DNA of 64,000 nucleotides, taken from the NCBI RefSeq assembly GCF_001647715.1, contig NZ_CP015600.1, positions 3,720,001 through 3,784,000 on the forward strand. Direction: 5' to 3'. This DNA comes from Pseudomonas antarctica. GTDB lineage: Bacteria; Pseudomonadota; Gammaproteobacteria; Pseudomonadales; Pseudomonadaceae. Positions 1 to 64,000 of this stretch are shown here, piece after piece (within the stretch, counting starts at the first letter, position 1; the number at the start of each line of letters is the position of its first letter). A program made the translations under genes and the position numbers. The notes beneath the pieces are model-generated. The model searched no databases, had not been told where the DNA came from, and saw nothing but the letters and a program-made list of their open reading frames with translations.

Positions 1-33
1 AAAGCAATGTGCTGCTGTGAATAGACGGCTCTA

Positions 34-1101
34 TCAAGCCGCGTGGCTTTCCTTCTTCAAACTCTCCATATCAATCACGAAGCGATACTTCACATCGCCC
101 TTGAGCATCCGCTCATACGCCTCATTGATGCCCTGGATATCGATCATCTCGATGTCCGAGACAATCTTGTGCTTGGCGCAGAAATCCAGCATGTCCTGGG
201 TTTCCTGGATACCACCGATCAACGAGCCGGCGAGGCTGCGGCGCTTGAAGATCAGGTTGAATACCGTAGGCGACGGGTGCGGGCTGTCGGGGGCGCCGAC
301 CAGAGTCATGGTGCCGTCACGCTTGAGCAGGTTGAGGAAAGGATCAAGGTTATGCGGCGCGGCAACCGTGTTGAGGATGAAGTCCAGGCTGTTGACGACC
401 TTGGCCATTTCGTCGGGGTTCTTCGACACCACGACCTGGTCGGCGCCCAGGCGCAGGCCATCTTCGCGTTTGTTCGGTGAGGTGGTGAACAGCGTGACAT
501 GGGCACCCATGGCATGCGCGATCTTCACCGCCATATGCCCCAGCCCGCCGAGGCCGACCACGCCGACTTTTTTGCCGGGGCCCACCTTCCAATGGTGCAA
601 CGGCGAGTAGGTGGTGATGCCGGCGCACAGCAGCGGCGCCACCGCCGCCAGGTTGGCATCGTCATGGGAGATGCGCAGGACGAACTTCTCCTTGACCACG
701 ATAGTGTCCGAGTAGCCTCCGAACGTGTTTTCCCCACCAAACACCGGGCCGTTGTAGGTGCCGGTAAAACCGTTCTCGCAGTATTGCTCCTCGCCTTCGG
801 CGCAGGAGGCGCAGTGCTGGCAGCTATCGACCATACAACCGACGCCGGCCAGGTCACCCACCTTGAATTTCGTCACGTTGGCACCGACCGCTGTCACGCG
901 GCCGACAATCTCATGGCCGGGCACCGACGGGTACAAGGTGTTGTGCCACTCATTGCGCGCGGTGTGCAGGTCGGAGTGGCATACGCCGCAGTAGAGGATA
1001 TCGATCTGGACGTCATCCGCCCCTGGCGCACGGCGCTCAAAGGTAAAGGGTTTGAGCGCATCCTTGGAATCCCGAGCGGCGTAGCTGTAAGTCTTGGCCA
1101 T
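34..1101 (-). CDS. NAD(P)-dependent zinc alcohol dehydrogenase (YahK/CAD-like)
   Basis: Medium-chain alcohol/aldehyde reductase of the cinnamyl-alcohol dehydrogenase type, expected to be cytosolic and NADPH-linked, reducing aldehydes. From the ATG at 1101 (355 aa) the catalytic zinc ligands are visible as GVCHSD near residue 41 and PGHE at 63-64. The structural-zinc cysteines follow in a CxxxCxxCxxC-type stretch near 88-107, and the Rossmann motif GLGGLGH lies near 185. An upstream in-frame GTG at 1110 exists, but AGG at a good distance favours the ATG. It is divergent from the hydrolase at 1249 across about 150 bp. Length is normal for the family; the physiological substrate is not evident. 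Confidence 0.93.
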   Translation of the reverse strand: MAKTYSYAARDSKDALKPFTFERRAPGADDVQIDILYCGVCHSDLHTARNEWHNTLYPSVPGHEIVGRVTAVGANVTKFKVGDLAGVGCMVDSCQHCASCAEGEEQYCENGFTGTYNGPVFGGENTFGGYSDTIVVKEKFVLRISHDDANLAAVAPLLCAGITTYSPLHHWKVGPGKKVGVVGLGGLGHMAVKIAHAMGAHVTLFTTSPNKREDGLRLGADQVVVSKNPDEMAKVVNSLDFILNTVAAPHNLDPFLNLLKRDGTMTLVGAPDSPHPSPTVFNLIFKRRSLAGSLIGGIQETQDMLDFCAKHKIVSDIEMIDIQGINEAYERMLKGDVKYRFVIDMESLKKESHAA

Positions 1102-1248
1102 TTGGTTCACCTGTTGAACTGACGGTAGAGATCAGTGGACCAATATAGACGCTGAACCGTTCAACCGAGCACATCCGTACAAGCCCTTCGTCCGGTTTAA
1201 CGCAATAGTGAGGCTGACATTCCCCCCCCGACACGCGAGGCGTTTTCC

Positions 1249-2067
1249 ATGAGTACATTCGTTGCCAAAGACGGTACCCAGATCTATTTCAAGGACTGGG
1301 GCAGCGGTAAGCCCGTGCTGTTCAGCCATGGCTGGCCGTTGGATGCCGACATGTGGGAATACCAGATGGAATACCTGAGCAGCCGTGGCTTTCGCACCAT
1401 TGCGTTCGACCGCCGTGGTTTCGGCCGTTCGGACCAGCCGTGGACCGGTAACGACTACGACACCTTCGCCGACGATATTGCCCAACTGATCGAACACCTG
1501 GACCTCAAGGACGTGACCCTGGTGGGTTTCTCCATGGGTGGCGGCGACGTGGCACGCTACATCGCACGCCATGGCACGGCTCGCGTGGCCGGCCTGGTAT
1601 TGCTGGGCGCCGTAACGCCGATCTTCGGCCAGAAACCGGATTACCCGCAGGGCGTGCCGACCGAAGTGTTCGACGGCATCAAGGCCGGGCTACTGAAAGA
1701 TCGCGCGCAATTCATCGCCGACTTCAACCCGACGCTCTATGGCATCAATAAGGGTCAGAAAGTCTCCGAGGGCGTACTGACCCAGACCCTGCAAATCGCG
1801 TTGCTGGCGTCGCTCAAGTCGACTGTTGATTGCGTCACCGTGTTCTCGCAAACCGACTTCCGCCCGGACATGGCCAAGATCGACGTGCCGACCCTGGTGA
1901 TTCACGGTGACGGCGACCAGGTCGTACCCTTCGAGACCACCGGCAAAGTGGCAGCCGAGATGATCAATGGCGCGCAACTGAAAGTGTACAAGGATGCGCC
2001 GCACGGTTTTGCGGCCACGCATACCCAGCAGTTGAACGAAGACTTGCTGGCGTTCCTGAAGCGCTGA
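1249..2067 (+). CDS. alpha/beta hydrolase, cofactor-free haloperoxidase/arylesterase type
   Basis: A 272-aa alpha/beta-hydrolase of the non-haem chloroperoxidase family. These enzymes hydrolyse esters and, with an organic acid, can perhydrolyse. The oxyanion-hole motif SHGWPL is at 26-31, the nucleophile elbow GFSMGG gives Ser95, the acid is in GDGDQVVP (about Asp223) and the base is His252 in APHGF. There is no signal peptide, so a cytosolic location is likely. The gene stands alone, divergent from the zinc dehydrogenase and followed by a REPIN-like repeat. The family is clear; the natural substrate is not. Confidence 0.93.
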   Translation: MSTFVAKDGTQIYFKDWGSGKPVLFSHGWPLDADMWEYQMEYLSSRGFRTIAFDRRGFGRSDQPWTGNDYDTFADDIAQLIEHLDLKDVTLVGFSMGGGDVARYIARHGTARVAGLVLLGAVTPIFGQKPDYPQGVPTEVFDGIKAGLLKDRAQFIADFNPTLYGINKGQKVSEGVLTQTLQIALLASLKSTVDCVTVFSQTDFRPDMAKIDVPTLVIHGDGDQVVPFETTGKVAAEMINGAQLKVYKDAPHGFAATHTQQLNEDLLAFLKR

Positions 2068-2106
2068 AACGGCTGAACCACCCGCTCCTTGTTGGCCGGG
2101 CTTGCC

Positions 2107-2278
2107 CTAATGCCAGTCAGTTAAGCGAACTGAAATGCTCAATGCAGCGAAGATCAAATGTGGGAGCGGGCTTGCCCGCGAAGACGTCGGCCCAGCAAAC
2201 ATTGATGTTGACTGACCCACCGCTTTCGCGAGCAAGCCCGCTCCCACAGGAGATCTGCGCTTAACTGACTGGCATTAG
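2107..2278. repeat. REPIN-like composite repeat with outer 21-bp inverted arms
   Basis: Two inverted REP units (2159-2181 and 2226-2248, GTGGGAGCGGGCTTGC core and its complement) form a pair. They are enclosed by a perfect 21-bp inverted repeat: 2107-2127 is the exact reverse complement of 2258-2278 (GCCAGTCAG/CTGACTGGC core). The nested symmetry makes a long imperfect hairpin between two genes whose 3' ends face each other. REP doublets of this type are abundant in P. fluorescens genomes and are mobilised in trans by RAYT transposases; no RAYT gene lies in this window. Confidence 0.85.
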
Positions 2279-2300
2279 GGGCTTGCCCGGCCTTTTTTAT

Positions 2301-2687
2301 TCAGGCATACCGCTGGCTGAGCGCCAACCGACCCGGTCCTGCGATCAGAATACTGGTGAAGATAATCAGCAGCAGCCAGCCAAACTGCCCCTCGAACAAA
2401 GTCCATTGCGGATGCACCACCAGCAAGGCCACCCACAGCACGGCCAGGATCGGCAAGCACGCCAGGCGCGCCAGCACACCGACGATAATCAGCAGCGGGC
2501 ACAGCACTTCGGCAACAATCGCCAGGCACAGCGTGACGTGGGCGCCGAGGTGAAACGGGTCTTCGATCAACGCCAATTGGTCGCTGTAGTGCAGCAGCTT
2601 GGGCAAACCATGTACCCACAACAGAAACACCGCGCCGCTGACGCGCAGAAACAACAGCCCCAGAGCCTGGTACTTTGATTCGTTCAT
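2301..2687 (-). CDS. DoxX family membrane protein
   Basis: A 128-aa integral membrane protein of the DoxX/DoxD family. It has four hydrophobic segments starting near residues 8, 48, 70 and 100, with the family pattern GLxxLRxxxGxxFLxxHGxPK at the N-terminus and PLLIIVGVLAR in the middle. I chose the ATG at 2687 because the 33 codons upstream of it have no hydrophobic or family-like character. DoxX proteins are linked to thiol and oxidative-stress functions in other bacteria. The role here is inferred only from neighbours that also deal with quinones and electrophiles. Confidence 0.85.
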   Translation of the reverse strand: MNESKYQALGLLFLRVSGAVFLLWVHGLPKLLHYSDQLALIEDPFHLGAHVTLCLAIVAEVLCPLLIIVGVLARLACLPILAVLWVALLVVHPQWTLFEGQFGWLLLIIFTSILIAGPGRLALSQRYA

Positions 2688-2861
2688 AAATGCCTGTCCC
2701 CGTAGAATCCCCCGGCGCCTGTGCGCCGGAGCCGGTGCGATTGTGTCGGCACAGACGCCGGTAGACTTGCAGGCATGTGCTGACATGACAGCGTTCCGGT
2801 TGAATCAACGCTCGCGTACTGTGGTCCCACTCCATACGCTCCCGGTTAAAGGAATTGCACG

Positions 2862-3860
2862 ATGACCCTGCCCAAAGAAATGACCCTGATCGAAATCACC
2901 GCCCCCGGCGGCCCAGAAGTCCTGCAACCACGCCGAGCCGACGTGCCCGTGGCAGGCGCTGGTGAAATCCTGATTCGCGTGCATGCCGCCGGGGTCAATC
3001 GCCCTGACGCCCTGCAGCGCGCGGGCAAGTACCCGATGAAACCCGGCATGAACCCGATCCCCGGCCTGGAAGTGGCCGGTGAAGTGGTCGCACTGGGCGA
3101 CGGCGTGACCGACTACAGCCTGGGCGACAAGGTCTGCGCCCTGACCAACGGCGGTGGCTATGCGCAGTTTTGCGCCGTGCCTGCGAGCCAGGCGCTGCCG
3201 ATCCCAGAGGGTATGGACTGGATTCAAGCCGCTGCCGTGCCGGAAACCTTTTTCACCGTCTGGGCCAACCTGTTCGGCCTTGGCGATGCGCACACCGGCC
3301 AGAGCGTGCTGATCCACGGTGGCACCAGCGGCATCGGCACCACCGCGCTGATGCTCTGCCGCGAGTATGGGATTCAGGCATTCGCCACCGCCGGCAGTGC
3401 CGACAAATGCGCGGCGATTGCCAAGCTGGGCGCAGAGCCCATCAACTACCGCGAGCAGGACTTCGCCGAGGTCATCGCACAGAAGACCGGCGACAAAGGC
3501 GTGAACGTGATCCTCGACATCATGGGAGCCTCGTACCTCAACAACAACCTCAAGGCCCTGGCCATGGACGGGCATCTGGTGATGCTGGGTTTCCTCGGCG
3601 GCGGCAAGGCCAATGGCGTCGACCTGCTGACCATCCTCGGCAAACGTGCCGTCATCACCGGCTCGCTGCTGCGTGCACGCACCCAGGACGAAAAGGCCGC
3701 AATCGCCGAACAACTGCGCGAATACGTGTGGCCGGTGCTGTCCGCCGGACGATGCCTGCCGATCATCGACAAAGTGTACGAATACACCGACGCCGCCCAG
3801 GCCCATGCGCGGATGGAAGGCGGCGACCACATTGGCAAGATTGTGTTGCGGGTGGAGTGA
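2862..3860 (+). CDS. NAD(P)H-quinone oxidoreductase (zeta-crystallin/PIG3-like)
   Basis: A zinc-free medium-chain reductase of 332 aa that probably reduces quinones with NADPH. GroES-like half at 1-125; the AAGVNRPDALQR and PGLEVAGEV motifs are typical of the PIG3/QorA branch; the nucleotide-binding motif HGGTSGIGTTA lies near 152-162. No zinc-ligand cysteines are present, which separates it from the dehydrogenase at 34. AAAGGA precedes the ATG by about 9 nt. The gene ends one base before the stop of the Old Yellow Enzyme gene on the other strand, so the two are directly tail to tail with no room for a terminator. Confidence 0.93.
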   Translation: MTLPKEMTLIEITAPGGPEVLQPRRADVPVAGAGEILIRVHAAGVNRPDALQRAGKYPMKPGMNPIPGLEVAGEVVALGDGVTDYSLGDKVCALTNGGGYAQFCAVPASQALPIPEGMDWIQAAAVPETFFTVWANLFGLGDAHTGQSVLIHGGTSGIGTTALMLCREYGIQAFATAGSADKCAAIAKLGAEPINYREQDFAEVIAQKTGDKGVNVILDIMGASYLNNNLKALAMDGHLVMLGFLGGGKANGVDLLTILGKRAVITGSLLRARTQDEKAAIAEQLREYVWPVLSAGRCLPIIDKVYEYTDAAQAHARMEGGDHIGKIVLRVE

Positions 3861-4982
3861 TTACTCGGCGTACACCGGGTAATCGGTGTAGCCCTGCTCC
3901 GAACCGCCATACATGCCCTCGGCGCGCAGCGGGTTCAGCGGCCAGCCGTTGAACAGCCGCTGCGGCAAATCCGGGTTGGCAATGAACGGACGTCCGAATG
4001 CAATCAGGTCTGCCAGCCCTGCTTCCACCAGTGTTGCACCGCGTTCAGCGGTGTAACGCCCGGCGTAGATGATCCGGCCACTGAAGGTGCTGCGTACCGC
4101 TTGGCGGAAGGTTTCAGGCAGGTCAGGCGCGTTGTCCCAATCGGCTTCAGCGATGGACACGTAGGCAATGCCCGACGCTTCCAGCACCTTGATCGCTTCG
4201 ATGTAGGTGTGATGCGGGTCTTCTTCCACCAGGCCGATATACACGCGGTCCTGGTCGGTGCCGCTGAACAGCGGTGAAAAACGCACACCAAGACGCTCCG
4301 GCCCGACGACGGCCGTCACGGCTTCGACGATCTCGCGCAAAAAGCGCAGGCGGTTGTGCAGCGAGCCGCCGTATTCATCATCACGCTGGTTGGCGTGGGC
4401 CGAGATGAACTGGTTGACCAGGTAACCATTCGCCGCGTGGATTTCCACCCCGTCAAACCCGGCGTCCAACGCATTGCGCGCGGCCTGGGCGTAATGCCCC
4501 ACCAACTCCTCGATCTCAAGCACGCTTAAGGCGCGTGGCACAGGCGGCTGTTTCAGCTCGCCAACCCCAGGCCCGGTTTCGATAAAGGCCTTTGCTTGCT
4601 CTGCTGCAATAGCCGACGGCGCGACCGGTGCGGCGCCTTCTGGCTGCAGCGCGTTGTGGGACACGCGGCCGACATGCCACAGCTGGGCGAAGATCACCCC
4701 ACCGTCGGCGTGTACCGCGTCAGTCACTTTGCGCCAGCCGTCGATCTGCGCCGGACTGTAGATACCGGGCGTCCAGGCGTAACCCTGGCCGCGCGGCTCG
4801 ATCTGCGTGCCTTCGCTGACCATGAAACCGGCGGTGGCGCGCTGGCGGTAATACTCGGCCATCAAGTCGGTCGCGATATCACCCGGTTGGGCACTGCGCT
4901 GGCGCGTCAACGGCGGCAGCACAACGCGGTTGTTCAAGGTGTGGTGACCCAGTTTTATTGGGGTATTCAAACTACTCGTCAT
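3861..4982 (-). CDS. Old Yellow Enzyme family alkene reductase (NemA/XenB-like)
   Basis: FMN-dependent NADPH:ene-reductase of 373 aa that reduces activated C=C bonds or nitro groups of electrophiles such as N-ethylmaleimide and 2-cyclohexenone. Family residues seen are PPLTR with Thr26 (FMN), the substrate-anchoring pair His182/Asn185 in EIHAANGYL, catalytic Tyr187, the RxDxYGGS stretch just after residue 200, and FGRPFIANPD near the C-terminus. It is the last gene of a unit with a DJ-1/PfpI protein and a NemR-like repressor, the same logic as E. coli nemRA. An 80-bp gap holding a perfect hairpin separates it from the DJ-1 gene. Confidence 0.95.
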   Translation of the reverse strand: MTSSLNTPIKLGHHTLNNRVVLPPLTRQRSAQPGDIATDLMAEYYRQRATAGFMVSEGTQIEPRGQGYAWTPGIYSPAQIDGWRKVTDAVHADGGVIFAQLWHVGRVSHNALQPEGAAPVAPSAIAAEQAKAFIETGPGVGELKQPPVPRALSVLEIEELVGHYAQAARNALDAGFDGVEIHAANGYLVNQFISAHANQRDDEYGGSLHNRLRFLREIVEAVTAVVGPERLGVRFSPLFSGTDQDRVYIGLVEEDPHHTYIEAIKVLEASGIAYVSIAEADWDNAPDLPETFRQAVRSTFSGRIIYAGRYTAERGATLVEAGLADLIAFGRPFIANPDLPQRLFNGWPLNPLRAEGMYGGSEQGYTDYPVYAE

Positions 4983-5015
4983 CTAAGAACTTCCAAATTC
5001 AAGGCGCGCTAACGC

Positions 5016-5041
5016 ATTGACGGCTCTTGAGAGCCGTCAAT
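5016..5041 (-). promoter_or_regulatory. perfect intercistronic hairpin upstream of the OYE gene
   Basis: An 11-bp perfect stem (ATTGACGGCTC / GAGCCGTCAAT) with a TTGA loop lies between the DJ-1/PfpI stop and the OYE start. On the transcribed strand it is not followed by a T-run, so it is unlikely to be a simple terminator. An mRNA-stability or processing element, or partial attenuation, is my inference. Confidence 0.6.
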
Positions 5042-5062
5042 GAATGAAGCGTTTTAATTAAG

Positions 5063-5740
5063 TTATGCGGTGAGTTTCAGCAGTGCTTTAGCCACATCAC
5101 TGGAACTGGCAGGGTTCTGCCCGGTCACCAGCAAACCATCTTCAAGTACAAAGGATTGCCAATCGGCGCCCTTTTCATAGTGGCCGCCGAGTGCCTTGAA
5201 ATCATCTTCGATCAGGAACGGCACCACATCGGTCAGGCCAACCGCAGCCTCTTCAGCGTTGGAGAAGCCGGTAACGCGACGGCCCTTGACCAACGGCTCG
5301 CCATTGACGGCCTTGACGTGACGCAATGCGCCGGGCGCATGGCAGACAAAGCCGACGGGCTTGCCGGCACGCTCGAAGGACTCGATCAGCGCGATGGACG
5401 TGCTCGATTCCGCCAGGTCCCACAGCGGCCCGTGCCCACCTGGGTAAAACACAGTGTCGAAGTCATCGGCGTTGACCGTGTCCAGCTTGACGGTGTTGGC
5501 CAGGGCCTGCTGCGCAGCCGGGTCAGCGGCGAAACGTCGGGTTTGCTCGGTCTGCGCGTCAGGCTGGTCGCTGACTGGGTCCAGCGGTGGTTGGCCGCCC
5601 GCTGGGGAGGCCAACACCAGCTCGGCCCCGGCGTCCTTGAAGGTGTAATAGGGAGCCGCAAACTCTTCAAGCCAGAAGCCGGTTTTACGGCCGGTATCGC
5701 CAAGCTGGTCGTGAGAGGTCAGTACCATTAATACTTTCAT
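5063..5740 (-). CDS. DJ-1/PfpI family class I glutamine-amidotransferase-like protein
   Basis: A 225-aa protein of the Hsp31/HchA-like branch. The nucleophile elbow is GFVCHAPGAL, with Cys133 followed by His134, and the supporting Glu lies in GFWLEE near 25. This branch includes glyoxalase-III and deglycase-like proteins acting on reactive carbonyls such as methylglyoxal. It lies 25 bp downstream of the NemR-like gene and upstream of the Old Yellow Enzyme. Co-expression of a carbonyl-handling protein with an ene-reductase fits an electrophile-stress operon. The enzymatic activity is inferred, not proven. Confidence 0.92.
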   Translation of the reverse strand: MKVLMVLTSHDQLGDTGRKTGFWLEEFAAPYYTFKDAGAELVLASPAGGQPPLDPVSDQPDAQTEQTRRFAADPAAQQALANTVKLDTVNADDFDTVFYPGGHGPLWDLAESSTSIALIESFERAGKPVGFVCHAPGALRHVKAVNGEPLVKGRRVTGFSNAEEAAVGLTDVVPFLIEDDFKALGGHYEKGADWQSFVLEDGLLVTGQNPASSSDVAKALLKLTA

Positions 5741-5765
5741 TTTCCAGTGCCTCGATCGATGGGTT

Positions 5766-6380
5766 TCAGTAGGTGTAAGCGTCGGTGTGTGCAGGGCAAC
5801 CCAACAGGTGTCGGGTTAGAAGCAGCGCCTCGTCAAACGGCGCGGATGTTCGGGTGATCTTGCTCATCACGCTGGTCCCCAGCCACAGCGCATACAGGCG
5901 TTGGGCCAGGCGTTGCGGGGGTTGCTGAACCGTCAGCGAGCCGTCTTCGACGCCTTGCAGCAAGGCTTGCGCAAGCAAAGCAATCGTACGTGCGGTGCCT
6001 CGATCCAGGGCCAAACGCATGGGCTCTGAAAGGTCTGACACCTCGGCACCGAGTTTGACGGCAAGGCATTTGCCCGCATCGGTGCAGCCGGTCTGGTTGT
6101 CGACCCAGGTTTGCCAATAGCGCATCAATTTGGCGCAGCCGGACAGTTCGGGTTGTTGGAACAATTGCTCAATGCCCTTCACATAGTGATCGAAGTAGGT
6201 ATCCAGCAAGACAACACCGAAGGCATCTTTAGAGTTGAAGTAGTGATAAAACGAGCCTTTCGGTACGTCAGCGGCTTGAAGTATTTCGTTCAACCCCACC
6301 GCAGAAAACCCTTTGCGGCCGACAATTAATTGCGCCGTATCCAGGATCGCCTGCCTTGTACTTTTAGTGTCGTTATTCAT
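5766..6380 (-). CDS. TetR/AcrR family repressor, NemR-like
   Basis: A 204-aa TetR regulator. The N-terminal helix-turn-helix spans about 10-55 (GFSAVGLNEILQAADVPKGS, then FYHYFNSKDAF), followed by the C-terminal ligand domain. Cys105 in GKCLAVKLGAEVSDLSEPMR sits where E. coli NemR carries its redox-sensing Cys106, and Cys82 and Cys99 are nearby. This suggests direct sensing of hypochlorite, quinones or aldehydes. It heads the operon with the DJ-1 and OYE genes, and an inverted repeat at 6398-6412 just upstream is the likely autoregulatory operator. Confidence 0.92.
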   Translation of the reverse strand: MNNDTKSTRQAILDTAQLIVGRKGFSAVGLNEILQAADVPKGSFYHYFNSKDAFGVVLLDTYFDHYVKGIEQLFQQPELSGCAKLMRYWQTWVDNQTGCTDAGKCLAVKLGAEVSDLSEPMRLALDRGTARTIALLAQALLQGVEDGSLTVQQPPQRLAQRLYALWLGTSVMSKITRTSAPFDEALLLTRHLLGCPAHTDAYTY

Positions 6381-6397
6381 TGTTCTTCCCGTCCGAT

Positions 6398-6412
6398 TAG
6401 ACCAGTCGTCTA
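6398..6412. promoter_or_regulatory. candidate NemR-type operator
   Basis: Inverted repeat TAGAC-N5-GTCTA, 18 bp upstream of the TetR start codon. It resembles the TAGACC...GGTCTA palindrome known for NemR. Its position between the divergent TetR and GlxA-type genes would let the repressor control its own operon. Confidence 0.65.
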
Positions 6413-6552
6413 GTTCGTTGAGGGAATGTTAGGCGTCGAGAAAAACTTCAACAATGTCATATCCGCAAGGTTTCCGGACATGACGCAAAGTCGGTTGCCG
6501 TTTCGCCGACACCCGCCGACAATCCCCTCTCCCGCCCCCTTGGAGAATGACG

Positions 6553-7497
6553 ATGCACAGCGTTGCGCTGATGGTTTACCCGAACTTCCAGTCCCTGAGC
6601 CTCAGCCTGGGTTCGGTGTTCGAGTGCGCGAACCTGCTGAGGGGTGAGTCAGCCTATGAGTTCCACCTGGTTTCGGAGAGCGGCGGCGCCGTCATGACGT
6701 CCCAGGGCTTTTCGGTGAATACCACGCCCATCCGGCCGCAGGGCTATGACACGCTGATTGTCAGCGGCTATCTGGAGTTTCGTCTGCCGGAGGCCAACCT
6801 GCTGGAACTGGTAAAGGCCGCCTCCGCTCAATCACGGCGGGTCGCCTCCTTGTGCATGGGCATCTTCGTGCTGGCCGAAGCGGGCCTGCTGGAAGGCAAG
6901 CGCACCACCACCCACTGGATTCACGCGCCCGCATTTCGCAAACGCTACCCGGATATTCACCTGGAAGAAGACAAGTTGTTCGTGGTCGACGGCCAGGTAT
7001 GGACGGGCGCCGGCATGAGCGCCGGCGTGGACCTGGCACTGGCGATGGTAGAAGCCGACCTGGGCAGCGACCTCGCCCGGCGTATTGCGCGCAAACTGGT
7101 GATTGCCCAACGTCGAGGCAGTGAGCAATCCCAATTGTCGGCCTTGTTGGAACTGGACCCCAAGTCAGACCGCGTGCAACTGGCATTGGCCTATGCCCGC
7201 GAAAACCTGACCCACGACCTGTCAGTGGAGGCCCTGGCCGATGTGGCCCGGCTCAGCCCGCGCCAGTTCAGCCGGGTGTTTCGCGAAGAAACCGGGCAAA
7301 CACCCGCCAAGGCCATAGAATCGCTGCGCGTGGAAGCCGCCCGGGCAATGATGGAAACCAGCCGTCACCCGGTCGAAGTGGTGGCCCGCGAAACCGGCTT
7401 CGGTGATCGCGAGCGTATGCGCCAGGCGTTTCTGCGCGCGTTCGGGCAGCCGCCTCAGGCGATGCAGCAAGCGTTCAATGCAGCGCCGCCCGCGTAA
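6553..7497 (+). CDS. GlxA-family transcriptional activator (DJ-1/PfpI + AraC HTH)
   Basis: A 314-aa regulator with an N-terminal DJ-1/PfpI-like domain (about 1-170; SLCMGIFVLAEAGLL carries the position equivalent to the nucleophile Cys) and a C-terminal AraC double HTH (about 210-305; SVEALADVARLSPRQFSRVFREETGQTPAKAIE). I prefer the second ATG at 6553, because GGAG at 6542-6545 is 7 nt from it but only 1 nt from the ATG at 6547. Family members respond to small nitrogenous metabolites or stress. Its target is probably local, but this is unproven. Its 3' end overlaps the convergent GNAT gene by 23 bp. Confidence 0.9.
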   Translation: MHSVALMVYPNFQSLSLSLGSVFECANLLRGESAYEFHLVSESGGAVMTSQGFSVNTTPIRPQGYDTLIVSGYLEFRLPEANLLELVKAASAQSRRVASLCMGIFVLAEAGLLEGKRTTTHWIHAPAFRKRYPDIHLEEDKLFVVDGQVWTGAGMSAGVDLALAMVEADLGSDLARRIARKLVIAQRRGSEQSQLSALLELDPKSDRVQLALAYARENLTHDLSVEALADVARLSPRQFSRVFREETGQTPAKAIESLRVEAARAMMETSRHPVEVVARETGFGDRERMRQAFLRAFGQPPQAMQQAFNAAPPA

Positions 7498-7981
7498 TCA
7501 AGTAATTCACCAACTGCGGGTCATCATCCAGCTCAATGGTCTGCGCCGGGCGTGGCAGGTCGTCCAGCACGGCGCGCCAGAACGCCTGGGACACTTCATC
7601 CTGATCGTAAAAACGCACCAGCCAATTGTTCTGGCCGCTGCTCAACACCTGGGTCGCGATGGCGCGGCCGATGCCTTTGCGGCGATAGCGCTTGAGGATG
7701 AACAGGTCAGCCAGTTCCAGGGCATTGATGCCGGGCAGTTCGCTGCCTTCGATCAACAGGAAGCCGGCGATATACCCATCCACCAGCAGCAGATTGGCGC
7801 TCCATAGCGGGTCCTGCCAATAGCGCGTCAGGTGCTCGTCATGGATGTAGAAACGGCCGTCCGCCTCCACATCTTCCTGCTCCCAGTCCGACGACTCGTA
7901 GGCGTAATACTGGTAAAGATTGCGGATCAGCTCAGACGCTTCGGGGCCGGTCTGGATCAATTCGACGGTGGTTTCAGGCAT
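7475..7981 (-). CDS. GNAT family N-acetyltransferase
   Basis: A 168-aa GNAT acetyltransferase. The acetyl-CoA pyrophosphate-binding motif is KRYRRKGIGRAIA (Q/RxxGxG/A), preceded by the beta strand LELADLFIL. The C-terminal part NNWLVRFYDQDEVSQAFWRAV is typical of the phosphinothricin-like/unassigned GNAT branch. The ATG at 7981 (MPETTVEL) is preferred over an upstream ATG at 8020 that adds 13 residues with no family match. The substrate is unknown. It converges on and overlaps the GlxA-type gene by 23 bp. Confidence 0.85.
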   Translation of the reverse strand: MPETTVELIQTGPEASELIRNLYQYYAYESSDWEQEDVEADGRFYIHDEHLTRYWQDPLWSANLLLVDGYIAGFLLIEGSELPGINALELADLFILKRYRRKGIGRAIATQVLSSGQNNWLVRFYDQDEVSQAFWRAVLDDLPRPAQTIELDDDPQLVNYLITRAALH

Positions 7982-8161
7982 GAGGCTCTCGGTCAGAAAA
8001 AGCAGGGCGCCATTGTTCACAAAACACGGCGGCAGGCCAATACATTGCCTAACCTTTCTGTTTGCTGAACCGATTGCGGATTTGTCGGGGCCCGTCCAAA
8101 ATCCTGAAACATTTAGAATAAACTTTGCTCGCTCTCCCCTATTTTTTCAAGGACATGTACT

Positions 8162-9034
8162 TTGACAAACGTCTGTTCCGCCGGCCTGGATGTGGGTTTT
8201 GCTTCCCTGGATTACCTGCAGATCTTCATCCTGGGCGTGATCCAGGGCATTACCGAACTGTTGCCCGTGTCGTCCACCGCCCACATGCGCGTGGTGCCTG
8301 CCCTGCTCGGCTGGCAAGACCCGGGCTCGGCGTTTTCGGCTGCGATGCAGTTGGCGGCGCTGGCGGCGGTGGTCAGTTACTTCTGGCGCGATGTGCGCCA
8401 GGTGACCACGGGTAGCATCAGCGCGGTGCGCCGGGGTGACTACAACGACCGGTGGTTCAAGCTGGCGGTGGCGATTGTTTTGGCGACCATCCCGATCGGG
8501 ATTGCCGGGCTGGCCTTGTCCTCGACCCTCAACACCTGCAACTCGCCGTTGCGCGGCCTGATGGTGATCGGCATTTCCTGTGTCGTCATGGCGGTGTTGC
8601 TGGCAGTCGCCGAAGTGCGGGCACGCCACACGCGGGACATGAGCGAAATGCGCCTGCGCGATGCACTGATTGTCGGCATTGCACAGATTGGCGCGCTGAT
8701 TCCCGGTGTCTCGCGTTCGGGCTCCACGCTGACCGCCGCACTGTTCCTCAACTTCAAACGTGAAGAAGCCGCACGCTTTTCCTTCCTGCTGGGCTTGCCG
8801 GCCATCGCCCTCGCCGGTTTGAAAGAGCTGTGGGTGCTGCTGCACGCCGACCTGCCCGCTCACGCCTGGTCGCACTTGATCTTCGGCCTGGTGGTTGCCA
8901 GCGTCTCGGCGTTCTTCGCGATCTGGGGCCTGATGAAGTTCCTGGAACGGTTCTCCACCTGGCCGTTCGTGATCTACCGCGCGCTGCTGGGGATCTTCCT
9001 GATCGTCGCAGTCAGCACCGGGCTGTTAAGTTAA
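8162..9034 (+). CDS. uppP: undecaprenyl-diphosphate phosphatase (BacA/UppP)
   Basis: A polytopic membrane enzyme of 290 aa that dephosphorylates undecaprenyl diphosphate on the periplasmic side, recycling the lipid carrier of cell-wall synthesis; overproduction of the family gives bacitracin resistance. The two signature motifs are GITELLPVSSTAH near 24-36 and PGVSRSGSTLTAA near 180-192, among about eight hydrophobic segments. The start is a TTG at 8162 preceded by AAGGA at 8149-8153; no in-frame ATG lies close upstream. The gene is monocistronic by context. Many Pseudomonas carry more than one copy of this family. Confidence 0.93.
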   Translation: MTNVCSAGLDVGFASLDYLQIFILGVIQGITELLPVSSTAHMRVVPALLGWQDPGSAFSAAMQLAALAAVVSYFWRDVRQVTTGSISAVRRGDYNDRWFKLAVAIVLATIPIGIAGLALSSTLNTCNSPLRGLMVIGISCVVMAVLLAVAEVRARHTRDMSEMRLRDALIVGIAQIGALIPGVSRSGSTLTAALFLNFKREEAARFSFLLGLPAIALAGLKELWVLLHADLPAHAWSHLIFGLVVASVSAFFAIWGLMKFLERFSTWPFVIYRALLGIFLIVAVSTGLLS

Positions 9035-9144
9035 GACGCATTGAGCTAAGCCGCAGGCGTGCGGTCGGCCAGCGCTCCGAGCTGGTCGGCCATACGCCCT
9101 GGCAATCGCAAAGGACGGCCCGAAGGCCGCCAGGGTGACTGCAA

Positions 9145-9978
9145 TCAGTCCAAGTCGCTTGCGGCATGCCGCTCCGGCAACTGCTCCGCAAGTTCCCCGG
9201 AAACCCGATTCACCCTGCGCCCGCGCTGCACCGCCGGTCGCGCTTCAATCGCTTCAGCCCAACGCAGCACATGCGTGTAATCCTGCACCGAAAGGAATTC
9301 TGCCGCCCCATACAAGCGGCCTTTAACCAAGCCACCGTACCAGGGCCAAATCGCAATATCGGCGATGGTGTATTCATCCCCGGCAATGTACTCACTCACC
9401 GCCAGGCGTCGGTCCAGCACATCCAACTGGCGCTTGGTTTCCATCGCAAACCGATTGATCGGGTACTCCATCTTGCTCGGGGCATACGCATAGAAATGCC
9501 CGAAGCCCCCGCCCAGATACGGCGCGCTGCCCATCTGCCAGAACAGCCACGACAGGCACTCAGCACGGGCCGCAGGCTCAGTCGGGAAGAACGCCCCGAA
9601 CTTCTCCGCCAGGTATTGCAGGATCGCACCAGACTCAAACACCCGAATCGGTGTGTCAGCGCTATGGTCCATCAATGCCGGGATCTTTGAGTTCGGGTTG
9701 ACCGCCACAAACCCGCTGCCGAACTGGTCACCATCACCGATCTTGATCAGCCAGGCGTCGTATTCCGCACCGGTATGCCCCAGGGCCAACAGTTCTTCCA
9801 GCAGGATGGTGACCTTCTGCCCATTGGGCGTGGCCAGGGAATACAGTTGCAGCGGGTGCTTGCCGACCGGCAATGCCTTGTCATGGGTCGCACCGGCAAT
9901 GGGCCGGTTGATGCTGGCGAAGGTGCCGCCACTTTCGGTGTCCCAGGTCCACACCTTCGGGGGTACGTAATCGGTCAT
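9145..9978 (-). CDS. yghU: glutathione S-transferase, YghU-like (disulfide-bond oxidoreductase)
   Basis: A 277-aa nu-class GST. The long N-terminal extension with INRPIAGATHDKALPVGKHPLQLYSLATPNGQKV is characteristic of YghU/YfcG relatives, which bind glutathione and reduce disulfides or organic hydroperoxides. Thioredoxin-like half up to about 135 (NPNSKIPAL, then ESGAILQYLAEKFG), helical half after it (TIADIAIWPWYGG). It is cytosolic. The strand upstream of its start (9981 onward) holds only gene fragments, so it is probably transcribed alone from a promoter within that debris. Confidence 0.92.
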   Translation of the reverse strand: MTDYVPPKVWTWDTESGGTFASINRPIAGATHDKALPVGKHPLQLYSLATPNGQKVTILLEELLALGHTGAEYDAWLIKIGDGDQFGSGFVAVNPNSKIPALMDHSADTPIRVFESGAILQYLAEKFGAFFPTEPAARAECLSWLFWQMGSAPYLGGGFGHFYAYAPSKMEYPINRFAMETKRQLDVLDRRLAVSEYIAGDEYTIADIAIWPWYGGLVKGRLYGAAEFLSVQDYTHVLRWAEAIEARPAVQRGRRVNRVSGELAEQLPERHAASDLD

Positions 9979-9980
9979 GC

Positions 9981-10124
9981 TTAATTCTCCTTGGTTTCAA
10001 TACGGTTCGACGCAGCCAATCGGGCCACGTTCCAGCCGCCACCCAGCGCCTTGATCAGGCCCACATTAGCGCTTAATTGCGGGTTTTGCAGGTGCGCCTG
10101 CGTGAACTGCACCGGGCCTGGACG
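9981..10124 (-). pseudogene. C-terminal remnant of a NodT/OprM-type efflux outer-membrane protein
   Basis: Read on the minus strand, the last 47 codons before a TAA at 9981 give ...FTQAHLQNPQLSANVGLIKALGGGWN..., the typical C-terminal end of RND-efflux outer-membrane factors (VxLxKALGGGW). The frame is closed by a stop just upstream of 10124 and no inner-membrane or adaptor genes are present. This looks like the tail of a deleted gene. Confidence rests on the KALGGGW signature. Confidence 0.7.
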
Positions 10125-10169
10125 TTATCGCCTCCGCGGAGTGTGCCAGCCCCTGTTGGCCAAGGACGT

Positions 10170-10337
10170 CTAAGCCATCGGCTGATGGCTTGTCACGCAG
10201 TGGATACCACCACCGCCCGCTGCAATCGCATTGATAACCTTGCTCCAGCCAGGGTTGCAGTTGCGGTTGATCAAACTGCTTTCGGTCATGATGCCGGTGC
10301 CCGGGCCATCAGCCAATTGCTCAGCCAGATGGCTTGC
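10170..10337 (-). pseudogene. internally deleted agmatine deiminase fragment
   Basis: One minus-strand frame joins two segments that are far apart in agmatine deiminase family proteins. DGPGTGIMTESSLINRNCNPGWSK resembles the mid-protein D-G-x-G-T...TES-x-LNxNRNP motif. It runs directly into VINAIAAGGGGIHCVTSHQP, the C-terminal catalytic GGGxIHCxT motif with the active Cys. The join implies loss of roughly the segment between them, and the N-terminal half is absent (a stop lies at 10338). It is non-functional as it stands. Confidence 0.65.
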
Positions 10338-10507
10338 TCACGCCATTGGTAGATGCCACCATTCGTGGCCCAAACTGGGCGCTGCTGACCCATCGTGACA
10401 GCGAATATGACCCGCAGGCGCGGCGCTTTACCGAATGGCTGCTGACCCATTTACAGGCAGACCCGACATGCGCGAACGACTCGAAGACATCCTGGCCGAG
10501 CACCTGA
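10301..10507 (+). pseudogene. C-terminal remnant resembling a LysR-type regulator
   Basis: Plus-strand frame with LLTPLVDATIRGPNWALLTHRDS followed by EYDPQARRFTEWLLTHLQ, which looks like the final strands and helix of a LysR substrate-binding domain. Nothing upstream supplies a DNA-binding domain, and the frame overlaps the agmatine-deiminase fragment on the other strand at the apparent junction. It runs 40 bp into mug before stopping. The assignment is tentative. Confidence 0.45.
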
Positions 10508-11001
10508 CCGTCGTGTTTTGCGGGATCAACCCCGGCAAGGGTTCTGCCGCGGTCGGCCAGCACTTTGCCAACCGCAGCAACCGCTTCTGGCGCACCCTGC
10601 ACCTGGCCGGTTTCACGCCCCATGAAATACTTCCCGAGGACGGTCACACCTTGCTGCACTACCACTGCGGCTTGACCACTGTCGTGGAGCGCCCGACGGC
10701 GAGTGCGAGCGAGTTGGCACGGCATGAATTCAAAGAAGCGGCGGCAGCGTTTGAGCAGAAAATCCGCCATTACCGGCCACGCGTCGTGGCATTTCTCGGC
10801 AAGGCCGGTTACAGCGCGCTGTCTGGCCAGCGCGAGATAGCCTGGGGCTTGCAAGCGCAATTATTGGGCGATGCGTCGGTGTGGGTGTTGCCCAACCCCA
10901 GTGGGCGCAACCTGGCATTCAGCCTGGAGCAATTGGTGAGCGCCTATGGGCAGTTGCGTCAGGCCATTGCGCACGCCGATCAAGCGCCCTTACTCTCTTG
11001 A
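10468..11001 (+). CDS. mug: G/U mismatch-specific DNA glycosylase
   Basis: A DNA-repair glycosylase of the TDG/Mug family that removes uracil and 3,N4-ethenocytosine opposite G. 177 aa from the ATG at 10468, close to E. coli Mug (168 aa). The catalytic-loop motif VFCGINPGKGSA is at about 15-26 (Asn in GINPG), and the DNA-intercalation motif LPNPSGRN is near 143-150. An ATG 33 bp upstream is in frame but lies in the LysR remnant and is not favoured. The GST gene starts 30 bp downstream, so the two may be cotranscribed. Confidence 0.94.
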   Translation: MRERLEDILAEHLTVVFCGINPGKGSAAVGQHFANRSNRFWRTLHLAGFTPHEILPEDGHTLLHYHCGLTTVVERPTASASELARHEFKEAAAAFEQKIRHYRPRVVAFLGKAGYSALSGQREIAWGLQAQLLGDASVWVLPNPSGRNLAFSLEQLVSAYGQLRQAIAHADQAPLLS

Positions 11002-11031
11002 GCCAATGATCCTGATAGCAATGGAGGCTGC

Positions 11032-11634
11032 ATGAAACTGGTCGGTATGCTGGATTCGCCTTACGTTCGCCGCGTGGCAATTTCCCTGGAGTTGTACGGC
11101 GTAGACTTTGTGCATGAACCCTTGTCCGTGTTCAGCACCTTCAACGAATTCGCACGGATCAACCCGGTGGTCAAGGCGCCCAGCCTGGTGCTGGAGGATG
11201 GCACGGTGCTGATGGATTCCAGCCTGATCCTGGACTATTTCGAAGCCCTCGCGCCGGCCGACAAGAAGCTTTTGCCCCAACACGCCGAGGCACGCGCCCA
11301 CGCGCTGCAAGTGCTCGGGTTGGCCCTGGCAGCGTGTGAGAAAACCGTGCAGATCGTCTATGAACACCACCTGCGCCCAGCAGAAAAACTGCACGAGCCG
11401 TGGATCGAGCGCGTGACCGGGCAGTTGGTGGCGGCCTATTCGCTGCTGGAAAAACACCTCGCCCAACCCACCGACGAACCGTTGACCCAGGCTGCACTGA
11501 CCGCCGCTGTCGCCTGGTCGTTCACCCAACTCAAACTGCCGACGGTGCTCGAGGTCGATGCGTTTCCCAACCTGCAACGCCATGCCAGTCGGCTCGAGCA
11601 ACATCCGGCCTTTCGCAACTATCCGATCGAATAA
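11032..11634 (+). CDS. glutathione S-transferase family protein
   Basis: A 200-aa GST-fold protein. The thioredoxin-like N-terminal domain (1-75) contains LDSPYVRRVAISLELYGVDF, RINPVVKAPSL and DSSLILDYFE, the usual glutathione-site sequence. An all-helical C-terminal domain follows. It has no catalytic Cys at the redox position (SPYVRR), so a Ser/Tyr-type transferase is more likely than a disulfide reductase. It follows mug at 30 bp and ends 5 bp before the stop of the convergent SDR gene. Confidence 0.88.
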   Translation: MKLVGMLDSPYVRRVAISLELYGVDFVHEPLSVFSTFNEFARINPVVKAPSLVLEDGTVLMDSSLILDYFEALAPADKKLLPQHAEARAHALQVLGLALAACEKTVQIVYEHHLRPAEKLHEPWIERVTGQLVAAYSLLEKHLAQPTDEPLTQAALTAAVAWSFTQLKLPTVLEVDAFPNLQRHASRLEQHPAFRNYPIE

Positions 11635-11639
11635 CGGAT

Positions 11640-12407
11640 CTACACCCAACCGCCATCCACTATAAAGTTCTGCGCCGAACACATCGCCGACACATCAGAG
11701 GCGAGAAACAACGCCATATTGGCGATGTGTTCCGGCAGCACACTGCCCGGCAGGCACTGGCTGCGGCTGATCAGCTCGCGGGCCGAGTCGTCTACCCACA
11801 TCGCCAGTTGTTTTTCGGTCATGACCCAGCCAGGTACCAGGGTGTTGACTCGGATGCGGCTGGGGCCCAGCTCCCGTGCCAGCGCCCGCGTCATGCCATG
11901 GGCGGCGGCCTTGCTGGCCGCGTATACCGGGTAGCCCGCAGAGGCCATCATCCAGCCGACCGAGCCCAAATTGATGATTGCCCCGCCGCCGGCTTTTTTC
12001 ATCATCGGCACCACCGCCTTGGCGGCGAAGAAGGCGTGCTTGAGGTTGACCGCGATCAACCTGTCGAACATGGCCGAATCAACTTCTTCCAGAGTGTGGC
12101 GCACATCATTGGCGGCGTTGTTGACCAGCACGGTGATGGGGCCGAGCGAGTGTTCGAAACGCTCTATCGCTGCCTGAAAGGCGATTTCATCGGTGATGTC
12201 GCACTGCACGAATTGCACGGTGTGCCCCTGGGAACTCAATAACGCCGCCAATCGCTCGCCCTGGCTTTGCGCGCGGTCCACAAAGCCCACCCTGGCGCCC
12301 TGCGCGGCGAAGGCCCGGACTATGAATTCGCCAATGCCCGAGGCACCTCCAGAGACCAGCACGGTCTTACCCTTAAGGTCGGGATACACAGCCTGCGGAA
12401 TATTCAT
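11640..12407 (-). CDS. SDR aldopentose 1-dehydrogenase (probable L-arabinose/D-xylose dehydrogenase)
   Basis: A short-chain dehydrogenase of 255 aa expected to oxidise the aldopentose to its lactone with NAD(P)+, the first step of the oxidative pentose route. It has the GGASGIG nucleotide motif (20-26), NNAAND (near 105), Ser in NLGSVGW and the YAASK catalytic Tyr-Lys. The N-terminus YPDLKGKTVLVSGG and the C-terminus with DGGW resemble Caulobacter xylose dehydrogenase XylB. The neighbouring AraFGH importer and lactonase make L-arabinose the most likely substrate. It is divergent from galM across an intergenic region with a FadR-type operator. Confidence 0.85.
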   Translation of the reverse strand: MNIPQAVYPDLKGKTVLVSGGASGIGEFIVRAFAAQGARVGFVDRAQSQGERLAALLSSQGHTVQFVQCDITDEIAFQAAIERFEHSLGPITVLVNNAANDVRHTLEEVDSAMFDRLIAVNLKHAFFAAKAVVPMMKKAGGGAIINLGSVGWMMASAGYPVYAASKAAAHGMTRALARELGPSRIRVNTLVPGWVMTEKQLAMWVDDSARELISRSQCLPGSVLPEHIANMALFLASDVSAMCSAQNFIVDGGWV

Positions 12408-12502
12408 ATAACGATTGCCTCACTCAATTAGTCTTATTTTATTTTGCAAAAAGGCAGTAAAAGGCTATAAATCTGCTGTCCCATCGACAAAATATCGCAC
12501 AT

Positions 12503-12513
12503 TAGTAGAACTA
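12503..12513. promoter_or_regulatory. FadR/GntR-type operator between SDR and galM
   Basis: TAGTAGAACTA is an exact match to the FadR-subfamily consensus TNGTNNNACNA. It differs by one base from the site at 22268-22278 in front of the main operon. It lies 32 bp upstream of the galM ATG, where a bound repressor would block transcription. Confidence 0.75.
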
Positions 12514-12545
12514 TTCCACTGAAAACAACAAAAGGAAGTTCGACC

Positions 12546-13694
12546 ATGAAGCACCCTCGTCACCTGCTTTCCGGCCTTGCCCTTTCCATGATGATTGCCA
12601 GCGGCGGTGTCCAGGCCGCAGGCCTCACCAGCGAGCAAAAACCCTTCGGCAAAACCAATGACGGCACCGCCGTCGAACAGTACGTGTTGCGCAACAGCCA
12701 TGGCATGCAAGCCACGGTCATCACCTACGGCGGCGTGTTGCAGTCGCTGAAAGTACCGGATAAAAACGGCAAGGCCGAGGACGTGGTGCTCGGTTTTGAC
12801 GATGTACAGGGTTACCAGGCCGGCAGCGCATTTTTTGGCGCGACCATCGGGCGCTTTGGCAACCGCCTCGCGGGCGGCGCCTTCGAACTCGACGGCAAGC
12901 ACTATCAGGTACCGCTCAACGACGGCCCCAACTCGCTGCATGGCGGCGCACAGGGTTTCGACAAGCACGTGTGGCAAGCCAAGCCAGTCAAGGGCAAGGA
13001 CTCGGTCGGCGTGACCCTCACTTACTTGTCCAAAGACGGCGAGATGGGCTTCCCGGGCAACCTGAAAACCGAGGTCACGTACAGCCTCAACGACAACAAC
13101 GAACTGCACATCGATTACACGGCCACCACCGACAAACCCACGGTGCTCAACCTCACCAACCACAGTTACTTCAACCTCGCCGGCGCGGGCAACGGCGACA
13201 TCCTCAAGCACGTCGCGACCTTGCACGCCAGCCACTACACGCCGGTGAATGCCACCTTGATTCCTACCGGCGAACTGGCGCCGGTCAAGGGCACGCCGAT
13301 GGACTTCCTCAAACCCACGCCGATCGGCCAGCACATCAAGGACGACCATCCGCAGCTCAAATTCGCCGAGCCGAAACAGGGCGGGTTTGACTTCAACTGG
13401 GCGCTGGACACCCAGGGCGATATCAAAAAACTTGCCGCCGAAGTACACGACCCAGCGTCTGGCCGGCATTTACAGCTCTACACCACCGAGCCTGGCGTGC
13501 AGTTTTATACCAGCAACTTCCTCGACGGCACGGTCAAGGGCAAGGCCGGCAAGACTTACCAGCACTGGAGCGGTTTCACCCTGGAGACCCAGCACTTTCC
13601 GGATGCGCCTAACCAGCCGAAGTTTGCGTCGACACGCCTGAACCCGGGCCAGACCTACAGCCAAAACACCATCCTGAAGTTCACCGCCAAGTAA
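12546..13694 (+). CDS. galM: periplasmic aldose 1-epimerase
   Basis: A mutarotase of 382 aa interconverting alpha- and beta-anomers of aldoses. Signal peptide at 1-24 with a likely cut at GVQA/AGL, so it acts in the periplasm ahead of the arabinose-binding protein. Family motifs: FGATIGRFGNRLAGG, the first conserved His in LHGGAQGFDKHVW, the catalytic His in LTNHSYFNL, and the catalytic Glu in ETQHFPDAPNQP near the C-terminus. It belongs functionally to the arabinose locus although it faces araH. The FadR-type operator just upstream suggests control by the local GntR protein. Confidence 0.95.
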   Translation: MKHPRHLLSGLALSMMIASGGVQAAGLTSEQKPFGKTNDGTAVEQYVLRNSHGMQATVITYGGVLQSLKVPDKNGKAEDVVLGFDDVQGYQAGSAFFGATIGRFGNRLAGGAFELDGKHYQVPLNDGPNSLHGGAQGFDKHVWQAKPVKGKDSVGVTLTYLSKDGEMGFPGNLKTEVTYSLNDNNELHIDYTATTDKPTVLNLTNHSYFNLAGAGNGDILKHVATLHASHYTPVNATLIPTGELAPVKGTPMDFLKPTPIGQHIKDDHPQLKFAEPKQGGFDFNWALDTQGDIKKLAAEVHDPASGRHLQLYTTEPGVQFYTSNFLDGTVKGKAGKTYQHWSGFTLETQHFPDAPNQPKFASTRLNPGQTYSQNTILKFTAK

Positions 13695-13699
13695 ACGCT

Positions 13700-13721
13700 G
13701 GGAGCGGGCTTGCCCGCTCCC
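13700..13721. repeat. single REP palindrome between galM and araH
   Basis: GGGAGCGGGC-TT-GCCCGCTCCC is a perfect inverted repeat in the gap between the convergent galM and araH genes. It shares the core of the other REP units here. It may also act as a bidirectional transcript 3' end. Confidence 0.8.
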
Positions 13722-13747
13722 ACACTTTTGACCTTCACAGAACCGGG

Positions 13748-14725
13748 CTATCCGCGTTGTTTCATGCGGTCGATGACCACGGCCAGCAGCAGGATCGAAC
13801 CGCGAATCACATACTGGTAAAAGGTGTCGATGTTCTTCAGGTTCATCGCATTCTCGATAATCGCCAGGATCAACACCCCCGCAATCACGTGGCGAATCAT
13901 GCCCACCCCGCCACTCAACGACACCCCGCCGAGCACGCAGGCGGAAATCACCGTCAGCTCGAAACCCTGGCCAATCATCGGCTGGCCGGAGGTCATGCGT
14001 GAAGCCAGGATTACCCCCGCCAGCGCACCAATCACGCCATGCATGGCAAAGATCAGGATCTTGGTGCGGTCCACATTCACCCCGGCCAGCAACGCCGCTT
14101 CCGGGTTGCCGCCGATGGCCATGGTGTTGCGCCCATAGGTGGTGTAGTTGAGCAGCCAGCCGAAAAACAGGAAACACACGATGGTGATCAGGATCGGCAC
14201 CGGCACCCCCAGCAACTGGCCGTTGCCGAAGATGAAAAACTGCTCCTGGGACACCCCCACAGCCTTGCCGTTGGCAAAGATATAGGCTAGGCCGCGCACG
14301 ATCTGCATGGTTGCCAGGGTGGTAATCAACGCATTGACCCGCAGCTTGGCGATCACGATGCCGTTGATCAGGCCGACGATCAGCCCCATCAGTAGCGCTG
14401 CGCCAATGCCCAGCATCACGCTGTCGGTATCGCGCATCACGATGGCCGCCACGACCCCGGCGCAGGCAATCACCGAGCCCACCGACAAGTCGAAATGCCC
14501 CGACGCCAGGCAAAACAGCATGGTGCAGGCGGCGATACCAACCGTGGAAATTGCCAGGCCCAGCCCACGCATGTTCAGCGGCGAGAGGAAGTTGTCGATC
14601 AGCAAGGCGCACAGGACAAAGATCCCTATCGCCGCCAGCAACATTGCCCAGTTATCGAGCAGCGCACGCACATCGAGGGGTTTGCGTGCCGTGGGCAACG
14701 CGTTGTGTTGGGTTGTCATCGTCAT
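13748..14725 (-). CDS. araH: L-arabinose ABC transporter permease
   Basis: Inner-membrane permease of the sugar ABC importer (AraH/RbsC family), 325 aa with about nine to ten hydrophobic segments. The family stretch LASGHFDLSVGSVIACAGVVAA and the MTSGQPMIGQGFELTVISACVLGGVSLSGG region are evident. It follows araG by 3 bp and is the last gene of the operon running from the MFS gene. A second ATG at 14719 is possible. Its specificity is taken from araF. Confidence 0.94.
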   Translation of the reverse strand: MTMTTQHNALPTARKPLDVRALLDNWAMLLAAIGIFVLCALLIDNFLSPLNMRGLGLAISTVGIAACTMLFCLASGHFDLSVGSVIACAGVVAAIVMRDTDSVMLGIGAALLMGLIVGLINGIVIAKLRVNALITTLATMQIVRGLAYIFANGKAVGVSQEQFFIFGNGQLLGVPVPILITIVCFLFFGWLLNYTTYGRNTMAIGGNPEAALLAGVNVDRTKILIFAMHGVIGALAGVILASRMTSGQPMIGQGFELTVISACVLGGVSLSGGVGMIRHVIAGVLILAIIENAMNLKNIDTFYQYVIRGSILLLAVVIDRMKQRG

Positions 14726-14728
14726 CTC

Positions 14729-16255
14729 TCAGTTCGCCGGGCCGCGTGGCAAGGCCAGCTGCAGCAAGTTGGATTCAGTGGCGTGTTCACGGCGTTGTTC
14801 GCCGCGCAGGGCGCCTTCGCACAGCACCAGGATGCGGTCGGAAATGCCCATGACTTCCATCAGGTCGCTGGACACCACAATCACCGCAATGCCCTGCGCC
14901 GCGAGGTGGTGGATGATCTGGTAGATCTCGGCCTTGGCACCGATGTCGATGCCACGGGTCGGCTCGTCGAGCAGCAAGACCTTCATGGGCATCGACAACC
15001 AGCGGCCCAAAATGGCCTTTTGCTGATTGCCGCCGGACAGGTACATGATTTTCTGCGCCGCGTTCGGGGTTTTGACTTTCATGGCGCTGATCTGCTGGTC
15101 GGCATTGCCCTTTTCCCAGCCCTCGCGCAGCAGCCAACCGAACGCGGAGTGGGCACCGCGTGCGCTGATATTGATGTTTTCCGCGACGCTGGCGAGCGGG
15201 ATGATGCCCTCCTTCTTGCGGTCTTCCGGGCACAGCAGCACACCGGCTGCGATGGCATCGCGCGGTGAGCGCAACTGCAGTGGTTGCCCACAGAGTTGCA
15301 GGTGGCCGGCGCTGGCGCGCTCCAAACCGCTGAGCAGCCGAAACAGCTCGGTACGCCCCGCGCCCACCAGCCCGAACAGGCCAAGAATCTCGCCCTTGCG
15401 CACCTCAAAGCTCACTGGCTCACGCAAGCCCGGGCCCAGCAGCGCCTCAACCTTGAGCGCGACCTCGCCATGTTCGCGCGCACGGTAGTCGTAGATATCC
15501 TGAATATCGCGACCGACCATGCAGGTCACCAACTGGTCATGGGTCAACGCGTTCATGTCATCAAAGGTGCGCACGTAGCGGCCGTCCTTGAACACCGTGA
15601 CGGCGTTGCAGATACGGAACACTTCCTCCATGCGGTGCGACACGTAGAGCACCACTTTGCCCTCGTCACGCAGGCGCGTGATGATCGCCATCAGCCGATC
15701 GATTTCCCGTGCCGACAAGCTGCTGGTCGGCTCATCGAAAGCAATCACGCTCGCGCCACGGGACAGCGCCTTGGCGATTTCCACCAGTTGACGCTGGCCG
15801 AGGGACAGGCGACCGAGTTTTTCCTCAGGGTCGATTTCATCGGCCAGGCCTTTCAGGCACGCCAATGCCTGCTTGCGCAGAAGGCCGCGATTGACCACTC
15901 CAAAGCGTGATGGCAAATGCCCCAGAAACAGGTTCTCGGCAACCGTCATTTCCGGTACCAGATGCAATTCCTGGTGAATCACCGCGACGCCGCAGGCGAT
16001 GCTGTCGGCGGCGGATTTGAACGCCATCACCTGCTCGCCAATCTGCAACGTACCGCTGCTGGGCACATAGGCCCCGCCGAGAATCTTCAGCAGCGTCGAC
16101 TTGCCTGCGCCGTTTTCGCCCATCAAGGCGTGCACCTGTCCCGGGTAGGCGGTGAAGCTGATGCCGTCCAGCGCCTTGACCCCGGGAAAGGTTTTTCCGA
16201 TGCCGTTAAAGCACAACCGGGCAGCGGCGTTGTGTGTCTGTACTTGCGCGTGCAT
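14729..16255 (-). CDS. araG: L-arabinose ABC transporter ATP-binding protein
   Basis: Duplicated ATPase of the sugar ABC importer, 508 aa from the ATG at 16255 (GAGG 5 nt upstream; a GTG at 16261 is an alternative). First half: Walker [10 protein letters not shown], signature [15 protein letters not shown], Walker [12 protein letters not shown]. Second half: degenerate Walker [11 protein letters not shown], signature [15 protein letters not shown], Walker [13 protein letters not shown]. This two-domain layout is typical of RbsA/AraG/XylG. It lies 57 bp downstream of araF. Confidence 0.95.
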
Positions 16256-16312
16256 AACCACCTCGTCACACGGATCAGGCGGCCCCGCTGCCGGGGCCGC
16301 CGAGGAAATGCA

Positions 16313-17317
16313 TCAGTTCCACAAACCGATTTTTTCCAGCTCCTGCTTGAAGTTCTCGCGGGTGATCAGCGTGACTTCGTCCATGGCGGTGTACTTCGGC
16401 GGTTCCTTGCCGGTGGTAACCCAGTCGAACATCATCTTCGCGGTGTTGTAGCCCTCGATGTGCGGGCTCGGCAGCATCGAGCCGAAGAAGCCGCTGTTGG
16501 GTTTCTTCAATTCGCCGATGGCGTCGGTGCCATTGATGCCGATGCCAATCACATTGGCCGCGGCAAAGCCGGCACTTTCGGTGGCGCGTACGCCGCCCAG
16601 CACGGTGTTGTCGTTCATGCCGCCGATGATCAGGTTCTTGGCGCCACTGGGCAGTTTGACCAACGCCGAATTGGTCGCGTCCATGCTGCCCGGTACGTCG
16701 AGGGTCTTGGCGGCGGTGAACAGGATGTGGTCCTTGGGAATGCCGGCGTCTTCCAGGGATTTGACCGAGCCGTCGGTGCGTTTTTTACCGGTGTCGAGTT
16801 CGTTGAAGGTGTTGATCACCGCGTAGGTTTCCTTCCAGTCCCAGCCGCGTTTTTTCGCCTCAGCCGCCATCGCGGCGCCCTGCTTCTGGCCGACTTCGAA
16901 GGCCGCCATGCCCAGGTACGGCACGTCTTCCATGAAGTTGCCCTTGGCGTCGACGAAGCGATCATCCACCGCAATCACTTTCAGGCCGTTGGCCTTGGCC
17001 TTGGCAACGATGGCAGGCCCGAGGGACACGTCCGGCGGGCAGATCACAAAGCCCTTGGCGCCGTTGGCAGCCAGGCTGTCGATGGCCGACAGGGTTTTCT
17101 CGCCATCGGGCACGGCGATCTTGATCACGGTGAAACCATGCTCTTTGCCGGCTTTTTCAGCGAAGGCCCATTCGGTCTGGAACCAGGGCTCTTCGGCCTG
17201 CTTGACCAGGAAACCGATCTTCACTTCTTCAGCGGCCAGCAACAGGCCACTCAAGCTCAGGGCCGACACCGCGACAGCGGCGCAGCACAGGGAACGGATA
17301 CCACGACGACGATTCAT
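16313..17317 (-). CDS. araF: L-arabinose-binding periplasmic protein
   Basis: Substrate-binding protein of 334 aa with a Sec signal peptide (cut near LLLA/AEEVK). The mature sequence matches E. coli AraF closely over long blocks: KIGFLVKQAEEPWFQTEW, IKIAVPDGEKTLSAIDSLAANGAKGFVIC, NELDTGKKRT, GMNDNTVLGGVRATE and GIGINGTDA. This is the strongest evidence in the window that the locus transports L-arabinose. The ATG at 17317 is chosen because the signal peptide starts there. The lactonase gene ends 38 bp upstream of it, so it is part of the catabolic operon. Confidence 0.96.
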   Translation of the reverse strand: MNRRRGIRSLCCAAVAVSALSLSGLLLAAEEVKIGFLVKQAEEPWFQTEWAFAEKAGKEHGFTVIKIAVPDGEKTLSAIDSLAANGAKGFVICPPDVSLGPAIVAKAKANGLKVIAVDDRFVDAKGNFMEDVPYLGMAAFEVGQKQGAAMAAEAKKRGWDWKETYAVINTFNELDTGKKRTDGSVKSLEDAGIPKDHILFTAAKTLDVPGSMDATNSALVKLPSGAKNLIIGGMNDNTVLGGVRATESAGFAAANVIGIGINGTDAIGELKKPNSGFFGSMLPSPHIEGYNTAKMMFDWVTTGKEPPKYTAMDEVTLITRENFKQELEKIGLWN

Positions 17318-17355
17318 AGGGGTGACTCCTTGTTGTTGTTTTTTAAGTCTTGGGT

Positions 17356-18219
17356 TTAACCGGCAAAGCGGTGACAGGGTTTGCCTGGCACATCGACCTC
17401 GATGGCCAATACCGCGCCATCCAACGGATGGTCCAAGGGGCTGGCGGCGCTGGTGATATACAGCGTGGTGAGGTCGGGGCCACCAAACACGCAACTGGTG
17501 GGCCGGCTGACAGGCAGTTCGAGGATGCGGTCCACCTCACCTTCGGGCGTCAGGCGCAGCAGGCAACTGCCGTCCCAGCGCGCATTCCAGATATAGCCCT
17601 CGCGGTCCATCGCCGAGCCGTCCGGGCCGCCACGAGCATGTGGACCGAACCACACCTGTGCCGGATCGAGTTGGCCATCCGCCTGGATCGAATGCCGATA
17701 CAACGTGCCGTCCATGCTGTCGCCGAAATGCACCTGGGTGCCGTCCTCGTTCCACAGCAAGGTGTTAGGAATGCCCAGGCCATGCAGCAACGGCGTTACC
17801 TGCGCGTCGGCATCAATGCGAAACAGGCCACCGGAACGCCGCGTGATGGGCAGGTCCTCACCTTGCTCGCCGATGTTGTTCTGCATGGTGCCCAGCCACA
17901 GCCGGCCGTGAGCATCACAGCGCGCTTCGTTGCCCCGGTTGCCGGGTTGCGGGTCGGCGACACAGAGCAGGGTCAAGGCCTCGGTTGCCAGGTTCAGGCG
18001 ATACACGCCGCTGCTCAACGTCACCAGCGCATCGCCGCTTTCACACGGGATGAATGCCGAAACATGCTCCGGCAACTGCCAGACCTGCAATTGCCCGCCC
18101 ATCAGGCGTAGCGCCTGTTTGCCGGCGATATTGACCCAATACAGTGCCTGGGTCGGCACGTCCCAGAACGGGCCTTCGCCCAACTGCGCACGGTGCGGGG
18201 TGACTGCGGTACACGGCAT
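17356..18219 (-). CDS. SMP-30/gluconolactonase family sugar lactonase
   Basis: A six-bladed beta-propeller metal-dependent lactonase of 287 aa, expected to open L-arabinono-1,4-lactone to L-arabonate (step 2 of the pathway). Metal and active-site positions are visible: Glu in LGEGPFWD near residue 15, Asn in RGNEARCDAHGRLWLGTM, Asn in GIPNTLLWNEDG, and Asp in GGPDGSAMDREG. There is no signal peptide, so it is cytosolic. It sits between the semialdehyde dehydrogenase gene (33 bp gap) and araF (38 bp gap). The substrate is inferred from context. Confidence 0.92.
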   Translation of the reverse strand: MPCTAVTPHRAQLGEGPFWDVPTQALYWVNIAGKQALRLMGGQLQVWQLPEHVSAFIPCESGDALVTLSSGVYRLNLATEALTLLCVADPQPGNRGNEARCDAHGRLWLGTMQNNIGEQGEDLPITRRSGGLFRIDADAQVTPLLHGLGIPNTLLWNEDGTQVHFGDSMDGTLYRHSIQADGQLDPAQVWFGPHARGGPDGSAMDREGYIWNARWDGSCLLRLTPEGEVDRILELPVSRPTSCVFGGPDLTTLYITSAASPLDHPLDGAVLAIEVDVPGKPCHRFAG

Positions 18220-18252
18220 GTTGCCTCCTGGAGCAGGGTTCTCAGGTACGTG

Positions 18253-19833
18253 TTACAGCGGGTCGCGGCAAGGCGTGCCATCCACCAGCCGCTGAATACG
18301 CAACGGGTTGGCGTTTTTCAACGCGTCGGGCAGCAGGCTATCAGGGTAATTCTGGAAGCACACCGGGCGCAGGAAACGGTCGATGGCCAGGGTACCGACC
18401 GAGGTGCCACGGGCATCGGAGGTCGCCGGGTATGGGCCACCGTGGACCATCGAATCGCACACTTCAACACCGGTTGGGTAACCGTTAAGCAGGATGCGGC
18501 CGACCTTTTGTTCCAACAACGGCGTCAGTTCAGCGAACTGCGCAAAGTCAGTGGGCTCGCCGATAATCGTCGCCGTCAGTTGCCCGTGCAGGCCGTGCAA
18601 AGCCTTGCTGAGTTGGGCCTGGTCGGCCACTTCGACAAATACGGTGGTCGGGCCAAACACTTCCTCCTGCAGCACTTCATCGCCGTCGATCAGCAAACGC
18701 ACATCGGCCTTGAACACCTGCGGCTGCGCCTGATTGCCGGTTTGGGCATTACCCGCCAGGTGCTGAATACCAGGGTGTGCGAGCAGTTTTTCCAAGCCCT
18801 TGCCGTAGCTGCTCAAGGTGCCGGCGTTGAGCATGGTTTGCGCCGGTTGATCGCCGATCAGTTGTGCCACTTGCTGGGTGAATGCCGTGAACTGCGGCGA
18901 GGCGATGCCGATCACCAGGCCGGGGTTGGTGCAAAACTGCCCACAGCCCTGCACCACCGACGCGGTCAGGTCGCGGGCGACTGTTTCCGCGCGAGCCTGC
19001 AACGCCTGGGGCAACACAATCACCGGGTTGATGCTCGACATCTCGGCAAACACCGGGATCGGCTGCGGGCGGGCCGCCGCCATATCACACAGTGCGCGAC
19101 CGCCCTTGAGCGAACCAGTGAAGCCGACTGCCTGGATCGCCGGGTGCTTGACCAGTGCTTCGCCGACGCCGCCGCCGAAGATCATGTTGAATACACCCGC
19201 CGGCATCTCGGTGGCCTCGGCCGCCCGAATGATTGCATCGGCGACGCGCTCGGCCGTCGCCATATGCCCGCTGTGGGCCTTGAACACCACCGGGCAACCC
19301 GCCGCCAGCGCGGCAGCGGTGTCGCCACCCGCCGTGGAAAACGCCAAGGGGAAATTGCTCGCGCCAAACACTGCGACCGGGCCGAGGCCGATACGGTATT
19401 GGCGCAAGTCCGGGCGCGGCAGCGGCTGGCGGTCGGGCAAGGCGTTGTCGATACGTGCGCCGTAGAAGTCGCCACGGCGCAACACTGTGGCAAACAAACG
19501 CATCTGCCCGCTGGTACGTCCGCGCTCGCCTTTGATACGCGCAGCCGGCAACGCGGTTTCGCGGCAGACCAACTCAATGAAATCATCACCCAGCGCCTCC
19601 AGCTCGTCGGCCACCGCGTCCAGGAATTGCGCGCGACGCGAGGCACTCAACGTGCGGTACGCCGGGTAAGCGGCTGCGGCGGCCCGGGCGGCGGCGTCGA
19701 CCTCCTCGGGCGTGGCCTGGTAGAAGGCCTGGGGCAAGGATTCGCCGGTACTGGCGTCGACGCTGTTGAGCGTGACACTGCCCTTGGCACTGCGCTGGCC
19801 GCCGATGTAGTTGTGGCCGAGAAACGAGGTCAT
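18253..19833 (-). CDS. 2,5-dioxovalerate (alpha-ketoglutarate semialdehyde) dehydrogenase
   Basis: NADP-type aldehyde dehydrogenase of 526 aa that finishes the oxidative pentose route by oxidising 2,5-dioxopentanoate to 2-oxoglutarate. Catalytic Cys in GCGQFCTNPGLV, general-base Glu in VFAEMSSINPV, NAD site GFTGSLKGG, and the family N-terminus LGHNYIGGQRSAKG. The ATG at 19833 is chosen because the preceding 16 codons lie in the upstream gene's tail. It starts 10 bp after the AraD1 stop and its ribosome site overlaps that stop region. Confidence 0.93.
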   Translation of the reverse strand: MTSFLGHNYIGGQRSAKGSVTLNSVDASTGESLPQAFYQATPEEVDAAARAAAAAYPAYRTLSASRRAQFLDAVADELEALGDDFIELVCRETALPAARIKGERGRTSGQMRLFATVLRRGDFYGARIDNALPDRQPLPRPDLRQYRIGLGPVAVFGASNFPLAFSTAGGDTAAALAAGCPVVFKAHSGHMATAERVADAIIRAAEATEMPAGVFNMIFGGGVGEALVKHPAIQAVGFTGSLKGGRALCDMAAARPQPIPVFAEMSSINPVIVLPQALQARAETVARDLTASVVQGCGQFCTNPGLVIGIASPQFTAFTQQVAQLIGDQPAQTMLNAGTLSSYGKGLEKLLAHPGIQHLAGNAQTGNQAQPQVFKADVRLLIDGDEVLQEEVFGPTTVFVEVADQAQLSKALHGLHGQLTATIIGEPTDFAQFAELTPLLEQKVGRILLNGYPTGVEVCDSMVHGGPYPATSDARGTSVGTLAIDRFLRPVCFQNYPDSLLPDALKNANPLRIQRLVDGTPCRDPL

Positions 19834-19843
19834 GTTGTTCTCC

Positions 19844-20836
19844 TTAAAGGCTGATGACATTGCCGGGTTCGAACACCGCATCGGCCTTACCGACCGTGTT
19901 GATCAACGGCGCGCCAAATTCGGCTTGGCTGATCTCGAACACATCCCCCGGCTGGGTACGTATACCGTCCGCGAATGACAAGGTGGCGGTGCCGAAGAAG
20001 TGAATATGCACATCGCCCGGCGTGAGGAACTGGCGGTATTTGAAGTGGTGGTATTCGAGGTTTTCCAGGCTGTGGCACATGTTGGCCTCGCCACTGAGGA
20101 ATTCGTTCTGCCAGATCACTTCTCCGTCGCGCAGGATGCGGCTGGTGCCCGCCAGGTGCTGGGGCAACTCGCCCACGCGCAATTCGGGGCCATAGCTGCA
20201 ACTGCGCAGTTTGGAGTGAGCCAGGTACAGGTAGTTCTTGCGCTCCATCACATGGTCGGAAAACTCGTTGCCTACGGCGAAGCCAAGGCGATAAGGCTTG
20301 CCGTCGTGGCCGATCACGTAGAGGCCGCCGATCTCCGGCTCTTCGCCGGCATCTTCGGCAAACGGCGGCACCGGGAATGCTGCGCCCGGGCGCACGACGA
20401 TGCTGCCGTCGCCCTTGTAGAACCATTCGGGTTGTACGCCCGCTTGGCCGGCGGCGGGTTTGCCGCCCTCCACGCCCCATTTGAAGATGCGCAGGGTGTC
20501 GGTCATGGCGCTGTCGTCACCGACTTGCTTGTGCATCTTGTCTCGCGCCGAAGCACTGCCCAGGTGGGTCAGGCCGGTGCCGCTGATCAACATGTGCGCC
20601 GGGTCCGGGTGGTCGAGTGGCGGCAGGATTTTCAGGTCGGCCAACAGGGCCGCGTAGTCGTAGCTGTCACCCAGGCCCAGGCGCTTGACCTGTTGCGCCA
20701 GGCCCTCGCCGGCTTCGATAGCGGCCAGCGCCAACTCGCGCACGCTGCGGGCGCTCTGCACTTCGCGCAATGTGCGGCCTTCCACCACGCCGACGCGGCG
20801 CTCGCCGTTACGTAACTCGAACTGAACTAAACGCAT
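19844..20836 (-). CDS. AraD1/GguC family fumarylacetoacetase-fold dehydratase
   Basis: A 330-aa FAH-fold protein of the AraD1 (GguC-like) group, proposed to dehydrate 2-keto-3-deoxy-L-arabonate to 2,5-dioxopentanoate. FAH-family metal residues are in the EDAGEEPEIGGLYVI and VGNEFSDHVMERKNYLYLAHSK segments, with LISGTGLTHLGSASARD upstream of them. Its place directly before the semialdehyde dehydrogenase fits that step. The biochemical role is transferred from the family and the operon, and the alternative (a GguC-like protein of unclear activity) cannot be excluded. Confidence 0.88.
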   Translation of the reverse strand: MRLVQFELRNGERRVGVVEGRTLREVQSARSVRELALAAIEAGEGLAQQVKRLGLGDSYDYAALLADLKILPPLDHPDPAHMLISGTGLTHLGSASARDKMHKQVGDDSAMTDTLRIFKWGVEGGKPAAGQAGVQPEWFYKGDGSIVVRPGAAFPVPPFAEDAGEEPEIGGLYVIGHDGKPYRLGFAVGNEFSDHVMERKNYLYLAHSKLRSCSYGPELRVGELPQHLAGTSRILRDGEVIWQNEFLSGEANMCHSLENLEYHHFKYRQFLTPGDVHIHFFGTATLSFADGIRTQPGDVFEISQAEFGAPLINTVGKADAVFEPGNVISL

Positions 20837-20851
20837 GAAGTGACTCCTCGA

Positions 20852-22174
20852 TTAAGTACGTGTGGCGCCACGCGCGCTGGCGGCGAATTGGTCGACAGGC
20901 AGCACGTGCTTGCGCTCCAGCAGGCGATAGACCACGCCGGTCAGCACCAGCCCGAACACCATCACCCCGCTCAGGAAGTACAAACCGGAAGCCAGGGTGC
21001 CGGTGTATTCCTTGAGTGCACCAATCACAAACGGGCCGATGTAGCCGCCGAGGTTGCCCACCGAATTGATCAGCGCAATGCCCGCCGCCGCACTCGCACC
21101 GGCAAAGAACCGGCCCGGCAAGGTCCAGAACACCGCCGTGCAGGAAAACAGCGCAAACGCCGCCAGGCACAGCGCGGCCATTTGCAGCACCGGCACACTC
21201 AGCCAGGCGCTGAGGAACAGGCCGATGGCGCCGAGCACATAGAGCACGGCGAGGTGGCCGTAGCGGTCGTTCAAACGGTCGGAACTGCGCGGGATGATCA
21301 GCAGGCCGATGATGCCGAAGATGTACGGCACCGCGGAGATGAACCCGGTGACCAGGTCACTGCCGCCGAACTGCTTGATCAACGTCGGCAGCCACAGCCC
21401 CAGCCCATAAATGCTCAAGGTCACCGGCAGGTAGAACAGCGCCAGCAACAACACGCGTGTGTCTTTCAGCGCATGCAGTGGGTTGCCGTGGCGGGTCTGG
21501 CCGTAGGCTTGCAGGTCTTTATTGAGTTCGCCGGTGAGCCAGGTCTTTTCGTCCTCGCTCATCCACTTGACCTGTTTGGGGCCGTCCGGAAGGTAGCGCA
21601 GCACGGGCCAGGTGAGCAGCAGCGCCGGGGTGCCGATCACGATAAACAGCCACTGCCAGCCGTGCAGCCCAAGAATGCCGTCCATGCCCAGCAAGCCGCC
21701 GGACACCGGGCCGGTGATCATCATCGCGATGGGTTGGGACAGGATGAACAGCCCGAGAATCTTGCCGCGATGGCGTACCGGAAACCATTGGGTGATGTAG
21801 TAGAGAACGCCCGGAAAGAACCCGGCTTCCGCCGCGCCGAGCAAAAAGCGCATCACATAGAAGCTGTGGGGGCCCTGCACGAATGCCATGCCGATGGTGA
21901 TGGCGCCCCACGTGAGCATGATGCGGGCAAACCAGCGCCGGGCACCGAAGCGGTCGAGCATCAGGTTGCTGGGGATCTCGAACAGGAAGTAGCCAATGAA
22001 GAACAGCCCCGCGCCCAGGCCATACGCGGCGTCACCGATACCGACGTCGGCGCCCATGTGCAACTTGGCAAAGCCCACTGCCGAGCGGTCCACATAGGCG
22101 ACCAGGTACAGCAGGATCAGGAAGGGAATCAGTTTCAGCGTGATGCGCCGAATAAGCCGCAGTTCCTGGCTCAT
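20852..22174 (-). CDS. MFS transporter, anion:cation symporter (hexuronate/aldonate) family
   Basis: A 12-TM major-facilitator protein of 440 aa of the ACS family (GudP/DgoT/phthalate-transporter-like): FLILLYLVAYVDRSAVGFAKLHM in TM1, FFIGYFLFEIPSNLMLDRFGARRWFARIM across TM2-3, and GAAEAGFFPGVLYYITQWFP. Substrates in this family are sugar acids, so uptake of L-arabonate or a related aldonate is likely, giving the locus a second entry point besides AraFGH. It is the first gene of the seven-gene minus-strand operon and is divergent from the dehydratase. Confidence 0.92.
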   Translation of the reverse strand: MSQELRLIRRITLKLIPFLILLYLVAYVDRSAVGFAKLHMGADVGIGDAAYGLGAGLFFIGYFLFEIPSNLMLDRFGARRWFARIMLTWGAITIGMAFVQGPHSFYVMRFLLGAAEAGFFPGVLYYITQWFPVRHRGKILGLFILSQPIAMMITGPVSGGLLGMDGILGLHGWQWLFIVIGTPALLLTWPVLRYLPDGPKQVKWMSEDEKTWLTGELNKDLQAYGQTRHGNPLHALKDTRVLLLALFYLPVTLSIYGLGLWLPTLIKQFGGSDLVTGFISAVPYIFGIIGLLIIPRSSDRLNDRYGHLAVLYVLGAIGLFLSAWLSVPVLQMAALCLAAFALFSCTAVFWTLPGRFFAGASAAAGIALINSVGNLGGYIGPFVIGALKEYTGTLASGLYFLSGVMVFGLVLTGVVYRLLERKHVLPVDQFAASARGATRT

Positions 22175-22267
22175 GGGGTCGATCTCCGATTGTTGTTTTT
22201 ATAGAAGCTCGGGGGCTGCCTCTCGCGAAAATCCGCCAGGGCCATGCCTCAGTTAAGACGGACTATA

Positions 22268-22278
22268 TAGTAGGACTA
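22268..22278. promoter_or_regulatory. FadR/GntR-type operator 1 of the divergent ara promoter region
   Basis: TAGTAGGACTA, the centre of the perfect palindrome ATAGT-AGG-ACTAT, matches TNGTNNNACNA. It lies 94 bp upstream of the MFS start and 89 bp upstream of the dehydratase start. It differs by one base from the site at galM. Confidence 0.78.
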
Positions 22279-22341
22279 TTTACAAAACAACACTTCCAAA
22301 GCCTCGATTTTGCGCTTATGTTTAGCCACATATAGAACATA

Positions 22342-22352
22342 TAGTCATACAA
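22342..22352. promoter_or_regulatory. FadR/GntR-type operator 2, upstream of the dehydratase
   Basis: TAGTCATACAA fits TNGTNNNACNA with a less symmetric right half. It overlaps a possible -10 element (TACAAT, 22348-22353) 14 bp upstream of the dehydratase ATG, so occupancy should repress that gene. Confidence 0.6.
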
Positions 22353-22366
22353 TAAGAGAAGCCATC

Positions 22367-24103
22367 ATGCCTGATAAAAAGCCCGCCCTCCGCTCCGCCC
22401 AGTGGTTCGGCACCGCCGACAAGAACGGCTTTATGTACCGCAGCTGGATGAAGAACCAGGGCATCGCCGACCATCAGTTCCACGGAAAACCGATCATCGG
22501 TATCTGCAATACCTGGTCTGAGCTGACCCCGTGCAACGCGCATTTCCGCCAGATTGCCGAGCACGTCAAACGCGGAGTGATCGAGGCCGGTGGCTTCCCC
22601 GTGGAATTCCCGGTGTTCTCCAACGGCGAATCCAACCTGCGCCCCACCGCCATGCTCACCCGCAACCTGGCGAGCATGGATGTGGAAGAAGCCATTCGCG
22701 GCAACCCCATCGACGGCGTAGTGCTGTTGACCGGCTGTGACAAAACCACCCCGGCCTTGCTGATGGGCGCGGCCAGTTGCGACGTGCCGGCCATCGTGGT
22801 CACCGGCGGGCCGATGCTCAACGGCAAGCACAAGGGCCAGGACATCGGCTCGGGCACCGTGGTGTGGCAGCTCAGCGAACAGGTCAAGGCCGGCACGATT
22901 ACCCTGGACGATTTCCTCGCGGCCGAGGGTGGCATGTCGCGCTCGGCGGGCACCTGCAACACCATGGGCACCGCGTCGACCATGGCGTGCATGGCCGAGG
23001 CACTGGGCACTTCCCTGCCCCACAACGCGGCGATCCCGGCGGTGGATGCGCGGCGTTACGTGCTGGCGCACATGTCCGGCATGCGCGCGGTGGAGATGGT
23101 GCGCGAAGACTTGAAGCTGTCGAAGATCCTCACCAAGGAAGCGTTTGAAAACGCGATCCGCGTGAATGCGGCCATCGGCGGCTCGACCAACGCGGTGATC
23201 CACTTGAAAGCCATTGCCGGGCGTATCGGCGTCGAGCTCGACCTCGATGACTGGACACGCATAGGCCGTGGCATACCCACCATCGTCGACCTGCAACCCT
23301 CGGGGCGCTTCCTGATGGAGGAGTTCTATTACGCCGGCGGCCTGCCTGCCGTGCTGCGCCGCCTCGGCGAAGCCAACCTGATCCCGCACCCGAATGCTTT
23401 GACCGTCAACGGCAAGTCCCTGGGCGAGAACACCAAGGACTCGCCGATCTACGGCCAGGACGAAGTGATCCGCACCCTCGACAACCCGATCCGCGCTGAC
23501 GGTGGCATCTGCGTGCTGCGCGGCAACCTGGCCCCGTTGGGCGCCGTGCTCAAACCGTCGGCCGCCAGCGCACAGTTGATGCAGCACCGAGGCCGTGCGG
23601 TGGTGTTCGAGGACTTCGACATGTACAAGGCGCGCATCAACGACCCGGCGCTGGACGTGGATGCCAACTCGATCCTGGTCATGAAAAACTGCGGACCCAA
23701 GGGCTACCCGGGCATGGCCGAAGTCGGCAATATGGGTTTGCCGGCCAAACTGCTGGCCCAGGGCGTGACCGATATGGTGCGTATTTCCGACGCGCGCATG
23801 AGCGGCACCGCCTACGGCACGGTGGTGCTGCACGTGGCGCCGGAAGCCGCTGCCGGCGGCCCGCTGGCCACGGTGAAGGAAGGCGACTGGATTGAACTCG
23901 ATTGCGCCAATGGCCGCCTGCACCTGGACATCCCCGACGCAGAGCTGGCCGCGCGCATGGCCGACCTGGCGCCACCGCAGAAGCTGATCGTCGGGGGCTA
24001 CCGTCAGCTGTACATCGACCACGTGCTGCAGGCGGACCAAGGCTGCGACTTTGACTTCCTGGTGGGCTGCCGTGGGGCTGAAGTCCCGCGTCATTCCCAC
24101 TAA
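22367..24103 (+). CDS. L-arabonate dehydratase (IlvD/Edd family)
   Basis: An Fe-S cluster-dependent sugar-acid dehydratase of 578 aa converting L-arabonate to 2-keto-3-deoxy-L-arabonate. Cluster cysteines are in IGICNTWSELTPCNAH, LLTGCDKTTPALLMG and SRSAGTCNTMGTAST; the C-terminal active-site region VRISDARMSGTAYGTVVLHVAPEAA is intact. Length and motifs fit the aldonate branch rather than dihydroxyacid dehydratase. The ATG at 22367 follows AAGAGAAG; an in-frame start at 22310 lies in the operator region. It is divergent from the MFS-led operon and is followed by the GntR gene. Confidence 0.94.
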   Translation: MPDKKPALRSAQWFGTADKNGFMYRSWMKNQGIADHQFHGKPIIGICNTWSELTPCNAHFRQIAEHVKRGVIEAGGFPVEFPVFSNGESNLRPTAMLTRNLASMDVEEAIRGNPIDGVVLLTGCDKTTPALLMGAASCDVPAIVVTGGPMLNGKHKGQDIGSGTVVWQLSEQVKAGTITLDDFLAAEGGMSRSAGTCNTMGTASTMACMAEALGTSLPHNAAIPAVDARRYVLAHMSGMRAVEMVREDLKLSKILTKEAFENAIRVNAAIGGSTNAVIHLKAIAGRIGVELDLDDWTRIGRGIPTIVDLQPSGRFLMEEFYYAGGLPAVLRRLGEANLIPHPNALTVNGKSLGENTKDSPIYGQDEVIRTLDNPIRADGGICVLRGNLAPLGAVLKPSAASAQLMQHRGRAVVFEDFDMYKARINDPALDVDANSILVMKNCGPKGYPGMAEVGNMGLPAKLLAQGVTDMVRISDARMSGTAYGTVVLHVAPEAAAGGPLATVKEGDWIELDCANGRLHLDIPDAELAARMADLAPPQKLIVGGYRQLYIDHVLQADQGCDFDFLVGCRGAEVPRHSH

Positions 24104-24150
24104 TTGGGATGCTATGATGCCGCCTATTTAGCCAGAGCCTCCCGTTCGTT

Positions 24151-24873
24151 ATGGATCACCAGCCGCCCAAGCCGCGCAAGAGCATGCATGCCCAGATCGT
24201 TCAGGACTTGGGCATGCACATCGTTTCCGGCCGCTTCAAACCCGAAGAACGCCTGCCCATGGAGGCCACGCTCTGCGAGGAGTACAAGGTCAGCCGCTCG
24301 GTGTTGCGTGAGGCGACGCGGGTGCTCAGCGCCAAGGGCCTGGTGTATTCCAAGCCACGGGTGGGCGCGGTGGTGCGGCCACGCTTGAAATGGCACCTGC
24401 TGGACCCGGACGTGTTGTCCTGGCTGATGCAGTCCACGCCCCACAGTGAGTTCTTCAACACCCTGGCCGGTGTGCGGCGCATCCTCGAACCGGAAATCGC
24501 CGCCATGGCCGCGACCACCGCCACCGACGAAGACATCGCTACTATCGAAAAAGCCTACGTGGGCATGGAAACCGCGAAGACCCACGACGACCTGTTGCAG
24601 GCCGACCTGGACTTCCACCGTGCGATTGCCGACGCCACCCGCAACGACTTGCTGGCCTACATGTGCAACATGCTGTCGCTGCCGTTGCGCGAGTCGATCA
24701 ACATCACCAACCGCCGCCCGGACATCCAGGGCCTCAGCCTGCCCCGCCACAAGGCCATCCTCACCGCCATCCAGAACCGTGACGCCCTCGGCGCCCGGCA
24801 CGCCTCGCTGGTGCAACTGGATGACACCCGCGTGGCGCTGGACACCGTGATGAATGTGCTGACCCCGCTGTAA
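24151..24873 (+). CDS. GntR-family regulator, FadR subfamily (FCD domain)
   Basis: A 240-aa regulator with an N-terminal winged HTH (about 8-75; MEATLCEEYKVSRSVLREATRVLSAKGLVYSKPRVGAVV) and a C-terminal all-helical FCD ligand domain (about 85-225; DLLQADLDFHRAIADATRNDLL carries the metal-binding Asp/His pattern). It lies 47 bp behind the dehydratase in the same direction. It is the obvious local repressor of the arabinose genes, responding to a sugar acid. Three sites fitting its subfamily consensus stand in front of the three transcription units. Confidence 0.93.
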   Translation: MDHQPPKPRKSMHAQIVQDLGMHIVSGRFKPEERLPMEATLCEEYKVSRSVLREATRVLSAKGLVYSKPRVGAVVRPRLKWHLLDPDVLSWLMQSTPHSEFFNTLAGVRRILEPEIAAMAATTATDEDIATIEKAYVGMETAKTHDDLLQADLDFHRAIADATRNDLLAYMCNMLSLPLRESINITNRRPDIQGLSLPRHKAILTAIQNRDALGARHASLVQLDDTRVALDTVMNVLTPL

Positions 24874-24999
24874 ATCCATCGTCTACGCTCAGGGGGGCAG
24901 TTCGAGGAACCGGCCATGCGCGGACGACGCTCGCAGTACCACGGCATTCATGACGTCGTGGCGCCCTCCACGCCTGTCTGAAAGGTAGAGGATGATGCA

Positions 25000-26391
25000 A
25001 TGGTCAGGCTTGTCATACTGCTATTAGGGGTTGATTACCTTCGGTCATATTGGCGCACGCTGACAGCCATTGGGGTTGTCGGCATCCTTGCCGGGAGCAT
25101 CGTGTTTATTGATGCACTGGATGATGCACTGTACTTCCCGATAAACCCCTTCGCCTGGTTATTGTTGCTCGAAGGCAGTGCGACGTTGATCGTCGCTCAC
25201 AGTGGGATCGTCGGGCAGCGCAAGCTGCGCTACCTCAAAGGCTTCTCGTTTGTGCTGGCGGCATCACTGATCCTGGCGGGCCACCACCACGGCAACTTTA
25301 TTCTTTCGATGATATTCGGCACGCTGTTTTTAGCCGACGGGTTACTGCAGATCGTGTCCGCTTATGTTGTCCGCTACCGAACCTGGCGCATCGCAATGTT
25401 CGGCGGCGGGGTCGAAATCGCTTTGGCCATCTTCTTCTTTCAACCCTACCCGACAGACTATATCGGCACGGTCCCCTACTGCCTCGGGCTGGGATTGTTT
25501 TTTGCAGGTTGGAATATGTTGCTTGTTGCTGGCCGCGCCCGCCGAATGGTCTCCAACCCTGCGCTGGAGGGTGATGCGCAGAGTCCCATTCCTGGGCCAA
25601 GTCACAAAAAACCAACCGAGCGGGACAGTGCGACAGACGACAATGCCCAGGCCCTTATCGTCCATATATGGACGCCCCTCGGTGTAGCGAATGCTGAAGT
25701 TGTGCGCCGCCCATTGATAGAACGGTATATCGCCGCCGTGGACAAGAATGGGGTGATATCAACGGGGCACGCCGCACTGGAAGCGCCGGATGGTCTGTAC
25801 GTGAGCCTTTACCCAGCGGAGGACATCGACCATTCGCCCGACCAGTTCATGCGCCTGTTGCGGGCCACCGACGATAACAACATGCCGGGAGAGTTTCAGT
25901 CCGATTACCTCACGGAATCGCAGGCATGGTGCCCGTCTACCGTTCAAGTACACCTGCGTAACTATGACCCACAGCACTTGCATGACTTTTGGGAGACATA
26001 CCGTAAAGACACCACCTATAACCTCACCCACCGCAATTGTTCCAGCAGCGTCATACAGGTGCTTGAAGCGGCTCTGGAAGGGTCTTTAGGGCGTATCTGG
26101 GGGCATTACGGCCTCTACCGTATTCTGGGAAAAATATTCACTACGCCGGAATTATGGGTGGCCATTCAAATCCGTAAACGCGCGCAAACCATGGCTTGGA
26201 CGCCAGGCCTGGCACTCGATTATGCGCGGGCGCTCAGTATGCTGGTAGACCCCAGGCCCACTGGCTGGATCAATACCAGCCAGCGTGCGTTTCAGAAAAT
26301 ACGGTCTTTGCGCCGTCAGTGGCAAAAAGAAAAAGCATTGGCTGAGTCCAGTAGAAAAAACCCGCCGGATGATCTCAAAAAACCTATGTGA
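25000..26391 (+). CDS. membrane protein: HdeD-like TM domain fused to a permuted papain-like domain
   Basis: A 463-aa protein of no assigned function. The first 185 residues carry about six hydrophobic segments in the HdeD/DUF308 style (LTAIGVVGILAGSIVFID; FGTLFLADGLLQIVSAY). After a polar linker (190-215) comes a soluble domain with His257 in STGHAALEAPDGLYVSLYP and Cys347 in NLTHRNCSSSVIQVLEAAL. That is the His-before-Cys order of permuted NlpC/P60-papain-like enzymes, so a thiol hydrolase or acyltransferase anchored at the membrane is possible. It stands alone, with a strong terminator downstream. Base composition is lower in GC than its neighbours. Confidence 0.8.
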   Translation: MVRLVILLLGVDYLRSYWRTLTAIGVVGILAGSIVFIDALDDALYFPINPFAWLLLLEGSATLIVAHSGIVGQRKLRYLKGFSFVLAASLILAGHHHGNFILSMIFGTLFLADGLLQIVSAYVVRYRTWRIAMFGGGVEIALAIFFFQPYPTDYIGTVPYCLGLGLFFAGWNMLLVAGRARRMVSNPALEGDAQSPIPGPSHKKPTERDSATDDNAQALIVHIWTPLGVANAEVVRRPLIERYIAAVDKNGVISTGHAALEAPDGLYVSLYPAEDIDHSPDQFMRLLRATDDNNMPGEFQSDYLTESQAWCPSTVQVHLRNYDPQHLHDFWETYRKDTTYNLTHRNCSSSVIQVLEAALEGSLGRIWGHYGLYRILGKIFTTPELWVAIQIRKRAQTMAWTPGLALDYARALSMLVDPRPTGWINTSQRAFQKIRSLRRQWQKEKALAESSRKNPPDDLKKPM

Positions 26392-26461
26392 GTTTTGCTC
26401 CGCCCGCCTCTGGGTCCGTATCACGCCTGACGGACCTGCGTTAGCTGACTCGTTTCGATAA

Positions 26462-26486
26462 AAAACCCGGACACTGTCCGGGTTTT
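26462..26486. terminator. bidirectional rho-independent terminator
   Basis: AAAACCCGGAC-ACT-GTCCGGGTTTT, an 11-bp stem with A- and T-runs on both sides. It lies between the convergent membrane-protease-like gene and the 199-aa gene. Confidence 0.9.
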
Positions 26487-26503
26487 CTTACCCTAGGGTT
26501 TTA

Positions 26504-27103
26504 TCAACTGCCCAACTCGCCACGGGTGTCTGCGTCGAAGCGCTGACGGGCCTGATCAGCCGCCGGTTTGAGCAAAGCGAGCAGCGCCGCCTCACTGTAC
26601 AACTGATTGACCGCCAGCTCCTTGGGGGTCGGTTCAATCGGGATCAGCAACTCTTCGCCGTCGGCGTGCAGCCAGATGGCCACAACGTGCAGTGCCGAGA
26701 TGAATAACACGCGCAGCTCCACGGTTTTACCCTGCAATTGCGGCGACTGTTCCGCCAGTTTCAGCGCATCCACCGTCGCCGCTGCCAACGTCCCGTGGTT
26801 GAGTGACGCGAACTCGACATGCCCGCGTACGTCGGCCAATTGCGCGTCGGCAATCGTCGCGCCATCGGCAAATACCAGGTAATGCCAATCGCCGACCTCA
26901 GCGTCTTTCAGGCCTTTACCGAGGCTCAGGTCCTCCAGGCTGAGCGAGTAGCCACGATAGCCTTCGCTCAGCCTGATTTGGCCCGGCACGGCGGCTGCGA
27001 ATTGGCGATTGATGCCGAAGCCCTGGGTCTGCAGCGCGGCTTGCAGCGCTGGACGCAGTACCTGTACGCCGTTGGAAGGCGCCTTTGGATAAGTCAGTTG
27101 CAT
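26504..27103 (-). CDS. hypothetical protein paired with papain-like protease
   Basis: A 199-aa soluble protein that I do not recognise. It has no signal peptide and no membrane segment, and reads as alternating strands and helices (VELRVLFISALHVVAIWLHADGEELLIPI; LYSEAALLALLKPAADQARQRFD). It begins 13 bp after the stop of the papain-fold protease gene and must be cotranscribed with it. A chaperone, inhibitor or substrate role for the protease is the obvious guess, but nothing in the sequence proves it. Confidence 0.8.
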   Translation of the reverse strand: MQLTYPKAPSNGVQVLRPALQAALQTQGFGINRQFAAAVPGQIRLSEGYRGYSLSLEDLSLGKGLKDAEVGDWHYLVFADGATIADAQLADVRGHVEFASLNHGTLAAATVDALKLAEQSPQLQGKTVELRVLFISALHVVAIWLHADGEELLIPIEPTPKELAVNQLYSEAALLALLKPAADQARQRFDADTRGELGS

Positions 27104-27116
27104 GATGCAGCCCTCC

Positions 27117-27701
27117 TCAGTTTTTTACGGTGAAGTAAGTGTTGGTCCAATTGCCGCCGCCGTTGTACGAACCGGGGAACGAGTTCAATGCGCGGGTCGA
27201 ATAGCCGTAGATCGAATCTGCGATCAACAGGTAGTTGCCGTTGGTGCCATAGATCACCAGAAAGTGCGCACCGCCACCGTACCAGGCGCAACGCAAACCG
27301 ATGGGGCGGCCCATGTTGAGCTGGTTCTGGATGGCCGACATCTGCAGCGAGCCTTGATTCATGCCGTTGTAGCTGCGCGTGATCCGAAGCGCGGAATCCA
27401 GGTAGCCGTAGACGTTGCACGGTCCCGGCTGGTTGCAGCAGTTGCGGTCCAGCGCGTTGCTGGCAACACCGCACTGGGTCCAGGACCCGGTGCCGTAGTA
27501 GTTGCCGACCGACGCGGAAACAGCCGCCCAGCACCAGTTGGTCTGGGTTTGTTTCTGCATGCTGAAATTCAGGCTGGCGGCAGCCATTGCCTTAGTCTGA
27601 TGAGCCGCTTCGACTTCGACCAATTGCGGGTCGAGCAGATGACCGATCAGGCAGTTGGGCTGTGTGTCGCCGGTGAATCGGGTTGTTTCAGGGGTTAACA
27701 T
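27117..27701 (-). CDS. papain-like cysteine protease, AvrRpt2/C39-like fold
   Basis: A 194-aa protein with the catalytic arrangement of AvrRpt2-type papain-like proteases: Cys57 in QTQTNWCWAAVSAS, His146 in YGGGAHFLVIYG and Asp162 in LLIADSIYGY. Several further cysteines (CGVASNALDRNCCNQPGPC) could form disulfides. There is no Sec signal, and a 45-residue N-terminal leader precedes the domain. An exported effector, bacteriocin-type peptidase or toxin is possible. It is the first gene of a two-gene unit with the 199-aa protein. Confidence 0.85.
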   Translation of the reverse strand: MLTPETTRFTGDTQPNCLIGHLLDPQLVEVEAAHQTKAMAAASLNFSMQKQTQTNWCWAAVSASVGNYYGTGSWTQCGVASNALDRNCCNQPGPCNVYGYLDSALRITRSYNGMNQGSLQMSAIQNQLNMGRPIGLRCAWYGGGAHFLVIYGTNGNYLLIADSIYGYSTRALNSFPGSYNGGGNWTNTYFTVKN

Positions 27702-28102
27702 TTTTCAATCCTCCATGAATGAAAACACGCGTCCAGCGTGTAAAGGTGCAGCGGTGTTGCTGAGCTATCGACGTTCCGGGATGCCCGTATTCGAGGGCGC
27801 GTTCCGATCTGGCTCGAGGTAACCCTAGGCGTGAATATGCATTAACGCAAACATATAAATGCATAACTGCATATTCATTGAAGAAGAGTGCAGACTACGA
27901 GGATCACCGCGTTCGCTGCCTCGACCGGCCTGTCGCCGATTGATAACAAAACGCCCCAAACAAATCGGGGCGTTTTGCATTGGCCTTCATCAGGGTGTTG
28001 TCACAGCGTCAACCCGGGCATGCTTCCCTTCACCAGCATGATTGATAGCACCTGGGGGGTAAGTTTTCAGCACTCGGCCTCAGGCTGTTTTAGAGAGAAA
28101 TT
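27702..28102. other. gene-free AT-rich gap with a strong terminator
   Basis: A 400-bp spacer between the protease pair's start and the stop of the ice-nucleation gene. An AT-rich stretch near 27830-27880 may carry the promoter of the protease operon. The only clear element is the terminator listed separately at 27947. Short open frames here have no coding character. Confidence 0.7.
27947..27977. terminator. rho-independent terminator downstream of ice-nucleation gene
   Basis: CAAAACGCCCC and GGGGCGTTTTG form an 11-bp stem around a 9-nt loop, with T-runs on both strands. It lies about 125 bp after the stop of the minus-strand ice-nucleation gene, whose transcript it should end. Confidence 0.88.
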
Positions 28103-31100
28103 TCATGGCTGAAGCTGAGACGGGTCCGCCTCACTGTGGCTGTTGTCCTCAGCCTTGATCAGAACGTTACTGTCCTCGTCAATTTGATAGGGAACATCAG
28201 CTTCTACACCGTCGATGCCCGTCTTGACGACCACGTTGGTGTAACGCTTACCGTCCCAGCAGCGGAAAACCAGTGTCGAGTTCTCTCCGCCTGAAAGCGT
28301 CGAGCCGAGACTCCCTATAAGCCGGCTGTCAGCGCCTGCGGTCAATACGCAGTTCTTGCCAGCCGTCAGCTTGCTACGATCCCCGGCCATCAGCACACAA
28401 TCGTCGCCGGCAGTGAGTTTGCTCCGGTCGCCAGCAGTCAGGTAACTGTTGCTGCCGGCCAGGAGCTTGCTGCGATCGCCCGCTGTCTGGGTGCTGTCTG
28501 CACCGGCAGTCAGCTTGCTGCGGTCGCCCGCCATCTGGACACTGTTAGCGCCGGCGATCAACGTGCTGCGAGAACCCGCTGTTTGCGAACTGCCTTTGCC
28601 GGCGATCAACATACTTTTGTGCCCTGCAATCTGAGTGCTCTCATGGCCCGCAATCAGCGAACTCTTATGGCTCGCAATCTGGTTGCTGCCGTATCCCGCC
28701 GTCAGGCTGCTGCGCATGCCTGAGGTAAGACTGCTGCCGTAGCCCGCCGTCAGTACACTGTGCAGTCCACTGATGAGTGTGCTGCCATAGCCCGCGGTCA
28801 AACAGCTGCGCGTGCCACTGGTCAAGCTGCTGCCATAACCGGCAATCAGCGAGCTGTCCTGCCCTGCAATCCCGGTGCTGCCATAACCCGCGGTGAGCGT
28901 GCTGTCGCGCTCCGCCATCTGGGTACTGCCATAACCCGCTGTTAATGTGCTCTCAAAACCGGCGGTCTGCGAACTGCCGTAGCCGGCCATCAACGAACTG
29001 CTAAACCCGGCTGTTTGCGTGCTGCCATAGCCGGCGGTTAGCGTACTGCTGTCCAAAGCGGTTAGCGTACTGCCATAACCCGCGGTCATGACACTGCCGT
29101 AACCCGCAGTCTGAGTACTGCCATAACCCGTCGTCAGGCTGCTGTTGTAGCCGGCAGTTTGAGTGCTGCCGTAACCGGCGATCAGCGTACTGTTGTAGCC
29201 CGCCGTTGAAGTGCTCCCATAACCGGTCGTCAGCGAGCTTTCTTCCTGGGCGGTCTGGGTGCTGCCGTAGCCTGCGGTCAGGGTGCTTTTGTAGCCGGCG
29301 GTTTGCGTACTGCCATAGCCGGCAATCAGCCTGCTTTCATAGCCGGCTGTTGATGTACTTCCGTAGCCGGCAGTTAACCAACTTTGCTCCTGAGCCGTCT
29401 GGCAACTGCCGTAACCCGCTGTCAACGTAGACTCATAGCCAGCGGTCTGGGTGCTGCCGTAACCCGCGACCAACGAACTTTGATAACCCGCAGTCGAGGT
29501 ACTGCCGTAACCCGTGGTGAGCGAGCTATTGTCCTGGGCCGTTTGGGTACTGCCGTAGCCGGCAGTCAGGGTGCTCTCATATCCCGATGTTTGCGTACTG
29601 CCGTAGCCGGCGATTAATGAACTGTTGAATCCGGCAGTTGAGGTACTGCCATATCCCGCAGTCAGCGAACTGTCCTCCTGAGCGGTTTGGGTGCTGCCGT
29701 AGCCCGCAGTGAGTGTACTTTCGTGTCCTGCGGTCTGAGTACTGCCGTAGCCTGCGATCAGCGAGCTGTCAGCGCCGGCGGTACTCGTACTGCCATAACC
29801 TGCGGTGAGTGAACTGCCTTCTTGTGCCGTCTGCGTGCTGCCGTATCCGGCAGTCAGAATGCTTCCGTAACCGGCAGTCTGGGTACTGCCGTAACCGGCG
29901 ATCAACGAACTGTCGTAACCACCGGTTTCAGTACTGCCGTAGCCGGCGATGAGATCACTGCTTTCCTGGGCGGTCTGAGTGCTGCCATAACCCGAAGTCA
30001 GAATGCTTTTGTAACCCGCAGTCTGGGTGCTGCCATAACCTGCAATCAACGCACTTGCGTGACCGGCGGTCTGCGAGCTGCCGTAACCGGCAGTCACCAT
30101 ACTGCCAGGTCCAGTGGTGGCCGTGCTGCCGTAGCCGGCAGTCAGGTCACTGCCTTCCTGAGCCGTCTGAGTACTGCCGTAACCCGCAGTCAGGGAGCTT
30201 TCTCCCCCTGCAGTTTGGGTGCTGCCGTAGCCCGCGATCAGTGAACTGTCGGAGCCCGCAGTGCTCGTGCTGCCGTAACCGGCGGTGAGATCACTGCCCA
30301 ATTGAGCTGTTTGCGTACTGCCATAACCGGCAGTCAGGGAGCTGTCTGTGCCAGCAGTTTGCGTGCTGCCGTAGCCGGCGATCAGCGAACTGTCGGAGCC
30401 CGCAGTGCTCGTGCTGCCGTAACCGGCGGTGAGATCACTGCCCAATTGAGCTGTTTGCGTACTGCCATAACCGGCAGTCAGGGAGCTGTCTCCCCCGGCA
30501 GTCTGCGTGCTGCCATAACCGGCAATCAGTGAGCTGTCGGAACCCGCAGTGCTCGTACTGCCGTAACCGGCAGTAAGATCACTGCCCACTTGAGCCGTTT
30601 GGGTACTGCCGTAACCGGCAGTCAGGGAGCTGTCTGTGCCGGCAGTCTGCGTACTGCCGTAACCTGCGATCAGTGAGCTGTCGGAGCCCGAAGTGCTTGT
30701 ACTGCCGTAACCAGCGGTGAGATCACTGCCTTTGCGGGCTGTTTGGGTGCTGCCATACCCTGCGGTCAGAGAGCTTTCTCCGCCGGCCGTTTGCGTGCTC
30801 CCGTAGCCAGCGATCAGCAAACTGTCGGAGCCAGCGGTGCTCGTACTGCCATAACCGGCGGTGAGATCACTGCCTTCTTGAGCCGTCTGGGTGCTGCCGT
30901 AACCGGCGGTCAAGGAGCTTTCGCCCCCGGCTGTTTGCGTGCTGCCATACCCGGCAATCAGCGAACTGTCGGAGCCGGCGGTGCCAGTGCTGCCGTAGCC
31001 GGCGGTGAGATCACTGCCTACCTGAGCCGTCTGGGTACTGCCGTAACCGGCGGTCAAGGAGCTTTCGCCCCCGGCTGTTTGCGTGCTGCCATACCCGGCA

Positions 31101-32311
31101 ATCAGCGAACTGTCGGAGCCGGCGGTGCCAGTGCTGCCGTAGCCGGCGGTGAGATCACTGCCTACCTGAGCCGTCTGGGTACTGCCGTAACCGGCGGTCA
31201 AGGAGCTTTCGCCACCGGCCGTTTGCGTGCTGCCATACCCGGCAATGAGCGAACTGTCAGAGCCGGCGGTGCCAGTGCTGCCGTAGCCGGCGGTGAGATC
31301 ACTGCCCACCTGAGCCGTTTGGGTACTGCCGTAACCGGCGGTCAAGGAGCTTTCGCCCCCGGCTGTTTGCGTGCTGCCATACCCGGCAATGAGTGAGCTG
31401 TCGGAGCCGGCGGTACTCGTACTGCCATAACCGGCGGTGAGATCACTGCCTTCTTGAGCTGTTTGGGTACTGCCGTAACCGGCGGTCAAGGAGCTTTCGC
31501 CCCCGGCCGTTTGCGTGCTGCCATACCCGGCAATCAGCGAGCTGTCGGAGCCGGCGGTGCCGGTGCTGCCGTAGCCTGCGGTGAGATCACTGCCTACCTT
31601 GGCTGTTTGTGTACTGCCATACCCCGCCATCAGGGAGCTTTCATCGCCGGCGGTTTGTGTACTGCCGTAGCCGGCAATGATCGAACTATCAGAACCCGAC
31701 GTTCCGGTACTGCCATAGCCTGCAATAAGTGTGCTGCTGTCTCCGGCAGTTTCAGTGCTGCCGTAGCCGGCAATGAGTTGGCTCTGATTAGCGCCAGTGA
31801 GCGTACTGCCATACACGGCCGTTTCCAGCGTTTGCGGATGACGCACAGTGGTACGACGATTGACGACATCGGGAGCAGTGTTAGTAGTAACCGGCAGGAC
31901 GGGAAGGACAGACGTCGTCGCTGATTGCGCGTCAGGACTAACAAATGCCTCAATCAAATTTGTCGTGGAGGCTTCATACTTGCAAGCATTGTTATAAATA
32001 AAGTCCAGTGCACTGCTTCGCGTGCCGACGTGAACAACTTCAGCACGCGAAAATTTTACGCCCTCATCCTCTTCGAGGAAAATCAGCTCACCCACTGCCA
32101 CTTCACACACAACCCATTTCGCGTCTGCCTGTGGGCTCAACTGCGCACTCGCGCCCTGCCCCCACAAAACGCCAGCCAACCCGTTTTCAAGCTTGATGGT
32201 GGGTTCCCAAAACTTGCATTCGACCACTCCTGAAACAGGCCAGATCAGACCACAGTGGTCGGCCATATTATTAGCGCATGTTCGCAGAACCAGAACTTTT
32301 TCGGTTTTCAT
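28103..32311 (-). CDS. ice nucleation protein (InaZ/InaW family)
   Basis: An outer-surface protein that orders water and raises the freezing temperature. 1402 aa from the ATG at 32311 (16 codons downstream of another possible start). Three parts: a unique N-domain (1 to about 160, beginning MKTEKVLVLRTCANNMADHCG), linked to surface location in this family; about 74 sixteen-residue coils (165-1348) built on AGYGSTQTA with the TxT water-organising motif; and a 54-residue C-cap (FRCWDGKRYTNVV...). The last eight or nine coils lose AGYGST and gain AGDRSKL, the Arg-rich coils reported to drive filament assembly. It is longer than the roughly 1200-aa InaZ and InaW. It is monocistronic, with a terminator downstream. 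Confidence 0.97.
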   Translation of the reverse strand: MKTEKVLVLRTCANNMADHCGLIWPVSGVVECKFWEPTIKLENGLAGVLWGQGASAQLSPQADAKWVVCEVAVGELIFLEEDEGVKFSRAEVVHVGTRSSALDFIYNNACKYEASTTNLIEAFVSPDAQSATTSVLPVLPVTTNTAPDVVNRRTTVRHPQTLETAVYGSTLTGANQSQLIAGYGSTETAGDSSTLIAGYGSTGTSGSDSSIIAGYGSTQTAGDESSLMAGYGSTQTAKVGSDLTAGYGSTGTAGSDSSLIAGYGSTQTAGGESSLTAGYGSTQTAQEGSDLTAGYGSTSTAGSDSSLIAGYGSTQTAGGESSLTAGYGSTQTAQVGSDLTAGYGSTGTAGSDSSLIAGYGSTQTAGGESSLTAGYGSTQTAQVGSDLTAGYGSTGTAGSDSSLIAGYGSTQTAGGESSLTAGYGSTQTAQVGSDLTAGYGSTGTAGSDSSLIAGYGSTQTAGGESSLTAGYGSTQTAQEGSDLTAGYGSTSTAGSDSLLIAGYGSTQTAGGESSLTAGYGSTQTARKGSDLTAGYGSTSTSGSDSSLIAGYGSTQTAGTDSSLTAGYGSTQTAQVGSDLTAGYGSTSTAGSDSSLIAGYGSTQTAGGDSSLTAGYGSTQTAQLGSDLTAGYGSTSTAGSDSSLIAGYGSTQTAGTDSSLTAGYGSTQTAQLGSDLTAGYGSTSTAGSDSSLIAGYGSTQTAGGESSLTAGYGSTQTAQEGSDLTAGYGSTATTGPGSMVTAGYGSSQTAGHASALIAGYGSTQTAGYKSILTSGYGSTQTAQESSDLIAGYGSTETGGYDSSLIAGYGSTQTAGYGSILTAGYGSTQTAQEGSSLTAGYGSTSTAGADSSLIAGYGSTQTAGHESTLTAGYGSTQTAQEDSSLTAGYGSTSTAGFNSSLIAGYGSTQTSGYESTLTAGYGSTQTAQDNSSLTTGYGSTSTAGYQSSLVAGYGSTQTAGYESTLTAGYGSCQTAQEQSWLTAGYGSTSTAGYESRLIAGYGSTQTAGYKSTLTAGYGSTQTAQEESSLTTGYGSTSTAGYNSTLIAGYGSTQTAGYNSSLTTGYGSTQTAGYGSVMTAGYGSTLTALDSSTLTAGYGSTQTAGFSSSLMAGYGSSQTAGFESTLTAGYGSTQMAERDSTLTAGYGSTGIAGQDSSLIAGYGSSLTSGTRSCLTAGYGSTLISGLHSVLTAGYGSSLTSGMRSSLTAGYGSNQIASHKSSLIAGHESTQIAGHKSMLIAGKGSSQTAGSRSTLIAGANSVQMAGDRSKLTAGADSTQTAGDRSKLLAGSNSYLTAGDRSKLTAGDDCVLMAGDRSKLTAGKNCVLTAGADSRLIGSLGSTLSGGENSTLVFRCWDGKRYTNVVVKTGIDGVEADVPYQIDEDSNVLIKAEDNSHSEADPSQLQP
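28268..31819 (-). repeat. coding tandem repeats of the ice-nucleation gene (48-bp units, 144-bp higher order)
   Basis: About 3.55 kb of 48-bp units (16 codons) grouped into 144-bp super-units. Super-units around 30.85-31.55 kb are nearly identical: for instance the block containing GGTGCCAGTGCTGCCGT recurs exactly 144 bp apart at about 30981 and 31125. Units at the ends are more diverged, and the C-terminal coils near 28.3-28.7 kb differ most. The pattern suggests recent unequal crossing-over or gene conversion in the N-proximal part. Confidence 0.93.
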
Positions 32312-32555
32312 TTTTAAACACCTTTTACAACTACTTTCTCTAAAGTCCTTTGGAGGCAAACTTCCATGACAAACACATATGCAAAGTCAAGACGGCCGAT
32401 AACGCGAGCACTGACAAATAAATTTGACTGTGCTTTGCTGGAAACCAAACACCTTATTCTTGAATAATCAGGAAAACATTGACGGCATCAAACCACTGGC
32501 AAACAACGCAATAGAACAGCAAGGCGGCTATCAACGGCCCACCCTGTGTCTATTT

Positions 32556-32840
32556 TTACTGTCCGACATAACCCTTTAAACGCATGCAGTCGTTCATCAG
32601 TTCAATCTGTTTTTGCGCAATAACAATCCCGTCACCCACGGCATTGCCCATGCCGGAGGTTTTGTCGTTAGCCGCAGGCGAAGAGTGATAACTTGCCGTC
32701 GCTGTTTTGGCCTCGTACTGACACTGGGCCTTGTCGTGCGCACTATCAGTTGCGCGCCCGTCTACTCTGGTCCAATTACGAACCGATGTTGTGCACGCAC
32801 ACAACGTCAACGTGAGCAACATCACCAACAGACATCTCAT
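32556..32840 (-). CDS. small lipoprotein, hypothetical
   Basis: A 94-aa protein with a lipoprotein signal (MRCLLVMLLTLTLCAC, lipid Cys at about 16) and a short polar mature part containing CQYEA and a C-terminal MNDCMRLKGY. This CxYEA...C-M-xLxGY layout recurs in small Pseudomonas lipoproteins of unknown role, often near phage or accessory genes. It probably sits in the inner leaflet of the outer membrane. It lies divergent from the LysR gene. The 245-bp space to the ice-nucleation start contains no other gene. Confidence 0.8.
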   Translation of the reverse strand: MRCLLVMLLTLTLCACTTSVRNWTRVDGRATDSAHDKAQCQYEAKTATASYHSSPAANDKTSGMGNAVGDGIVIAQKQIELMNDCMRLKGYVGQ

Positions 32841-33034
32841 GGTTAACTCCTGGGGTAAACCAGCACGTCCACTGCGCCGCCCTTTAACTGTGGACGACGA
32901 TCGGGTCGGGCACTGTATGGGCGAAACTCACCGTCTGTCGCCCTGAGGCCATCATGGGATGCATCGAAGTAAAAGTGAAGTTAAACGAAGTATATTTCAG
33001 TACCGATAAGAAATACTTAATCAGGAGTTTGACA

Positions 33035-33964
33035 ATGAAGCTCGATGCGAAGCAAATGCAGGCATTTCTGGCCGTCATCGAAGGTGGCAGTTTCGAAAAG
33101 GCTGCGGAATACTTGAACGTGACTCCGTCGGCAGTCTCGCAGCGAATACATGCACTTGAGGCGCGTCTGGGGAGTTCAGTAGTGGTGCGGGGCCGGCCGT
33201 GCGAGCCGACTCAGGTAGGGAGAAAGTTGATGAATTACCTCCGTCGCGCGACCGTGCTGGAGGAAGAACTACTCAACGATATAGAAGGAAACGGCGAGGA
33301 CTATTTACGCTTGGTGATAGGCGTCAACGGCGACACCTTGAACACCTGGTTTTTCCCGGCATTGGCAGATACTTTTATCAGCGAAAACATTCTTCTGGAG
33401 CTGGTGGTCGATGATCAGGATCATACGTACGCCCTGTTGGAGAGTGGGCAAGTCATTGGTTGCATAGGCACGCGCCCAGTGCCGATGCGTGGCTGCTTTG
33501 CAGAACCGCTAGGGTTGGTTCGCTACCAACTGGTGGCATCGACGGCGTTTCAGGAGCGATGGTTCCCGTCAGGGCTGACACGCGACGCCGCACGCAAGGC
33601 ACCGGTGCTTGCCTACTCTCGCAAAGACACATTGCAGTCAGAATTTTTACAGTCGCGCTTAGGCTTGCACGCAGATGCCTTTCCGAGCCACTACCTGTCG
33701 CTCCCCGAAGCGCGCTTTCGGGCGATACGTCATGGCCTCGGCTACGGCATGGTTCCACAGATGAAAGCCAGTACCTTGCTTAAAAGTGGAGATCTGGTGG
33801 ATCTGGACCCTGGCCATTTCACCGAGGTTGCGTTGTATTGGCACGCCTGGGCTTTGCAATCGCCACGCATGGAAGCGCTCTCCAACCATGCAGTGTCTGC
33901 CGCCAGGCGCATCTTGAATTTCAAGAGTCAGGAGGCATTTGTGGTTGGCACCTCGATCAGATAA
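33035..33964 (+). CDS. argP: LysR-type regulator, ArgP family
   Basis: A 309-aa LysR regulator. The N-terminal HTH (1-65: MKLDAKQMQAFLAVIEGGSFEKAAEYLNVTPSAVSQRIHALE) and the substrate-binding domain have ArgP features (TQVGRKLMNYLRR, YSRKDTLQSEFLQ, and FPSHYLSLPEARFRAIRHGLGYGMVP). ArgP senses lysine and arginine and usually activates the exporter gene argO/lysE, which is not adjacent here. The ATG at 33035 follows TCAGGAG and begins the HTH exactly. An upstream ATG at 32954 would add 27 unlikely residues. Confidence 0.88.
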   Translation: MKLDAKQMQAFLAVIEGGSFEKAAEYLNVTPSAVSQRIHALEARLGSSVVVRGRPCEPTQVGRKLMNYLRRATVLEEELLNDIEGNGEDYLRLVIGVNGDTLNTWFFPALADTFISENILLELVVDDQDHTYALLESGQVIGCIGTRPVPMRGCFAEPLGLVRYQLVASTAFQERWFPSGLTRDAARKAPVLAYSRKDTLQSEFLQSRLGLHADAFPSHYLSLPEARFRAIRHGLGYGMVPQMKASTLLKSGDLVDLDPGHFTEVALYWHAWALQSPRMEALSNHAVSAARRILNFKSQEAFVVGTSIR

Positions 33965-34232
33965 CAGGATCGCCCTTTCAAGACTCGCTTATGCAACGGG
34001 GAAATAAAGCCCTCACTGTCATCCAAATCACTGGATTTTTCGCAGTGTAAAAATCAACAAAGTCTTCGCTTCGAAATAATCACGCCAGCCGCCCCCCGCC
34101 CCCGCCTCTCGATGAGCGCTTGAAACCTGATACACCGCAACTTAAACGATTCAGGCCCCAGGCGAACCTTTCTCCGCAAACGGGCGTCCGAGCTTAAGCA
34201 CTGTTGCTTATCGCCCGCCGCGAGGTTCACGT

Positions 34233-35108
34233 TTGAAAGCCGCCATCATCAAAAAGTACCGCTTGGTCATCAAGACCATGGGCTATGTGGGCTGGTCCCT
34301 GTTCTGGCTATTGTTGTGGGATGTCGCCGTCACGGTGGATTTCATGCTGTTCCTGACCACCAAGATCAACCTGCCGCTGATGCCCCTTACACTGCTGGGT
34401 TCGGCGCTGGTGGTGCTGATCAGTTTTCGTAACAGCAGCGCCTATAACCGCTGGTGGGAAGCGCGCACGCTGTGGGGTGCGATGGTGAATAATTCACGCA
34501 GCTTTGCACGCCAGGTGCTGACCCTGCTGGATGATGCGGACGGCGAAGTAAACCCGGTCAAAGCCACTCTGCTGCGCCGCCATGTGGCCTACGTGAATTG
34601 CCTGGCGGCGCACCTCAGGGGCAAGCCCTGCCCGGACGAAGTGCGCGCGTTTATCCCGGCCGAAGAGTTCGCGCGCAACGGCGCCACCAACAACTTTGCC
34701 AATGACATCCTTACCAGCTCGGCGACGTTATTGGCGCATGAATACAAGGCCGGCCACCTGGACAGCATTCGCCTGGCACGGCTGGAATCGACCCTGGTGG
34801 ACCTGTCCAACGCCCAGGGCGGCATGGAACGTATCGCCAACACGCCGCTGCCCTACCCCTACGTGTACTTTCCACGGCTGTTTATTTCGCTGTTCTGCCT
34901 GATCGTGCCGGTAGGTTTGGTGGAGTCTCTGGGCTGGTTCACCCCACTGGCGTCGACGGTGGTGGGCTTCATGCTGCTGGCAATCGAGCGCATCGGCACC
35001 GACCTGCAAAGCCCGTTTCACTCCAGCGAACACCAGATCCAGATGGAGACTATCTGCGAAACCATCGAGAAGAACCTGCAGTCGATGCAGCGTGATGCCT
35101 TGGCTTGA
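34233..35108 (+). CDS. bestrophin-like (YneE/UPF0187) membrane protein
   Basis: A 291-aa inner-membrane protein of the bestrophin/YneE family, probably a pentameric ion channel. Hydrophobic segments lie at about 18-38, 43-65, 210-230 and 238-255, with the family stretch SFRNSSAYNRWWEARTLWGAMVNNSRSFARQ and the IGTDLQSPFH motif near the C-terminus. The start is TTG at 34233 with GAGG about 15 nt upstream; no ATG fits. It stands alone, about 245 bp before gcd. Confidence 0.88.
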   Translation: MKAAIIKKYRLVIKTMGYVGWSLFWLLLWDVAVTVDFMLFLTTKINLPLMPLTLLGSALVVLISFRNSSAYNRWWEARTLWGAMVNNSRSFARQVLTLLDDADGEVNPVKATLLRRHVAYVNCLAAHLRGKPCPDEVRAFIPAEEFARNGATNNFANDILTSSATLLAHEYKAGHLDSIRLARLESTLVDLSNAQGGMERIANTPLPYPYVYFPRLFISLFCLIVPVGLVESLGWFTPLASTVVGFMLLAIERIGTDLQSPFHSSEHQIQMETICETIEKNLQSMQRDALA

Positions 35109-35352
35109 GCTCGCTCGAACGCCGCTGGCCTTGCACCCAATCACCACCACAATGCCGAGTGCCAGCGCCGCCGACCTCGGCATAGGAAGTGAGACCAGAC
35201 GTTGTGTGGCGGGCCCGCGCGCTGCGCCGGTAGTTGGACTCACGTAATCATCACCCAGCCTGTAACAGACTATTACCGAGCGTAATGTACTAACCAGTTA
35301 CTTATCTTGTTAACATTCGACCTTTAGTCACTCACCTTCGAGTCCTGTCGAC

Positions 35353-37761
35353 ATGAAACGAGCATCCCGCGCCGCTGGCGCCTCAAGATATCTGCTGCTG
35401 GGCCTGGGCATCGTCATTGCCGTGCTCGGCGTGGCCCTGGCCGTTGGCGGCGCCAAACTGGTCAGCCTGGGCGGTTCCTGGTACTTCCTGATCGGCGGCG
35501 TGGCCATGGCCATTTCCGGCTTGCTGATCGCGCGTCGCAAACCGGCTGGCGCGTGGCTGTTCGCCGCCTTCCTGGTCGGCACGGCTGTCTGGGCGGTGGC
35601 GGATGTGGGGCTGGTGTTCTGGCCGCTGTTCTCGCGGGTGTTCATGTTTGCGGTGATCGGCCTGGTGGTGGCGCTGGTGTATCCGCTGCTGGTAGGCCGG
35701 CCTGCGCGCGGCGCGTATGGCATCGCCGCCGTGATGGCGGTCGGCGTGGCGGTCGCGGCGGGCAATATGTTCGTCGCCCACCCTAGCGTGGCCCCAACCG
35801 GCGCCGGCCCTGGCATCACGCCGGTCGCCGCAGCCGATGCACAGAAAGACTGGGCGCACTACGGCAACACCGAAGGCGGCAGCCGTTTTGCGGCGCTGGA
35901 CCAGATCAATCGCGACACCGTCAATAAGCTCAAGGTGGCGTGGACCTACCACACCGGCGACGTGGCCATCAGCGACGGCAACGGTGCCGAAGACCAACTG
36001 ACGCCCCTGCAGATCGGCAACAAGGTGTTCATCTGCACGCCGCATAACAACCTGATCGCCCTGGACGCCGACACCGGCAAAGAGTTGTGGAAGAACGAGG
36101 TCAACGCCAAGTCGGCGGTATGGCAGCGTTGCCGCGGCATGGCCTATTTCGACGCCACCGCGCCGATCGCCCAGCCGACCCAACCGAACAGCTCGCCGAT
36201 CATTGCCGCCAGCGTGCCTGCCGGTGCGCAATGCCAGCGCCGTCTGCTGACCAACACCATCGACGCACGCCTGATCGCCGTGGATGCCGACACCGGTAAA
36301 TTCTGCGAAGACTTCGGTACCCATGGCCAAGTCGATTTGAAAGCCGGCCTGGGCGATGTACCGGACAGCTACTACCAACTGTCTTCGGCACCGTTGATCG
36401 CCGGCACCACCGTGGTGGTTGGCGGGCGTGTCGCCGATAACGTGCAAACCGACATGCCGGGCGGCGTGATCCGTGGTTTCGATGTGATCAGCGGGCAAAT
36501 GCGCTGGGCCTTCGACCCGGGCAACCCTGAAGACAAGCAAGCCCCTGCCGCCGGCAGCACCTATGTGCGCAGTACGCCGAACAGCTGGGCGCCGATGTCT
36601 TACGACCCGCTGATGAACACTGTTTTCCTGCCAATGGGCAGCTCATCCACCGACATCTACGGCGTGGAACGCACCCAGCTTAACCACAAATACGGCGCCT
36701 CGGTGCTGGCGCTGGACGCCTCCACCGGCGCCGAAAAGTGGGTGTACCAGACCGTCCACAATGACCTCTGGGACTTCGACCTGCCGATGCAACCAAGCCT
36801 GATCGACTTCACCCCACCGGGCAGCGACAAGGCCGTGCCGGCAGTGGTGATCGGCACCAAGGCCGGGCAGATTTATGTGCTCGACCGCGCCACCAGCAAG
36901 CCGCTGACCGACGTCAAGGAAGTCCCGGTCAAAGCCGCGAACATCCCTAACGAGCCTTACTCGTTGACCCAGCCAAAATCGGTCGGCATGCCGCAGATCG
37001 GCGCGCAGACGCTGAGCGAATCGGACATGTGGGGTGCCACGCCGTACGACCAGTTGCTGTGCCGTATCGACTTCAAAGGCATGCGCTACGAAGGCCTGTA
37101 CACCGCGCCGGGTACCGATAAATCCCTGAGCTTTCCGGGCTCCCTGGGTGGCATGAACTGGGGCAGTATTTCCACTGACCCGGTGCACGGTTTTATCTTC
37201 GTCAATGACATGCGCCTGGGCCTGTGGATCCAGATGGTGCCGTCGCAGAACAAGGCCCAGGCCTCGTCCGGCGGTGAAGCGCTGAACACCGGCATGGGTG
37301 CCGTGCCGCTCAAGGGCACGCCGTACGCGGTGAACAAAAACCGCTTCCTCTCGGTGGCCGGCATTCCGTGCCAGGCACCGCCGTTCGGCACCCTCACCGC
37401 CATCGACATGAAGACCCAGCAGATCGCCTGGCAAGTGCCGGTCGGCACCGTTGAAGACACCGGCCCACTGGGTATCCGCATGCACCTGCCGATCAAGGTT
37501 GGCCTGCCGACCCTCGGCGGCACACTGTCCACCCAGGGCGGCCTGATCTTTATCGCCGGCACCCAGGACTTCTACCTGCGCGCCTTCAACAGCGGCAACG
37601 GTGATGAAGTCTGGAAAGCCCGCCTGCCAGTGGGCAGCCAAGGCGGCCCGATGACCTACGTTTCGCCGAAAACCGGCAAGCAATACATCGTCATCACTGC
37701 CGGCGGCGCACGCCAGTCCACTGACCGTGGCGACTACGTGATCGCCTACGCCCTGCCGTAA
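35353..37761 (+). CDS. gcd: membrane-bound PQQ-dependent glucose (quinate/shikimate-type) dehydrogenase
   Basis: An 802-aa quinoprotein, the usual length of Gcd. Five N-terminal TM helices (about 10-145) bind ubiquinone; the periplasmic eight-bladed PQQ propeller follows (DWAHYGNTEGGSRFAALDQINRDTVNKLKVAW; tryptophan-docking repeats such as ALDADTGKELWK). It oxidises glucose to gluconate outside the cytosol, feeding electrons to the respiratory chain. In pseudomonads it supplies the gluconate route and acidifies phosphate minerals. oprB lies 70 bp downstream, a known pairing. No PQQ synthesis genes are in this window. Confidence 0.95.
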   Translation: MKRASRAAGASRYLLLGLGIVIAVLGVALAVGGAKLVSLGGSWYFLIGGVAMAISGLLIARRKPAGAWLFAAFLVGTAVWAVADVGLVFWPLFSRVFMFAVIGLVVALVYPLLVGRPARGAYGIAAVMAVGVAVAAGNMFVAHPSVAPTGAGPGITPVAAADAQKDWAHYGNTEGGSRFAALDQINRDTVNKLKVAWTYHTGDVAISDGNGAEDQLTPLQIGNKVFICTPHNNLIALDADTGKELWKNEVNAKSAVWQRCRGMAYFDATAPIAQPTQPNSSPIIAASVPAGAQCQRRLLTNTIDARLIAVDADTGKFCEDFGTHGQVDLKAGLGDVPDSYYQLSSAPLIAGTTVVVGGRVADNVQTDMPGGVIRGFDVISGQMRWAFDPGNPEDKQAPAAGSTYVRSTPNSWAPMSYDPLMNTVFLPMGSSSTDIYGVERTQLNHKYGASVLALDASTGAEKWVYQTVHNDLWDFDLPMQPSLIDFTPPGSDKAVPAVVIGTKAGQIYVLDRATSKPLTDVKEVPVKAANIPNEPYSLTQPKSVGMPQIGAQTLSESDMWGATPYDQLLCRIDFKGMRYEGLYTAPGTDKSLSFPGSLGGMNWGSISTDPVHGFIFVNDMRLGLWIQMVPSQNKAQASSGGEALNTGMGAVPLKGTPYAVNKNRFLSVAGIPCQAPPFGTLTAIDMKTQQIAWQVPVGTVEDTGPLGIRMHLPIKVGLPTLGGTLSTQGGLIFIAGTQDFYLRAFNSGNGDEVWKARLPVGSQGGPMTYVSPKTGKQYIVITAGGARQSTDRGDYVIAYALP

Positions 37762-37831
37762 CCACCCGCTGTTCGCGCGGTGCCCCCCGCACCGCGCGTT
37801 CCTTCTACACAGGCAGTTTGGAAAATCCCGC

Positions 37832-39097
37832 ATGACCTCCACTTCTCACCTACCGTTTGGGCGCCTGGTTCTGGGCCTGGCCTTTGCTGCCGCCCTGCCC
37901 GTTCAAGCCGACGACACCACCCTGACCGGCGACTGGGGTGGCCTGCGCCGTGAGCTCGACGAGCAAGGCGTGCGCTTTACCGGCGACTACAGCGGCGAGA
38001 CCGCCTACAACGCCGACGGCGGCCAGCACCGCGCCGCACGCTACTCGCAGAACATCAAGCTCGGTGTGCAGTTCGACCTGGGCAAGCTCTACGGTTTCAA
38101 CAACGGCGACCGTATCCAGCTGACCATCAACGACCGGCGCGGCACGAGCGCCTCCGAAGACCTGGTGGGCAACCGCCTGCCGATCCAGGAAAACTACGGC
38201 GGCCTCTACACCCGTCTCACCGAATTGAGCTACGAGCGCACGCTGTTCACTCCCGCGCTGAACGTCAAGCTGGGCTATATGGCCATGGGCAATGACCTCG
38301 GCGGCCTCGACAGCGGCATCCTGTGCAACTTCATGAACGCCGGTATCTGCGGGCACCCGTTGAACATGTCCGGCGGCAGCGGCTGGACCAACTACCCGAA
38401 TGCACGCCTGGGCGCGCGGGTGAAATACGACTTTTCACCGTCGTGGCAACTGCGCGTGGCGGCGTTCAACGTCGACCCGGACAGCAACGGCAATTCTAGC
38501 CGCGCCTGGCATTTGAACCCCAAGCGCACCACCGGCACCGTGGTGCCGATTGAGCTGGTCTACAAACACGCAGGCCCGCTGCCGGGTGAATACAAGCTGG
38601 GGTATTACTACGACAGTTCCGACGTGAAGCGGATCGGCAGCAACAAAGACGTCAGCGGTCGCGGCGGCCACTACCTGTTGATCGACCAGGCGGTGTGGGC
38701 GTCCAGCGCGTCGGCGGGCCGCGTGCTGCACGCCTTCGGCCAATACTCGGCAGCCAGTGAAGCGGCCTCACCGTTCACAAAATGGTATGGCGCGGGCATG
38801 GTGCTGTACAAACCGCTCGACGGCCGCCCACGCGATACCGTTGCCCTGGGTTATGGCCGCGCAGTGCCAAACCCGCGCAGTCGTGATGTACAGGAATTGG
38901 CGGCGTTTACCGCGGGGACGGACTACCCCAACTTGAATAATGCCGAGCAGTTGATTGAGCTGAGTTATGGCTACCAGGCCACGCCGTGGCTGACGGTGCG
39001 CCCGGATGTGCAATACATCATCGAGCCGGGGGCGTTTTCGGGTGAGAACATCGATAACGCGTTGGTGCTGGGGTTGCAGGTCAAGGCGGTGTTCTAG
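37832..39097 (+). CDS. oprB: carbohydrate-selective outer-membrane porin
   Basis: An OprB-family porin of 421 aa with a Sec signal peptide cut near PVQA/DDTT. The mature protein shows alternating amphipathic strands, the family N-terminus LTGDWGGLRRELDEQGVRFTGDYSGE, and a C-terminal aromatic end LQVKAVF suited to BAM recognition. It allows glucose and other sugars through the outer membrane, directly supporting the periplasmic dehydrogenase encoded 70 bp upstream. A REP pair follows. Confidence 0.94.
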   Translation: MTSTSHLPFGRLVLGLAFAAALPVQADDTTLTGDWGGLRRELDEQGVRFTGDYSGETAYNADGGQHRAARYSQNIKLGVQFDLGKLYGFNNGDRIQLTINDRRGTSASEDLVGNRLPIQENYGGLYTRLTELSYERTLFTPALNVKLGYMAMGNDLGGLDSGILCNFMNAGICGHPLNMSGGSGWTNYPNARLGARVKYDFSPSWQLRVAAFNVDPDSNGNSSRAWHLNPKRTTGTVVPIELVYKHAGPLPGEYKLGYYYDSSDVKRIGSNKDVSGRGGHYLLIDQAVWASSASAGRVLHAFGQYSAASEAASPFTKWYGAGMVLYKPLDGRPRDTVALGYGRAVPNPRSRDVQELAAFTAGTDYPNLNNAEQLIELSYGYQATPWLTVRPDVQYIIEPGAFSGENIDNALVLGLQVKAVF

Positions 39098-39117
39098 CGC
39101 CCTGACGCGGTGAACAA

Positions 39118-39206
39118 TGTGGGAGCTGGCTTGCCTGCGATTGCGGCCTATCAGTGCCCGAGGCGCTGACTGACCCTGCGCTATCGCGGGCAAGCCCGCT
39201 CCCACA
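39118..39206. repeat. REP doublet downstream of oprB
   Basis: An inverted pair of REP units: TGTGGGAGCTGGCTTGCCTGCGA at 39118 (with two substitutions from the core) and GCGGGCAAGCCCGCTCCCACA ending at 39206, separated by about 45 bp. Confidence 0.82.
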
Positions 39207-39435
39207 GTGGGGCCTCAATGCATCAGGTGAAGACGGGGCATTGCTGGCCTTTCGTCATGATTTGTAAAGGGCCAGCAAGGCGCGTCGCTTTTAATTGCAG
39301 GACGTTTCCTAGACAATCCCTGCCGCCTTGTGCCTGTTGGAATCGATGGCTAGTCTGCGATCCTTCACTGCTCATCAGTGATCGGGTTTAGTCGCCCGAC
39401 CTTTCATCACGTGCACGGTCTTCCATCAGTTTTAT

Positions 39436-39515
39436 GGTGGCTGTGCGCAGGGCACCTTCGGGTGCGCCGGATTTTCCGTGATGGCCGGTCGACTAACCTG
39501 CGTACAGCCGCCACC
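39436..39515 (+). promoter_or_regulatory. structured leader upstream of the DUF6124 gene
   Basis: Long-range arms GTGGCTGTGCGCAGG (39438-39452) and CCTGCGTACAGCCGCCACC (39497-39515) can pair with a small bulge. They enclose a hairpin GCACC-TTCG-GGTGC (39452-39465) with a UUCG-type tetraloop and a CCGG/CCGG pairing (39467-39488). GTTTAGTCGC occurs as a direct repeat before and after the element (39386 and 39521). It lies 53 bp before the DUF6124 start codon. A cis-acting RNA is my inference. Confidence 0.5.
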
Positions 39516-39568
39516 CATTCGTTTAGTCGCGACGGGTGTCGACTCCTAAGCCATTACGGAGTTACACC

Positions 39569-39865
39569 ATGAATAAAGTCGTCCCCGACCCACCCCTCAG
39601 CTCAGCCAAAGCCCGCGCCGCGTTCAACCGCGCCATCGACCATTACCTGCCCACCCACGGTGTTCAAATCGAAGACTTGAGCTTCGAAGATGCCCTGCTC
39701 TACACCGCCAGCTTGCTCGACAGCGCTTCGGCCACGACACTCAATTGCAGTGAGAAGCTTGCAAGTCCCGAACGGGCGAAGATTCTGGCGGTGTGGCATT
39801 TGCTGGAAATGGCCAGGACGACGGTGGATCGCTCGATCGAATGCCTGAAACCTGAAACGCGGTAA
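39569..39865 (+). CDS. DUF6124 family protein
   Basis: A small 98-aa protein of the DUF6124 type common in Pseudomonas: MNKVVPDPP at the start, then FEDALLYTASLLDSASATTLNCSE and a helical end HLLEMARTTVDRSIECLKPE. It has no signal or membrane segment. The ATG at 39569 follows ACGGAG. Function unknown. Related proteins occur in several copies per genome, often behind similar leaders. Confidence 0.85.
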   Translation: MNKVVPDPPLSSAKARAAFNRAIDHYLPTHGVQIEDLSFEDALLYTASLLDSASATTLNCSEKLASPERAKILAVWHLLEMARTTVDRSIECLKPETR

Positions 39866-39869
39866 AAAA

Positions 39870-39959
39870 TGTGGGAGCGGGCTTGCTCGCGAATGCAGGG
39901 TGCCAGGCGCTACATGTGTTGACTGATACGCCGCATTCGCGAGCAAGCCCGCTCCCACA
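39870..39959. repeat. REP doublet downstream of the DUF6124 gene
   Basis: TGTGGGAGCGGGCTTGCTCGCGAATGC (39870 on) and its complement GCATTCGCGAGCAAGCCCGCTCCCACA (ending 39959) form a hairpin with arms of about 27 bp. It lies between the DUF6124 gene and the stop of the convergent mmsA gene. Confidence 0.88.
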
Positions 39960-39981
39960 GTTGATCTACAGCGTTCTTGGG

Positions 39982-41481
39982 TTATTTGGACACCGGCATC
40001 GCAAACTCTGCGCCCTGCTCGATGCTCTCCGACCAGCGCTGCATGATCGACTTCTGCTTGGTGTAGAAGCGCACGCCTTCAGTGCCGTAGGCATGCATGT
40101 CGCCGAACAGGCTCTTCTTCCAGCCGCCAAAGCCGTGCCAGGCCATCGGCACCGGGATCGGCACGTTGATGCCGACCATGCCCACTTCGATACGCCGTGC
40201 AAATTCGCGGGCGATGTTGCCGTCGCGGGTAAAGCAGCTGACGCCGTTGCCGAATTCGTGGTCGTTGACCAGCTTGATCGCTTCGGCAAAGTCATCCACG
40301 CGCACACAGGCCAGCACCGGGCCGAAGATTTCTTCGCGGTAGATGCTCATGTCTCGGGTCACGTGGTCGAACAAGGTTGCGCCAAGCCAGAAGCCATTCT
40401 CCAGGCCGGGTTCGGTGGGCACATAGTCGCGCCCGTCGAGCAGCAATTGCGCGCCGGCTTGCACGCCTTGTTCGATATAGCCGCTGATGCGTTGCAGCGC
40501 AGCACGCGAGACGATCGGGCCCATCTCGGCCTTCAAGTCGCGGCCGTCGGTGATGCGCAGTTCTTTAGCGCGCGCGGTCAAGGCGGCAATCACCTTGTCC
40601 CCCACATCGCCCACCAGCACCGCCACCGAGATCGCCATGCAACGCTCGCCGGCACTGCCGTAGGCGGCGCCCATCAGTGCGTCGACGGTTTTTTCGATGT
40701 CAGCGTCGGGCATCACCACCATGTGGTTTTTTGCGCCACCCAGGCCTTGGACGCGCTTGCCGTGGCGGGCGCCGGTTTCGTAGATGTATTGCGCAATCGG
40801 CGTGGAGCCGACGAAGCTCACGGCCCTGACGTCCGGGTGTTCGATCAGCGCATCCACCGACTCTTTGTCGCCCTGCACCACGTTGAACACACCTTTGGGC
40901 AAGCCGGCTTCACGCAGCAACTCGGCCATGAACAGCGAGGCGCTCGGGTCAGTCGGGCTTGGCTTGAGGATGAAGGTGTTGCCCGCCGCGATGGCGATCG
41001 GGTACATCCACATCGGCACCATCACCGGGAAGTTGAACGGCGTAACGCCGGCCACCACGCCCAGGGGCTGGCGCATCGTCCAGTTGTCCATACCACGGGA
41101 AACCTGGTCGGAATGTTCGCCCTTGAGCAGGTTGGGAATGCCGCAGGCAAATTCAAGGATGTCGATGCCACGGTCCACCTCGCCCTGGGCGTCGGTGAAG
41201 ACCTTGCCGTGTTCGGCGACAATGATGCGCGCCAGGTCGTCCTTGCGTTCACGCAACAGGTGCAGGTACTCGAACAGCACGCGGGCGCGGCGGATCGGCG
41301 GTGTGTCAGCCCAGCTGGCGAACGCGGCCTGGGCGGCAGCGACGGCTTCGCCAACGGTCTGGCGGCTGGCCAGGGCGACGCGGCCGGTCACTTCGCCGGT
41401 GGCCGGGTTATAGACGTCCTGATAGCGGTCATCGCGGCTCACGCGCTGGTCGTTGATGTAATGTTCGATCGTTGCAGTCAT
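39982..41481 (-). CDS. mmsA: CoA-acylating methylmalonate-semialdehyde dehydrogenase
   Basis: A 499-aa aldehyde dehydrogenase of family 6. It converts methylmalonate semialdehyde (valine catabolism) to propionyl-CoA, or malonate semialdehyde to acetyl-CoA. Catalytic Cys in [15 protein letters not shown] site [37 protein letters not shown], cofactor-clamp [12 protein letters not shown], and the family ending [18 protein letters not shown]. The ATG at 41481 fits the family start [11 protein letters not shown]. No mmsB neighbour is present; a LysR gene is divergent. It could also serve inositol or beta-alanine breakdown. Confidence 0.94.
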
Positions 41482-41590
41482 GGCAGTGGCCCCTGGGTCG
41501 GTAACGTTGGGACACACGATAGGCTTTCGGTTTGTTCCAAACCAGAGCAGAATCCAGAACTGATTGTCCTCATATGCGAACAATAGAACC

Positions 41591-42529
41591 ATGGAAAAAG
41601 CTGAGATCGAAGGGTTGTGGACCCACATTCACTGGCTGTCGGTGCTGGAAGAGCAAGGTACCTACACCGCCGCCGCCGCACGCCTGGGGGTGAGTAAATC
41701 CGCCGTCAGCCAGCGCATCTCGGACCTGGAAAAGGCCACCGGCACGCGGTTGGTCACCCGCACCACGCGCAGCGTACGGCTGACCGATGCAGGGCTGTCT
41801 TTGACCCGGGAAGTGCGCAGCGCCTATGAACATATCGCCCGCAGTTTTTCCTCGGTGCGCGACTCGGCCGGGGAGATTCGCGGGCTGGTGCGCCTCACCG
41901 CGCCAGTGGCGTTTGCGCGGCAGCAACTGGTGCCGCACCTGCCGGCGTTCTTGCAGCAATACCCGCAGGTGCGTATCCAGTTGGATGTGTCGGATGCCTT
42001 GAGTTCTCTGGCGGCCGAAGGTTACGACCTGGCGGTGCGGCACGGCTTCCAGGTGCCGGAAACCCATGTGGCATGGAAGTTGTGCGACACCACGTCGGTG
42101 TTGGTCGCCACACAGGATTACCTGCAACACCACGGAGAACCGCGCGAGCCCGGCGATCTCACCGCGCACAACTGCCTCTATTACCCACGGGGCGCCGACC
42201 AACCCGCGTGGACGTTCGAACGCGGCGGCAAAAAGGTCGAACGCGTCACCGTGCCGATCTCCGGCAGCTTTTCCACTAACAACAGCGAAGCCTTGCGTGA
42301 TTCGGCGCTCAACCACCTGGGCATCGCCCTGCTCCCGGATTTCAGCGCCCATGCCGCGCTCACCAGCGGCAAACTGGTACAGGTGCTCAAGGGGTGGACA
42401 CTCAAAGGCGCATTTGCCGATGAGATTTACCTGATCCGCCCCTACTCGCCTCATGTACCCAAGTCGGTCAGTACGTTAGTGAGCTATCTAAAGGATAAGT
42501 TGTCCGGCGGCTTCAGGTTGACGGGGTAA
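41591..42529 (+). CDS. LysR-type transcriptional regulator, divergent from mmsA
   Basis: A 312-aa LysR protein of the CrgA/DhgR-like group. HTH at about 8-65 ([37 protein letters not shown]), then a substrate domain ([38 protein letters not shown]). The ATG at 41591 starts the HTH properly. It is divergent from mmsA with 109 bp between starts, the usual layout for a LysR activator and its target; this pairing is inferred. Confidence 0.92.
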
Positions 42530-42941
42530 GTCTTAACCTTATTCATACGGGTTAAGTGGAGTCATTCTCGACAACCTAAAATCAATACAATACTTATAGC
42601 CAGCGGCAATAACGCACATAACGAACACACAGGATTTGTCATCAACTTGATACGTATGCGAAGCGCCGCCAACGCGTTCTTGACGCCTCGCAAAAAGCCA
42701 TACAACTAATTGTAAAATTTGCATAAATTGCGTTACGCCACCCTCGTTAAAGCCCCCGTTTAAAACTCCTTCATTCGCAAACTTGCAAAAAAACCACAAC
42801 CGGCTAAGTTCATGAATACCGTGAAAGCCATCAGCCATTACGCATAAAACCAGCCCACCAGGCGAGGGATTTTATTGCTCTAAAAACAGCCCCGGACACT
42901 GACACGGAACTTAAGTCTTAACACTCAAAAGGGATGCTTTG
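42530..42941. other. AT-rich gap upstream of the ebo operon; one doubtful 99-aa frame
   Basis: This 412-bp stretch is clearly richer in A and T than its surroundings. It contains a minus-strand open frame (42539-42838, 99 aa; MADGFHGIHELSRLWFFCKF...) with no good ribosome site and no recognisable family. I leave it uncalled. The promoter of the twelve-gene operon must lie here, probably in the last 100 bp, with AAAAGGG at 42927-42933 serving as the ribosome site of its first gene. Confidence 0.5.
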
Positions 42942-44807
42942 ATGAAGCGCAGCCGGTGGTATCGTGCGTTTTCGAAAAAGGGGCCAGCCGAACATTTTTG
43001 GCTGTCATTGTTGTGCTTTTCTGTACTGGTGATTGCCAGCTTTCTGTTGTTTGAACAACAAATCCAGGACTTCCTGATTCATCTGAACCTGTACCAGCCT
43101 TCCACGCCGGCCCAGGCCCTCAACCTTGCACTGCTGCTGATCGCCCTGCTCGCCCTCGACGTGGTGCTACCGGTGCCCTCCAGCATGGTTGCCTTGCTGG
43201 CAGTGGCCATGCTCGGCAGCCTCGGTGGTTACCTGGTGATTTTTATCGGCCTGTGCCTGGGCGCCGGGTTGGGGTATGCGTTGGGCGCCGGTTATTTTCG
43301 GCTGTTATCCGGCCGCCTGGGCTTGCATCAACGTTCGCCTGGGCAGTTGGGGTATCGGCTGGGCACGCTGTCGTTGATCTGCCTGCGCGGCGTGCCGGTG
43401 TTGGCGGAAACCTCGGTGGTGGCCGCCGGGATGCAACGCTATCCGCTGCGGGCTTTTTTGCTGATTACCACATTGGCCAATGCCGGTCTCGCGCTGGCCT
43501 ACACGGCCATCGGCACGTTCCTGATCGAGCAGAACGCGCTGTTGGTGACCATCCTCGCCAGTATGGTATTGCCGGTCGCATTTGTTGCCGGCTACAGCCT
43601 GCTCAAGCGCAAGCCCCGTGTGGAGCCGCCTCTGCGCGGGCGGTTCGAGGTCAGTTACGACTACCCGGTGATCTTCACCGACCACCTGTTCGACCCGCTC
43701 AACCCTTGCCTGCACCGCGCGCTTACCGCGCAGCAGCACACCCCCGTGACGGTGATGGTGTTCGCCGATGAGCAACTGCTGCACAGCGCGCCCCAGTTGC
43801 GCGAACAGATCGACGCCTATTTCGCCGCCCATGCCGACCTGCATTTGCAAACCGCCCCCCTCGCAGTACCGGCCGGTGAACTGAGCAAAACCTCACAGGT
43901 ATTGGAGCAGCTTTACACCGACATGCTGCAACACGGCCTGGACCGGCATTGCTACGTGCTGGCCCTGGGCGGCGGCGCGGTGCTGGATGCGGTGGGCTAC
44001 GCCTGCGCCACCTTCCACCGGGGCATTCGCCTGATCCGTATCCCCAGCACCGTGCTGGCCCAGAACGACGCCGGCATCGGCGTGAAAAACGGCATCAACG
44101 CTTTCGGCCAGAAGAACCTGCTGGGCGCCTTCTACCCCGCCACGGCGGTGATCAATGACTTCCAGTTGCTGACCAGCCTGACCCGCCGCGACCAGATCGC
44201 CGGGCTGGCCGAAGCGGTCAAAGTAGCGTTGATCAAGGACCAGGCATTCTTCGAGTGGATGGAACAGCACGCCGACGCCCTCGCCCACTTCGACCACGCG
44301 GCCAGCCGCTATGCGATTCGCCGTTGCGCCGAGCTACACCTTGGGCACATCACCGGCGCCGGCGACCCATTCGAACGCGGCAACGGCCGGCCCCTGGATT
44401 ACGGGCACTGGGCCGCACACAAACTGGAAAACCTCAGCCATCACCGGCTGCGCCATGGCGAAGCCGTTGCGGTGGGCATGGCCCTGGACGGGCTGTATGC
44501 CAATGCACTCGGGCTGTTGAGCGACGCCGACACGCAACGGGTCATGAGCCTGTTGCGCAAGCTGGGCTTCAACTTGTGCCCACCGGAGCTGAGCTTGCAG
44601 GATGCGCAGGGCCGCTCACCGCTGTTGCTCGGCCTGGAGGAATTTCGCCAGCATTTGGGTGGGCAGCTGTCGATCCCCATGCTCAACCGCATCGGCCAGT
44701 CGGTAGACCTGCATGAAATCGACGGCGCGAAAATGCAAGCGGCGCTGCTACGGCTGTCGACCCGCAGCGATGCGGTAGTGCCTCTGGGCGAGGGTTACGC
44801 GCAATGA
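42942..44807 (+). CDS. eboD: EboD: DedA-like membrane domain fused to a sugar-phosphate cyclase (dehydroquinate-synthase-like)
   Basis: A 621-aa two-domain protein. Residues 15-210 contain about five hydrophobic segments with a DedA/SNARE-associated pattern (ALLAVAMLGSLGGYLVIFIGLCLGAGLGYALG; RGVPVLAETSVVAAGMQRYPLRAF). From about 225 comes a dehydroquinate-synthase-like domain with NAD motif LALGGGAVLDAVGY at 341-354 and probable metal ligands Glu424, His489 and His505. EboD proteins belong to the sugar-phosphate-cyclase family (2-epi-5-epi-valiolone synthase relatives) and are not the shikimate enzyme. The ATG at 42942 has AAAAGGG upstream. It is the first gene of the operon; the next gene overlaps it by 4 bp (ATGA). 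Confidence 0.87.
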   Translation: MKRSRWYRAFSKKGPAEHFWLSLLCFSVLVIASFLLFEQQIQDFLIHLNLYQPSTPAQALNLALLLIALLALDVVLPVPSSMVALLAVAMLGSLGGYLVIFIGLCLGAGLGYALGAGYFRLLSGRLGLHQRSPGQLGYRLGTLSLICLRGVPVLAETSVVAAGMQRYPLRAFLLITTLANAGLALAYTAIGTFLIEQNALLVTILASMVLPVAFVAGYSLLKRKPRVEPPLRGRFEVSYDYPVIFTDHLFDPLNPCLHRALTAQQHTPVTVMVFADEQLLHSAPQLREQIDAYFAAHADLHLQTAPLAVPAGELSKTSQVLEQLYTDMLQHGLDRHCYVLALGGGAVLDAVGYACATFHRGIRLIRIPSTVLAQNDAGIGVKNGINAFGQKNLLGAFYPATAVINDFQLLTSLTRRDQIAGLAEAVKVALIKDQAFFEWMEQHADALAHFDHAASRYAIRRCAELHLGHITGAGDPFERGNGRPLDYGHWAAHKLENLSHHRLRHGEAVAVGMALDGLYANALGLLSDADTQRVMSLLRKLGFNLCPPELSLQDAQGRSPLLLGLEEFRQHLGGQLSIPMLNRIGQSVDLHEIDGAKMQAALLRLSTRSDAVVPLGEGYAQ

Positions 44808-45682
44808 GCCCGATGAAAACCTGGATGACGCTTGGCCGGGTGTCCAACCTGCCCACGGTGTGGACCAACACCCTGGCCGCCGCCCTGCTCGCCAGCAGTG
44901 CCGGGGCAATGGCGCCGCCGTCGTCACTGGTGTGGGTGCTGCTGTTGATCACGCTGTCGTTGCTGTACCTGGCCGGCATGCTGCTCAACGACTGGCTGGA
45001 CGCCGACTGGGACCAGCAACACCACAACCCGCGACCGATCACCCTGGGCCTGGCCAGCCGTCAGCACGTGGGCCTGGCCACGGCGCTGTTGCTGATACTC
45101 GCTGCGGCGGCGGTGCTGGGCCTGAGCCGGCTGATCGACGAACCGCACTGGCTGCTCGGCAGTGTGGTGCTGCTGGTGGGCTGCATCTTCGGCTACAACC
45201 TGCTGCACAAGAAATACGCCCACAGCGTCTGGCTGATGGGCGCCTGCCGCTCGGCGCTGTACCTCACGGCGGCCGCCAGCCTGGCCGTGCCGCCGGAGCC
45301 GATCTGGCTGTGCGCAATCCTGCTCGGGGTGTACATCAGCGGTTTGACCTACCTGGCCCGTCAGGAGCACCGCAACCAACTGATCAGCCGCCTGCCGTTG
45401 CTGTTGATGCTGAGCCCGCTGGCCTTGGCGATCTACTCCAATAACCTGTGGTTCTGGCCGGTGCTGCTGCTCTGGCTGGGGTGGTTGGGCTGGCACTACT
45501 GGAAGTACCTGGCCAACCCGCAACAGCGCAAGGTGCGCGCGTTTATCGGGGCGGGCCTGGCCGCCTTGCCACTGTTTGATGCGCTGGTGCTGGCCGTGGC
45601 CAATCAGCCGTTGGGCAGCCTGCTGTGTGTACTGGTGTTTTTCCTGCTCCCCCACTTTCAGCGTTGGATCAAGCCGACATGA
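44804..45682 (+). CDS. eboC: EboC: UbiA-family prenyltransferase
   Basis: An integral membrane prenyltransferase of 292 aa with about eight hydrophobic segments. The first Asp-rich motif NDWLDADWD at 62-70 binds the Mg-prenyl diphosphate. The second motif region near 180-190 is weak (GLTYLARQEHRNQL). It probably attaches an isoprenoid to the cyclitol-type product of EboD or a related acceptor; the acceptor is unknown. It is coupled by ATGA overlaps to eboD upstream and eboA downstream. Confidence 0.9.
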   Translation: MSPMKTWMTLGRVSNLPTVWTNTLAAALLASSAGAMAPPSSLVWVLLLITLSLLYLAGMLLNDWLDADWDQQHHNPRPITLGLASRQHVGLATALLLILAAAAVLGLSRLIDEPHWLLGSVVLLVGCIFGYNLLHKKYAHSVWLMGACRSALYLTAAASLAVPPEPIWLCAILLGVYISGLTYLARQEHRNQLISRLPLLLMLSPLALAIYSNNLWFWPVLLLWLGWLGWHYWKYLANPQQRKVRAFIGAGLAALPLFDALVLAVANQPLGSLLCVLVFFLLPHFQRWIKPT

Positions 45683-46362
45683 ACATGCGCCAGGATTGCC
45701 TCACCGAACACCGCCACGTGTTGACCCAACAACTGGCGGCTGCCCAACTGCAGTGGTGGCAGCAGGCTCAGGCACAGCTTGCGCAACAACCGGACGCCAC
45801 CACCGCGGCGCTGTTGAGCGGCCAGTGCAAGCGTCAGCTGCCGGGCCATGCCGTCGAGCTGGCGCGTGCGTTGGTGTTGGCCAATGCGCTGGAACATACC
45901 CCGGTGGACGAACAATTGCCGCTGCTGCGCCAGCTGTTCCTGTGGGGCGACGATCAGGAAAAAATCGCCCTGCTTGGCGCCCTCGACTGGCTCGACAGCG
46001 ACGGGGTGTGCCTGGAGCTGGCCTTGCAGGCCGGGCGCACCAGTAACCCCCAGGTGTTCGCCGCCCTCGCCCTCGACACGGCCTACCCGTCACGTCATTA
46101 CCCAGAGCGCGCCTTTCACCAGTTGGTGTTGAAGGCACTCGGCATGGGCCTCGACGTCGGGCGCCTGGTTGGCCTGACGCAACACCACAGCGTCAGCCTC
46201 AACCAACTGGCGCTCGACCTGCTCGATGAACAACTGGCGGCCGAACGCACTGTGTCCCCCGGCCTGCCCCGAGTGATCGCCTTTGACCTGCTCAGCCCGG
46301 CGCAACACCAGCGCCTGCGCGGCCTGCGCCTGCCGCCGGAATGGCACGCCTACTTGAACTGA
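45679..46362 (+). CDS. eboA: EboA domain-containing protein
   Basis: A 227-aa soluble protein of the EboA family, mostly helical, with no catalytic motif that I can name. Segments such as LPLLRQLFLWGDDQEKIALLGALDWLDSDGVCLELALQAGRTSNPQVFAALALDTAYPSRHYPE look like a HEAT-like helical repeat scaffold. The ATG at 45679 overlaps the eboC stop (ATGA). Its place inside the ebo set is the main basis for the name. A structural or adaptor role in the pathway is likely. Confidence 0.85.
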   Translation: MNMRQDCLTEHRHVLTQQLAAAQLQWWQQAQAQLAQQPDATTAALLSGQCKRQLPGHAVELARALVLANALEHTPVDEQLPLLRQLFLWGDDQEKIALLGALDWLDSDGVCLELALQAGRTSNPQVFAALALDTAYPSRHYPERAFHQLVLKALGMGLDVGRLVGLTQHHSVSLNQLALDLLDEQLAAERTVSPGLPRVIAFDLLSPAQHQRLRGLRLPPEWHAYLN

Positions 46363-46394
46363 TGCACACCGCCTGCCCTTGACGAGGATTCACC

Positions 46395-47279
46395 ATGCTC
46401 AAGTACTTCGATCCGCATATTCATATGGTCAGCCGCACCACCGACGACTACCAGAACATGGCCGCCGCCGGGATCACCGGGGTGATCGAACCGGCGTTCT
46501 GGCAAGGCCAGGCGCGCACCAGCGTCGGCAGTTTCGTCGACTACTTCGACACGCTGCTGGGCTGGGAACGCTTTCGCGCGAGCATGTTCGGCATCCATCA
46601 CTTCTGCACCATCGGGCTTAACCCCAAAGAAGCGAATGACCTGTCGATCGCCAACGAAGTGCTGGAACTCCTGCCGCGCTATCTGGTGAAGGACGGCGTG
46701 GTGGCGGTGGGCGAAATCGGCTACGACGACATCACCCCCGAAGAGGATCGCTTTCTCGCGGCGCAGCTTGAGCTGGCGAAACAATTCAATCTGCCGGTGC
46801 TGGTGCATACGCCACACCGCGACAAGATCGGTGGCACCAAACGCACACTGGCGGTGATCCGCGACGTGGGGATCGCCGAGCACCTGGTGATTATTGACCA
46901 CCTCAACGAACTGACCCTGCCGCTGGTGCTGGACAGCGAGTGCTGGCGCGGCCATTCCATTTACCCCAACACCAAGATGTCGGAGCAGCGCATGGTCGCC
47001 CTGCTCAAGGAATACGGCACCGAAAAAATGGTGGTCAACAGCGCCGCCGACTGGGGCATCAGCGACCCGCTCAAGGTGCCCAAGACCGGCCAGGCGATGT
47101 TGGCGGCGGGCTTTACTGAAGCCCAGGTAGAACAGGTGCTGTTCCACAATCCGGTGGACTTTTTTGCCCAGAGCGGTCAGCTGGACAAGGGCTTGGTCAG
47201 CACCCCGCTGCCCATCGACCAACGCAAGCAATGGCAGGAAAACTCGGCCCTGCGCGGCCAGGAACCGGTGGTTAAATGA
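46395..47279 (+). CDS. eboB: EboB: TatD-like metal-dependent hydrolase
   Basis: A 294-aa TIM-barrel hydrolase of the TatD/amidohydrolase superfamily. Metal residues are visible as DPHIH (His8, His10), Glu in VAVGEIGYDD, His in VLVHTPH, His in IIDHLNE and Asp in NSAADWG. Cytosolic. It lies 32 bp after eboA with GAGG before the ATG, and overlaps eboE by 4 bp. The expected chemistry is phosphoester or ester hydrolysis of a pathway intermediate; the substrate is unknown. Confidence 0.9.
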   Translation: MLKYFDPHIHMVSRTTDDYQNMAAAGITGVIEPAFWQGQARTSVGSFVDYFDTLLGWERFRASMFGIHHFCTIGLNPKEANDLSIANEVLELLPRYLVKDGVVAVGEIGYDDITPEEDRFLAAQLELAKQFNLPVLVHTPHRDKIGGTKRTLAVIRDVGIAEHLVIIDHLNELTLPLVLDSECWRGHSIYPNTKMSEQRMVALLKEYGTEKMVVNSAADWGISDPLKVPKTGQAMLAAGFTEAQVEQVLFHNPVDFFAQSGQLDKGLVSTPLPIDQRKQWQENSALRGQEPVVK

Positions 47280-48496
47280 GCCCCCGTAGCGGCTGGACGG
47301 CGCCCCAGGTCGGGTATTGCAGCAATGTGCACCCGACCCGTGACCTGGCCGGGTTACGCACCTCCATCGAGCAGCACTTTCAGGGCGTGCGACACCTGCG
47401 CGGGCTGCACGAACAGGACAGCGGCTTGTGGATCTGCGCTCACGCTGCGGCGCAATTACAACAGGCATCGGCGTGCACGCAATTCCTCGAGTTGCTCGAT
47501 CAAACCGGCTTGCGCCTGACGTCGCTGAATGGTTTTCCCTATGGCGAATTCCATCAGGGCGCAGTGAAAGCCGAGGTGTATTTACCCCACTGGGCCGACC
47601 CCCAGCGGCTGGCCTACAGCCTGAACCTGGCGCGCATCCTCGCGCAGGCCTTGCCGGTCGACTGCCACCAAGGAGTGATTTCCACGGTGCCGCTGGGCTA
47701 TGCCGCCACCTGGACCGCGCCATTGCAGGCGCGCGCCGACGAGCACCTCAACCAACTCACTGCGGCACTCGCCAACCTGCACCGGGAAACCGGCAAGCAG
47801 ATCGTGTTCTGCCTGGAGATGGAGCCCGATTGCGTGCTGGAAAACACCGAGCAGGCCATCGCGTTCTTCCAGCGTCGGCAGCGCCTGGACCCGAACCATG
47901 CTTACCTGGCCCTGTGTTTTGATGTGTGCCACCAGGCGGTGATGTTCGAGGATTGTTATCAGTCGCTGGCCAGGCTACGTCAAGCCCAGGTGCCCGTGGG
48001 CAAGATCCAGCTGTCCAACGCGATGATCTGCCGCTTGCCAACTGAGGACGCGCATCGCCGCAAACACGTGCTCGAGACCCTGAGCACCTTCGCCGAAACC
48101 ACCTACCTGCATCAGGTAAAAGCCCTCGACCCTCTCGGCCGCATTATCAGCTGGCCGGACCTGCCGGCCGCGCTCGCCGACTGCAGCGGTTTGCGTGAAC
48201 TGCGCATTCATTTCCATATCCCGCTGTTCAGCGAACACTTGCTGTTGCCCGAACTCAGCGGCAGCCAGGCCGCGTTGGCACAGACCTTCGATTACCTGGC
48301 CGCCCATGGTGACTTCCGCCCGGTGCTGGAAGTGGAAACCTACAGCTGGGGGGTGCTGCCCGCGCAACTGCGGCCCACCACCGAGCGCGCGCAACTGGAA
48401 GGGATCGCCGCCGAATTGCGCTGGGTTGAGGACCAACTGCGCCAGCGCAACCTGCTGCTTTCCCTCAAGCACGAGGCGTACGCCCATGCGCTCTGA
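47276..48496 (+). CDS. eboE: EboE: xylose-isomerase-like TIM barrel protein
   Basis: A 406-aa protein of the xylose isomerase-like TIM-barrel group (EboE). Candidate metal-binding residues at barrel strand ends: Glu in FCLEMEPD, His in CFDVCHQAVMF, His/Glu in the HFHIPLF and VLEVETYSW regions. An epimerase or isomerase acting on a sugar- or cyclitol-like intermediate is expected. It overlaps eboB by 4 bp and eboF by 11 bp, showing tight translational coupling. Confidence 0.88.
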   Translation: MSPRSGWTAPQVGYCSNVHPTRDLAGLRTSIEQHFQGVRHLRGLHEQDSGLWICAHAAAQLQQASACTQFLELLDQTGLRLTSLNGFPYGEFHQGAVKAEVYLPHWADPQRLAYSLNLARILAQALPVDCHQGVISTVPLGYAATWTAPLQARADEHLNQLTAALANLHRETGKQIVFCLEMEPDCVLENTEQAIAFFQRRQRLDPNHAYLALCFDVCHQAVMFEDCYQSLARLRQAQVPVGKIQLSNAMICRLPTEDAHRRKHVLETLSTFAETTYLHQVKALDPLGRIISWPDLPAALADCSGLRELRIHFHIPLFSEHLLLPELSGSQAALAQTFDYLAAHGDFRPVLEVETYSWGVLPAQLRPTTERAQLEGIAAELRWVEDQLRQRNLLLSLKHEAYAHAL

Positions 48497-49922
48497 ACAA
48501 CCGCTGCTGCTGATCAATGTGGTCGGGCTGACGCCATCGCTGCTGGGTGAGGCAACGCCGCATATCAATGCCCTGCTCAAGACCGCGCAGATGGCCTACT
48601 TGCAACCGGTGTTCCCCGCCGTCACCTCGACGGTACAAGCCTCGATCCTCACCGGCGCGCCGCCGTCGCAACACGGCATCGTCGGCAATGGCTGGTACTT
48701 TCGCGACCAGGCCGAAGTGCGGTTCTGGCTGCAACCCAATGCGCTGATCGAGGGTGAAAAGGTCTGGCACACGCTCAAGCGCGAGCTTCCGGGCTTTCGC
48801 TGCAGCCAGTTGTTCTGGTGGTACAACATGTACGCCGACGTGGATGCCGCGATCACCCCGCGCCCGCACTACCCGGCGGATGGTCGCAAACAATTCGGTC
48901 TGTATTCGTCGCCACCCGGGCTGCACGAACAGATCGAACGGCAGATTGGCGAGTTTCCGTTTCCAGGGTTCTGGGGCCCGGCGGCAGGGATTGCATCGAG
49001 CCGCTGGATCGTCGATTGCGCGATGGCCGAGTTCCAGATCAACCGGCCTCACTTGCAGTTGATCTACCTGCCGCACCTCGATTACAGCTTGCAGCGCGTG
49101 GGGCCCGATCATCCCTCGATTGCCGCTGAAGTACGGGCCATCGACACGCAAGTAGGTCGCCTGCTGACCTTTGCCCAAGCGCAAGGCGCGGCGGTGATGC
49201 TGCTGTCCGAATATGGCATCGAAGCCGTCGAGCAGTCAGTGTCGATCAACCGCGTGTTGCGCGCCGAGGGCCTGTTGCAGGTGCGCCAGTCCCTGAGCTG
49301 GGAATTGCTCGACCCCGGCGCCAGCGCGGCGTTTGCCGTGGCCGACCATCAGGTCGCGCATGTCTACGTGAAGCAGGCGCAGGACATCCCACGGGTCAAA
49401 GCCTTGCTGCAACGCCAGCCCGGCATCGAGCAGGTGCTGGACAAGGCCGAACAACGCGCCTGGCAGCTGGACCACCCGCGCAGCGGCGAGCTGGTGGCCG
49501 TGGCCGCCGCCGGTTTCTGGTTCGATTATTACTACTGGCTGGATGATCGCAAAGCACCGGATTTCGCGCGCACCGTGGACATCCACCGCAAGCCCGGTTA
49601 CGACCCGGTCGAGCTGTTTATCGACCCGGCGATTCGTTTCCCCACATTGAAAGTGGCGCGCCGCCTGCTGCAAAAGAAGCTCGGCTTTCGCTACTACATG
49701 GACCTCATCCCACTGGACACCACCCTGGTACGCGGCAGCCATGGTCGCTTACCCAGCAGCGTACAGACCGGCCCGCTGCTGATCACCAATTGCGCACTGG
49801 CGCTACCGCAACACCTTGCGGCGACGGCAGTGAAGCAACTGCTCCTGGAACACTTCCTGGGGCGCCCACACCTCGAACTGGCCACAGCCAAGGAGCTTCC
49901 ATGCGGCGAGCCTTATCTATAA
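48486..49922 (+). CDS. eboF: EboF: alkaline-phosphatase-superfamily nucleotide pyrophosphatase-like protein
   Basis: A 478-aa phosphodiesterase-like enzyme of the NPP/alkaline phosphatase superfamily. The nucleophile is the Thr in FPAVTSTVQASILTG; metal ligands are likely in VVGLTPSLLG at the start, in IYLPHLDYSLQRVGPDHP and in the MLLSEYGIEAV and LDDRKAPDFARTVDIHRKPGYDPVELF regions. There is no signal peptide. The ATG at 48486 lies inside the end of eboE (11-bp overlap), and the next gene starts 22 bp before its stop. It may hydrolyse a diphosphate in the isoprenoid product. Confidence 0.88.
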   Translation: MRSEQPLLLINVVGLTPSLLGEATPHINALLKTAQMAYLQPVFPAVTSTVQASILTGAPPSQHGIVGNGWYFRDQAEVRFWLQPNALIEGEKVWHTLKRELPGFRCSQLFWWYNMYADVDAAITPRPHYPADGRKQFGLYSSPPGLHEQIERQIGEFPFPGFWGPAAGIASSRWIVDCAMAEFQINRPHLQLIYLPHLDYSLQRVGPDHPSIAAEVRAIDTQVGRLLTFAQAQGAAVMLLSEYGIEAVEQSVSINRVLRAEGLLQVRQSLSWELLDPGASAAFAVADHQVAHVYVKQAQDIPRVKALLQRQPGIEQVLDKAEQRAWQLDHPRSGELVAVAAAGFWFDYYYWLDDRKAPDFARTVDIHRKPGYDPVELFIDPAIRFPTLKVARRLLQKKLGFRYYMDLIPLDTTLVRGSHGRLPSSVQTGPLLITNCALALPQHLAATAVKQLLLEHFLGRPHLELATAKELPCGEPYL

Positions 49923-51040
49923 CTGTCCTGAGTGCATTGGCCGGGTTGGCCCATGCCCAAGGCACCACCCCCTTCGACTGCACCCAGTTCCTGCAGTTTG
50001 GAGGCAACCTCGACAAGACCCGCGCGGCCTTCGTGCAAAGCCGCGACACGCTCGCCTGGAACTGGTTTGCCTGCCTGAACCAGAACGTCTCTGCGCAAAG
50101 CCCTGATCGGGTCTGGGAGACCATGAAGCCTTCGGATCAGGTCTACCTGAGCAATGGCGCCCAGCCCCTGCCGTATGCCGAGCGCGAGCGCGTACCGATC
50201 GAGGTGATTGCACAGGCACAAAAACTGGGCATGAACCTCAACCGTACCTTTCACAACCTCAATGCCACGCAGCAAGTGGATGGGTTGATCCTGCAGATGG
50301 GCGGCCAGGTGCCGGCGGCGCAAAAAGGCCAGCCGGTACGTTTCCAACTGTTGATGGGCCAGGACACCTTCAACTACATCGTGCAGCAGAACGTCTACAA
50401 CGTGAATGGCCAGGCCGCGCTGACCAGCGACCTGTCGTTCCCCTCCACAGCCTGGGAGTTGAAGGCTGCCTGGCTGTGGATCGGCAACAACCCGACCTAT
50501 CAGCAGCAACTGATCAAGGATGGTTACTACATTGCCCAGGCCTACTATCAGCAGGACGGTAAATACCTGGTCGGCTACGCCGCGCTCAGCGGTTTGCATG
50601 TGATCAACAAACTGAACCCCGACTGGGTGTGGACCACCTTCGAAAACCGCAACAACAGCAAGTACACGGTGACCAACGCGACGCCTGCAACGCCGATGAC
50701 CAACAGCACCGGGCCCACAAAGGCGGCGCAGCCGGTGAACACGACGTTTCAGGCCAACTTCCCGGCCCTGGCGCAGTACGAGTTGATCGGCGTGCAATCC
50801 AACACGCTGCCGACCTTGCTCGCCAACTCCCAGCTGGAGTCGGCGTTCCAGAGCGAGTCTTCGTGTTTCGCCTGCCACAGCACCGCCGCGTATTCAGCGA
50901 AAAAAGGCTACTTCAATTTCGCCCTCAAACAACAGGGCGGCATCGTGTACCCCACGGCCGAACTGCCGCCCGCAGACTTTGTCGGCTACCACAAACTGGA
51001 CTTTGTCTGGTCGCTCAAACGCGCCCAGTGGCAACGCTAA
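49901..51040 (+). CDS. exported single-haem c-type cytochrome-like protein A
   Basis: A 379-aa protein with a Sec signal (cut near GLAHA/QG) and one CxxCH haem site, Cys322-Phe-Ala-Cys325-His326, only 54 residues from the C-terminus. The rest is not an ordinary cytochrome fold; it is shared with the gene at 54417 (FNYIVQQNVYN / YNYIVGNNFYN; SGLHVINKLNPDWVWTTFEN / VGLHIITK...WIWSTFEQ). It should be periplasmic and redox-active. It begins 22 bp inside eboF, which ties it to the ebo operon. The next gene follows by 10 bp. Confidence 0.85.
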   Translation: MRRALSITVLSALAGLAHAQGTTPFDCTQFLQFGGNLDKTRAAFVQSRDTLAWNWFACLNQNVSAQSPDRVWETMKPSDQVYLSNGAQPLPYAERERVPIEVIAQAQKLGMNLNRTFHNLNATQQVDGLILQMGGQVPAAQKGQPVRFQLLMGQDTFNYIVQQNVYNVNGQAALTSDLSFPSTAWELKAAWLWIGNNPTYQQQLIKDGYYIAQAYYQQDGKYLVGYAALSGLHVINKLNPDWVWTTFENRNNSKYTVTNATPATPMTNSTGPTKAAQPVNTTFQANFPALAQYELIGVQSNTLPTLLANSQLESAFQSESSCFACHSTAAYSAKKGYFNFALKQQGGIVYPTAELPPADFVGYHKLDFVWSLKRAQWQR

Positions 51041-51050
51041 GGAGCCTCAC

Positions 51051-53414
51051 ATGAGCGTATTGAATTTCCCGCGTATCTACCTGGGCGGCCATATGTTCTG
51101 GAACCCGCCGACCGCCAACAACAACGACATGTACCCGCTCTATGACGCGGTAAAAATGCAGATGAACTGGCCGTTTTTGAAGGCCTTCAACATCACCCCG
51201 GAAAACGCCATCAGCACCTTGCTGCCGTGGACAATCGCGCCGCTGTCACCCGCCAGCGTACCGCCCTACGTCATGCAGGTGCCGGGCAATGCCGGGCAGT
51301 TGACCACACCGATGATTCCCGGCGAATGGAACCTGTTCGGCGACAACGCGTGCGGCACCGTCAGCTACAACCAGACCCAATCGGTGGTCACCGGCGGCGA
51401 GTTGCCCAACGGTGGCTATGTGAGCCAGGACCCGCTGATCAACCAGAGCTTCCAGTTGCTCGGCAACCCCTTCGGCGGCGCGCCCTCCTCCCCGGCGCGC
51501 TTCGTGGACGTGAGCCCTTGGCAGAACACCTTCACCGCGCTGTATTTCGACAAGCTGGTGCTGGGCAATGCGCAGTGCGGCCTGACGCTCAATCGCCAGT
51601 TCCGCATGCTCGACCGCTTCCTGAACTTCAACTGGGCCAACCTGGGCGGCCTGGCCTATGTCACCACCACTTGGCAAACCTGTTTTCCGAAGGAAAACCT
51701 GGAGTGGGTGATCGGCAACTCGGCCTTGCTGCAAAACCTGCAAACGCAAATGGCGCAACAAAATGCCAAGGGCCTGATGTTCCGCTTTTCCACCTACCTG
51801 ACCTGCTACGACAAGAACGGCATCCTCAACAATTACCCGCCCATCGACACCCACAGCTCCAGTGCGGCCGCCCAGGCCAAGGTGCAGGCCATGTATCAGC
51901 AGGGGCTGGACAACGTCGGCGATATTTTCTTCAACCCCGCCTATAGCCGTACGGTGGGCACCCTGGGCCTGTGGTTCGAAGACGAATTCCCCACCGCCCC
52001 CGCTGGCAGACGCCTGTTACCCGCCAGCCCCGTGCCCATCTACAAAACCACGCCAGCGCAGTCGACACCGGCGCAACTGGGTGTGATCTCGGCCCAGGCC
52101 CATGGCGCTACCTTGTCGCTGGACCTGAGCAACGCCTTCCCGTTCTATCCGATCGACAGAAACGCAGCCATACCGGTAGCCGCCAAGTACCAGGCCGGCA
52201 ACTACCAGATTGGCATTCGCCAGAATGGGCAATTCAGCCCGCTGGCCAGTTTCGGTTATGACGACTATCAACAGGCGGCGTTCGACAAGCGCTCCGGCAT
52301 CCTCGACCTGACGCTGACGGCACAAGCACAGACGCAACTGCAAACCGGCACCCTGGAACTGCAACTGCAGGGCGCCACCGCCGTCACCGCCGCGACCCAG
52401 CAGATGTGGACTGCCGAAGTGGTGGAGAGCGCCAGCTTTATCGACGTGGGCGACACCCGGACGCTGCAGGTCATGGTGCAATACGACGGCCTGCCCGCAC
52501 CGGCCGGCACCACGTTGTGGGTGGCGGAATACGGCAATGCCTACATGCTGTGCACCACCGATTACTACCTGGCATTCAGCAACCCGGGCAACTTCACGCT
52601 GTTCAACAATGACCCGCAAAACCCGGCCAATAACAGCGCGAACCTGCCGCAATTCAAGGGTGCATCGACGCTGCTCAGCCAGGTGACCGAGGGCACGGGC
52701 CGCCAGCTCATGGCCACACGGCTCGCGGTGGCAGCGGATCAAATGACGCCGGTGACCTATCAGCAATTTTTGCCGACACCCGCCGCTGTCGCCTTGAGCC
52801 CGACGCTTAAGTTCGCCAACCCGATCGCGATGCAGGGCACGTTGCAGGACCCGCTCAACAGTACGGTGCAATACAGCCTGACCAAGATTCAGACCGACGC
52901 CAATGGCATCGCCAACCTGACCGTCACGGGCTTGGCACCGGGGTTTCCGACCTTGCGTTTTTTCCTGCAGGAAGGTCAGCAAACACCCACCATTCCGTTC
53001 AGCTTCCCGCTCCCGACGGCCTTCACCGACTTCCTCGCACCGCTGCGCGTACTGCCGCTGGAGCCGCAGCTGCAGCAGGATTTCGTCAATGCGTGGAACC
53101 GCATTTATATGAACAAGGACGCGGGCACCGTGATCTGGGAGACCTTCATCTACCCCTTCATCCTGCAGCCGTTCTATTACCTGTACCCGATCATGAGCAA
53201 GTTCATGCCACTCAACTCCTTGACGCGCATCGAGGGCGCCGTCGACCAGTTGATTGTGTTGATCAGTAAGGAATACCAGGAGGAAAGCACCCTGGCGATG
53301 CCCATCACACGGGACATGCCGCAAAGCCGTCGCGCGGTGCTGGAACTGTGGGCGCAGGCCCTGGTGAAACGCAATTACCCGCCCATTCCACTCAGCATGA
53401 GCGACTACGACTAA
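51051..53414 (+). CDS. large conserved hypothetical protein A (partner of cytochrome-like A)
   Basis: A 787-aa protein with no signal peptide and no family that I recognise. The N-terminus MSVLNFPRIYLGGHMFWNPP and the C-terminal segment with YPFILQPFYYLYPIMSKFMPLNSLTRIEGAVDQL recur in the 602-aa protein at 55707, so the two are paralogues. The middle (350-680) looks beta-rich with Ig-like strands. Few charged residues and many Asn, Gln and aromatics suggest a secreted or surface-like protein despite the missing signal. It may be an enzyme or an assembly protein working with the exported haem protein just upstream. Confidence 0.8.
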   Translation: MSVLNFPRIYLGGHMFWNPPTANNNDMYPLYDAVKMQMNWPFLKAFNITPENAISTLLPWTIAPLSPASVPPYVMQVPGNAGQLTTPMIPGEWNLFGDNACGTVSYNQTQSVVTGGELPNGGYVSQDPLINQSFQLLGNPFGGAPSSPARFVDVSPWQNTFTALYFDKLVLGNAQCGLTLNRQFRMLDRFLNFNWANLGGLAYVTTTWQTCFPKENLEWVIGNSALLQNLQTQMAQQNAKGLMFRFSTYLTCYDKNGILNNYPPIDTHSSSAAAQAKVQAMYQQGLDNVGDIFFNPAYSRTVGTLGLWFEDEFPTAPAGRRLLPASPVPIYKTTPAQSTPAQLGVISAQAHGATLSLDLSNAFPFYPIDRNAAIPVAAKYQAGNYQIGIRQNGQFSPLASFGYDDYQQAAFDKRSGILDLTLTAQAQTQLQTGTLELQLQGATAVTAATQQMWTAEVVESASFIDVGDTRTLQVMVQYDGLPAPAGTTLWVAEYGNAYMLCTTDYYLAFSNPGNFTLFNNDPQNPANNSANLPQFKGASTLLSQVTEGTGRQLMATRLAVAADQMTPVTYQQFLPTPAAVALSPTLKFANPIAMQGTLQDPLNSTVQYSLTKIQTDANGIANLTVTGLAPGFPTLRFFLQEGQQTPTIPFSFPLPTAFTDFLAPLRVLPLEPQLQQDFVNAWNRIYMNKDAGTVIWETFIYPFILQPFYYLYPIMSKFMPLNSLTRIEGAVDQLIVLISKEYQEESTLAMPITRDMPQSRRAVLELWAQALVKRNYPPIPLSMSDYD

Positions 53415-53473
53415 GCCACACACAGGATCGCCGGGTGGCGTAACAATCACCCGGCACACCACAGGAGTGTCCT

Positions 53474-54397
53474 ATGAACACCAGCCTCTTAAGCCGACTG
53501 TTGCTGCTGATACTGCTGCTCAGCCCTGGCGCGTTTGCCGCAGACGACAGCGGCGCCGTGTACTTCACCAACGGGGTGCACAACAGCGAGGGATGTAATC
53601 AACAGAACGGCAACTGCATTGCCGAACGCGCGCCCGGCGACCCGTCCGATCCGTTTTTTCCGGCGCAATGGATCAGCGACTGGACGATGTACCGGGTGAT
53701 GAACAACTACGAGAAAAACCCGCCGCCCTACAGCAATCCACCTTCCACCCTCACGCCTGCGGATTACACTGTTTCCAAGGGCACCAGCTACTACGACACC
53801 GCCTACATCCCAGCGGACGGCGACGGCTTCGGCGCGATGATGGAGCACTACGAGAAGTACTGCCTCCCGATCTTCCCGATCAAGAACAACAACTACACCT
53901 GCTCGTTCGTGTCCCTAGGCAACAAGGCGTACTTCCTGACGTATCCGCAGGACCGCCCGAAAGACATGCCGGCCTGCTGCATGTTTTCACCGATGAATCA
54001 TCCGCCACGCCAAAGCTTTATCGAACACCTGCCGTACAGCGCCGCGCGCAGCAAAAACCTCAACGGCAGCGTGCAGGCGTATGCGCTGGACCTGCAATCA
54101 CCGGCGGGGCCGATCCTGTTCGGGTATGCCTTCAACAAACAACAGTCGGGGTCGCCGCCCTACCGTTTGCCCCAGTCATTCTTCTTTTCGGGGGACGCCA
54201 GCGTCGCGAATGCGCCCATCGTGAGCCAGAACTACACGAATTTCCGTATCGCCAGACCCGACCCGAAACAGACCTGGGACCAAGTAGCCGCGATGTGCCC
54301 GTCGAACCCGCCGCCTTGCCAGCTGTTCGAACCGCCGGCGTCCCAAAGCAACGGCCACAAGGCGCAGTGGAACCAGCTCATGCAGCGCAAACCCTGA
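53474..54397 (+). CDS. exported cysteine-rich hypothetical protein
   Basis: A 307-aa protein with a clear signal peptide (cut near GAFA/ADDS). The mature part holds nine cysteines in short groups (GCNQQNGNC, YCLP, YTCSF, ACCMF, MCPSNPPPCQL), consistent with disulfides in the periplasm. Its haem motif count is zero. It sits alone between the two cytochrome/partner modules, 59 bp after the first, with a good ribosome site (CAGGAG). Family not recognised; function unknown. Confidence 0.78.
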   Translation: MNTSLLSRLLLLILLLSPGAFAADDSGAVYFTNGVHNSEGCNQQNGNCIAERAPGDPSDPFFPAQWISDWTMYRVMNNYEKNPPPYSNPPSTLTPADYTVSKGTSYYDTAYIPADGDGFGAMMEHYEKYCLPIFPIKNNNYTCSFVSLGNKAYFLTYPQDRPKDMPACCMFSPMNHPPRQSFIEHLPYSAARSKNLNGSVQAYALDLQSPAGPILFGYAFNKQQSGSPPYRLPQSFFFSGDASVANAPIVSQNYTNFRIARPDPKQTWDQVAAMCPSNPPPCQLFEPPASQSNGHKAQWNQLMQRKP

Positions 54398-54416
54398 CCC
54401 ACAAGGACGGATCGCC

Positions 54417-55703
54417 ATGAAAACGTTATTCCGTGTGATGTTACTCGGGCTGGTCAGCCTGTCGGCCCAAGCCCGGGAGGCGCCTCAGGCGTCGACGCTG
54501 GCCACGCAGCTCAATTGCCAGCCGCCCAGCAGCGCACCCGCCGCCACTGCCCCGCAGGACCAGTTCGATCAATACAGCTGGCAGATGTTTATCGCCTTGA
54601 ACTGGCCTGCCCAGGACGGGCAACGCGGCACGCCCAACTGCAACAAACAACCGGGCGATGCCGGCTACACGGTGTGGCAGACCTACAAAACCGTCAGCGA
54701 AATCTTCCTGCCGGGAGCCGCCAACCCAGGGCCCTGGAACAGCCCGCTGACCGCTCGCAGCCTGGGCATCATCAACATCGCTGCGCTGAAGAACAGCTCA
54801 CTGGTCAACTCCATCGACCAGGCCGTCGGCGGCTGGTTGATCGACCAGGCGGGCAACCCGACCTACTACGACATCTCGGCCAACCAGGCTTCCTATAACT
54901 ACATCGTGGGCAACAATTTCTACAACGCCAACGTGGTGTCCAAAGCCAGCAACATCAGCTTCCCCAACGGGGTCATCGAGATCAAATCGAGCTGGCGCAT
55001 GCTTACGCCCAAGGACAACGCCAGCCATTACCTGACGCAGTTCGCGCGCGTGGCCACCTTCAATAACCAGGGCCAACGCACCGGGGTGACCGAGGCTTAC
55101 CTCGGGCTGGTGGGCCTGCATATCATCACCAAGGTCAATGGCTACCCGCAGTGGATCTGGTCGACCTTCGAGCAAATCGAAAACGTGCCGCCCAAGGCCA
55201 AGGTCAATGGCCAATGGGTCGACCAGCCTGTCGCCGGCACCGCCTATTCCTACTACAACCCGCTCGCGCCTGCTGCGACGCTCAACCAGTCACCGTGCAA
55301 CTGGCAAACCCAGGGCACGCAACTGGTCTGCGTGCCCAAACCCGGTACTACGTTCCAGACGCCGAACCCACTGAACCGCGTGACACCGATTGCCGATGCC
55401 ACAGGCTGGGTGAACGCCAATTACCAGGCCAACCCCGGCCTGCAACGCAGCGTATTGAAGTACTACCAGCTCATCACCACCCAGCGCCCATTGATGCCGA
55501 ACAACCCGAGTAACCCGCTGGGCCAACCGACACCGGCGCTGTCGGCCAACGTGACCATGGAAAGCTACATCCAGCCCAACAGCAGTTGCATGAACTGCCA
55601 CTCCATGGCGACACCGGTGAAGAGCGCGTTCAAATCCGACTTTTCCTACCTGTTCAAATTCGCCAATCCGCCTGTCACCCCACACGCCACGGACAAGGAA
55701 TAG
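54417..55703 (+). CDS. exported single-haem c-type cytochrome-like protein B
   Basis: A 428-aa paralogue of the protein at 49901. It has a Sec signal (cut near AQA/REAP) and one haem site Cys391-Met-Asn-Cys394-His395, only 33 residues from the end. FDQYSWQMFIALNWP at the start of the mature protein and the shared central block (see the A copy) define the pair. It should be periplasmic. It starts 19 bp after the Cys-rich gene, and the large partner gene follows after 3 bp. Confidence 0.85.
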   Translation: MKTLFRVMLLGLVSLSAQAREAPQASTLATQLNCQPPSSAPAATAPQDQFDQYSWQMFIALNWPAQDGQRGTPNCNKQPGDAGYTVWQTYKTVSEIFLPGAANPGPWNSPLTARSLGIINIAALKNSSLVNSIDQAVGGWLIDQAGNPTYYDISANQASYNYIVGNNFYNANVVSKASNISFPNGVIEIKSSWRMLTPKDNASHYLTQFARVATFNNQGQRTGVTEAYLGLVGLHIITKVNGYPQWIWSTFEQIENVPPKAKVNGQWVDQPVAGTAYSYYNPLAPAATLNQSPCNWQTQGTQLVCVPKPGTTFQTPNPLNRVTPIADATGWVNANYQANPGLQRSVLKYYQLITTQRPLMPNNPSNPLGQPTPALSANVTMESYIQPNSSCMNCHSMATPVKSAFKSDFSYLFKFANPPVTPHATDKE

Positions 55704-55706
55704 ACC

Positions 55707-57515
55707 ATGAGCATCCTCAATGGACCACGACTGAATTTCTGGGGCGGCATCCGCACGGACGTGAGTTTGCCGAACAACTCACCGACCATTCCCTTCAACG
55801 GCAACCCGAACTGGCCGCTGTTCGACCTGACCACGTCGACCCTCGCGCCAGGTGCGCAGCCGTATACCGATGACCAGTTGAACAACATGATCAACGCGCC
55901 GGCCGGCAACTACTACACCGCTGGCGGCTGGAACCACTATGGCCAGCATGTGGTGGACATGCAGAACGCCTTGATCAGTTCCCAAGGTGCGCCGGGCAAC
56001 ATCAGCACCACCGGCGACCAGGTCGGCCAGCCCGTGTACCTGCTGGGCTCGGTGGACCCGGTCACCGGACAAGGCCCGGTGTCCGGCCCGATGATGGTAG
56101 ACCTCGACCCCAGCGCCTCGACCACCACACAGATATTCGTCGGCGGCCTGCAAATCGGCAGCAGTGACAATATCCAGTTGCTGATCCGCTGCAATGCGGT
56201 GTGCAGCAGTTTCGACGTGACCGGCCGTGTGCTCGACCCGGCGAAGATGGACGCGCCGGGCTCGTTCCATGCCAGCGGCACGTTCCAGCTGACCTTCCCG
56301 CTGAGCAGCATCGTCAGTTGGAACCAAAACAGCAGCGGCCTCAAGGCGATCATCCAGGCCCCGGGGGCGACCGGCATTGTCCTGCGTTTCGTGATGTTCG
56401 AGATGTGCCCGCAGATGACCACCGCGCAACTGGACGCGGATTACGCGGCGGGTAAATACACGCCCAACCCAAGCATCGGCCGCGTGATCGGTACCCTGGC
56501 CCCGGCGTTTGCCGGCGAGCCGTCGGGCTGCCAGCCAGGTCGGCAACTGGTCAACCAGGTCACGGGCAATGCCGCCTATGCGGCCCTGGGCAACAATGGC
56601 TTGCTGAGCCTCGATATGGTCAACGTCATCCCCAAGCAAACCTTCCGGGCCGTGCGGGACGACATCACCAGCCCTATCGGGCCGAATGCGAACTACGGGC
56701 CGGTGACGATTTCCGCTGGCGCGGCCGCGTTGATGACCCTCAACCCAACCACCAGCCCGTTGGTCAATTACTACGTGTACGGCGGCATCGTCGACGTGGC
56801 GCTCAATGCCAGCCAGCAGCAAGCCGTTAAGACCACCGCGTTGAACATCACCGCGCCCAACCCGGTGAACGGTCAAAAACTCAACGCGACCGAATCGACC
56901 TATCGGGTATACGCCGATCAGCGCAATGTGTACCTGGAGGATTACCCCAATGGCCTGACCATCACGTTACAGGTCAGCTACCTGGGCGGGCCGGTGCCCA
57001 ACGCCACCAAGGTCAGCCTGGGGGCCAGCGCACCTGGGGTTTATGATCAAAAGCAATACACCGACTTCCTCAACTTTCCGACGTCACTGACCGTCAATGC
57101 CGGCCAACAGACGGTGAGTTTTCCGGTCACCCTCAAACCCGGCAGCGCCAGCCAGGCAGGCTTTGTCGCGCTGACCTGCACGGCCAATGGCGTGGACGAC
57201 GGCGCCTTCTTCACCAACTTGCGCAAATATGCCCAGACCGACTTCGGCATTCCCAAGGGCAGCATCATCACCTGGCAGCAGATGTACCCGAACGTGCTGC
57301 GCTTTCACTATCTGGCCTTCCCCGCCATGTCCCGCTACATCCCGCTGAACCAACCCGACGCGATCATGGGCGCGAAGAACGCCATCCTCGCGCGCACTTC
57401 GGACGCCTACAAAGGCACCACACTGTTCATGCCGGTGGTGCGTTCGATGTCGCCGGCCCAACGGGCGCTGCTGCGCGCCTATCTCACCGGCAGCCCTTGG
57501 CAGCCGCCGCAATAG
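55707..57515 (+). CDS. large conserved hypothetical protein B (partner of cytochrome-like B)
   Basis: A 602-aa paralogue of the 787-aa protein, again without a signal peptide: N-terminus MSILNGPRLNFWGGIRTDVS, C-terminal WQQMYPNVLRFHYLAFPAMSRYIPLNQPDAIMGAKNAI. It is shorter by about 185 residues, mostly in the middle. It starts 3 bp after cytochrome-like B. The repeated order haem protein then large protein is the strongest sign that the two products work as a pair. Confidence 0.8.
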   Translation: MSILNGPRLNFWGGIRTDVSLPNNSPTIPFNGNPNWPLFDLTTSTLAPGAQPYTDDQLNNMINAPAGNYYTAGGWNHYGQHVVDMQNALISSQGAPGNISTTGDQVGQPVYLLGSVDPVTGQGPVSGPMMVDLDPSASTTTQIFVGGLQIGSSDNIQLLIRCNAVCSSFDVTGRVLDPAKMDAPGSFHASGTFQLTFPLSSIVSWNQNSSGLKAIIQAPGATGIVLRFVMFEMCPQMTTAQLDADYAAGKYTPNPSIGRVIGTLAPAFAGEPSGCQPGRQLVNQVTGNAAYAALGNNGLLSLDMVNVIPKQTFRAVRDDITSPIGPNANYGPVTISAGAAALMTLNPTTSPLVNYYVYGGIVDVALNASQQQAVKTTALNITAPNPVNGQKLNATESTYRVYADQRNVYLEDYPNGLTITLQVSYLGGPVPNATKVSLGASAPGVYDQKQYTDFLNFPTSLTVNAGQQTVSFPVTLKPGSASQAGFVALTCTANGVDDGAFFTNLRKYAQTDFGIPKGSIITWQQMYPNVLRFHYLAFPAMSRYIPLNQPDAIMGAKNAILARTSDAYKGTTLFMPVVRSMSPAQRALLRAYLTGSPWQPPQ

Positions 57516-57526
57516 GAGCAACGCCC

Positions 57527-58576
57527 ATGACCCTGCATATCCCGGCGCAGCCCATAGAAAACCTGCGCCCCAGCACACTGATCGCCGAGAGCCTGCTCAA
57601 CCCACGCGGTGTGTGCGTGCAAGCCGATGGCAGCCTGCTACTGGCCGAGGCCGGCTCAGGCCTGGCGGACCAGCCGTTCAGCGGCCGCGTCAGTCGGCTA
57701 CGACCCGACCCGTTGCAGCCCGGTGCCTATCTGCCCAGCGAGACCCTCGCACAAGGCTTTCGCGCCATGAACATGCAGGCGCGCATGCTGCGTGATGAAA
57801 TCATGGGGTTGTCGGACATTGCCTGCGGCGGCGGCCGTTGCCTGGCCAGCCAGACCGATTATGTCGGCGGCTCCAAACTGCTCGACCTGCAATACAGCCC
57901 GCCCGAGCCGGTGTTTCACAGCCGTGGCAATTTGAATGCGCTGTGTTATCACCCGACCCGCAACAGTTGGCTGGCGGTCAAGCCCGATACCAACCAACTG
58001 GTGGAGTTTCGCGACGGCCAGGACGAACAGGTGCTGGTGCAATTGCCCGAACTGGACATGGGCCAGGAAGCCGTCCCCGTGACCCTGGTGTATGAACCGC
58101 AGACAGACGCGGTGCTGATCAGCCTGTTCTCCGGGGAGCTGCACGGCGACCCGGCGCGCAAGGGCATCGACTTTGCCGACTTCGCAGGCCAAGTGGTCCG
58201 AGTGCACCCGGCCAGCGGGCAGATTGAGGTGGTGATACGTGGCCTGCAATTGCCCACGGGCCTGGCGCTGTGCCCGCAGGGCAACCTGCTGGTGCTGGAG
58301 CTATGCAACCACCTGCAACAACCCTTGCCGCCGGACTGGAGCGGCGAGCCGCTGCATGGCGGTTTTACTCGATTCAGTGGGCGATTGTTGCGTTGCAACC
58401 TGCACACCGGGCCGGTCGAAGTATTGGCGCGCGGGCTGGATACGCCGTCCAACCTGTGTGTGGTGCAAGGCGCGGTGTTAGTGAGCGAAGGCATGGGGCT
58501 GGCCGGCCGGCGCATACCCACACCCGACAACACGGTGGTGCCATTGAGTGGCCGGTTACGCCGGGTGCAGCTCTGA
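57527..58576 (+). CDS. beta-propeller (SMP-30/NHL-like) protein, last gene of the ebo-type operon
   Basis: A 349-aa soluble protein with the repeating LxxPRGVCVQADGSLLLAEAGSG and LQLPTGLALCPQGNLLVLELCN blade signatures of SMP-30/NHL-type propellers, in six blades or so. No signal peptide is present. Metal-site residues of true lactonases are not obvious, so a strictosidine-synthase-like or binding role is as likely as lactonase. The ATG at 57527 comes 11 bp after the previous stop. The gene ends 8 bp from the convergent ABM gene. Confidence 0.82.
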   Translation: MTLHIPAQPIENLRPSTLIAESLLNPRGVCVQADGSLLLAEAGSGLADQPFSGRVSRLRPDPLQPGAYLPSETLAQGFRAMNMQARMLRDEIMGLSDIACGGGRCLASQTDYVGGSKLLDLQYSPPEPVFHSRGNLNALCYHPTRNSWLAVKPDTNQLVEFRDGQDEQVLVQLPELDMGQEAVPVTLVYEPQTDAVLISLFSGELHGDPARKGIDFADFAGQVVRVHPASGQIEVVIRGLQLPTGLALCPQGNLLVLELCNHLQQPLPPDWSGEPLHGGFTRFSGRLLRCNLHTGPVEVLARGLDTPSNLCVVQGAVLVSEGMGLAGRRIPTPDNTVVPLSGRLRRVQL

Positions 58577-58584
58577 ACGCCGCC

Positions 58585-58890
58585 TTATGCAGGCAAGACC
58601 GCAGCGTCTAACATCAAAACGGTAGCGGGCCCGGCACGAAAAGAGGGATTGTGCCTGGCCGCTTCCACCATATGAGCGGCCAGATGATGGGCATCCAGTG
58701 CGTCCTGGGAAGCCCACGTTTCGATCAGGACAAAACTGTCTTGGTTGCCCGCAACCGGGTGCAAATCATATTGCAGGCAGCCATGCTCGGCCCTGACCTT
58801 GGGCGCCAGCCCTTCGAATGCGGCCAACTGCTGCGAACCTTTACCGGGCTGGGTATGGATAATCACGACAAGCCGAACTTCATCTGACAT
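58585..58890 (-). CDS. antibiotic biosynthesis monooxygenase (ABM) family protein, YgiN-like
   Basis: A 101-aa ferredoxin-fold dimeric protein of the ABM family: RLVVIIHTQPGKGSQQLAAFEGLAPKVRAEHGCLQYDLH, then SFVLIETWASQDALDAHHLAAHM. These small proteins oxidise quinols or aromatic compounds without cofactors, as YgiN does. The ATG at 58890 is chosen because the family begins there; a longer frame to 58971 has no homologous character. It is convergent with the ebo-type operon and has no terminator between. Confidence 0.85.
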   Translation of the reverse strand: MSDEVRLVVIIHTQPGKGSQQLAAFEGLAPKVRAEHGCLQYDLHPVAGNQDSFVLIETWASQDALDAHHLAAHMVEAARHNPSFRAGPATVLMLDAAVLPA

Positions 58891-58978
58891 GAAAACACCG
58901 TTGCATAGGCTGGATAGGGAACCCGCACAGTACGTGAGCAAAGAGCGGGCGGCAAAAGACGTAACAGGCACTTTTATT

Positions 58979-59310
58979 TCACAGGGTTTTCACAGTTGAG
59001 CGCCTAGGCTTAACCCAGCTCCTAAGTGAACACCTTTTAAGCCCGCGCCCCCATCGTGGGCTTTTCTTTGTCCGGTAAACGGTGGCTTTATGCGCTGCAA
59101 TCACCTTCGCATCATGAGCCCACTGCACGTGTTTACCGGCGCTGTAGTCGTAGCCGTCAGGCCTGAGCAAATTTTGCTCGCTGGAACACGGTACACGGCG
59201 TATTCAAGCATCGCTTGCTGCCAGTCCGCACCCCGCTCGGAGCCTGGCCACTTCTCATGATGGAAGCCGCCACTGCTCCAACCCGGCCCGACCTGATCGT
59301 AAGCAACCGC
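58979..59310 (-). pseudogene. possible frameshifted remnant, product unknown
   Basis: Two minus-strand frames read like consecutive parts of one protein: DQVGPGWSSGGFHHEKWPGSERGADWQQAMLEYAVYRVPASK, then after a frame change RPDGYDYSAGKHVQWAHDAKVIAAHKATVYRTKK. No start or family is evident. A terminator-like stem (AAGCCC / GGGCTT at 59039-59063, then TTTTCTTT) cuts across the end of the second frame. This could be a decayed gene or chance coding; I do not assign a function. Confidence 0.3.
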
Positions 59311-59469
59311 TTACGCTGAGCGCCTTTCGTTACGATTTTGTTGTTTTTTTACGCCTTTCCCGTTCTTTCGCTCGTATCGGTGGTGAAAAAACCAAACGAC
59401 CAAAAGCAGGCCTGCCAAGCCAAAAATGAACAGCAACAGCTCTATTGCGGGACCTTCGTGTGAAAACAT
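59311..59469 (-). CDS. small single-span membrane protein, hypothetical
   Basis: A 52-aa protein from the ATG at 59469: MFSHEGPAIE, then one hydrophobic helix LLLFIFGLAGLLLVVWFF, then a strongly basic tail (HHRYERKNGKGVKKQQNRNERRSA). GAGGAA lies 6 nt upstream of the start. The N-out/C-in orientation is suggested by the basic tail. It has no neighbours in an operon and the family is not recognised. Confidence 0.5.
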   Translation of the reverse strand: MFSHEGPAIELLLFIFGLAGLLLVVWFFHHRYERKNGKGVKKQQNRNERRSA

Positions 59470-59881
59470 TTTTCGTTCCTCATCCTGAAGTCGCGTGACC
59501 CGAAACAGGTCATGCACGAAACTATTCGTAACAATTCATACATTTTCAGGTTAACGGCCAAAACCACCTGTGGCAACCCTGAATTGCGTTGCAACCATTG
59601 ATCTAGACGGGTTGTTTATCGTAACGATTGAGTTGCAAGGCCCGTCAAAGCGCGCCTGCGGTAACCGAACTGACAGAAAACTGTGCTGGACTACGCTGGG
59701 TGCTTTTGGGTTGGACGAAGCCAATACCACGCGCTTCGCCCCTGCTTTCCTCCAGGCAATAAAAAACCGCGATATCGCGGTTTCCAACGCAGCTGCGTAG
59801 GGGCGTCATAACCTGTTTGTTTATCGCCGTGCTTACTGGATTGACTACAGGGCGTTCAGTGCCCGAACAAGGAGTTCATCA
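59470..59881. other. gap without a supported gene; contains a palindromic terminator
   Basis: The only clear feature is AAACCGCGATATCGCGGTTT (59764-59783), a perfect palindrome with an A-run on its left. It would act as a terminator for minus-strand transcripts. Open frames on either strand (76-78 codons) show no family and no ribosome site. The 100 bp before the GNAT gene probably contain its promoter. Confidence 0.6.
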
Positions 59882-60406
59882 ATGATTCGTCAAGCATTAC
59901 CCAGCGACGCAAAGGCCATCGCCCAGGTGCACATCAGCAGTTGGCAGCAAGCGTATCGCGACCTGATGCCTGCCGAATACTTGAACGCGTTGGACGCAAC
60001 GCTGGCTCAGCGTGAATCATCCTGGATTCGCTCGATTGAATCGGCCGAGTCGAACGTATTTGTCGCGGAGCTGAACCAGCAGGTCGTTGGCTGGATATCA
60101 GTCGGCGCCAGCCGTGACGAAGATACCGCCGAGGGGAACGCAGGTGAGGTCATGGCCATCTATGTGTTAGCCAGCCATTGGCAAACCGGCGTCGGGCTGG
60201 CCTTGTGGAAAGCAGGTTTGCAGTGCTTGATTGAGCAGGGATATCAGCGTTTAACGCTTTGGGTGTTGACCGGTAATGAAAGGGCTATCCGATTTTATCG
60301 CAGGGCCGGATGCGTGGAGGAAACAGGCAGTGAGCGTAATCTTCAGCGCGGCGGTGCAGCACTGGTAGAGGTGAGGTATGGGTTGCCCTTTACCCGGTTG
60401 AGCTAG
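59882..60406 (+). CDS. GNAT family N-acetyltransferase
   Basis: A 174-aa GNAT protein: IRQALPSDAKAIAQVHISSWQQAYRDLMPAEYL at the N-terminus is typical of the subfamily that includes many unassigned acetyltransferases. The acetyl-CoA motif is in IYVLASHWQTGVGLALWKAGL (Q-T-G-V-G-x-A), and the C-terminal motif is LTLWVLTGNERAIRFYRRAGCVEE. AAGGAG lies 7 nt before the ATG. Monocistronic; substrate unknown. Confidence 0.9.
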   Translation: MIRQALPSDAKAIAQVHISSWQQAYRDLMPAEYLNALDATLAQRESSWIRSIESAESNVFVAELNQQVVGWISVGASRDEDTAEGNAGEVMAIYVLASHWQTGVGLALWKAGLQCLIEQGYQRLTLWVLTGNERAIRFYRRAGCVEETGSERNLQRGGAALVEVRYGLPFTRLS

Positions 60407-60597
60407 GCAAGAAGGGGTGCGTTTTTTGTTATGCGCGCCCTGGTGTGGGTGGCACATCATTGGCAGCAACCCACAGGCCTGAACAGGCCCGCGCAGTCCT
60501 TGAAAAATTATTTTATGAACCGGTGCATCCACTTTGATCGTTGGCTCGTAGATTCAATACCCTCACTCGGAGGGCATAAGAGCCAAGGAGATACATC

Positions 60598-61158
60598 ATG
60601 CACGCTTTTTACAAAAAACTTGCTGCAGCCGCCTGCTTCTCGATTCTCTCCGTCACCGCAACGCTCAGCTTTGCCGCCGACACCGTGATGGTCGGAGGCG
60701 CAGCGATGTACCCCAGCAAAACCATCGTAGAAAACGCGGTCAACTCAAAGGACCACACAACACTCGTTGCGGCAGTCAAGGCCGCCGGACTGGTTGATAC
60801 GCTCAACAGTAAAGGGCCTTTCACCGTATTCGCACCAACAAACGAAGCCTTTGCCAAGCTGCCGGCAGGTACCGTCGACACGCTGGTCAAGCCTGAACAC
60901 AAAGCCGACCTGACTAAAATCCTCACCTACCATGTTGTGCCTGGCACTCACACATCGGCACAGCTGATGGCCGACGCCAAAAAGAACGGAGGCACCGTTG
61001 TGCTGAAAACCGTTCAAGGCGAGTCGCTGAATATCAAACTGCACGACGGCAAACTGTGGGTAGTCGATGCCAAGGGCGGCAAAGCCGGTATCAGCATCGC
61101 AGACGTGATGCAGTCCAACGGCGTGATCCACGTTGTCGACTCGGTCTTGATGCCTTAA
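60598..61158 (+). CDS. exported fasciclin (FAS1) domain protein
   Basis: A 186-aa protein with a signal peptide (cut near LSFA/ADTV) and one FAS1 domain (about 45-185). FAS1 motifs: GPFTVFAPTNEAFAKLP (H1 box), LTKILTYHVVPG (central YH), and GVIHVVDSVLMP (H2 box). Bacterial FAS1 proteins are periplasmic or surface adhesive or stress proteins of uncertain role. AAGGAG precedes the ATG, and a terminator follows at 61278. Confidence 0.93.
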   Translation: MHAFYKKLAAAACFSILSVTATLSFAADTVMVGGAAMYPSKTIVENAVNSKDHTTLVAAVKAAGLVDTLNSKGPFTVFAPTNEAFAKLPAGTVDTLVKPEHKADLTKILTYHVVPGTHTSAQLMADAKKNGGTVVLKTVQGESLNIKLHDGKLWVVDAKGGKAGISIADVMQSNGVIHVVDSVLMP

Positions 61159-61277
61159 ACGCTCTTCACACCCGGCAGGCGCAGCGCTTGCCGGATGTTG
61201 GGACGTGTATGTCAAGGAAACGGCTCCAGAGGTTCGCAGGCTCTGTACATAGGGCTAAGCCTTCACTCCAGGCCACA

Positions 61278-61307
61278 AAAAAAGGCGCTACTAAGAGCGC
61301 CTTTTTT
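61278..61307. terminator. bidirectional terminator between the fasciclin gene and ibpA
   Basis: AAAAAAGGCGCT and AGCGCCTTTTTT form a strong stem around a 6-nt loop with T-runs on both strands. It serves the convergent fasciclin gene and ibpA. Confidence 0.92.
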
Positions 61308-61316
61308 ACCGCCAAC

Positions 61317-61775
61317 TTACTGCAAGCCAACCTGACGCAGCTCGGGCGTAGCTTCGCCACCGATAGCGATTTTTTTCGGTTTGGCTTCTTCAGGAATCAC
61401 GCGCAGCAAGTCAATGCTCAACAGTCCGTTGTTCATCGAAGCACCGCGAACCTCAATGTGATCCGCCAGACGGAATGACAACCGGAATGCTCGTTGCGCG
61501 ATGCCCTGGTGCAGATAAGTTACTTCTTTCCCGGTTTCACGCTTGTCGCCAACGACTGTCAAAACCCCCTTCTCGACCTGGATATCCAGATCCGCTTCAG
61601 TGAGCCCAGCTACTGCGATGACAATACGGTATTCGTCATCACCATGCTTTTCCACATTATGAGGCGGATAGGTATTCGGAGCCTCGCTGCGAAGCGCCGA
61701 CTCAAACAGGTCATTGAAACGATCGAAGCCCACAGATTGACGGAACAGCGGGGCCAACGAAAGGGTAGTAGCCAT
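61317..61775 (-). CDS. ibpA: small heat-shock protein, IbpA-like
   Basis: An Hsp20 chaperone of 152 aa that holds unfolding proteins in a refoldable state for DnaK and ClpB. N-terminal LAPLFRQSVGFDRFNDLFE (IbpA-type), alpha-crystallin domain at about 40-125 (YPPHNVEKHGDDEYRIVIAVAGLTEADLDIQVEKGVLTVVGDK), and A-x-F-x-L-x-F pattern, ending in PKKIAIGG with an IxI-like anchor. A sigma-32-type promoter and a leader that can fold over the ribosome site lie upstream. Confidence 0.95.
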   Translation of the reverse strand: MATTLSLAPLFRQSVGFDRFNDLFESALRSEAPNTYPPHNVEKHGDDEYRIVIAVAGLTEADLDIQVEKGVLTVVGDKRETGKEVTYLHQGIAQRAFRLSFRLADHIEVRGASMNNGLLSIDLLRVIPEEAKPKKIAIGGEATPELRQVGLQ

Positions 61776-61870
61776 CTCTAAATCTCCTGATTAAATCCAA
61801 GTGATTAAGTGCGCGACCCGCATTCGGCGTCGCGTGATAAAAATTTATGTGCGACGGAAAAAATTTCAAG
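61776..61870 (-). promoter_or_regulatory. heat-shock promoter and possible RNA thermometer of ibpA
   Basis: On the minus strand, CTTGAAA (61864-61870) and CACATAAAT (61843-61851) are spaced about 13 bp apart, as in sigma-32 promoters. The transcript leader carries a hairpin with arms GCGAC and GTCGC (61812-61833). A second small stem, CUUGGAU-UUA-AUCAGG (61786-61801), covers most of the AGGAG ribosome site at 61784-61788. ROSE-type thermometers are known in front of Pseudomonas ibpA genes; this leader fits in position, but I could not verify the fold. Confidence 0.6.
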
Positions 61871-62471
61871 AGGGCAGATAAAAAATTTTACAATGCCTAG
61901 GCAAAGCCGTGGTTAACGAGGTTCTCGGCAGGTGGCCCCGCTGATGGCCTCTGAAGCTTTCCATTGACAAAACTGGTCCATTTCGCATCCGCGTACCTGA
62001 GGATCAGACGCGTGCGGTCGTGCCAGGGGCCACCCTAGACGATGATCTCGGACGGCCTGCCGTGCAGGTGGTGCAGCAGAAAGGCGCCTGGCGCTTTCCC
62101 GGGCAATACCGGAATGGGGACTCACTGAGCGCGAGAACCCCTGCCTGGGCCTCAGTAAGAATAAAGAGACACCCCGCGACTACTATGCCAACGCCACTGT
62201 GTGGGATGGCGTATACGGGATGGCACGAAGTAGAGCATGAACTTTAGTACGCGCTTCACAGTATTCAGGGATCCCTCAATACAAACGGCTAGCTCAATAG
62301 CGGCGCCACACCTTGGCACGTTCGAAAACGTGGCGCGCATTACTGCGATACCCGGTTGAGGGCTTCATCCGCTTTGTCGGCAGCCTGGGCCGCAGTCGTT
62401 GACCGCGATTGCCCAGACCTCGGCCCGGCGCCACCAGCGGCGAGCGATAAATTCCAATGCGCATCTGTCCA
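61871..62471. other. gene-poor stretch with decayed sequence
   Basis: About 600 bp with no frame I can support on either strand. Short minus-strand frames (61913-62125, 62152-62340) have coding-like composition but contain stops and no starts or families that I recognise. Given the phage-like gene next to it, this is probably eroded prophage or accessory DNA. A short segment near 62341-62400 ends a minus-strand frame rich in Ala and Asp. Confidence 0.4.
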
Positions 62472-62819
62472 TCAGGCGATTCCTCCCAGCTTGGTGCGCA
62501 GGCGAGTGATCTCGTCGCTCTGCTGCGTCACGCGGTCAGTGAGTTGAGCGACCTGGCTGGTCAGCACTTCGATCTTGCCTTCCATGCGGCCGACAGCGGC
62601 GGCCAGGTCGTTCCGCTCTTTCGCGAATTGATCGGCGTGGGCCTCAGCCTCTTTGCGGGCGGCCCACTTTTGGTTCAGCAGCTCGTTTAGGCGCTTCAGC
62701 GTGCCAATATCGGCGCTGTCCATCGCGCGGTCAGTCGCATCCTTTGAAAGGAATCTGCGAAGCCAAAGCAGGCCGCCCAGCCAGGTAGCTGTGCCTGGGC
62801 CGAGGTCAGTAGGATCCAT
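62472..62819 (-). CDS. phage-associated coiled-coil protein
   Basis: A 115-aa protein with a short hydrophobic N-terminus (TATWLGGLLWLRRFL) followed by a long coiled coil (about 35-112: RLNELLNQKWAARKEAEAHADQFAKERNDLAAAVGRMEGKIEVLTSQVAQLTDRVTQQSDEITRLRTKLGG). Small proteins of this kind occur in the lysis or tail-end region of Pseudomonas prophages. The role is unknown; the phage origin is inferred from resemblance and from the neighbouring short lipoprotein genes. Confidence 0.65.
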   Translation of the reverse strand: MDPTDLGPGTATWLGGLLWLRRFLSKDATDRAMDSADIGTLKRLNELLNQKWAARKEAEAHADQFAKERNDLAAAVGRMEGKIEVLTSQVAQLTDRVTQQSDEITRLRTKLGGIA

Positions 62820-62836
62820 CCGATACTCCAGAAACG

Positions 62837-62861
62837 AAAAAGCCCGCGCAGTGGCGGGCCT
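62837..62861 (-). terminator. terminator downstream of the 119-aa lipoprotein gene
   Basis: GCCCGC and GCGGGC form a stem around a 6-nt loop; on the minus strand it is followed by a run of T. It separates the lipoprotein gene from the coiled-coil gene. Confidence 0.78.
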
Positions 62862-62878
62862 CAGGAATTGTGATTTAT

Positions 62879-63238
62879 CTAAACTCTGTTTTTACAGCCA
62901 CTTCTTGACCGATCAATGATCAGGTCACCTTCGACTCTGGACTTGACGACGCCGAACAGAAACGAGTGGTTCACGTCGTACACAACAGCATCCGACAGCC
63001 CAACCGCACACGGGTCTTTTTCAATGGCCCGGTCCATGGCTGTCTTCACGTTCGGGAAGCCCAGCGGAAATATGATCACCGGATAGCTATCTTCACCAAC
63101 GACGCGCTTACCCTTTACGAAATCGCCACCGTTGATGTTGTAGTTCTTGGTACTGACTACCGTCACGTCAGCCACTCGCATGGTGCAGCCAGACACTGCG
63201 ACCGCACTCAGCAAAATGCTTAGTATTGATTTTTTCAT
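62879..63238 (-). CDS. lipoprotein, hypothetical
   Basis: A 119-aa protein with a lipoprotein signal (MKKSILSILLSAVAVSGC, lipid Cys18). The mature sequence TMRVADVTVVSTKNYNINGGDFVKGKRVVGEDSYPVIIFPLGFPNVKTAMDRAIEK resembles small Pseudomonas membrane lipoproteins that share the xVxDVTxVSTKN start. The ATG at 63238 is chosen because it starts the signal. It has a terminator directly downstream. Function unknown. Confidence 0.82.
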   Translation of the reverse strand: MKKSILSILLSAVAVSGCTMRVADVTVVSTKNYNINGGDFVKGKRVVGEDSYPVIIFPLGFPNVKTAMDRAIEKDPCAVGLSDAVVYDVNHSFLFGVVKSRVEGDLIIDRSRSGCKNRV

Positions 63239-63420
63239 GGTTCCCTCCGCCGTTGAAGGCGGCAATATATCAAGGAGCCATCAAGAAAGCCCGGGCAAAT
63301 GCCGAGGCTCGTAATGTGGGTAAACCCACCCGTACGGGCGAGAAGTCTATTGCAGTTACCGCATCTGAATTCTTTCAACATCTGCAAATTCTTTTTGCTG
63401 AATCGCCCTTTCCTTGGGCA

Positions 63421-63449
63421 ATAAAAAACCCGACGCGATGGCCGGGCTC
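63421..63449 (-). terminator. terminator downstream of the 65-aa gene
   Basis: An AAAAAACCCG...CGGGC stem-loop; the minus strand ends in a T-run. It lies 17 bp after the stop of the small acidic-protein gene. Confidence 0.65.
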
Positions 63450-63465
63450 GTTGACATGAAACTCG

Positions 63466-63663
63466 TCAGTTATCGGGATGCTCGCTCGCCACTGAATCGG
63501 CAGCGTCCACGTCCGACATATCCTCTTCAAGGGAGGGATCATCATTCTGAGGCGGCCGGATCTCGCGCTCATCCCGGCGAGGGTCGTGACCCGCTTCGTT
63601 GTCCGTGCCGCGTGTCACTTCCTGCTGCGAAATATTGCCTGGGGCACTCTTATCAATATCCAT
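63466..63663 (-). CDS. small acidic hypothetical protein
   Basis: A 65-aa hydrophilic protein from the ATG at 63663: MDIDKSAPGNISQQEVTRGTDNEAGHDPRRDEREIRPPQNDDPSLEEDMSDVDAADS. It is strongly charged and probably disordered, with no signal or membrane segment. A frame extension to 63684 adds seven residues. Small proteins of this composition occur in Pseudomonas without known function. A terminator follows. Confidence 0.6.
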   Translation of the reverse strand: MDIDKSAPGNISQQEVTRGTDNEAGHDPRRDEREIRPPQNDDPSLEEDMSDVDAADSVASEHPDN

Positions 63664-63762
63664 GCTGCCTCTCCGTTCAAACACTCGGAATATCCGTGCT
63701 TAAACATGGTAGTCGGCAGGTTGCAGTGAGTGCCGAACACTGGACGAACGGCGAAAAGCAAA

Positions 63763-63785
63763 AAGCCCCGTCCTAGGCGGGGCTT
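63763..63785. terminator. terminator downstream of the right-edge gene
   Basis: AAGCCCCG and CGGGGCTT form a stem around the loop TCCTAGG; a T-run follows on the minus strand. It lies 10 bp after the stop of the gene at 63796. Confidence 0.85.
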
Positions 63786-63795
63786 AATGAAAACT

Positions 63796-64000
63796 TTAGT
63801 CGTCTGAGGCTTGAGGGACTGGGGCCTCGTCGATGCTAATGCAGTGCTCGATGTCCGTTATTTTCTCCAGCGCAAGCTCGGCCGTTGAATAAGCCCCGAA
63901 CATTCGGCCCTGATAAAAAACAACCCACGCAAAATGAATATTCACTTTACCAGCCTGCCCTACAACCAACTTCTTGAACCGTTCCGCCAAGTCGTCGACA
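63796..64000 (-). CDS. hypothetical protein, 5' end beyond the window
   Basis: A minus-strand frame of at least 68 codons: ...VDDLAERFKKLVVGQAGKVNIHFAWVVFYQGRMFGAYSTAELALEKITDIEHCISIDEAPVPQASDD. The frame stays open to the window edge and the only start inside it is a TTG, so the gene is probably cut. It looks soluble and small. Family not recognised. Confidence 0.55.
   Translation of the reverse strand, partial: VDDLAERFKKLVVGQAGKVNIHFAWVVFYQGRMFGAYSTAELALEKITDIEHCISIDEAPVPQASDD

Follow-up and report, generated by a model that had tools for sequence, protein, structure and literature searches.

A twelve-gene ebo cluster of Pseudomonas antarctica with two putative cytochrome-VioB-like gene pairs

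The window (the whole 64,000-nucleotide stretch of Pseudomonas antarctica DNA that was analysed) carries on its + strand, at positions 42942-58576, twelve open frames: six ebo genes, followed by a six-gene tail. The tail includes two diverged copies of one pair, a secreted CxxCH protein and a relative of the N-terminal part of VioB, an arrangement reported here for the first time. In this cluster, haem-type and violacein-enzyme-like proteins are thus combined with a metabolite-export system that is widespread. The cluster as such is very likely of the EDB kind, which has already been tied to worm repelling in a related strain from soil; the cluster type is therefore not new. With a probability of about 0.55, the twelve genes form one EDB-type unit, in which an indole-type (tryptophan-derived) compound would be sent across the inner membrane and oxidised or coupled there; its most likely use would be to deter grazers. 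The chemistry is what we infer. With ebo genes linked to a defined, paired tail, it can be asked, outside cyanobacteria, which half of the cluster exports and which oxidises.

The ebo genes and their junction with the tail

An earlier note on this DNA had claimed a twelve-gene run that opens with eboD, C, A, B, E, and F; open frames on the + strand and family matches bear out the run, and family models the six assignments. The full eboA-F set is present and its genes are adjacent, which defines an ebo cluster. The first gene, eboD (42942-44807, +), is predicted to encode an N-terminal VTT (DedA-type membrane) domain at residues 78-192 (39.1 bits; Pfam cut-off 33.9), joined in one protein to a domain of the 3-dehydroquinate-synthase-like (sugar phosphate cyclase) type matched by Pfam DHQ_synthase and DHQS_C. 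EboD also matches the UptA model weakly (E 0.002). The VTT/DedA fusion is a new observation; it was found in a Salipiger too, whereas the EboD of Mycetohabitans has no VTT domain. The product of eboC (44804-45682, +) is a UbiA-type prenyltransferase by PF01040 (48.0 bits), although it scores 82.8 bits against NF035940, under the cut-off of 250; its relative Ubi-297 is described as farnesylating quinoline acids in membrane fractions (PMC9235831). Next come eboA (45679-46362, +; NF035938, EboA_domain, 131.9 bits, cut-off 50), eboB (46395-47279, +), encoding a TatD-like hydrolase (PF01026; 65% to Mycetohabitans EboB), eboE (47276-48496, +), encoding a TIM-barrel protein (NF035939, TIM_EboE, 398.6 bits, cut-off 250), and eboF (48486-49922, +), whose product belongs to the type I phosphodiesterases/nucleotide pyrophosphatases (PF01663, 203.7 bits).

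The stop codon of eboF ends at 49922 and the ATG of cytA, the first tail gene, lies at 49901, which confirms the 22-bp overlap claimed for the end of eboF. Among 54 relatives, with gene starts picked by script, the overlap measures 22 bp in 38 and 31 bp in 12; one relative has 53 bp and another 13 bp, and the two remaining rows, which are broken or partial, give no overlap. The continuous passage from eboF into the tail, also claimed, agrees with a crude scan that found no + strand promoter-like or terminator-like site at the eboF-cytA junction; overall, the scan gave 1 promoter-like site versus 3.4 expected and 19 terminator-like sites versus 17.0 expected.

The two cyt-vb pairs

The six tail genes had been credited with no defined job. 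Experimentally this holds, but three of their families can be placed by sequence. Cassette 1 comprises cytA (49901-51040, +), whose product carries a single CxxCH motif at approx. 50864-50878 and is exported, as judged by eye from its signal peptide, and vbA (51051-53414, +), which encodes a relative of the N-terminal part of VioB. Cassette 2 comprises their paralogues, cytB (54417-55703, +; CxxCH at approx. 55587-55601) and vbB (55707-57515, +): the cytB profile matches that of cytA with a probability of 99.8, and the vbB profile that of vbA with 99.0. By alignment, CxxCH is kept in 54/54 cytA and 39/40 cytB sequences. Both CytA and CytB combine this motif with a signal peptide recognised by eye, and on that basis they are classed as putative c-type cytochromes. 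By eye, signal peptides were found in CytA, X, and CytB, and none in VbA, VbB, or the propeller; the latter three may thus reside in another compartment than the cytochromes.

VioB is a violacein enzyme involved in bis-indole chemistry, and we group RebD-type enzymes with it as presumably the nearest known enzymes to the vb proteins. At E 0.01 or better, the VioB model matches 30/30 vbA and 19/25 vbB members, which align to its N-terminal half. However, the scores (33.8 bits for vbA and 18.1 for vbB) lie far below the family cut-off of 1250, and neither vbA nor vbB of the window was recovered when its genome was searched with this model at E 0.001. Neither protein matches PF12902, the ferritin-like part of VioB. 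VbA was accordingly rejected as a full VioB. A ferritin-like partner encoded elsewhere in the genome was rejected as well, since PF12902 occurs in only one of the 24 vbA-bearing Pseudomonas genomes, and not in the window's own. Because of the low scores, the own-genome miss, and the absent ferritin-like part, VioB-like catalysis cannot be assumed. In the predicted structure of VbA, one well-modelled part looks like an Ig-like beta-sandwich, a domain that suggests binding rather than catalysis.

Among the matches listed in protein searches, cyt relatives in two genomes, G382 and G774, adjoin a gene for a GMC flavoprotein, and in G774 also one for a FAD-SLDH small subunit. The CxxCH partners of these GMC/FAD sorbitol-dehydrogenase-like complexes belong to the same family as CytA and CytB, whereas the window's twelve genes include no GMC flavoprotein.

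X and the propeller gene

X (53474-54397, +) encodes a cysteine-containing protein, exported as judged by eye, of an unnamed ebo-associated family; among the matches listed, its relatives in Mycetohabitans and Gloeothece are 54-58% identical and lie close to ebo genes. The propeller gene (57527-58576, +) is ScyD/ScyE-like: NF033206 (ScyD/ScyE) matches 29/29 members of its family, the window's own with 66 bits, below the cut-off of 80. Its presence had been claimed correctly, but the ATG at 57527, 11 bp past vbB, is a more likely start than the TTG at 57497 given for it, because relatives mostly begin past the vbB stop (28/41; a 4-bp overlap in 11/41). No signal peptide is seen by eye from either start.

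Association of the tail with ebo genes

The expectation that the tail goes with ebo genes was upheld. In Pseudomonas, vbA occurs in 24 of 199 genomes, and the same 24 have eboF approx. 1.1-1.2 kb upstream; vbA without eboF was found in none of the 199. Moreover, in 54 vbA loci obtained by a pattern scan (80 stretches matched, 56 confirmed; distant relatives are under-sampled), eboF and cytA adjoin vbA in 54/54, and eboB is present in 53/54, the exception being cut by a contig end. The flanking genes vary. In the window, a LysR gene lies upstream, followed farther out by a gene for an aldehyde dehydrogenase, which we take to be mmsA; lysR (at least 60%) is found in only 2/54 loci, mmsA in 2/54, and abm in 1/54, with at least 1 kb of upstream sequence available for 46 of the 48 loci with a long eboD. 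Since the flanking genes differ between loci, the cluster seems to occupy many chromosomal places and to move as a whole.

Outside Pseudomonas, vb, X, and ebo genes recur together. In the cyanobacterium Gloeothece PCC 7822, a stretch of some 12 kb on a plasmid encodes EboB, EboD, X, a ferritin-like protein, and a vb protein, as well as a cyt-vb pair. In Mycetohabitans, vb, a ferritin-like gene, and X accompany six ebo genes (a third Mycetohabitans plasmid has an X match of 59 residues only), and in the bacteroidete Aureibacter, vb and a ferritin-like gene accompany an ebo set. The clusters of both genera resemble the window in having vb beside an ebo set, and that of Mycetohabitans also in having X; they differ from it in that a ferritin-like partner takes the place of the CxxCH partner. 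These cases come from 13 inspected plasmid regions, which are examples and not a census; they are spread over 12 records, of which 10 belong to the 51 with eboB and 2 lack it. Across 72,556 plasmid records, X was found in four, all with eboB, and the ferritin-paired kind of vb in eight, six with eboB; these counts would shift with E-value limits other than those applied (0.01, 1e-30, and 1e-5).

The linkage bears on the possibility that two functions share one transcript, with the ebo genes exporting some compound and the tail being an unrelated periplasmic redox set attached in Pseudomonas. Such independence would fit the ebo clusters without any tail match (G382, Salipiger, Roseivivax, and Ketogulonicigenium), the differing history of cassette 1 (see below), and the cyt family beyond the genus, with members in 15 genomes outside Pseudomonas among 398 of the phylum; a strong eboB turned up in just one of the 15, G382, at a distance of some 670 kb. 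However, co-occurrence in 24/24 genomes at varied chromosomal sites, together with the plasmid records of X and of the ferritin-paired vb, makes this explanation improbable.

Comparison with known systems and proposed function

The EDB cluster of P. fluorescens NZI7 is described as a full ebo set with further frames that have signal peptides (PMC6282210; studies of the cluster by Burlinson 2013 and by Zhou, Vergis and Mahmud 2022 are cited here via other papers). Transposon hits in its eboA, eboD, or eboE homologues are reported there to render the strain edible. E. coli with EDB yields indole-3-aldehyde and an indolyl-oxoacetamide, moderate worm repellents, and the NZI7 cluster is presented as converting tryptophan into nematode-repelling indoles (PMC9655573). 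The window likewise combines, in a Pseudomonas, a full ebo set with non-ebo frames bearing signal peptides by eye (cytA, X, and cytB); the likeness is to published descriptions of NZI7 EDB. As described, homologues of capsule-export ABC genes lie just upstream in NZI7, in contrast to the LysR gene of the window. In Nostoc, ebo mutants accumulate the monomer of scytonemin, and ebo has been interpreted as a transport system (PMC6282210). The Nostoc punctiforme system for scytonemin precursor export shares with the window the ebo families and a ScyD/ScyE-type propeller. It differs in that the cluster proper, as described, is without eboD, in that its description includes no cyt-vb pairs, and in that no signal peptide is seen by eye in the propeller of the window. 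The remarks on plastids, scytonemin, and nematode grazing in the earlier note agree with the accounts in PMC5133447 and PMC6282210.

The proposed EDB-type unit would work as follows. EboD would give rise to a cyclitol, and EboC would attach a prenyl chain to a group that is either aromatic or a cyclitol. Crossing of the lipid-linked molecule may be aided by the VTT/DedA domain of EboD, and EboF would cleave a phosphate bond. CytA and CytB, as putative c-type haem proteins, would accept electrons in the periplasm; their partners VbA and VbB would bind the substrate or shape it, a role that VioB's N-terminal region may also have. X and the propeller would act late, like ScyE for scytonemin. None of the twelve genes was recognised as one that activates tryptophan, a point against this reading.

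The product had earlier been suggested to be a prenylated cyclitol-like compound, oxidised by the haem proteins; on this view the indoles obtained from E. coli would be by-products that arise because the host is foreign. EboD as a sugar-phosphate-cyclase relative and EboC as a UbiA prenyltransferase point in that direction, as do two Streptomyces plasmids with inositol-3-phosphate synthase alongside ebo genes and no EboD match; a prenyl-cyclitol product is also among the proposals for ebo generally (PMC5133447). However, because NZI7 EDB yields indoles from tryptophan, a prenylated cyclitol is not the likely product, and the transport role read from the Nostoc mutants and the tail's matches to the VioB and ScyD/ScyE models also count against it. 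We consider this product unlikely; as a carrier, in line with the proposal of Klicki et al., a prenylated cyclitol is possible. The EboD-VTT fusion makes their lipid-carrier idea testable.

Exchange of cassette 1 and loss of cassette 2

Cassette 1 is exchanged between strains as a unit, which is a new observation: in one comparison of close strains it is swapped, whereas the other ten genes are nearly identical. In trees it has its own history, differing from that of the ebo genes. The cassette trees were quick and used one simple model (L020 and L069 were omitted by hand, and two more of the 54 loci by a length filter), and the p values of the history test overstate significance to an unknown degree because its clades were chosen after the trees had been viewed. 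The presence of cassette 2 has changed repeatedly across relatives, which is read as repeated loss. The swap of cassette 1 offers a natural experiment in which differences in end product between close strains could be traced to two genes.

Alternatively, VbA and VbB might be Ig-like binding or scaffold proteins rather than enzymes, and the variable cassette might reflect not chemistry but an arms race in which grazers, phages, or neighbours are the opponents. However, folds of the Ig-like kind occur commonly in parts that are secreted or accessory, and the pairing with a CxxCH protein twice, and with a ferritin-like protein elsewhere, is easier to understand as redox chemistry; this alternative is unlikely. 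Extending the EDB-type reading, we tentatively suggest, as a view that could well be wrong, that ebo is a lipid-carrier exporter, in some lineages with a DedA-type flippase built into EboD, that feeds interchangeable oxidation modules of a VioB-N-like protein and a c-type haem or ferritin-like protein. On this view, VioB would descend from such a module by fusion, oxidised indole/quinoline pathways would have gone unrecognised across Pseudomonadota, Cyanobacteriota, and Bacteroidota, and strains would change their end product by a cytA-vbA swap.

The vbA-X gap, at 59 bp the widest intergenic gap within the tail, contains a 26-nt hairpin (53430-53455, +) close to where cassette 1 ends on its downstream side. 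A classical terminator was rejected, as the hairpin has no T run, and so was a dispersed repeat: the palindromic pattern occurs at two places in the window's own genome and a control pattern at one. Among relatives, 41 of 42 vbA-X gaps fold with at least six consecutive pairs.

The twelve-gene cluster and its paired tail

Twelve uninterrupted same-strand reading frames lie at 42942–58576 on the forward strand of the window. The earlier note had described this run of twelve genes, an observation that is correct and beyond chance, and its assignment of the first six as eboD, eboC, eboA, eboB, eboE, and eboF also holds; the tail comprises cytA, vbA, X, cytB, vbB, and a propeller gene. The nearest relatives of the ebo proteins are found in P. 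antarctica, P. fluorescens P5A, and P. salomonii, which points to a fluorescens-group Pseudomonas. EboD, with 621 residues (381–406 in several other ebo clusters), possesses a VTT (DedA-type) membrane domain N-terminal to the cyclase part; a term search of the main text of the ebo papers PMC5133447 and PMC6282210 did not return the word DedA. Since the EboD of a Salipiger plasmid (44% over 613 residues compared with the window protein) has the VTT domain as well, the EboD-VTT fusion is not limited to this cluster type. In this plasmid (Rhodobacterales; L140:2828–4729 for the fused EboD), the ebo cluster is without a cyt, vb, X, or propeller match.

Profile comparison reveals kinship among the six tail genes. 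CytA is a paralogue of CytB (match probability 99.8; 27% identity), and VbA of VbB (99.0); thus, the tail reads cytA-vbA (cassette 1), X, cytB-vbB (cassette 2), and propeller, with one pair present in two diverged copies. Both Cyt proteins have a signal peptide (judged by eye) and a single CxxCH, which is found in 54/54 cytA and 39/40 cytB orthologues. The VioB model is matched in its N-terminal half by 30/30 vbA members and 19/25 vbB members; the Vb proteins, however, score far under the model cut-off and do not contain VioB's ferritin-like part. The window's own genome, 6.6 Mb long with a single full copy of vbA, was not among the hits of a genome-level search with the VioB model. All 29 propeller members examined match the ScyD/ScyE model, the window propeller under its cut-off, and no family was found for X in Pfam or NCBIfam.

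Linkage, exchange, and loss in Pseudomonas

The co-occurrence of the two halves, which the earlier note had named as a check, is borne out in Pseudomonas: vbA is present in 24 of the 199 genomes searched, and strong eboF matches fall in exactly these 24, approx. 1.1–1.2 kb away. One further genome gave only a weak match of 56 residues. A second match, marking vbB, occurs in 18 of the 24, in one genome (G169) at a distance of 201 kb. A scan of GTDB representatives yielded 54 loci, mostly from Pseudomonas but also from Azomonas, Rheinheimera, and records named Pantoea and Paucimonas; the tail is full in 40, X-cytB-vbB is missing in 11 (vbA is then followed by the propeller), and three stop at a contig edge. 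Spacing is nearly constant at eboD/C, B/E, E/F, F/cytA, cytA/vbA, and cytB/vbB and variable at the other junctions. The genes flanking the cluster in the window adjoin it in at most 2 of the 54 loci (at least 1 kb upstream was covered in 46/48 long-eboD loci and 400 bp downstream in 49/51 propeller loci), which indicates that the cluster occupies many sites. The loci from the Paucimonas MAG (L029) and Pantoea sp. Cy-639 (L032) fall inside Pseudomonas on the ebo tree, and may reflect wrong record names or transferred clusters.

Cassette 1 and the ebo genes have conflicting histories: ebo clades constrained on cytA-vbA data were rejected (p 3.8e-7, 1.3e-8, and 7e-5), as were cassette-1 clades constrained on ebo data (p 0.005, 0.002, and 0.017), values that call for caution because the clades were picked after the trees had been seen. 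The clearest case is a pair of loci, L047 and L062, in which ten genes are 94–99% identical, whereas cytA and vbA are 73% and 65% identical. DNA identity is approx. 95%, drops shortly past the cytA start, and returns to 95% inside X, with a single brief peak of 91% at the cytA-vbA junction; in the control pair L048-L062, identity is 86–99% throughout the same stretch. At the sequence level, this pattern means that cytA and vbA were exchanged together, as one unit. Such joint exchange suggests that the two genes function together and determine something strain-variable. Locus L039 is nearer to L047 in cassette 1 (cytA 83%, vbA 72%) yet not close, and no donor was identified for L047.

The downstream edge of the low-identity stretch lies near a hairpin without a T run in the vbA-X gap of the window (53430–53455). 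Similarly strong folding is found in 41/42 vbA-X gaps, and the hairpin may be a transcript-stability element or a recombination foothold. In three loci (L038, L052, and L066), this gap is 138–181 bp instead of the usual approx. 60 and forms long hairpins, a pattern suggestive of a small inserted element.

In a tree built from EboB, EboE, and EboF (51 rows, 11 of them short; root not inferred), cassette 2 presence changes at least six times, or five when only well-supported branches are counted. The full tail form occurs in Rheinheimera and Azomonas, and a 35-residue vbB match remains directly ahead of the propeller in locus L037; loss of cassette 2 is therefore the simpler reading of its variation.

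Relatives of the tail beside ebo outside Pseudomonas

Of 72,556 annotated plasmid records, four gave a match to X, and all four also contain eboB; at the limit used, eboB occurs in 51. A stretch in Gloeothece PCC 7822 groups X with a PF12902 ferritin-like protein, vb, EboD, and EboB; a divergent cyt-vb pair adjoins them, and the remaining four ebo genes are absent from that stretch. Mycetohabitans NZ_CP062180 has vb, a ferritin-like gene, and X alongside six ebo genes; the order on a second plasmid, NZ_CP132742, is consistent with this from match positions only, and a third has vb, ferritin-like, and ebo genes and an X match of just 59 residues. Upstream of the vb-ferritin-ebo cluster on one Mycetohabitans plasmid (L137:5498–8559) lie genes for an oxidase of the LodA/GoxA type and for a flavoprotein with the annotation tryptophan 7-halogenase. 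In Aureibacter (Bacteroidota), vb, a ferritin-like gene, and the ebo set stand in a row (EboC by annotation only). On one plasmid of Azospirillum sp. B510, X, vb, and a ferritin-like gene form a group approx. 400 kb away from the ebo genes.

The ferritin-paired kind of vb occurs in eight plasmid records, six with eboB; the other two, from Azospirillum, have vb and a ferritin-like gene with no ebo match nearby. These vb belong with vbB, as judged from a profile match (probability 99.8; the profile has five rows, one being the closer Gloeothece vb) and from the vbA/vbB profile search, which reaches them at E 8.6e-22 to 7.9e-15. Ebo clusters with no tail match were found in genome G382, Salipiger, Roseivivax, and Ketogulonicigenium. 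In Streptomyces camelliae, a ScyD/ScyE gene lies near ebo with an inositol-3-phosphate synthase gene and no EboD match. Two Streptomyces plasmids in all show this synthase with ebo genes and no EboD match (L143:5411–6565 and L145:5187–6374), as if another cyclitol maker stood in EboD's place. The tet(W/32/O) resistance call predicted at L143:16347–16670 looks spurious and coincides with a short gene for a 2Fe-2S protein.

Possible function and the cyt family at large

In Nostoc ebo mutants, the scytonemin monomer is not delivered to the periplasm, and the EDB cluster of P. fluorescens NZI7, which contains ebo, deters worms (PMC6282210). E. coli that carries EDB produces indoles, including two with a moderate worm-repelling effect (PMC9655573, citing Zhou et al. 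2022), and an EboC relative farnesylates quinoline acids (PMC9235831). Judged from published descriptions of the NZI7 cluster rather than from its sequence, the cluster in the window probably belongs to an already described type, EDB. Against the parts of the ebo and EDB literature consulted, the paired, exchangeable tail, its VioB-N relation, its reappearance alongside ebo genes in other phyla, and the fusion of EboD with VTT are apparently new. From these published systems and the anatomy of the cluster, we infer that the ebo proteins would load and move an indole-type compound via a prenyl carrier, movement that the VTT domain would aid, and that the cyt-vb pairs, X, and the propeller would oxidise or couple the compound. 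No signal peptide was seen in VbA, VbB, or the propeller, which makes their compartment a weak point of this mechanism.

The cyt family is a broad one, found in 5/274 genomes of the class (own included) and 17/398 of the phylum, 15 of them outside the genus. Only one of these 15, G382, has a strong eboB, approx. 670 kb from cyt, and the ten cyt stretches examined (L126–L135) gave no ebo match. Three cyt matches rank highest outside the genus. In two of them, G382 and G774, the neighbouring genes encode a GMC flavoprotein and its apparent small subunit (matching FAD-SLDH in G774); in the third, G350, the cyt gene has an internal stop. By analogy with these neighbours, CytA and CytB are suggested to be electron acceptors; in L128, none of the cyt neighbours tested by family search was GMC. 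This gammaproteobacterial stretch (L128:9000–12849) has a pair of CxxCH genes, including a cyt-family member, near a nucleoside-hydrolase gene (Pfam), and a set resembling it, judged from sequence starts only, lies at L135:6758–12146 in another Pseudomonas genome.
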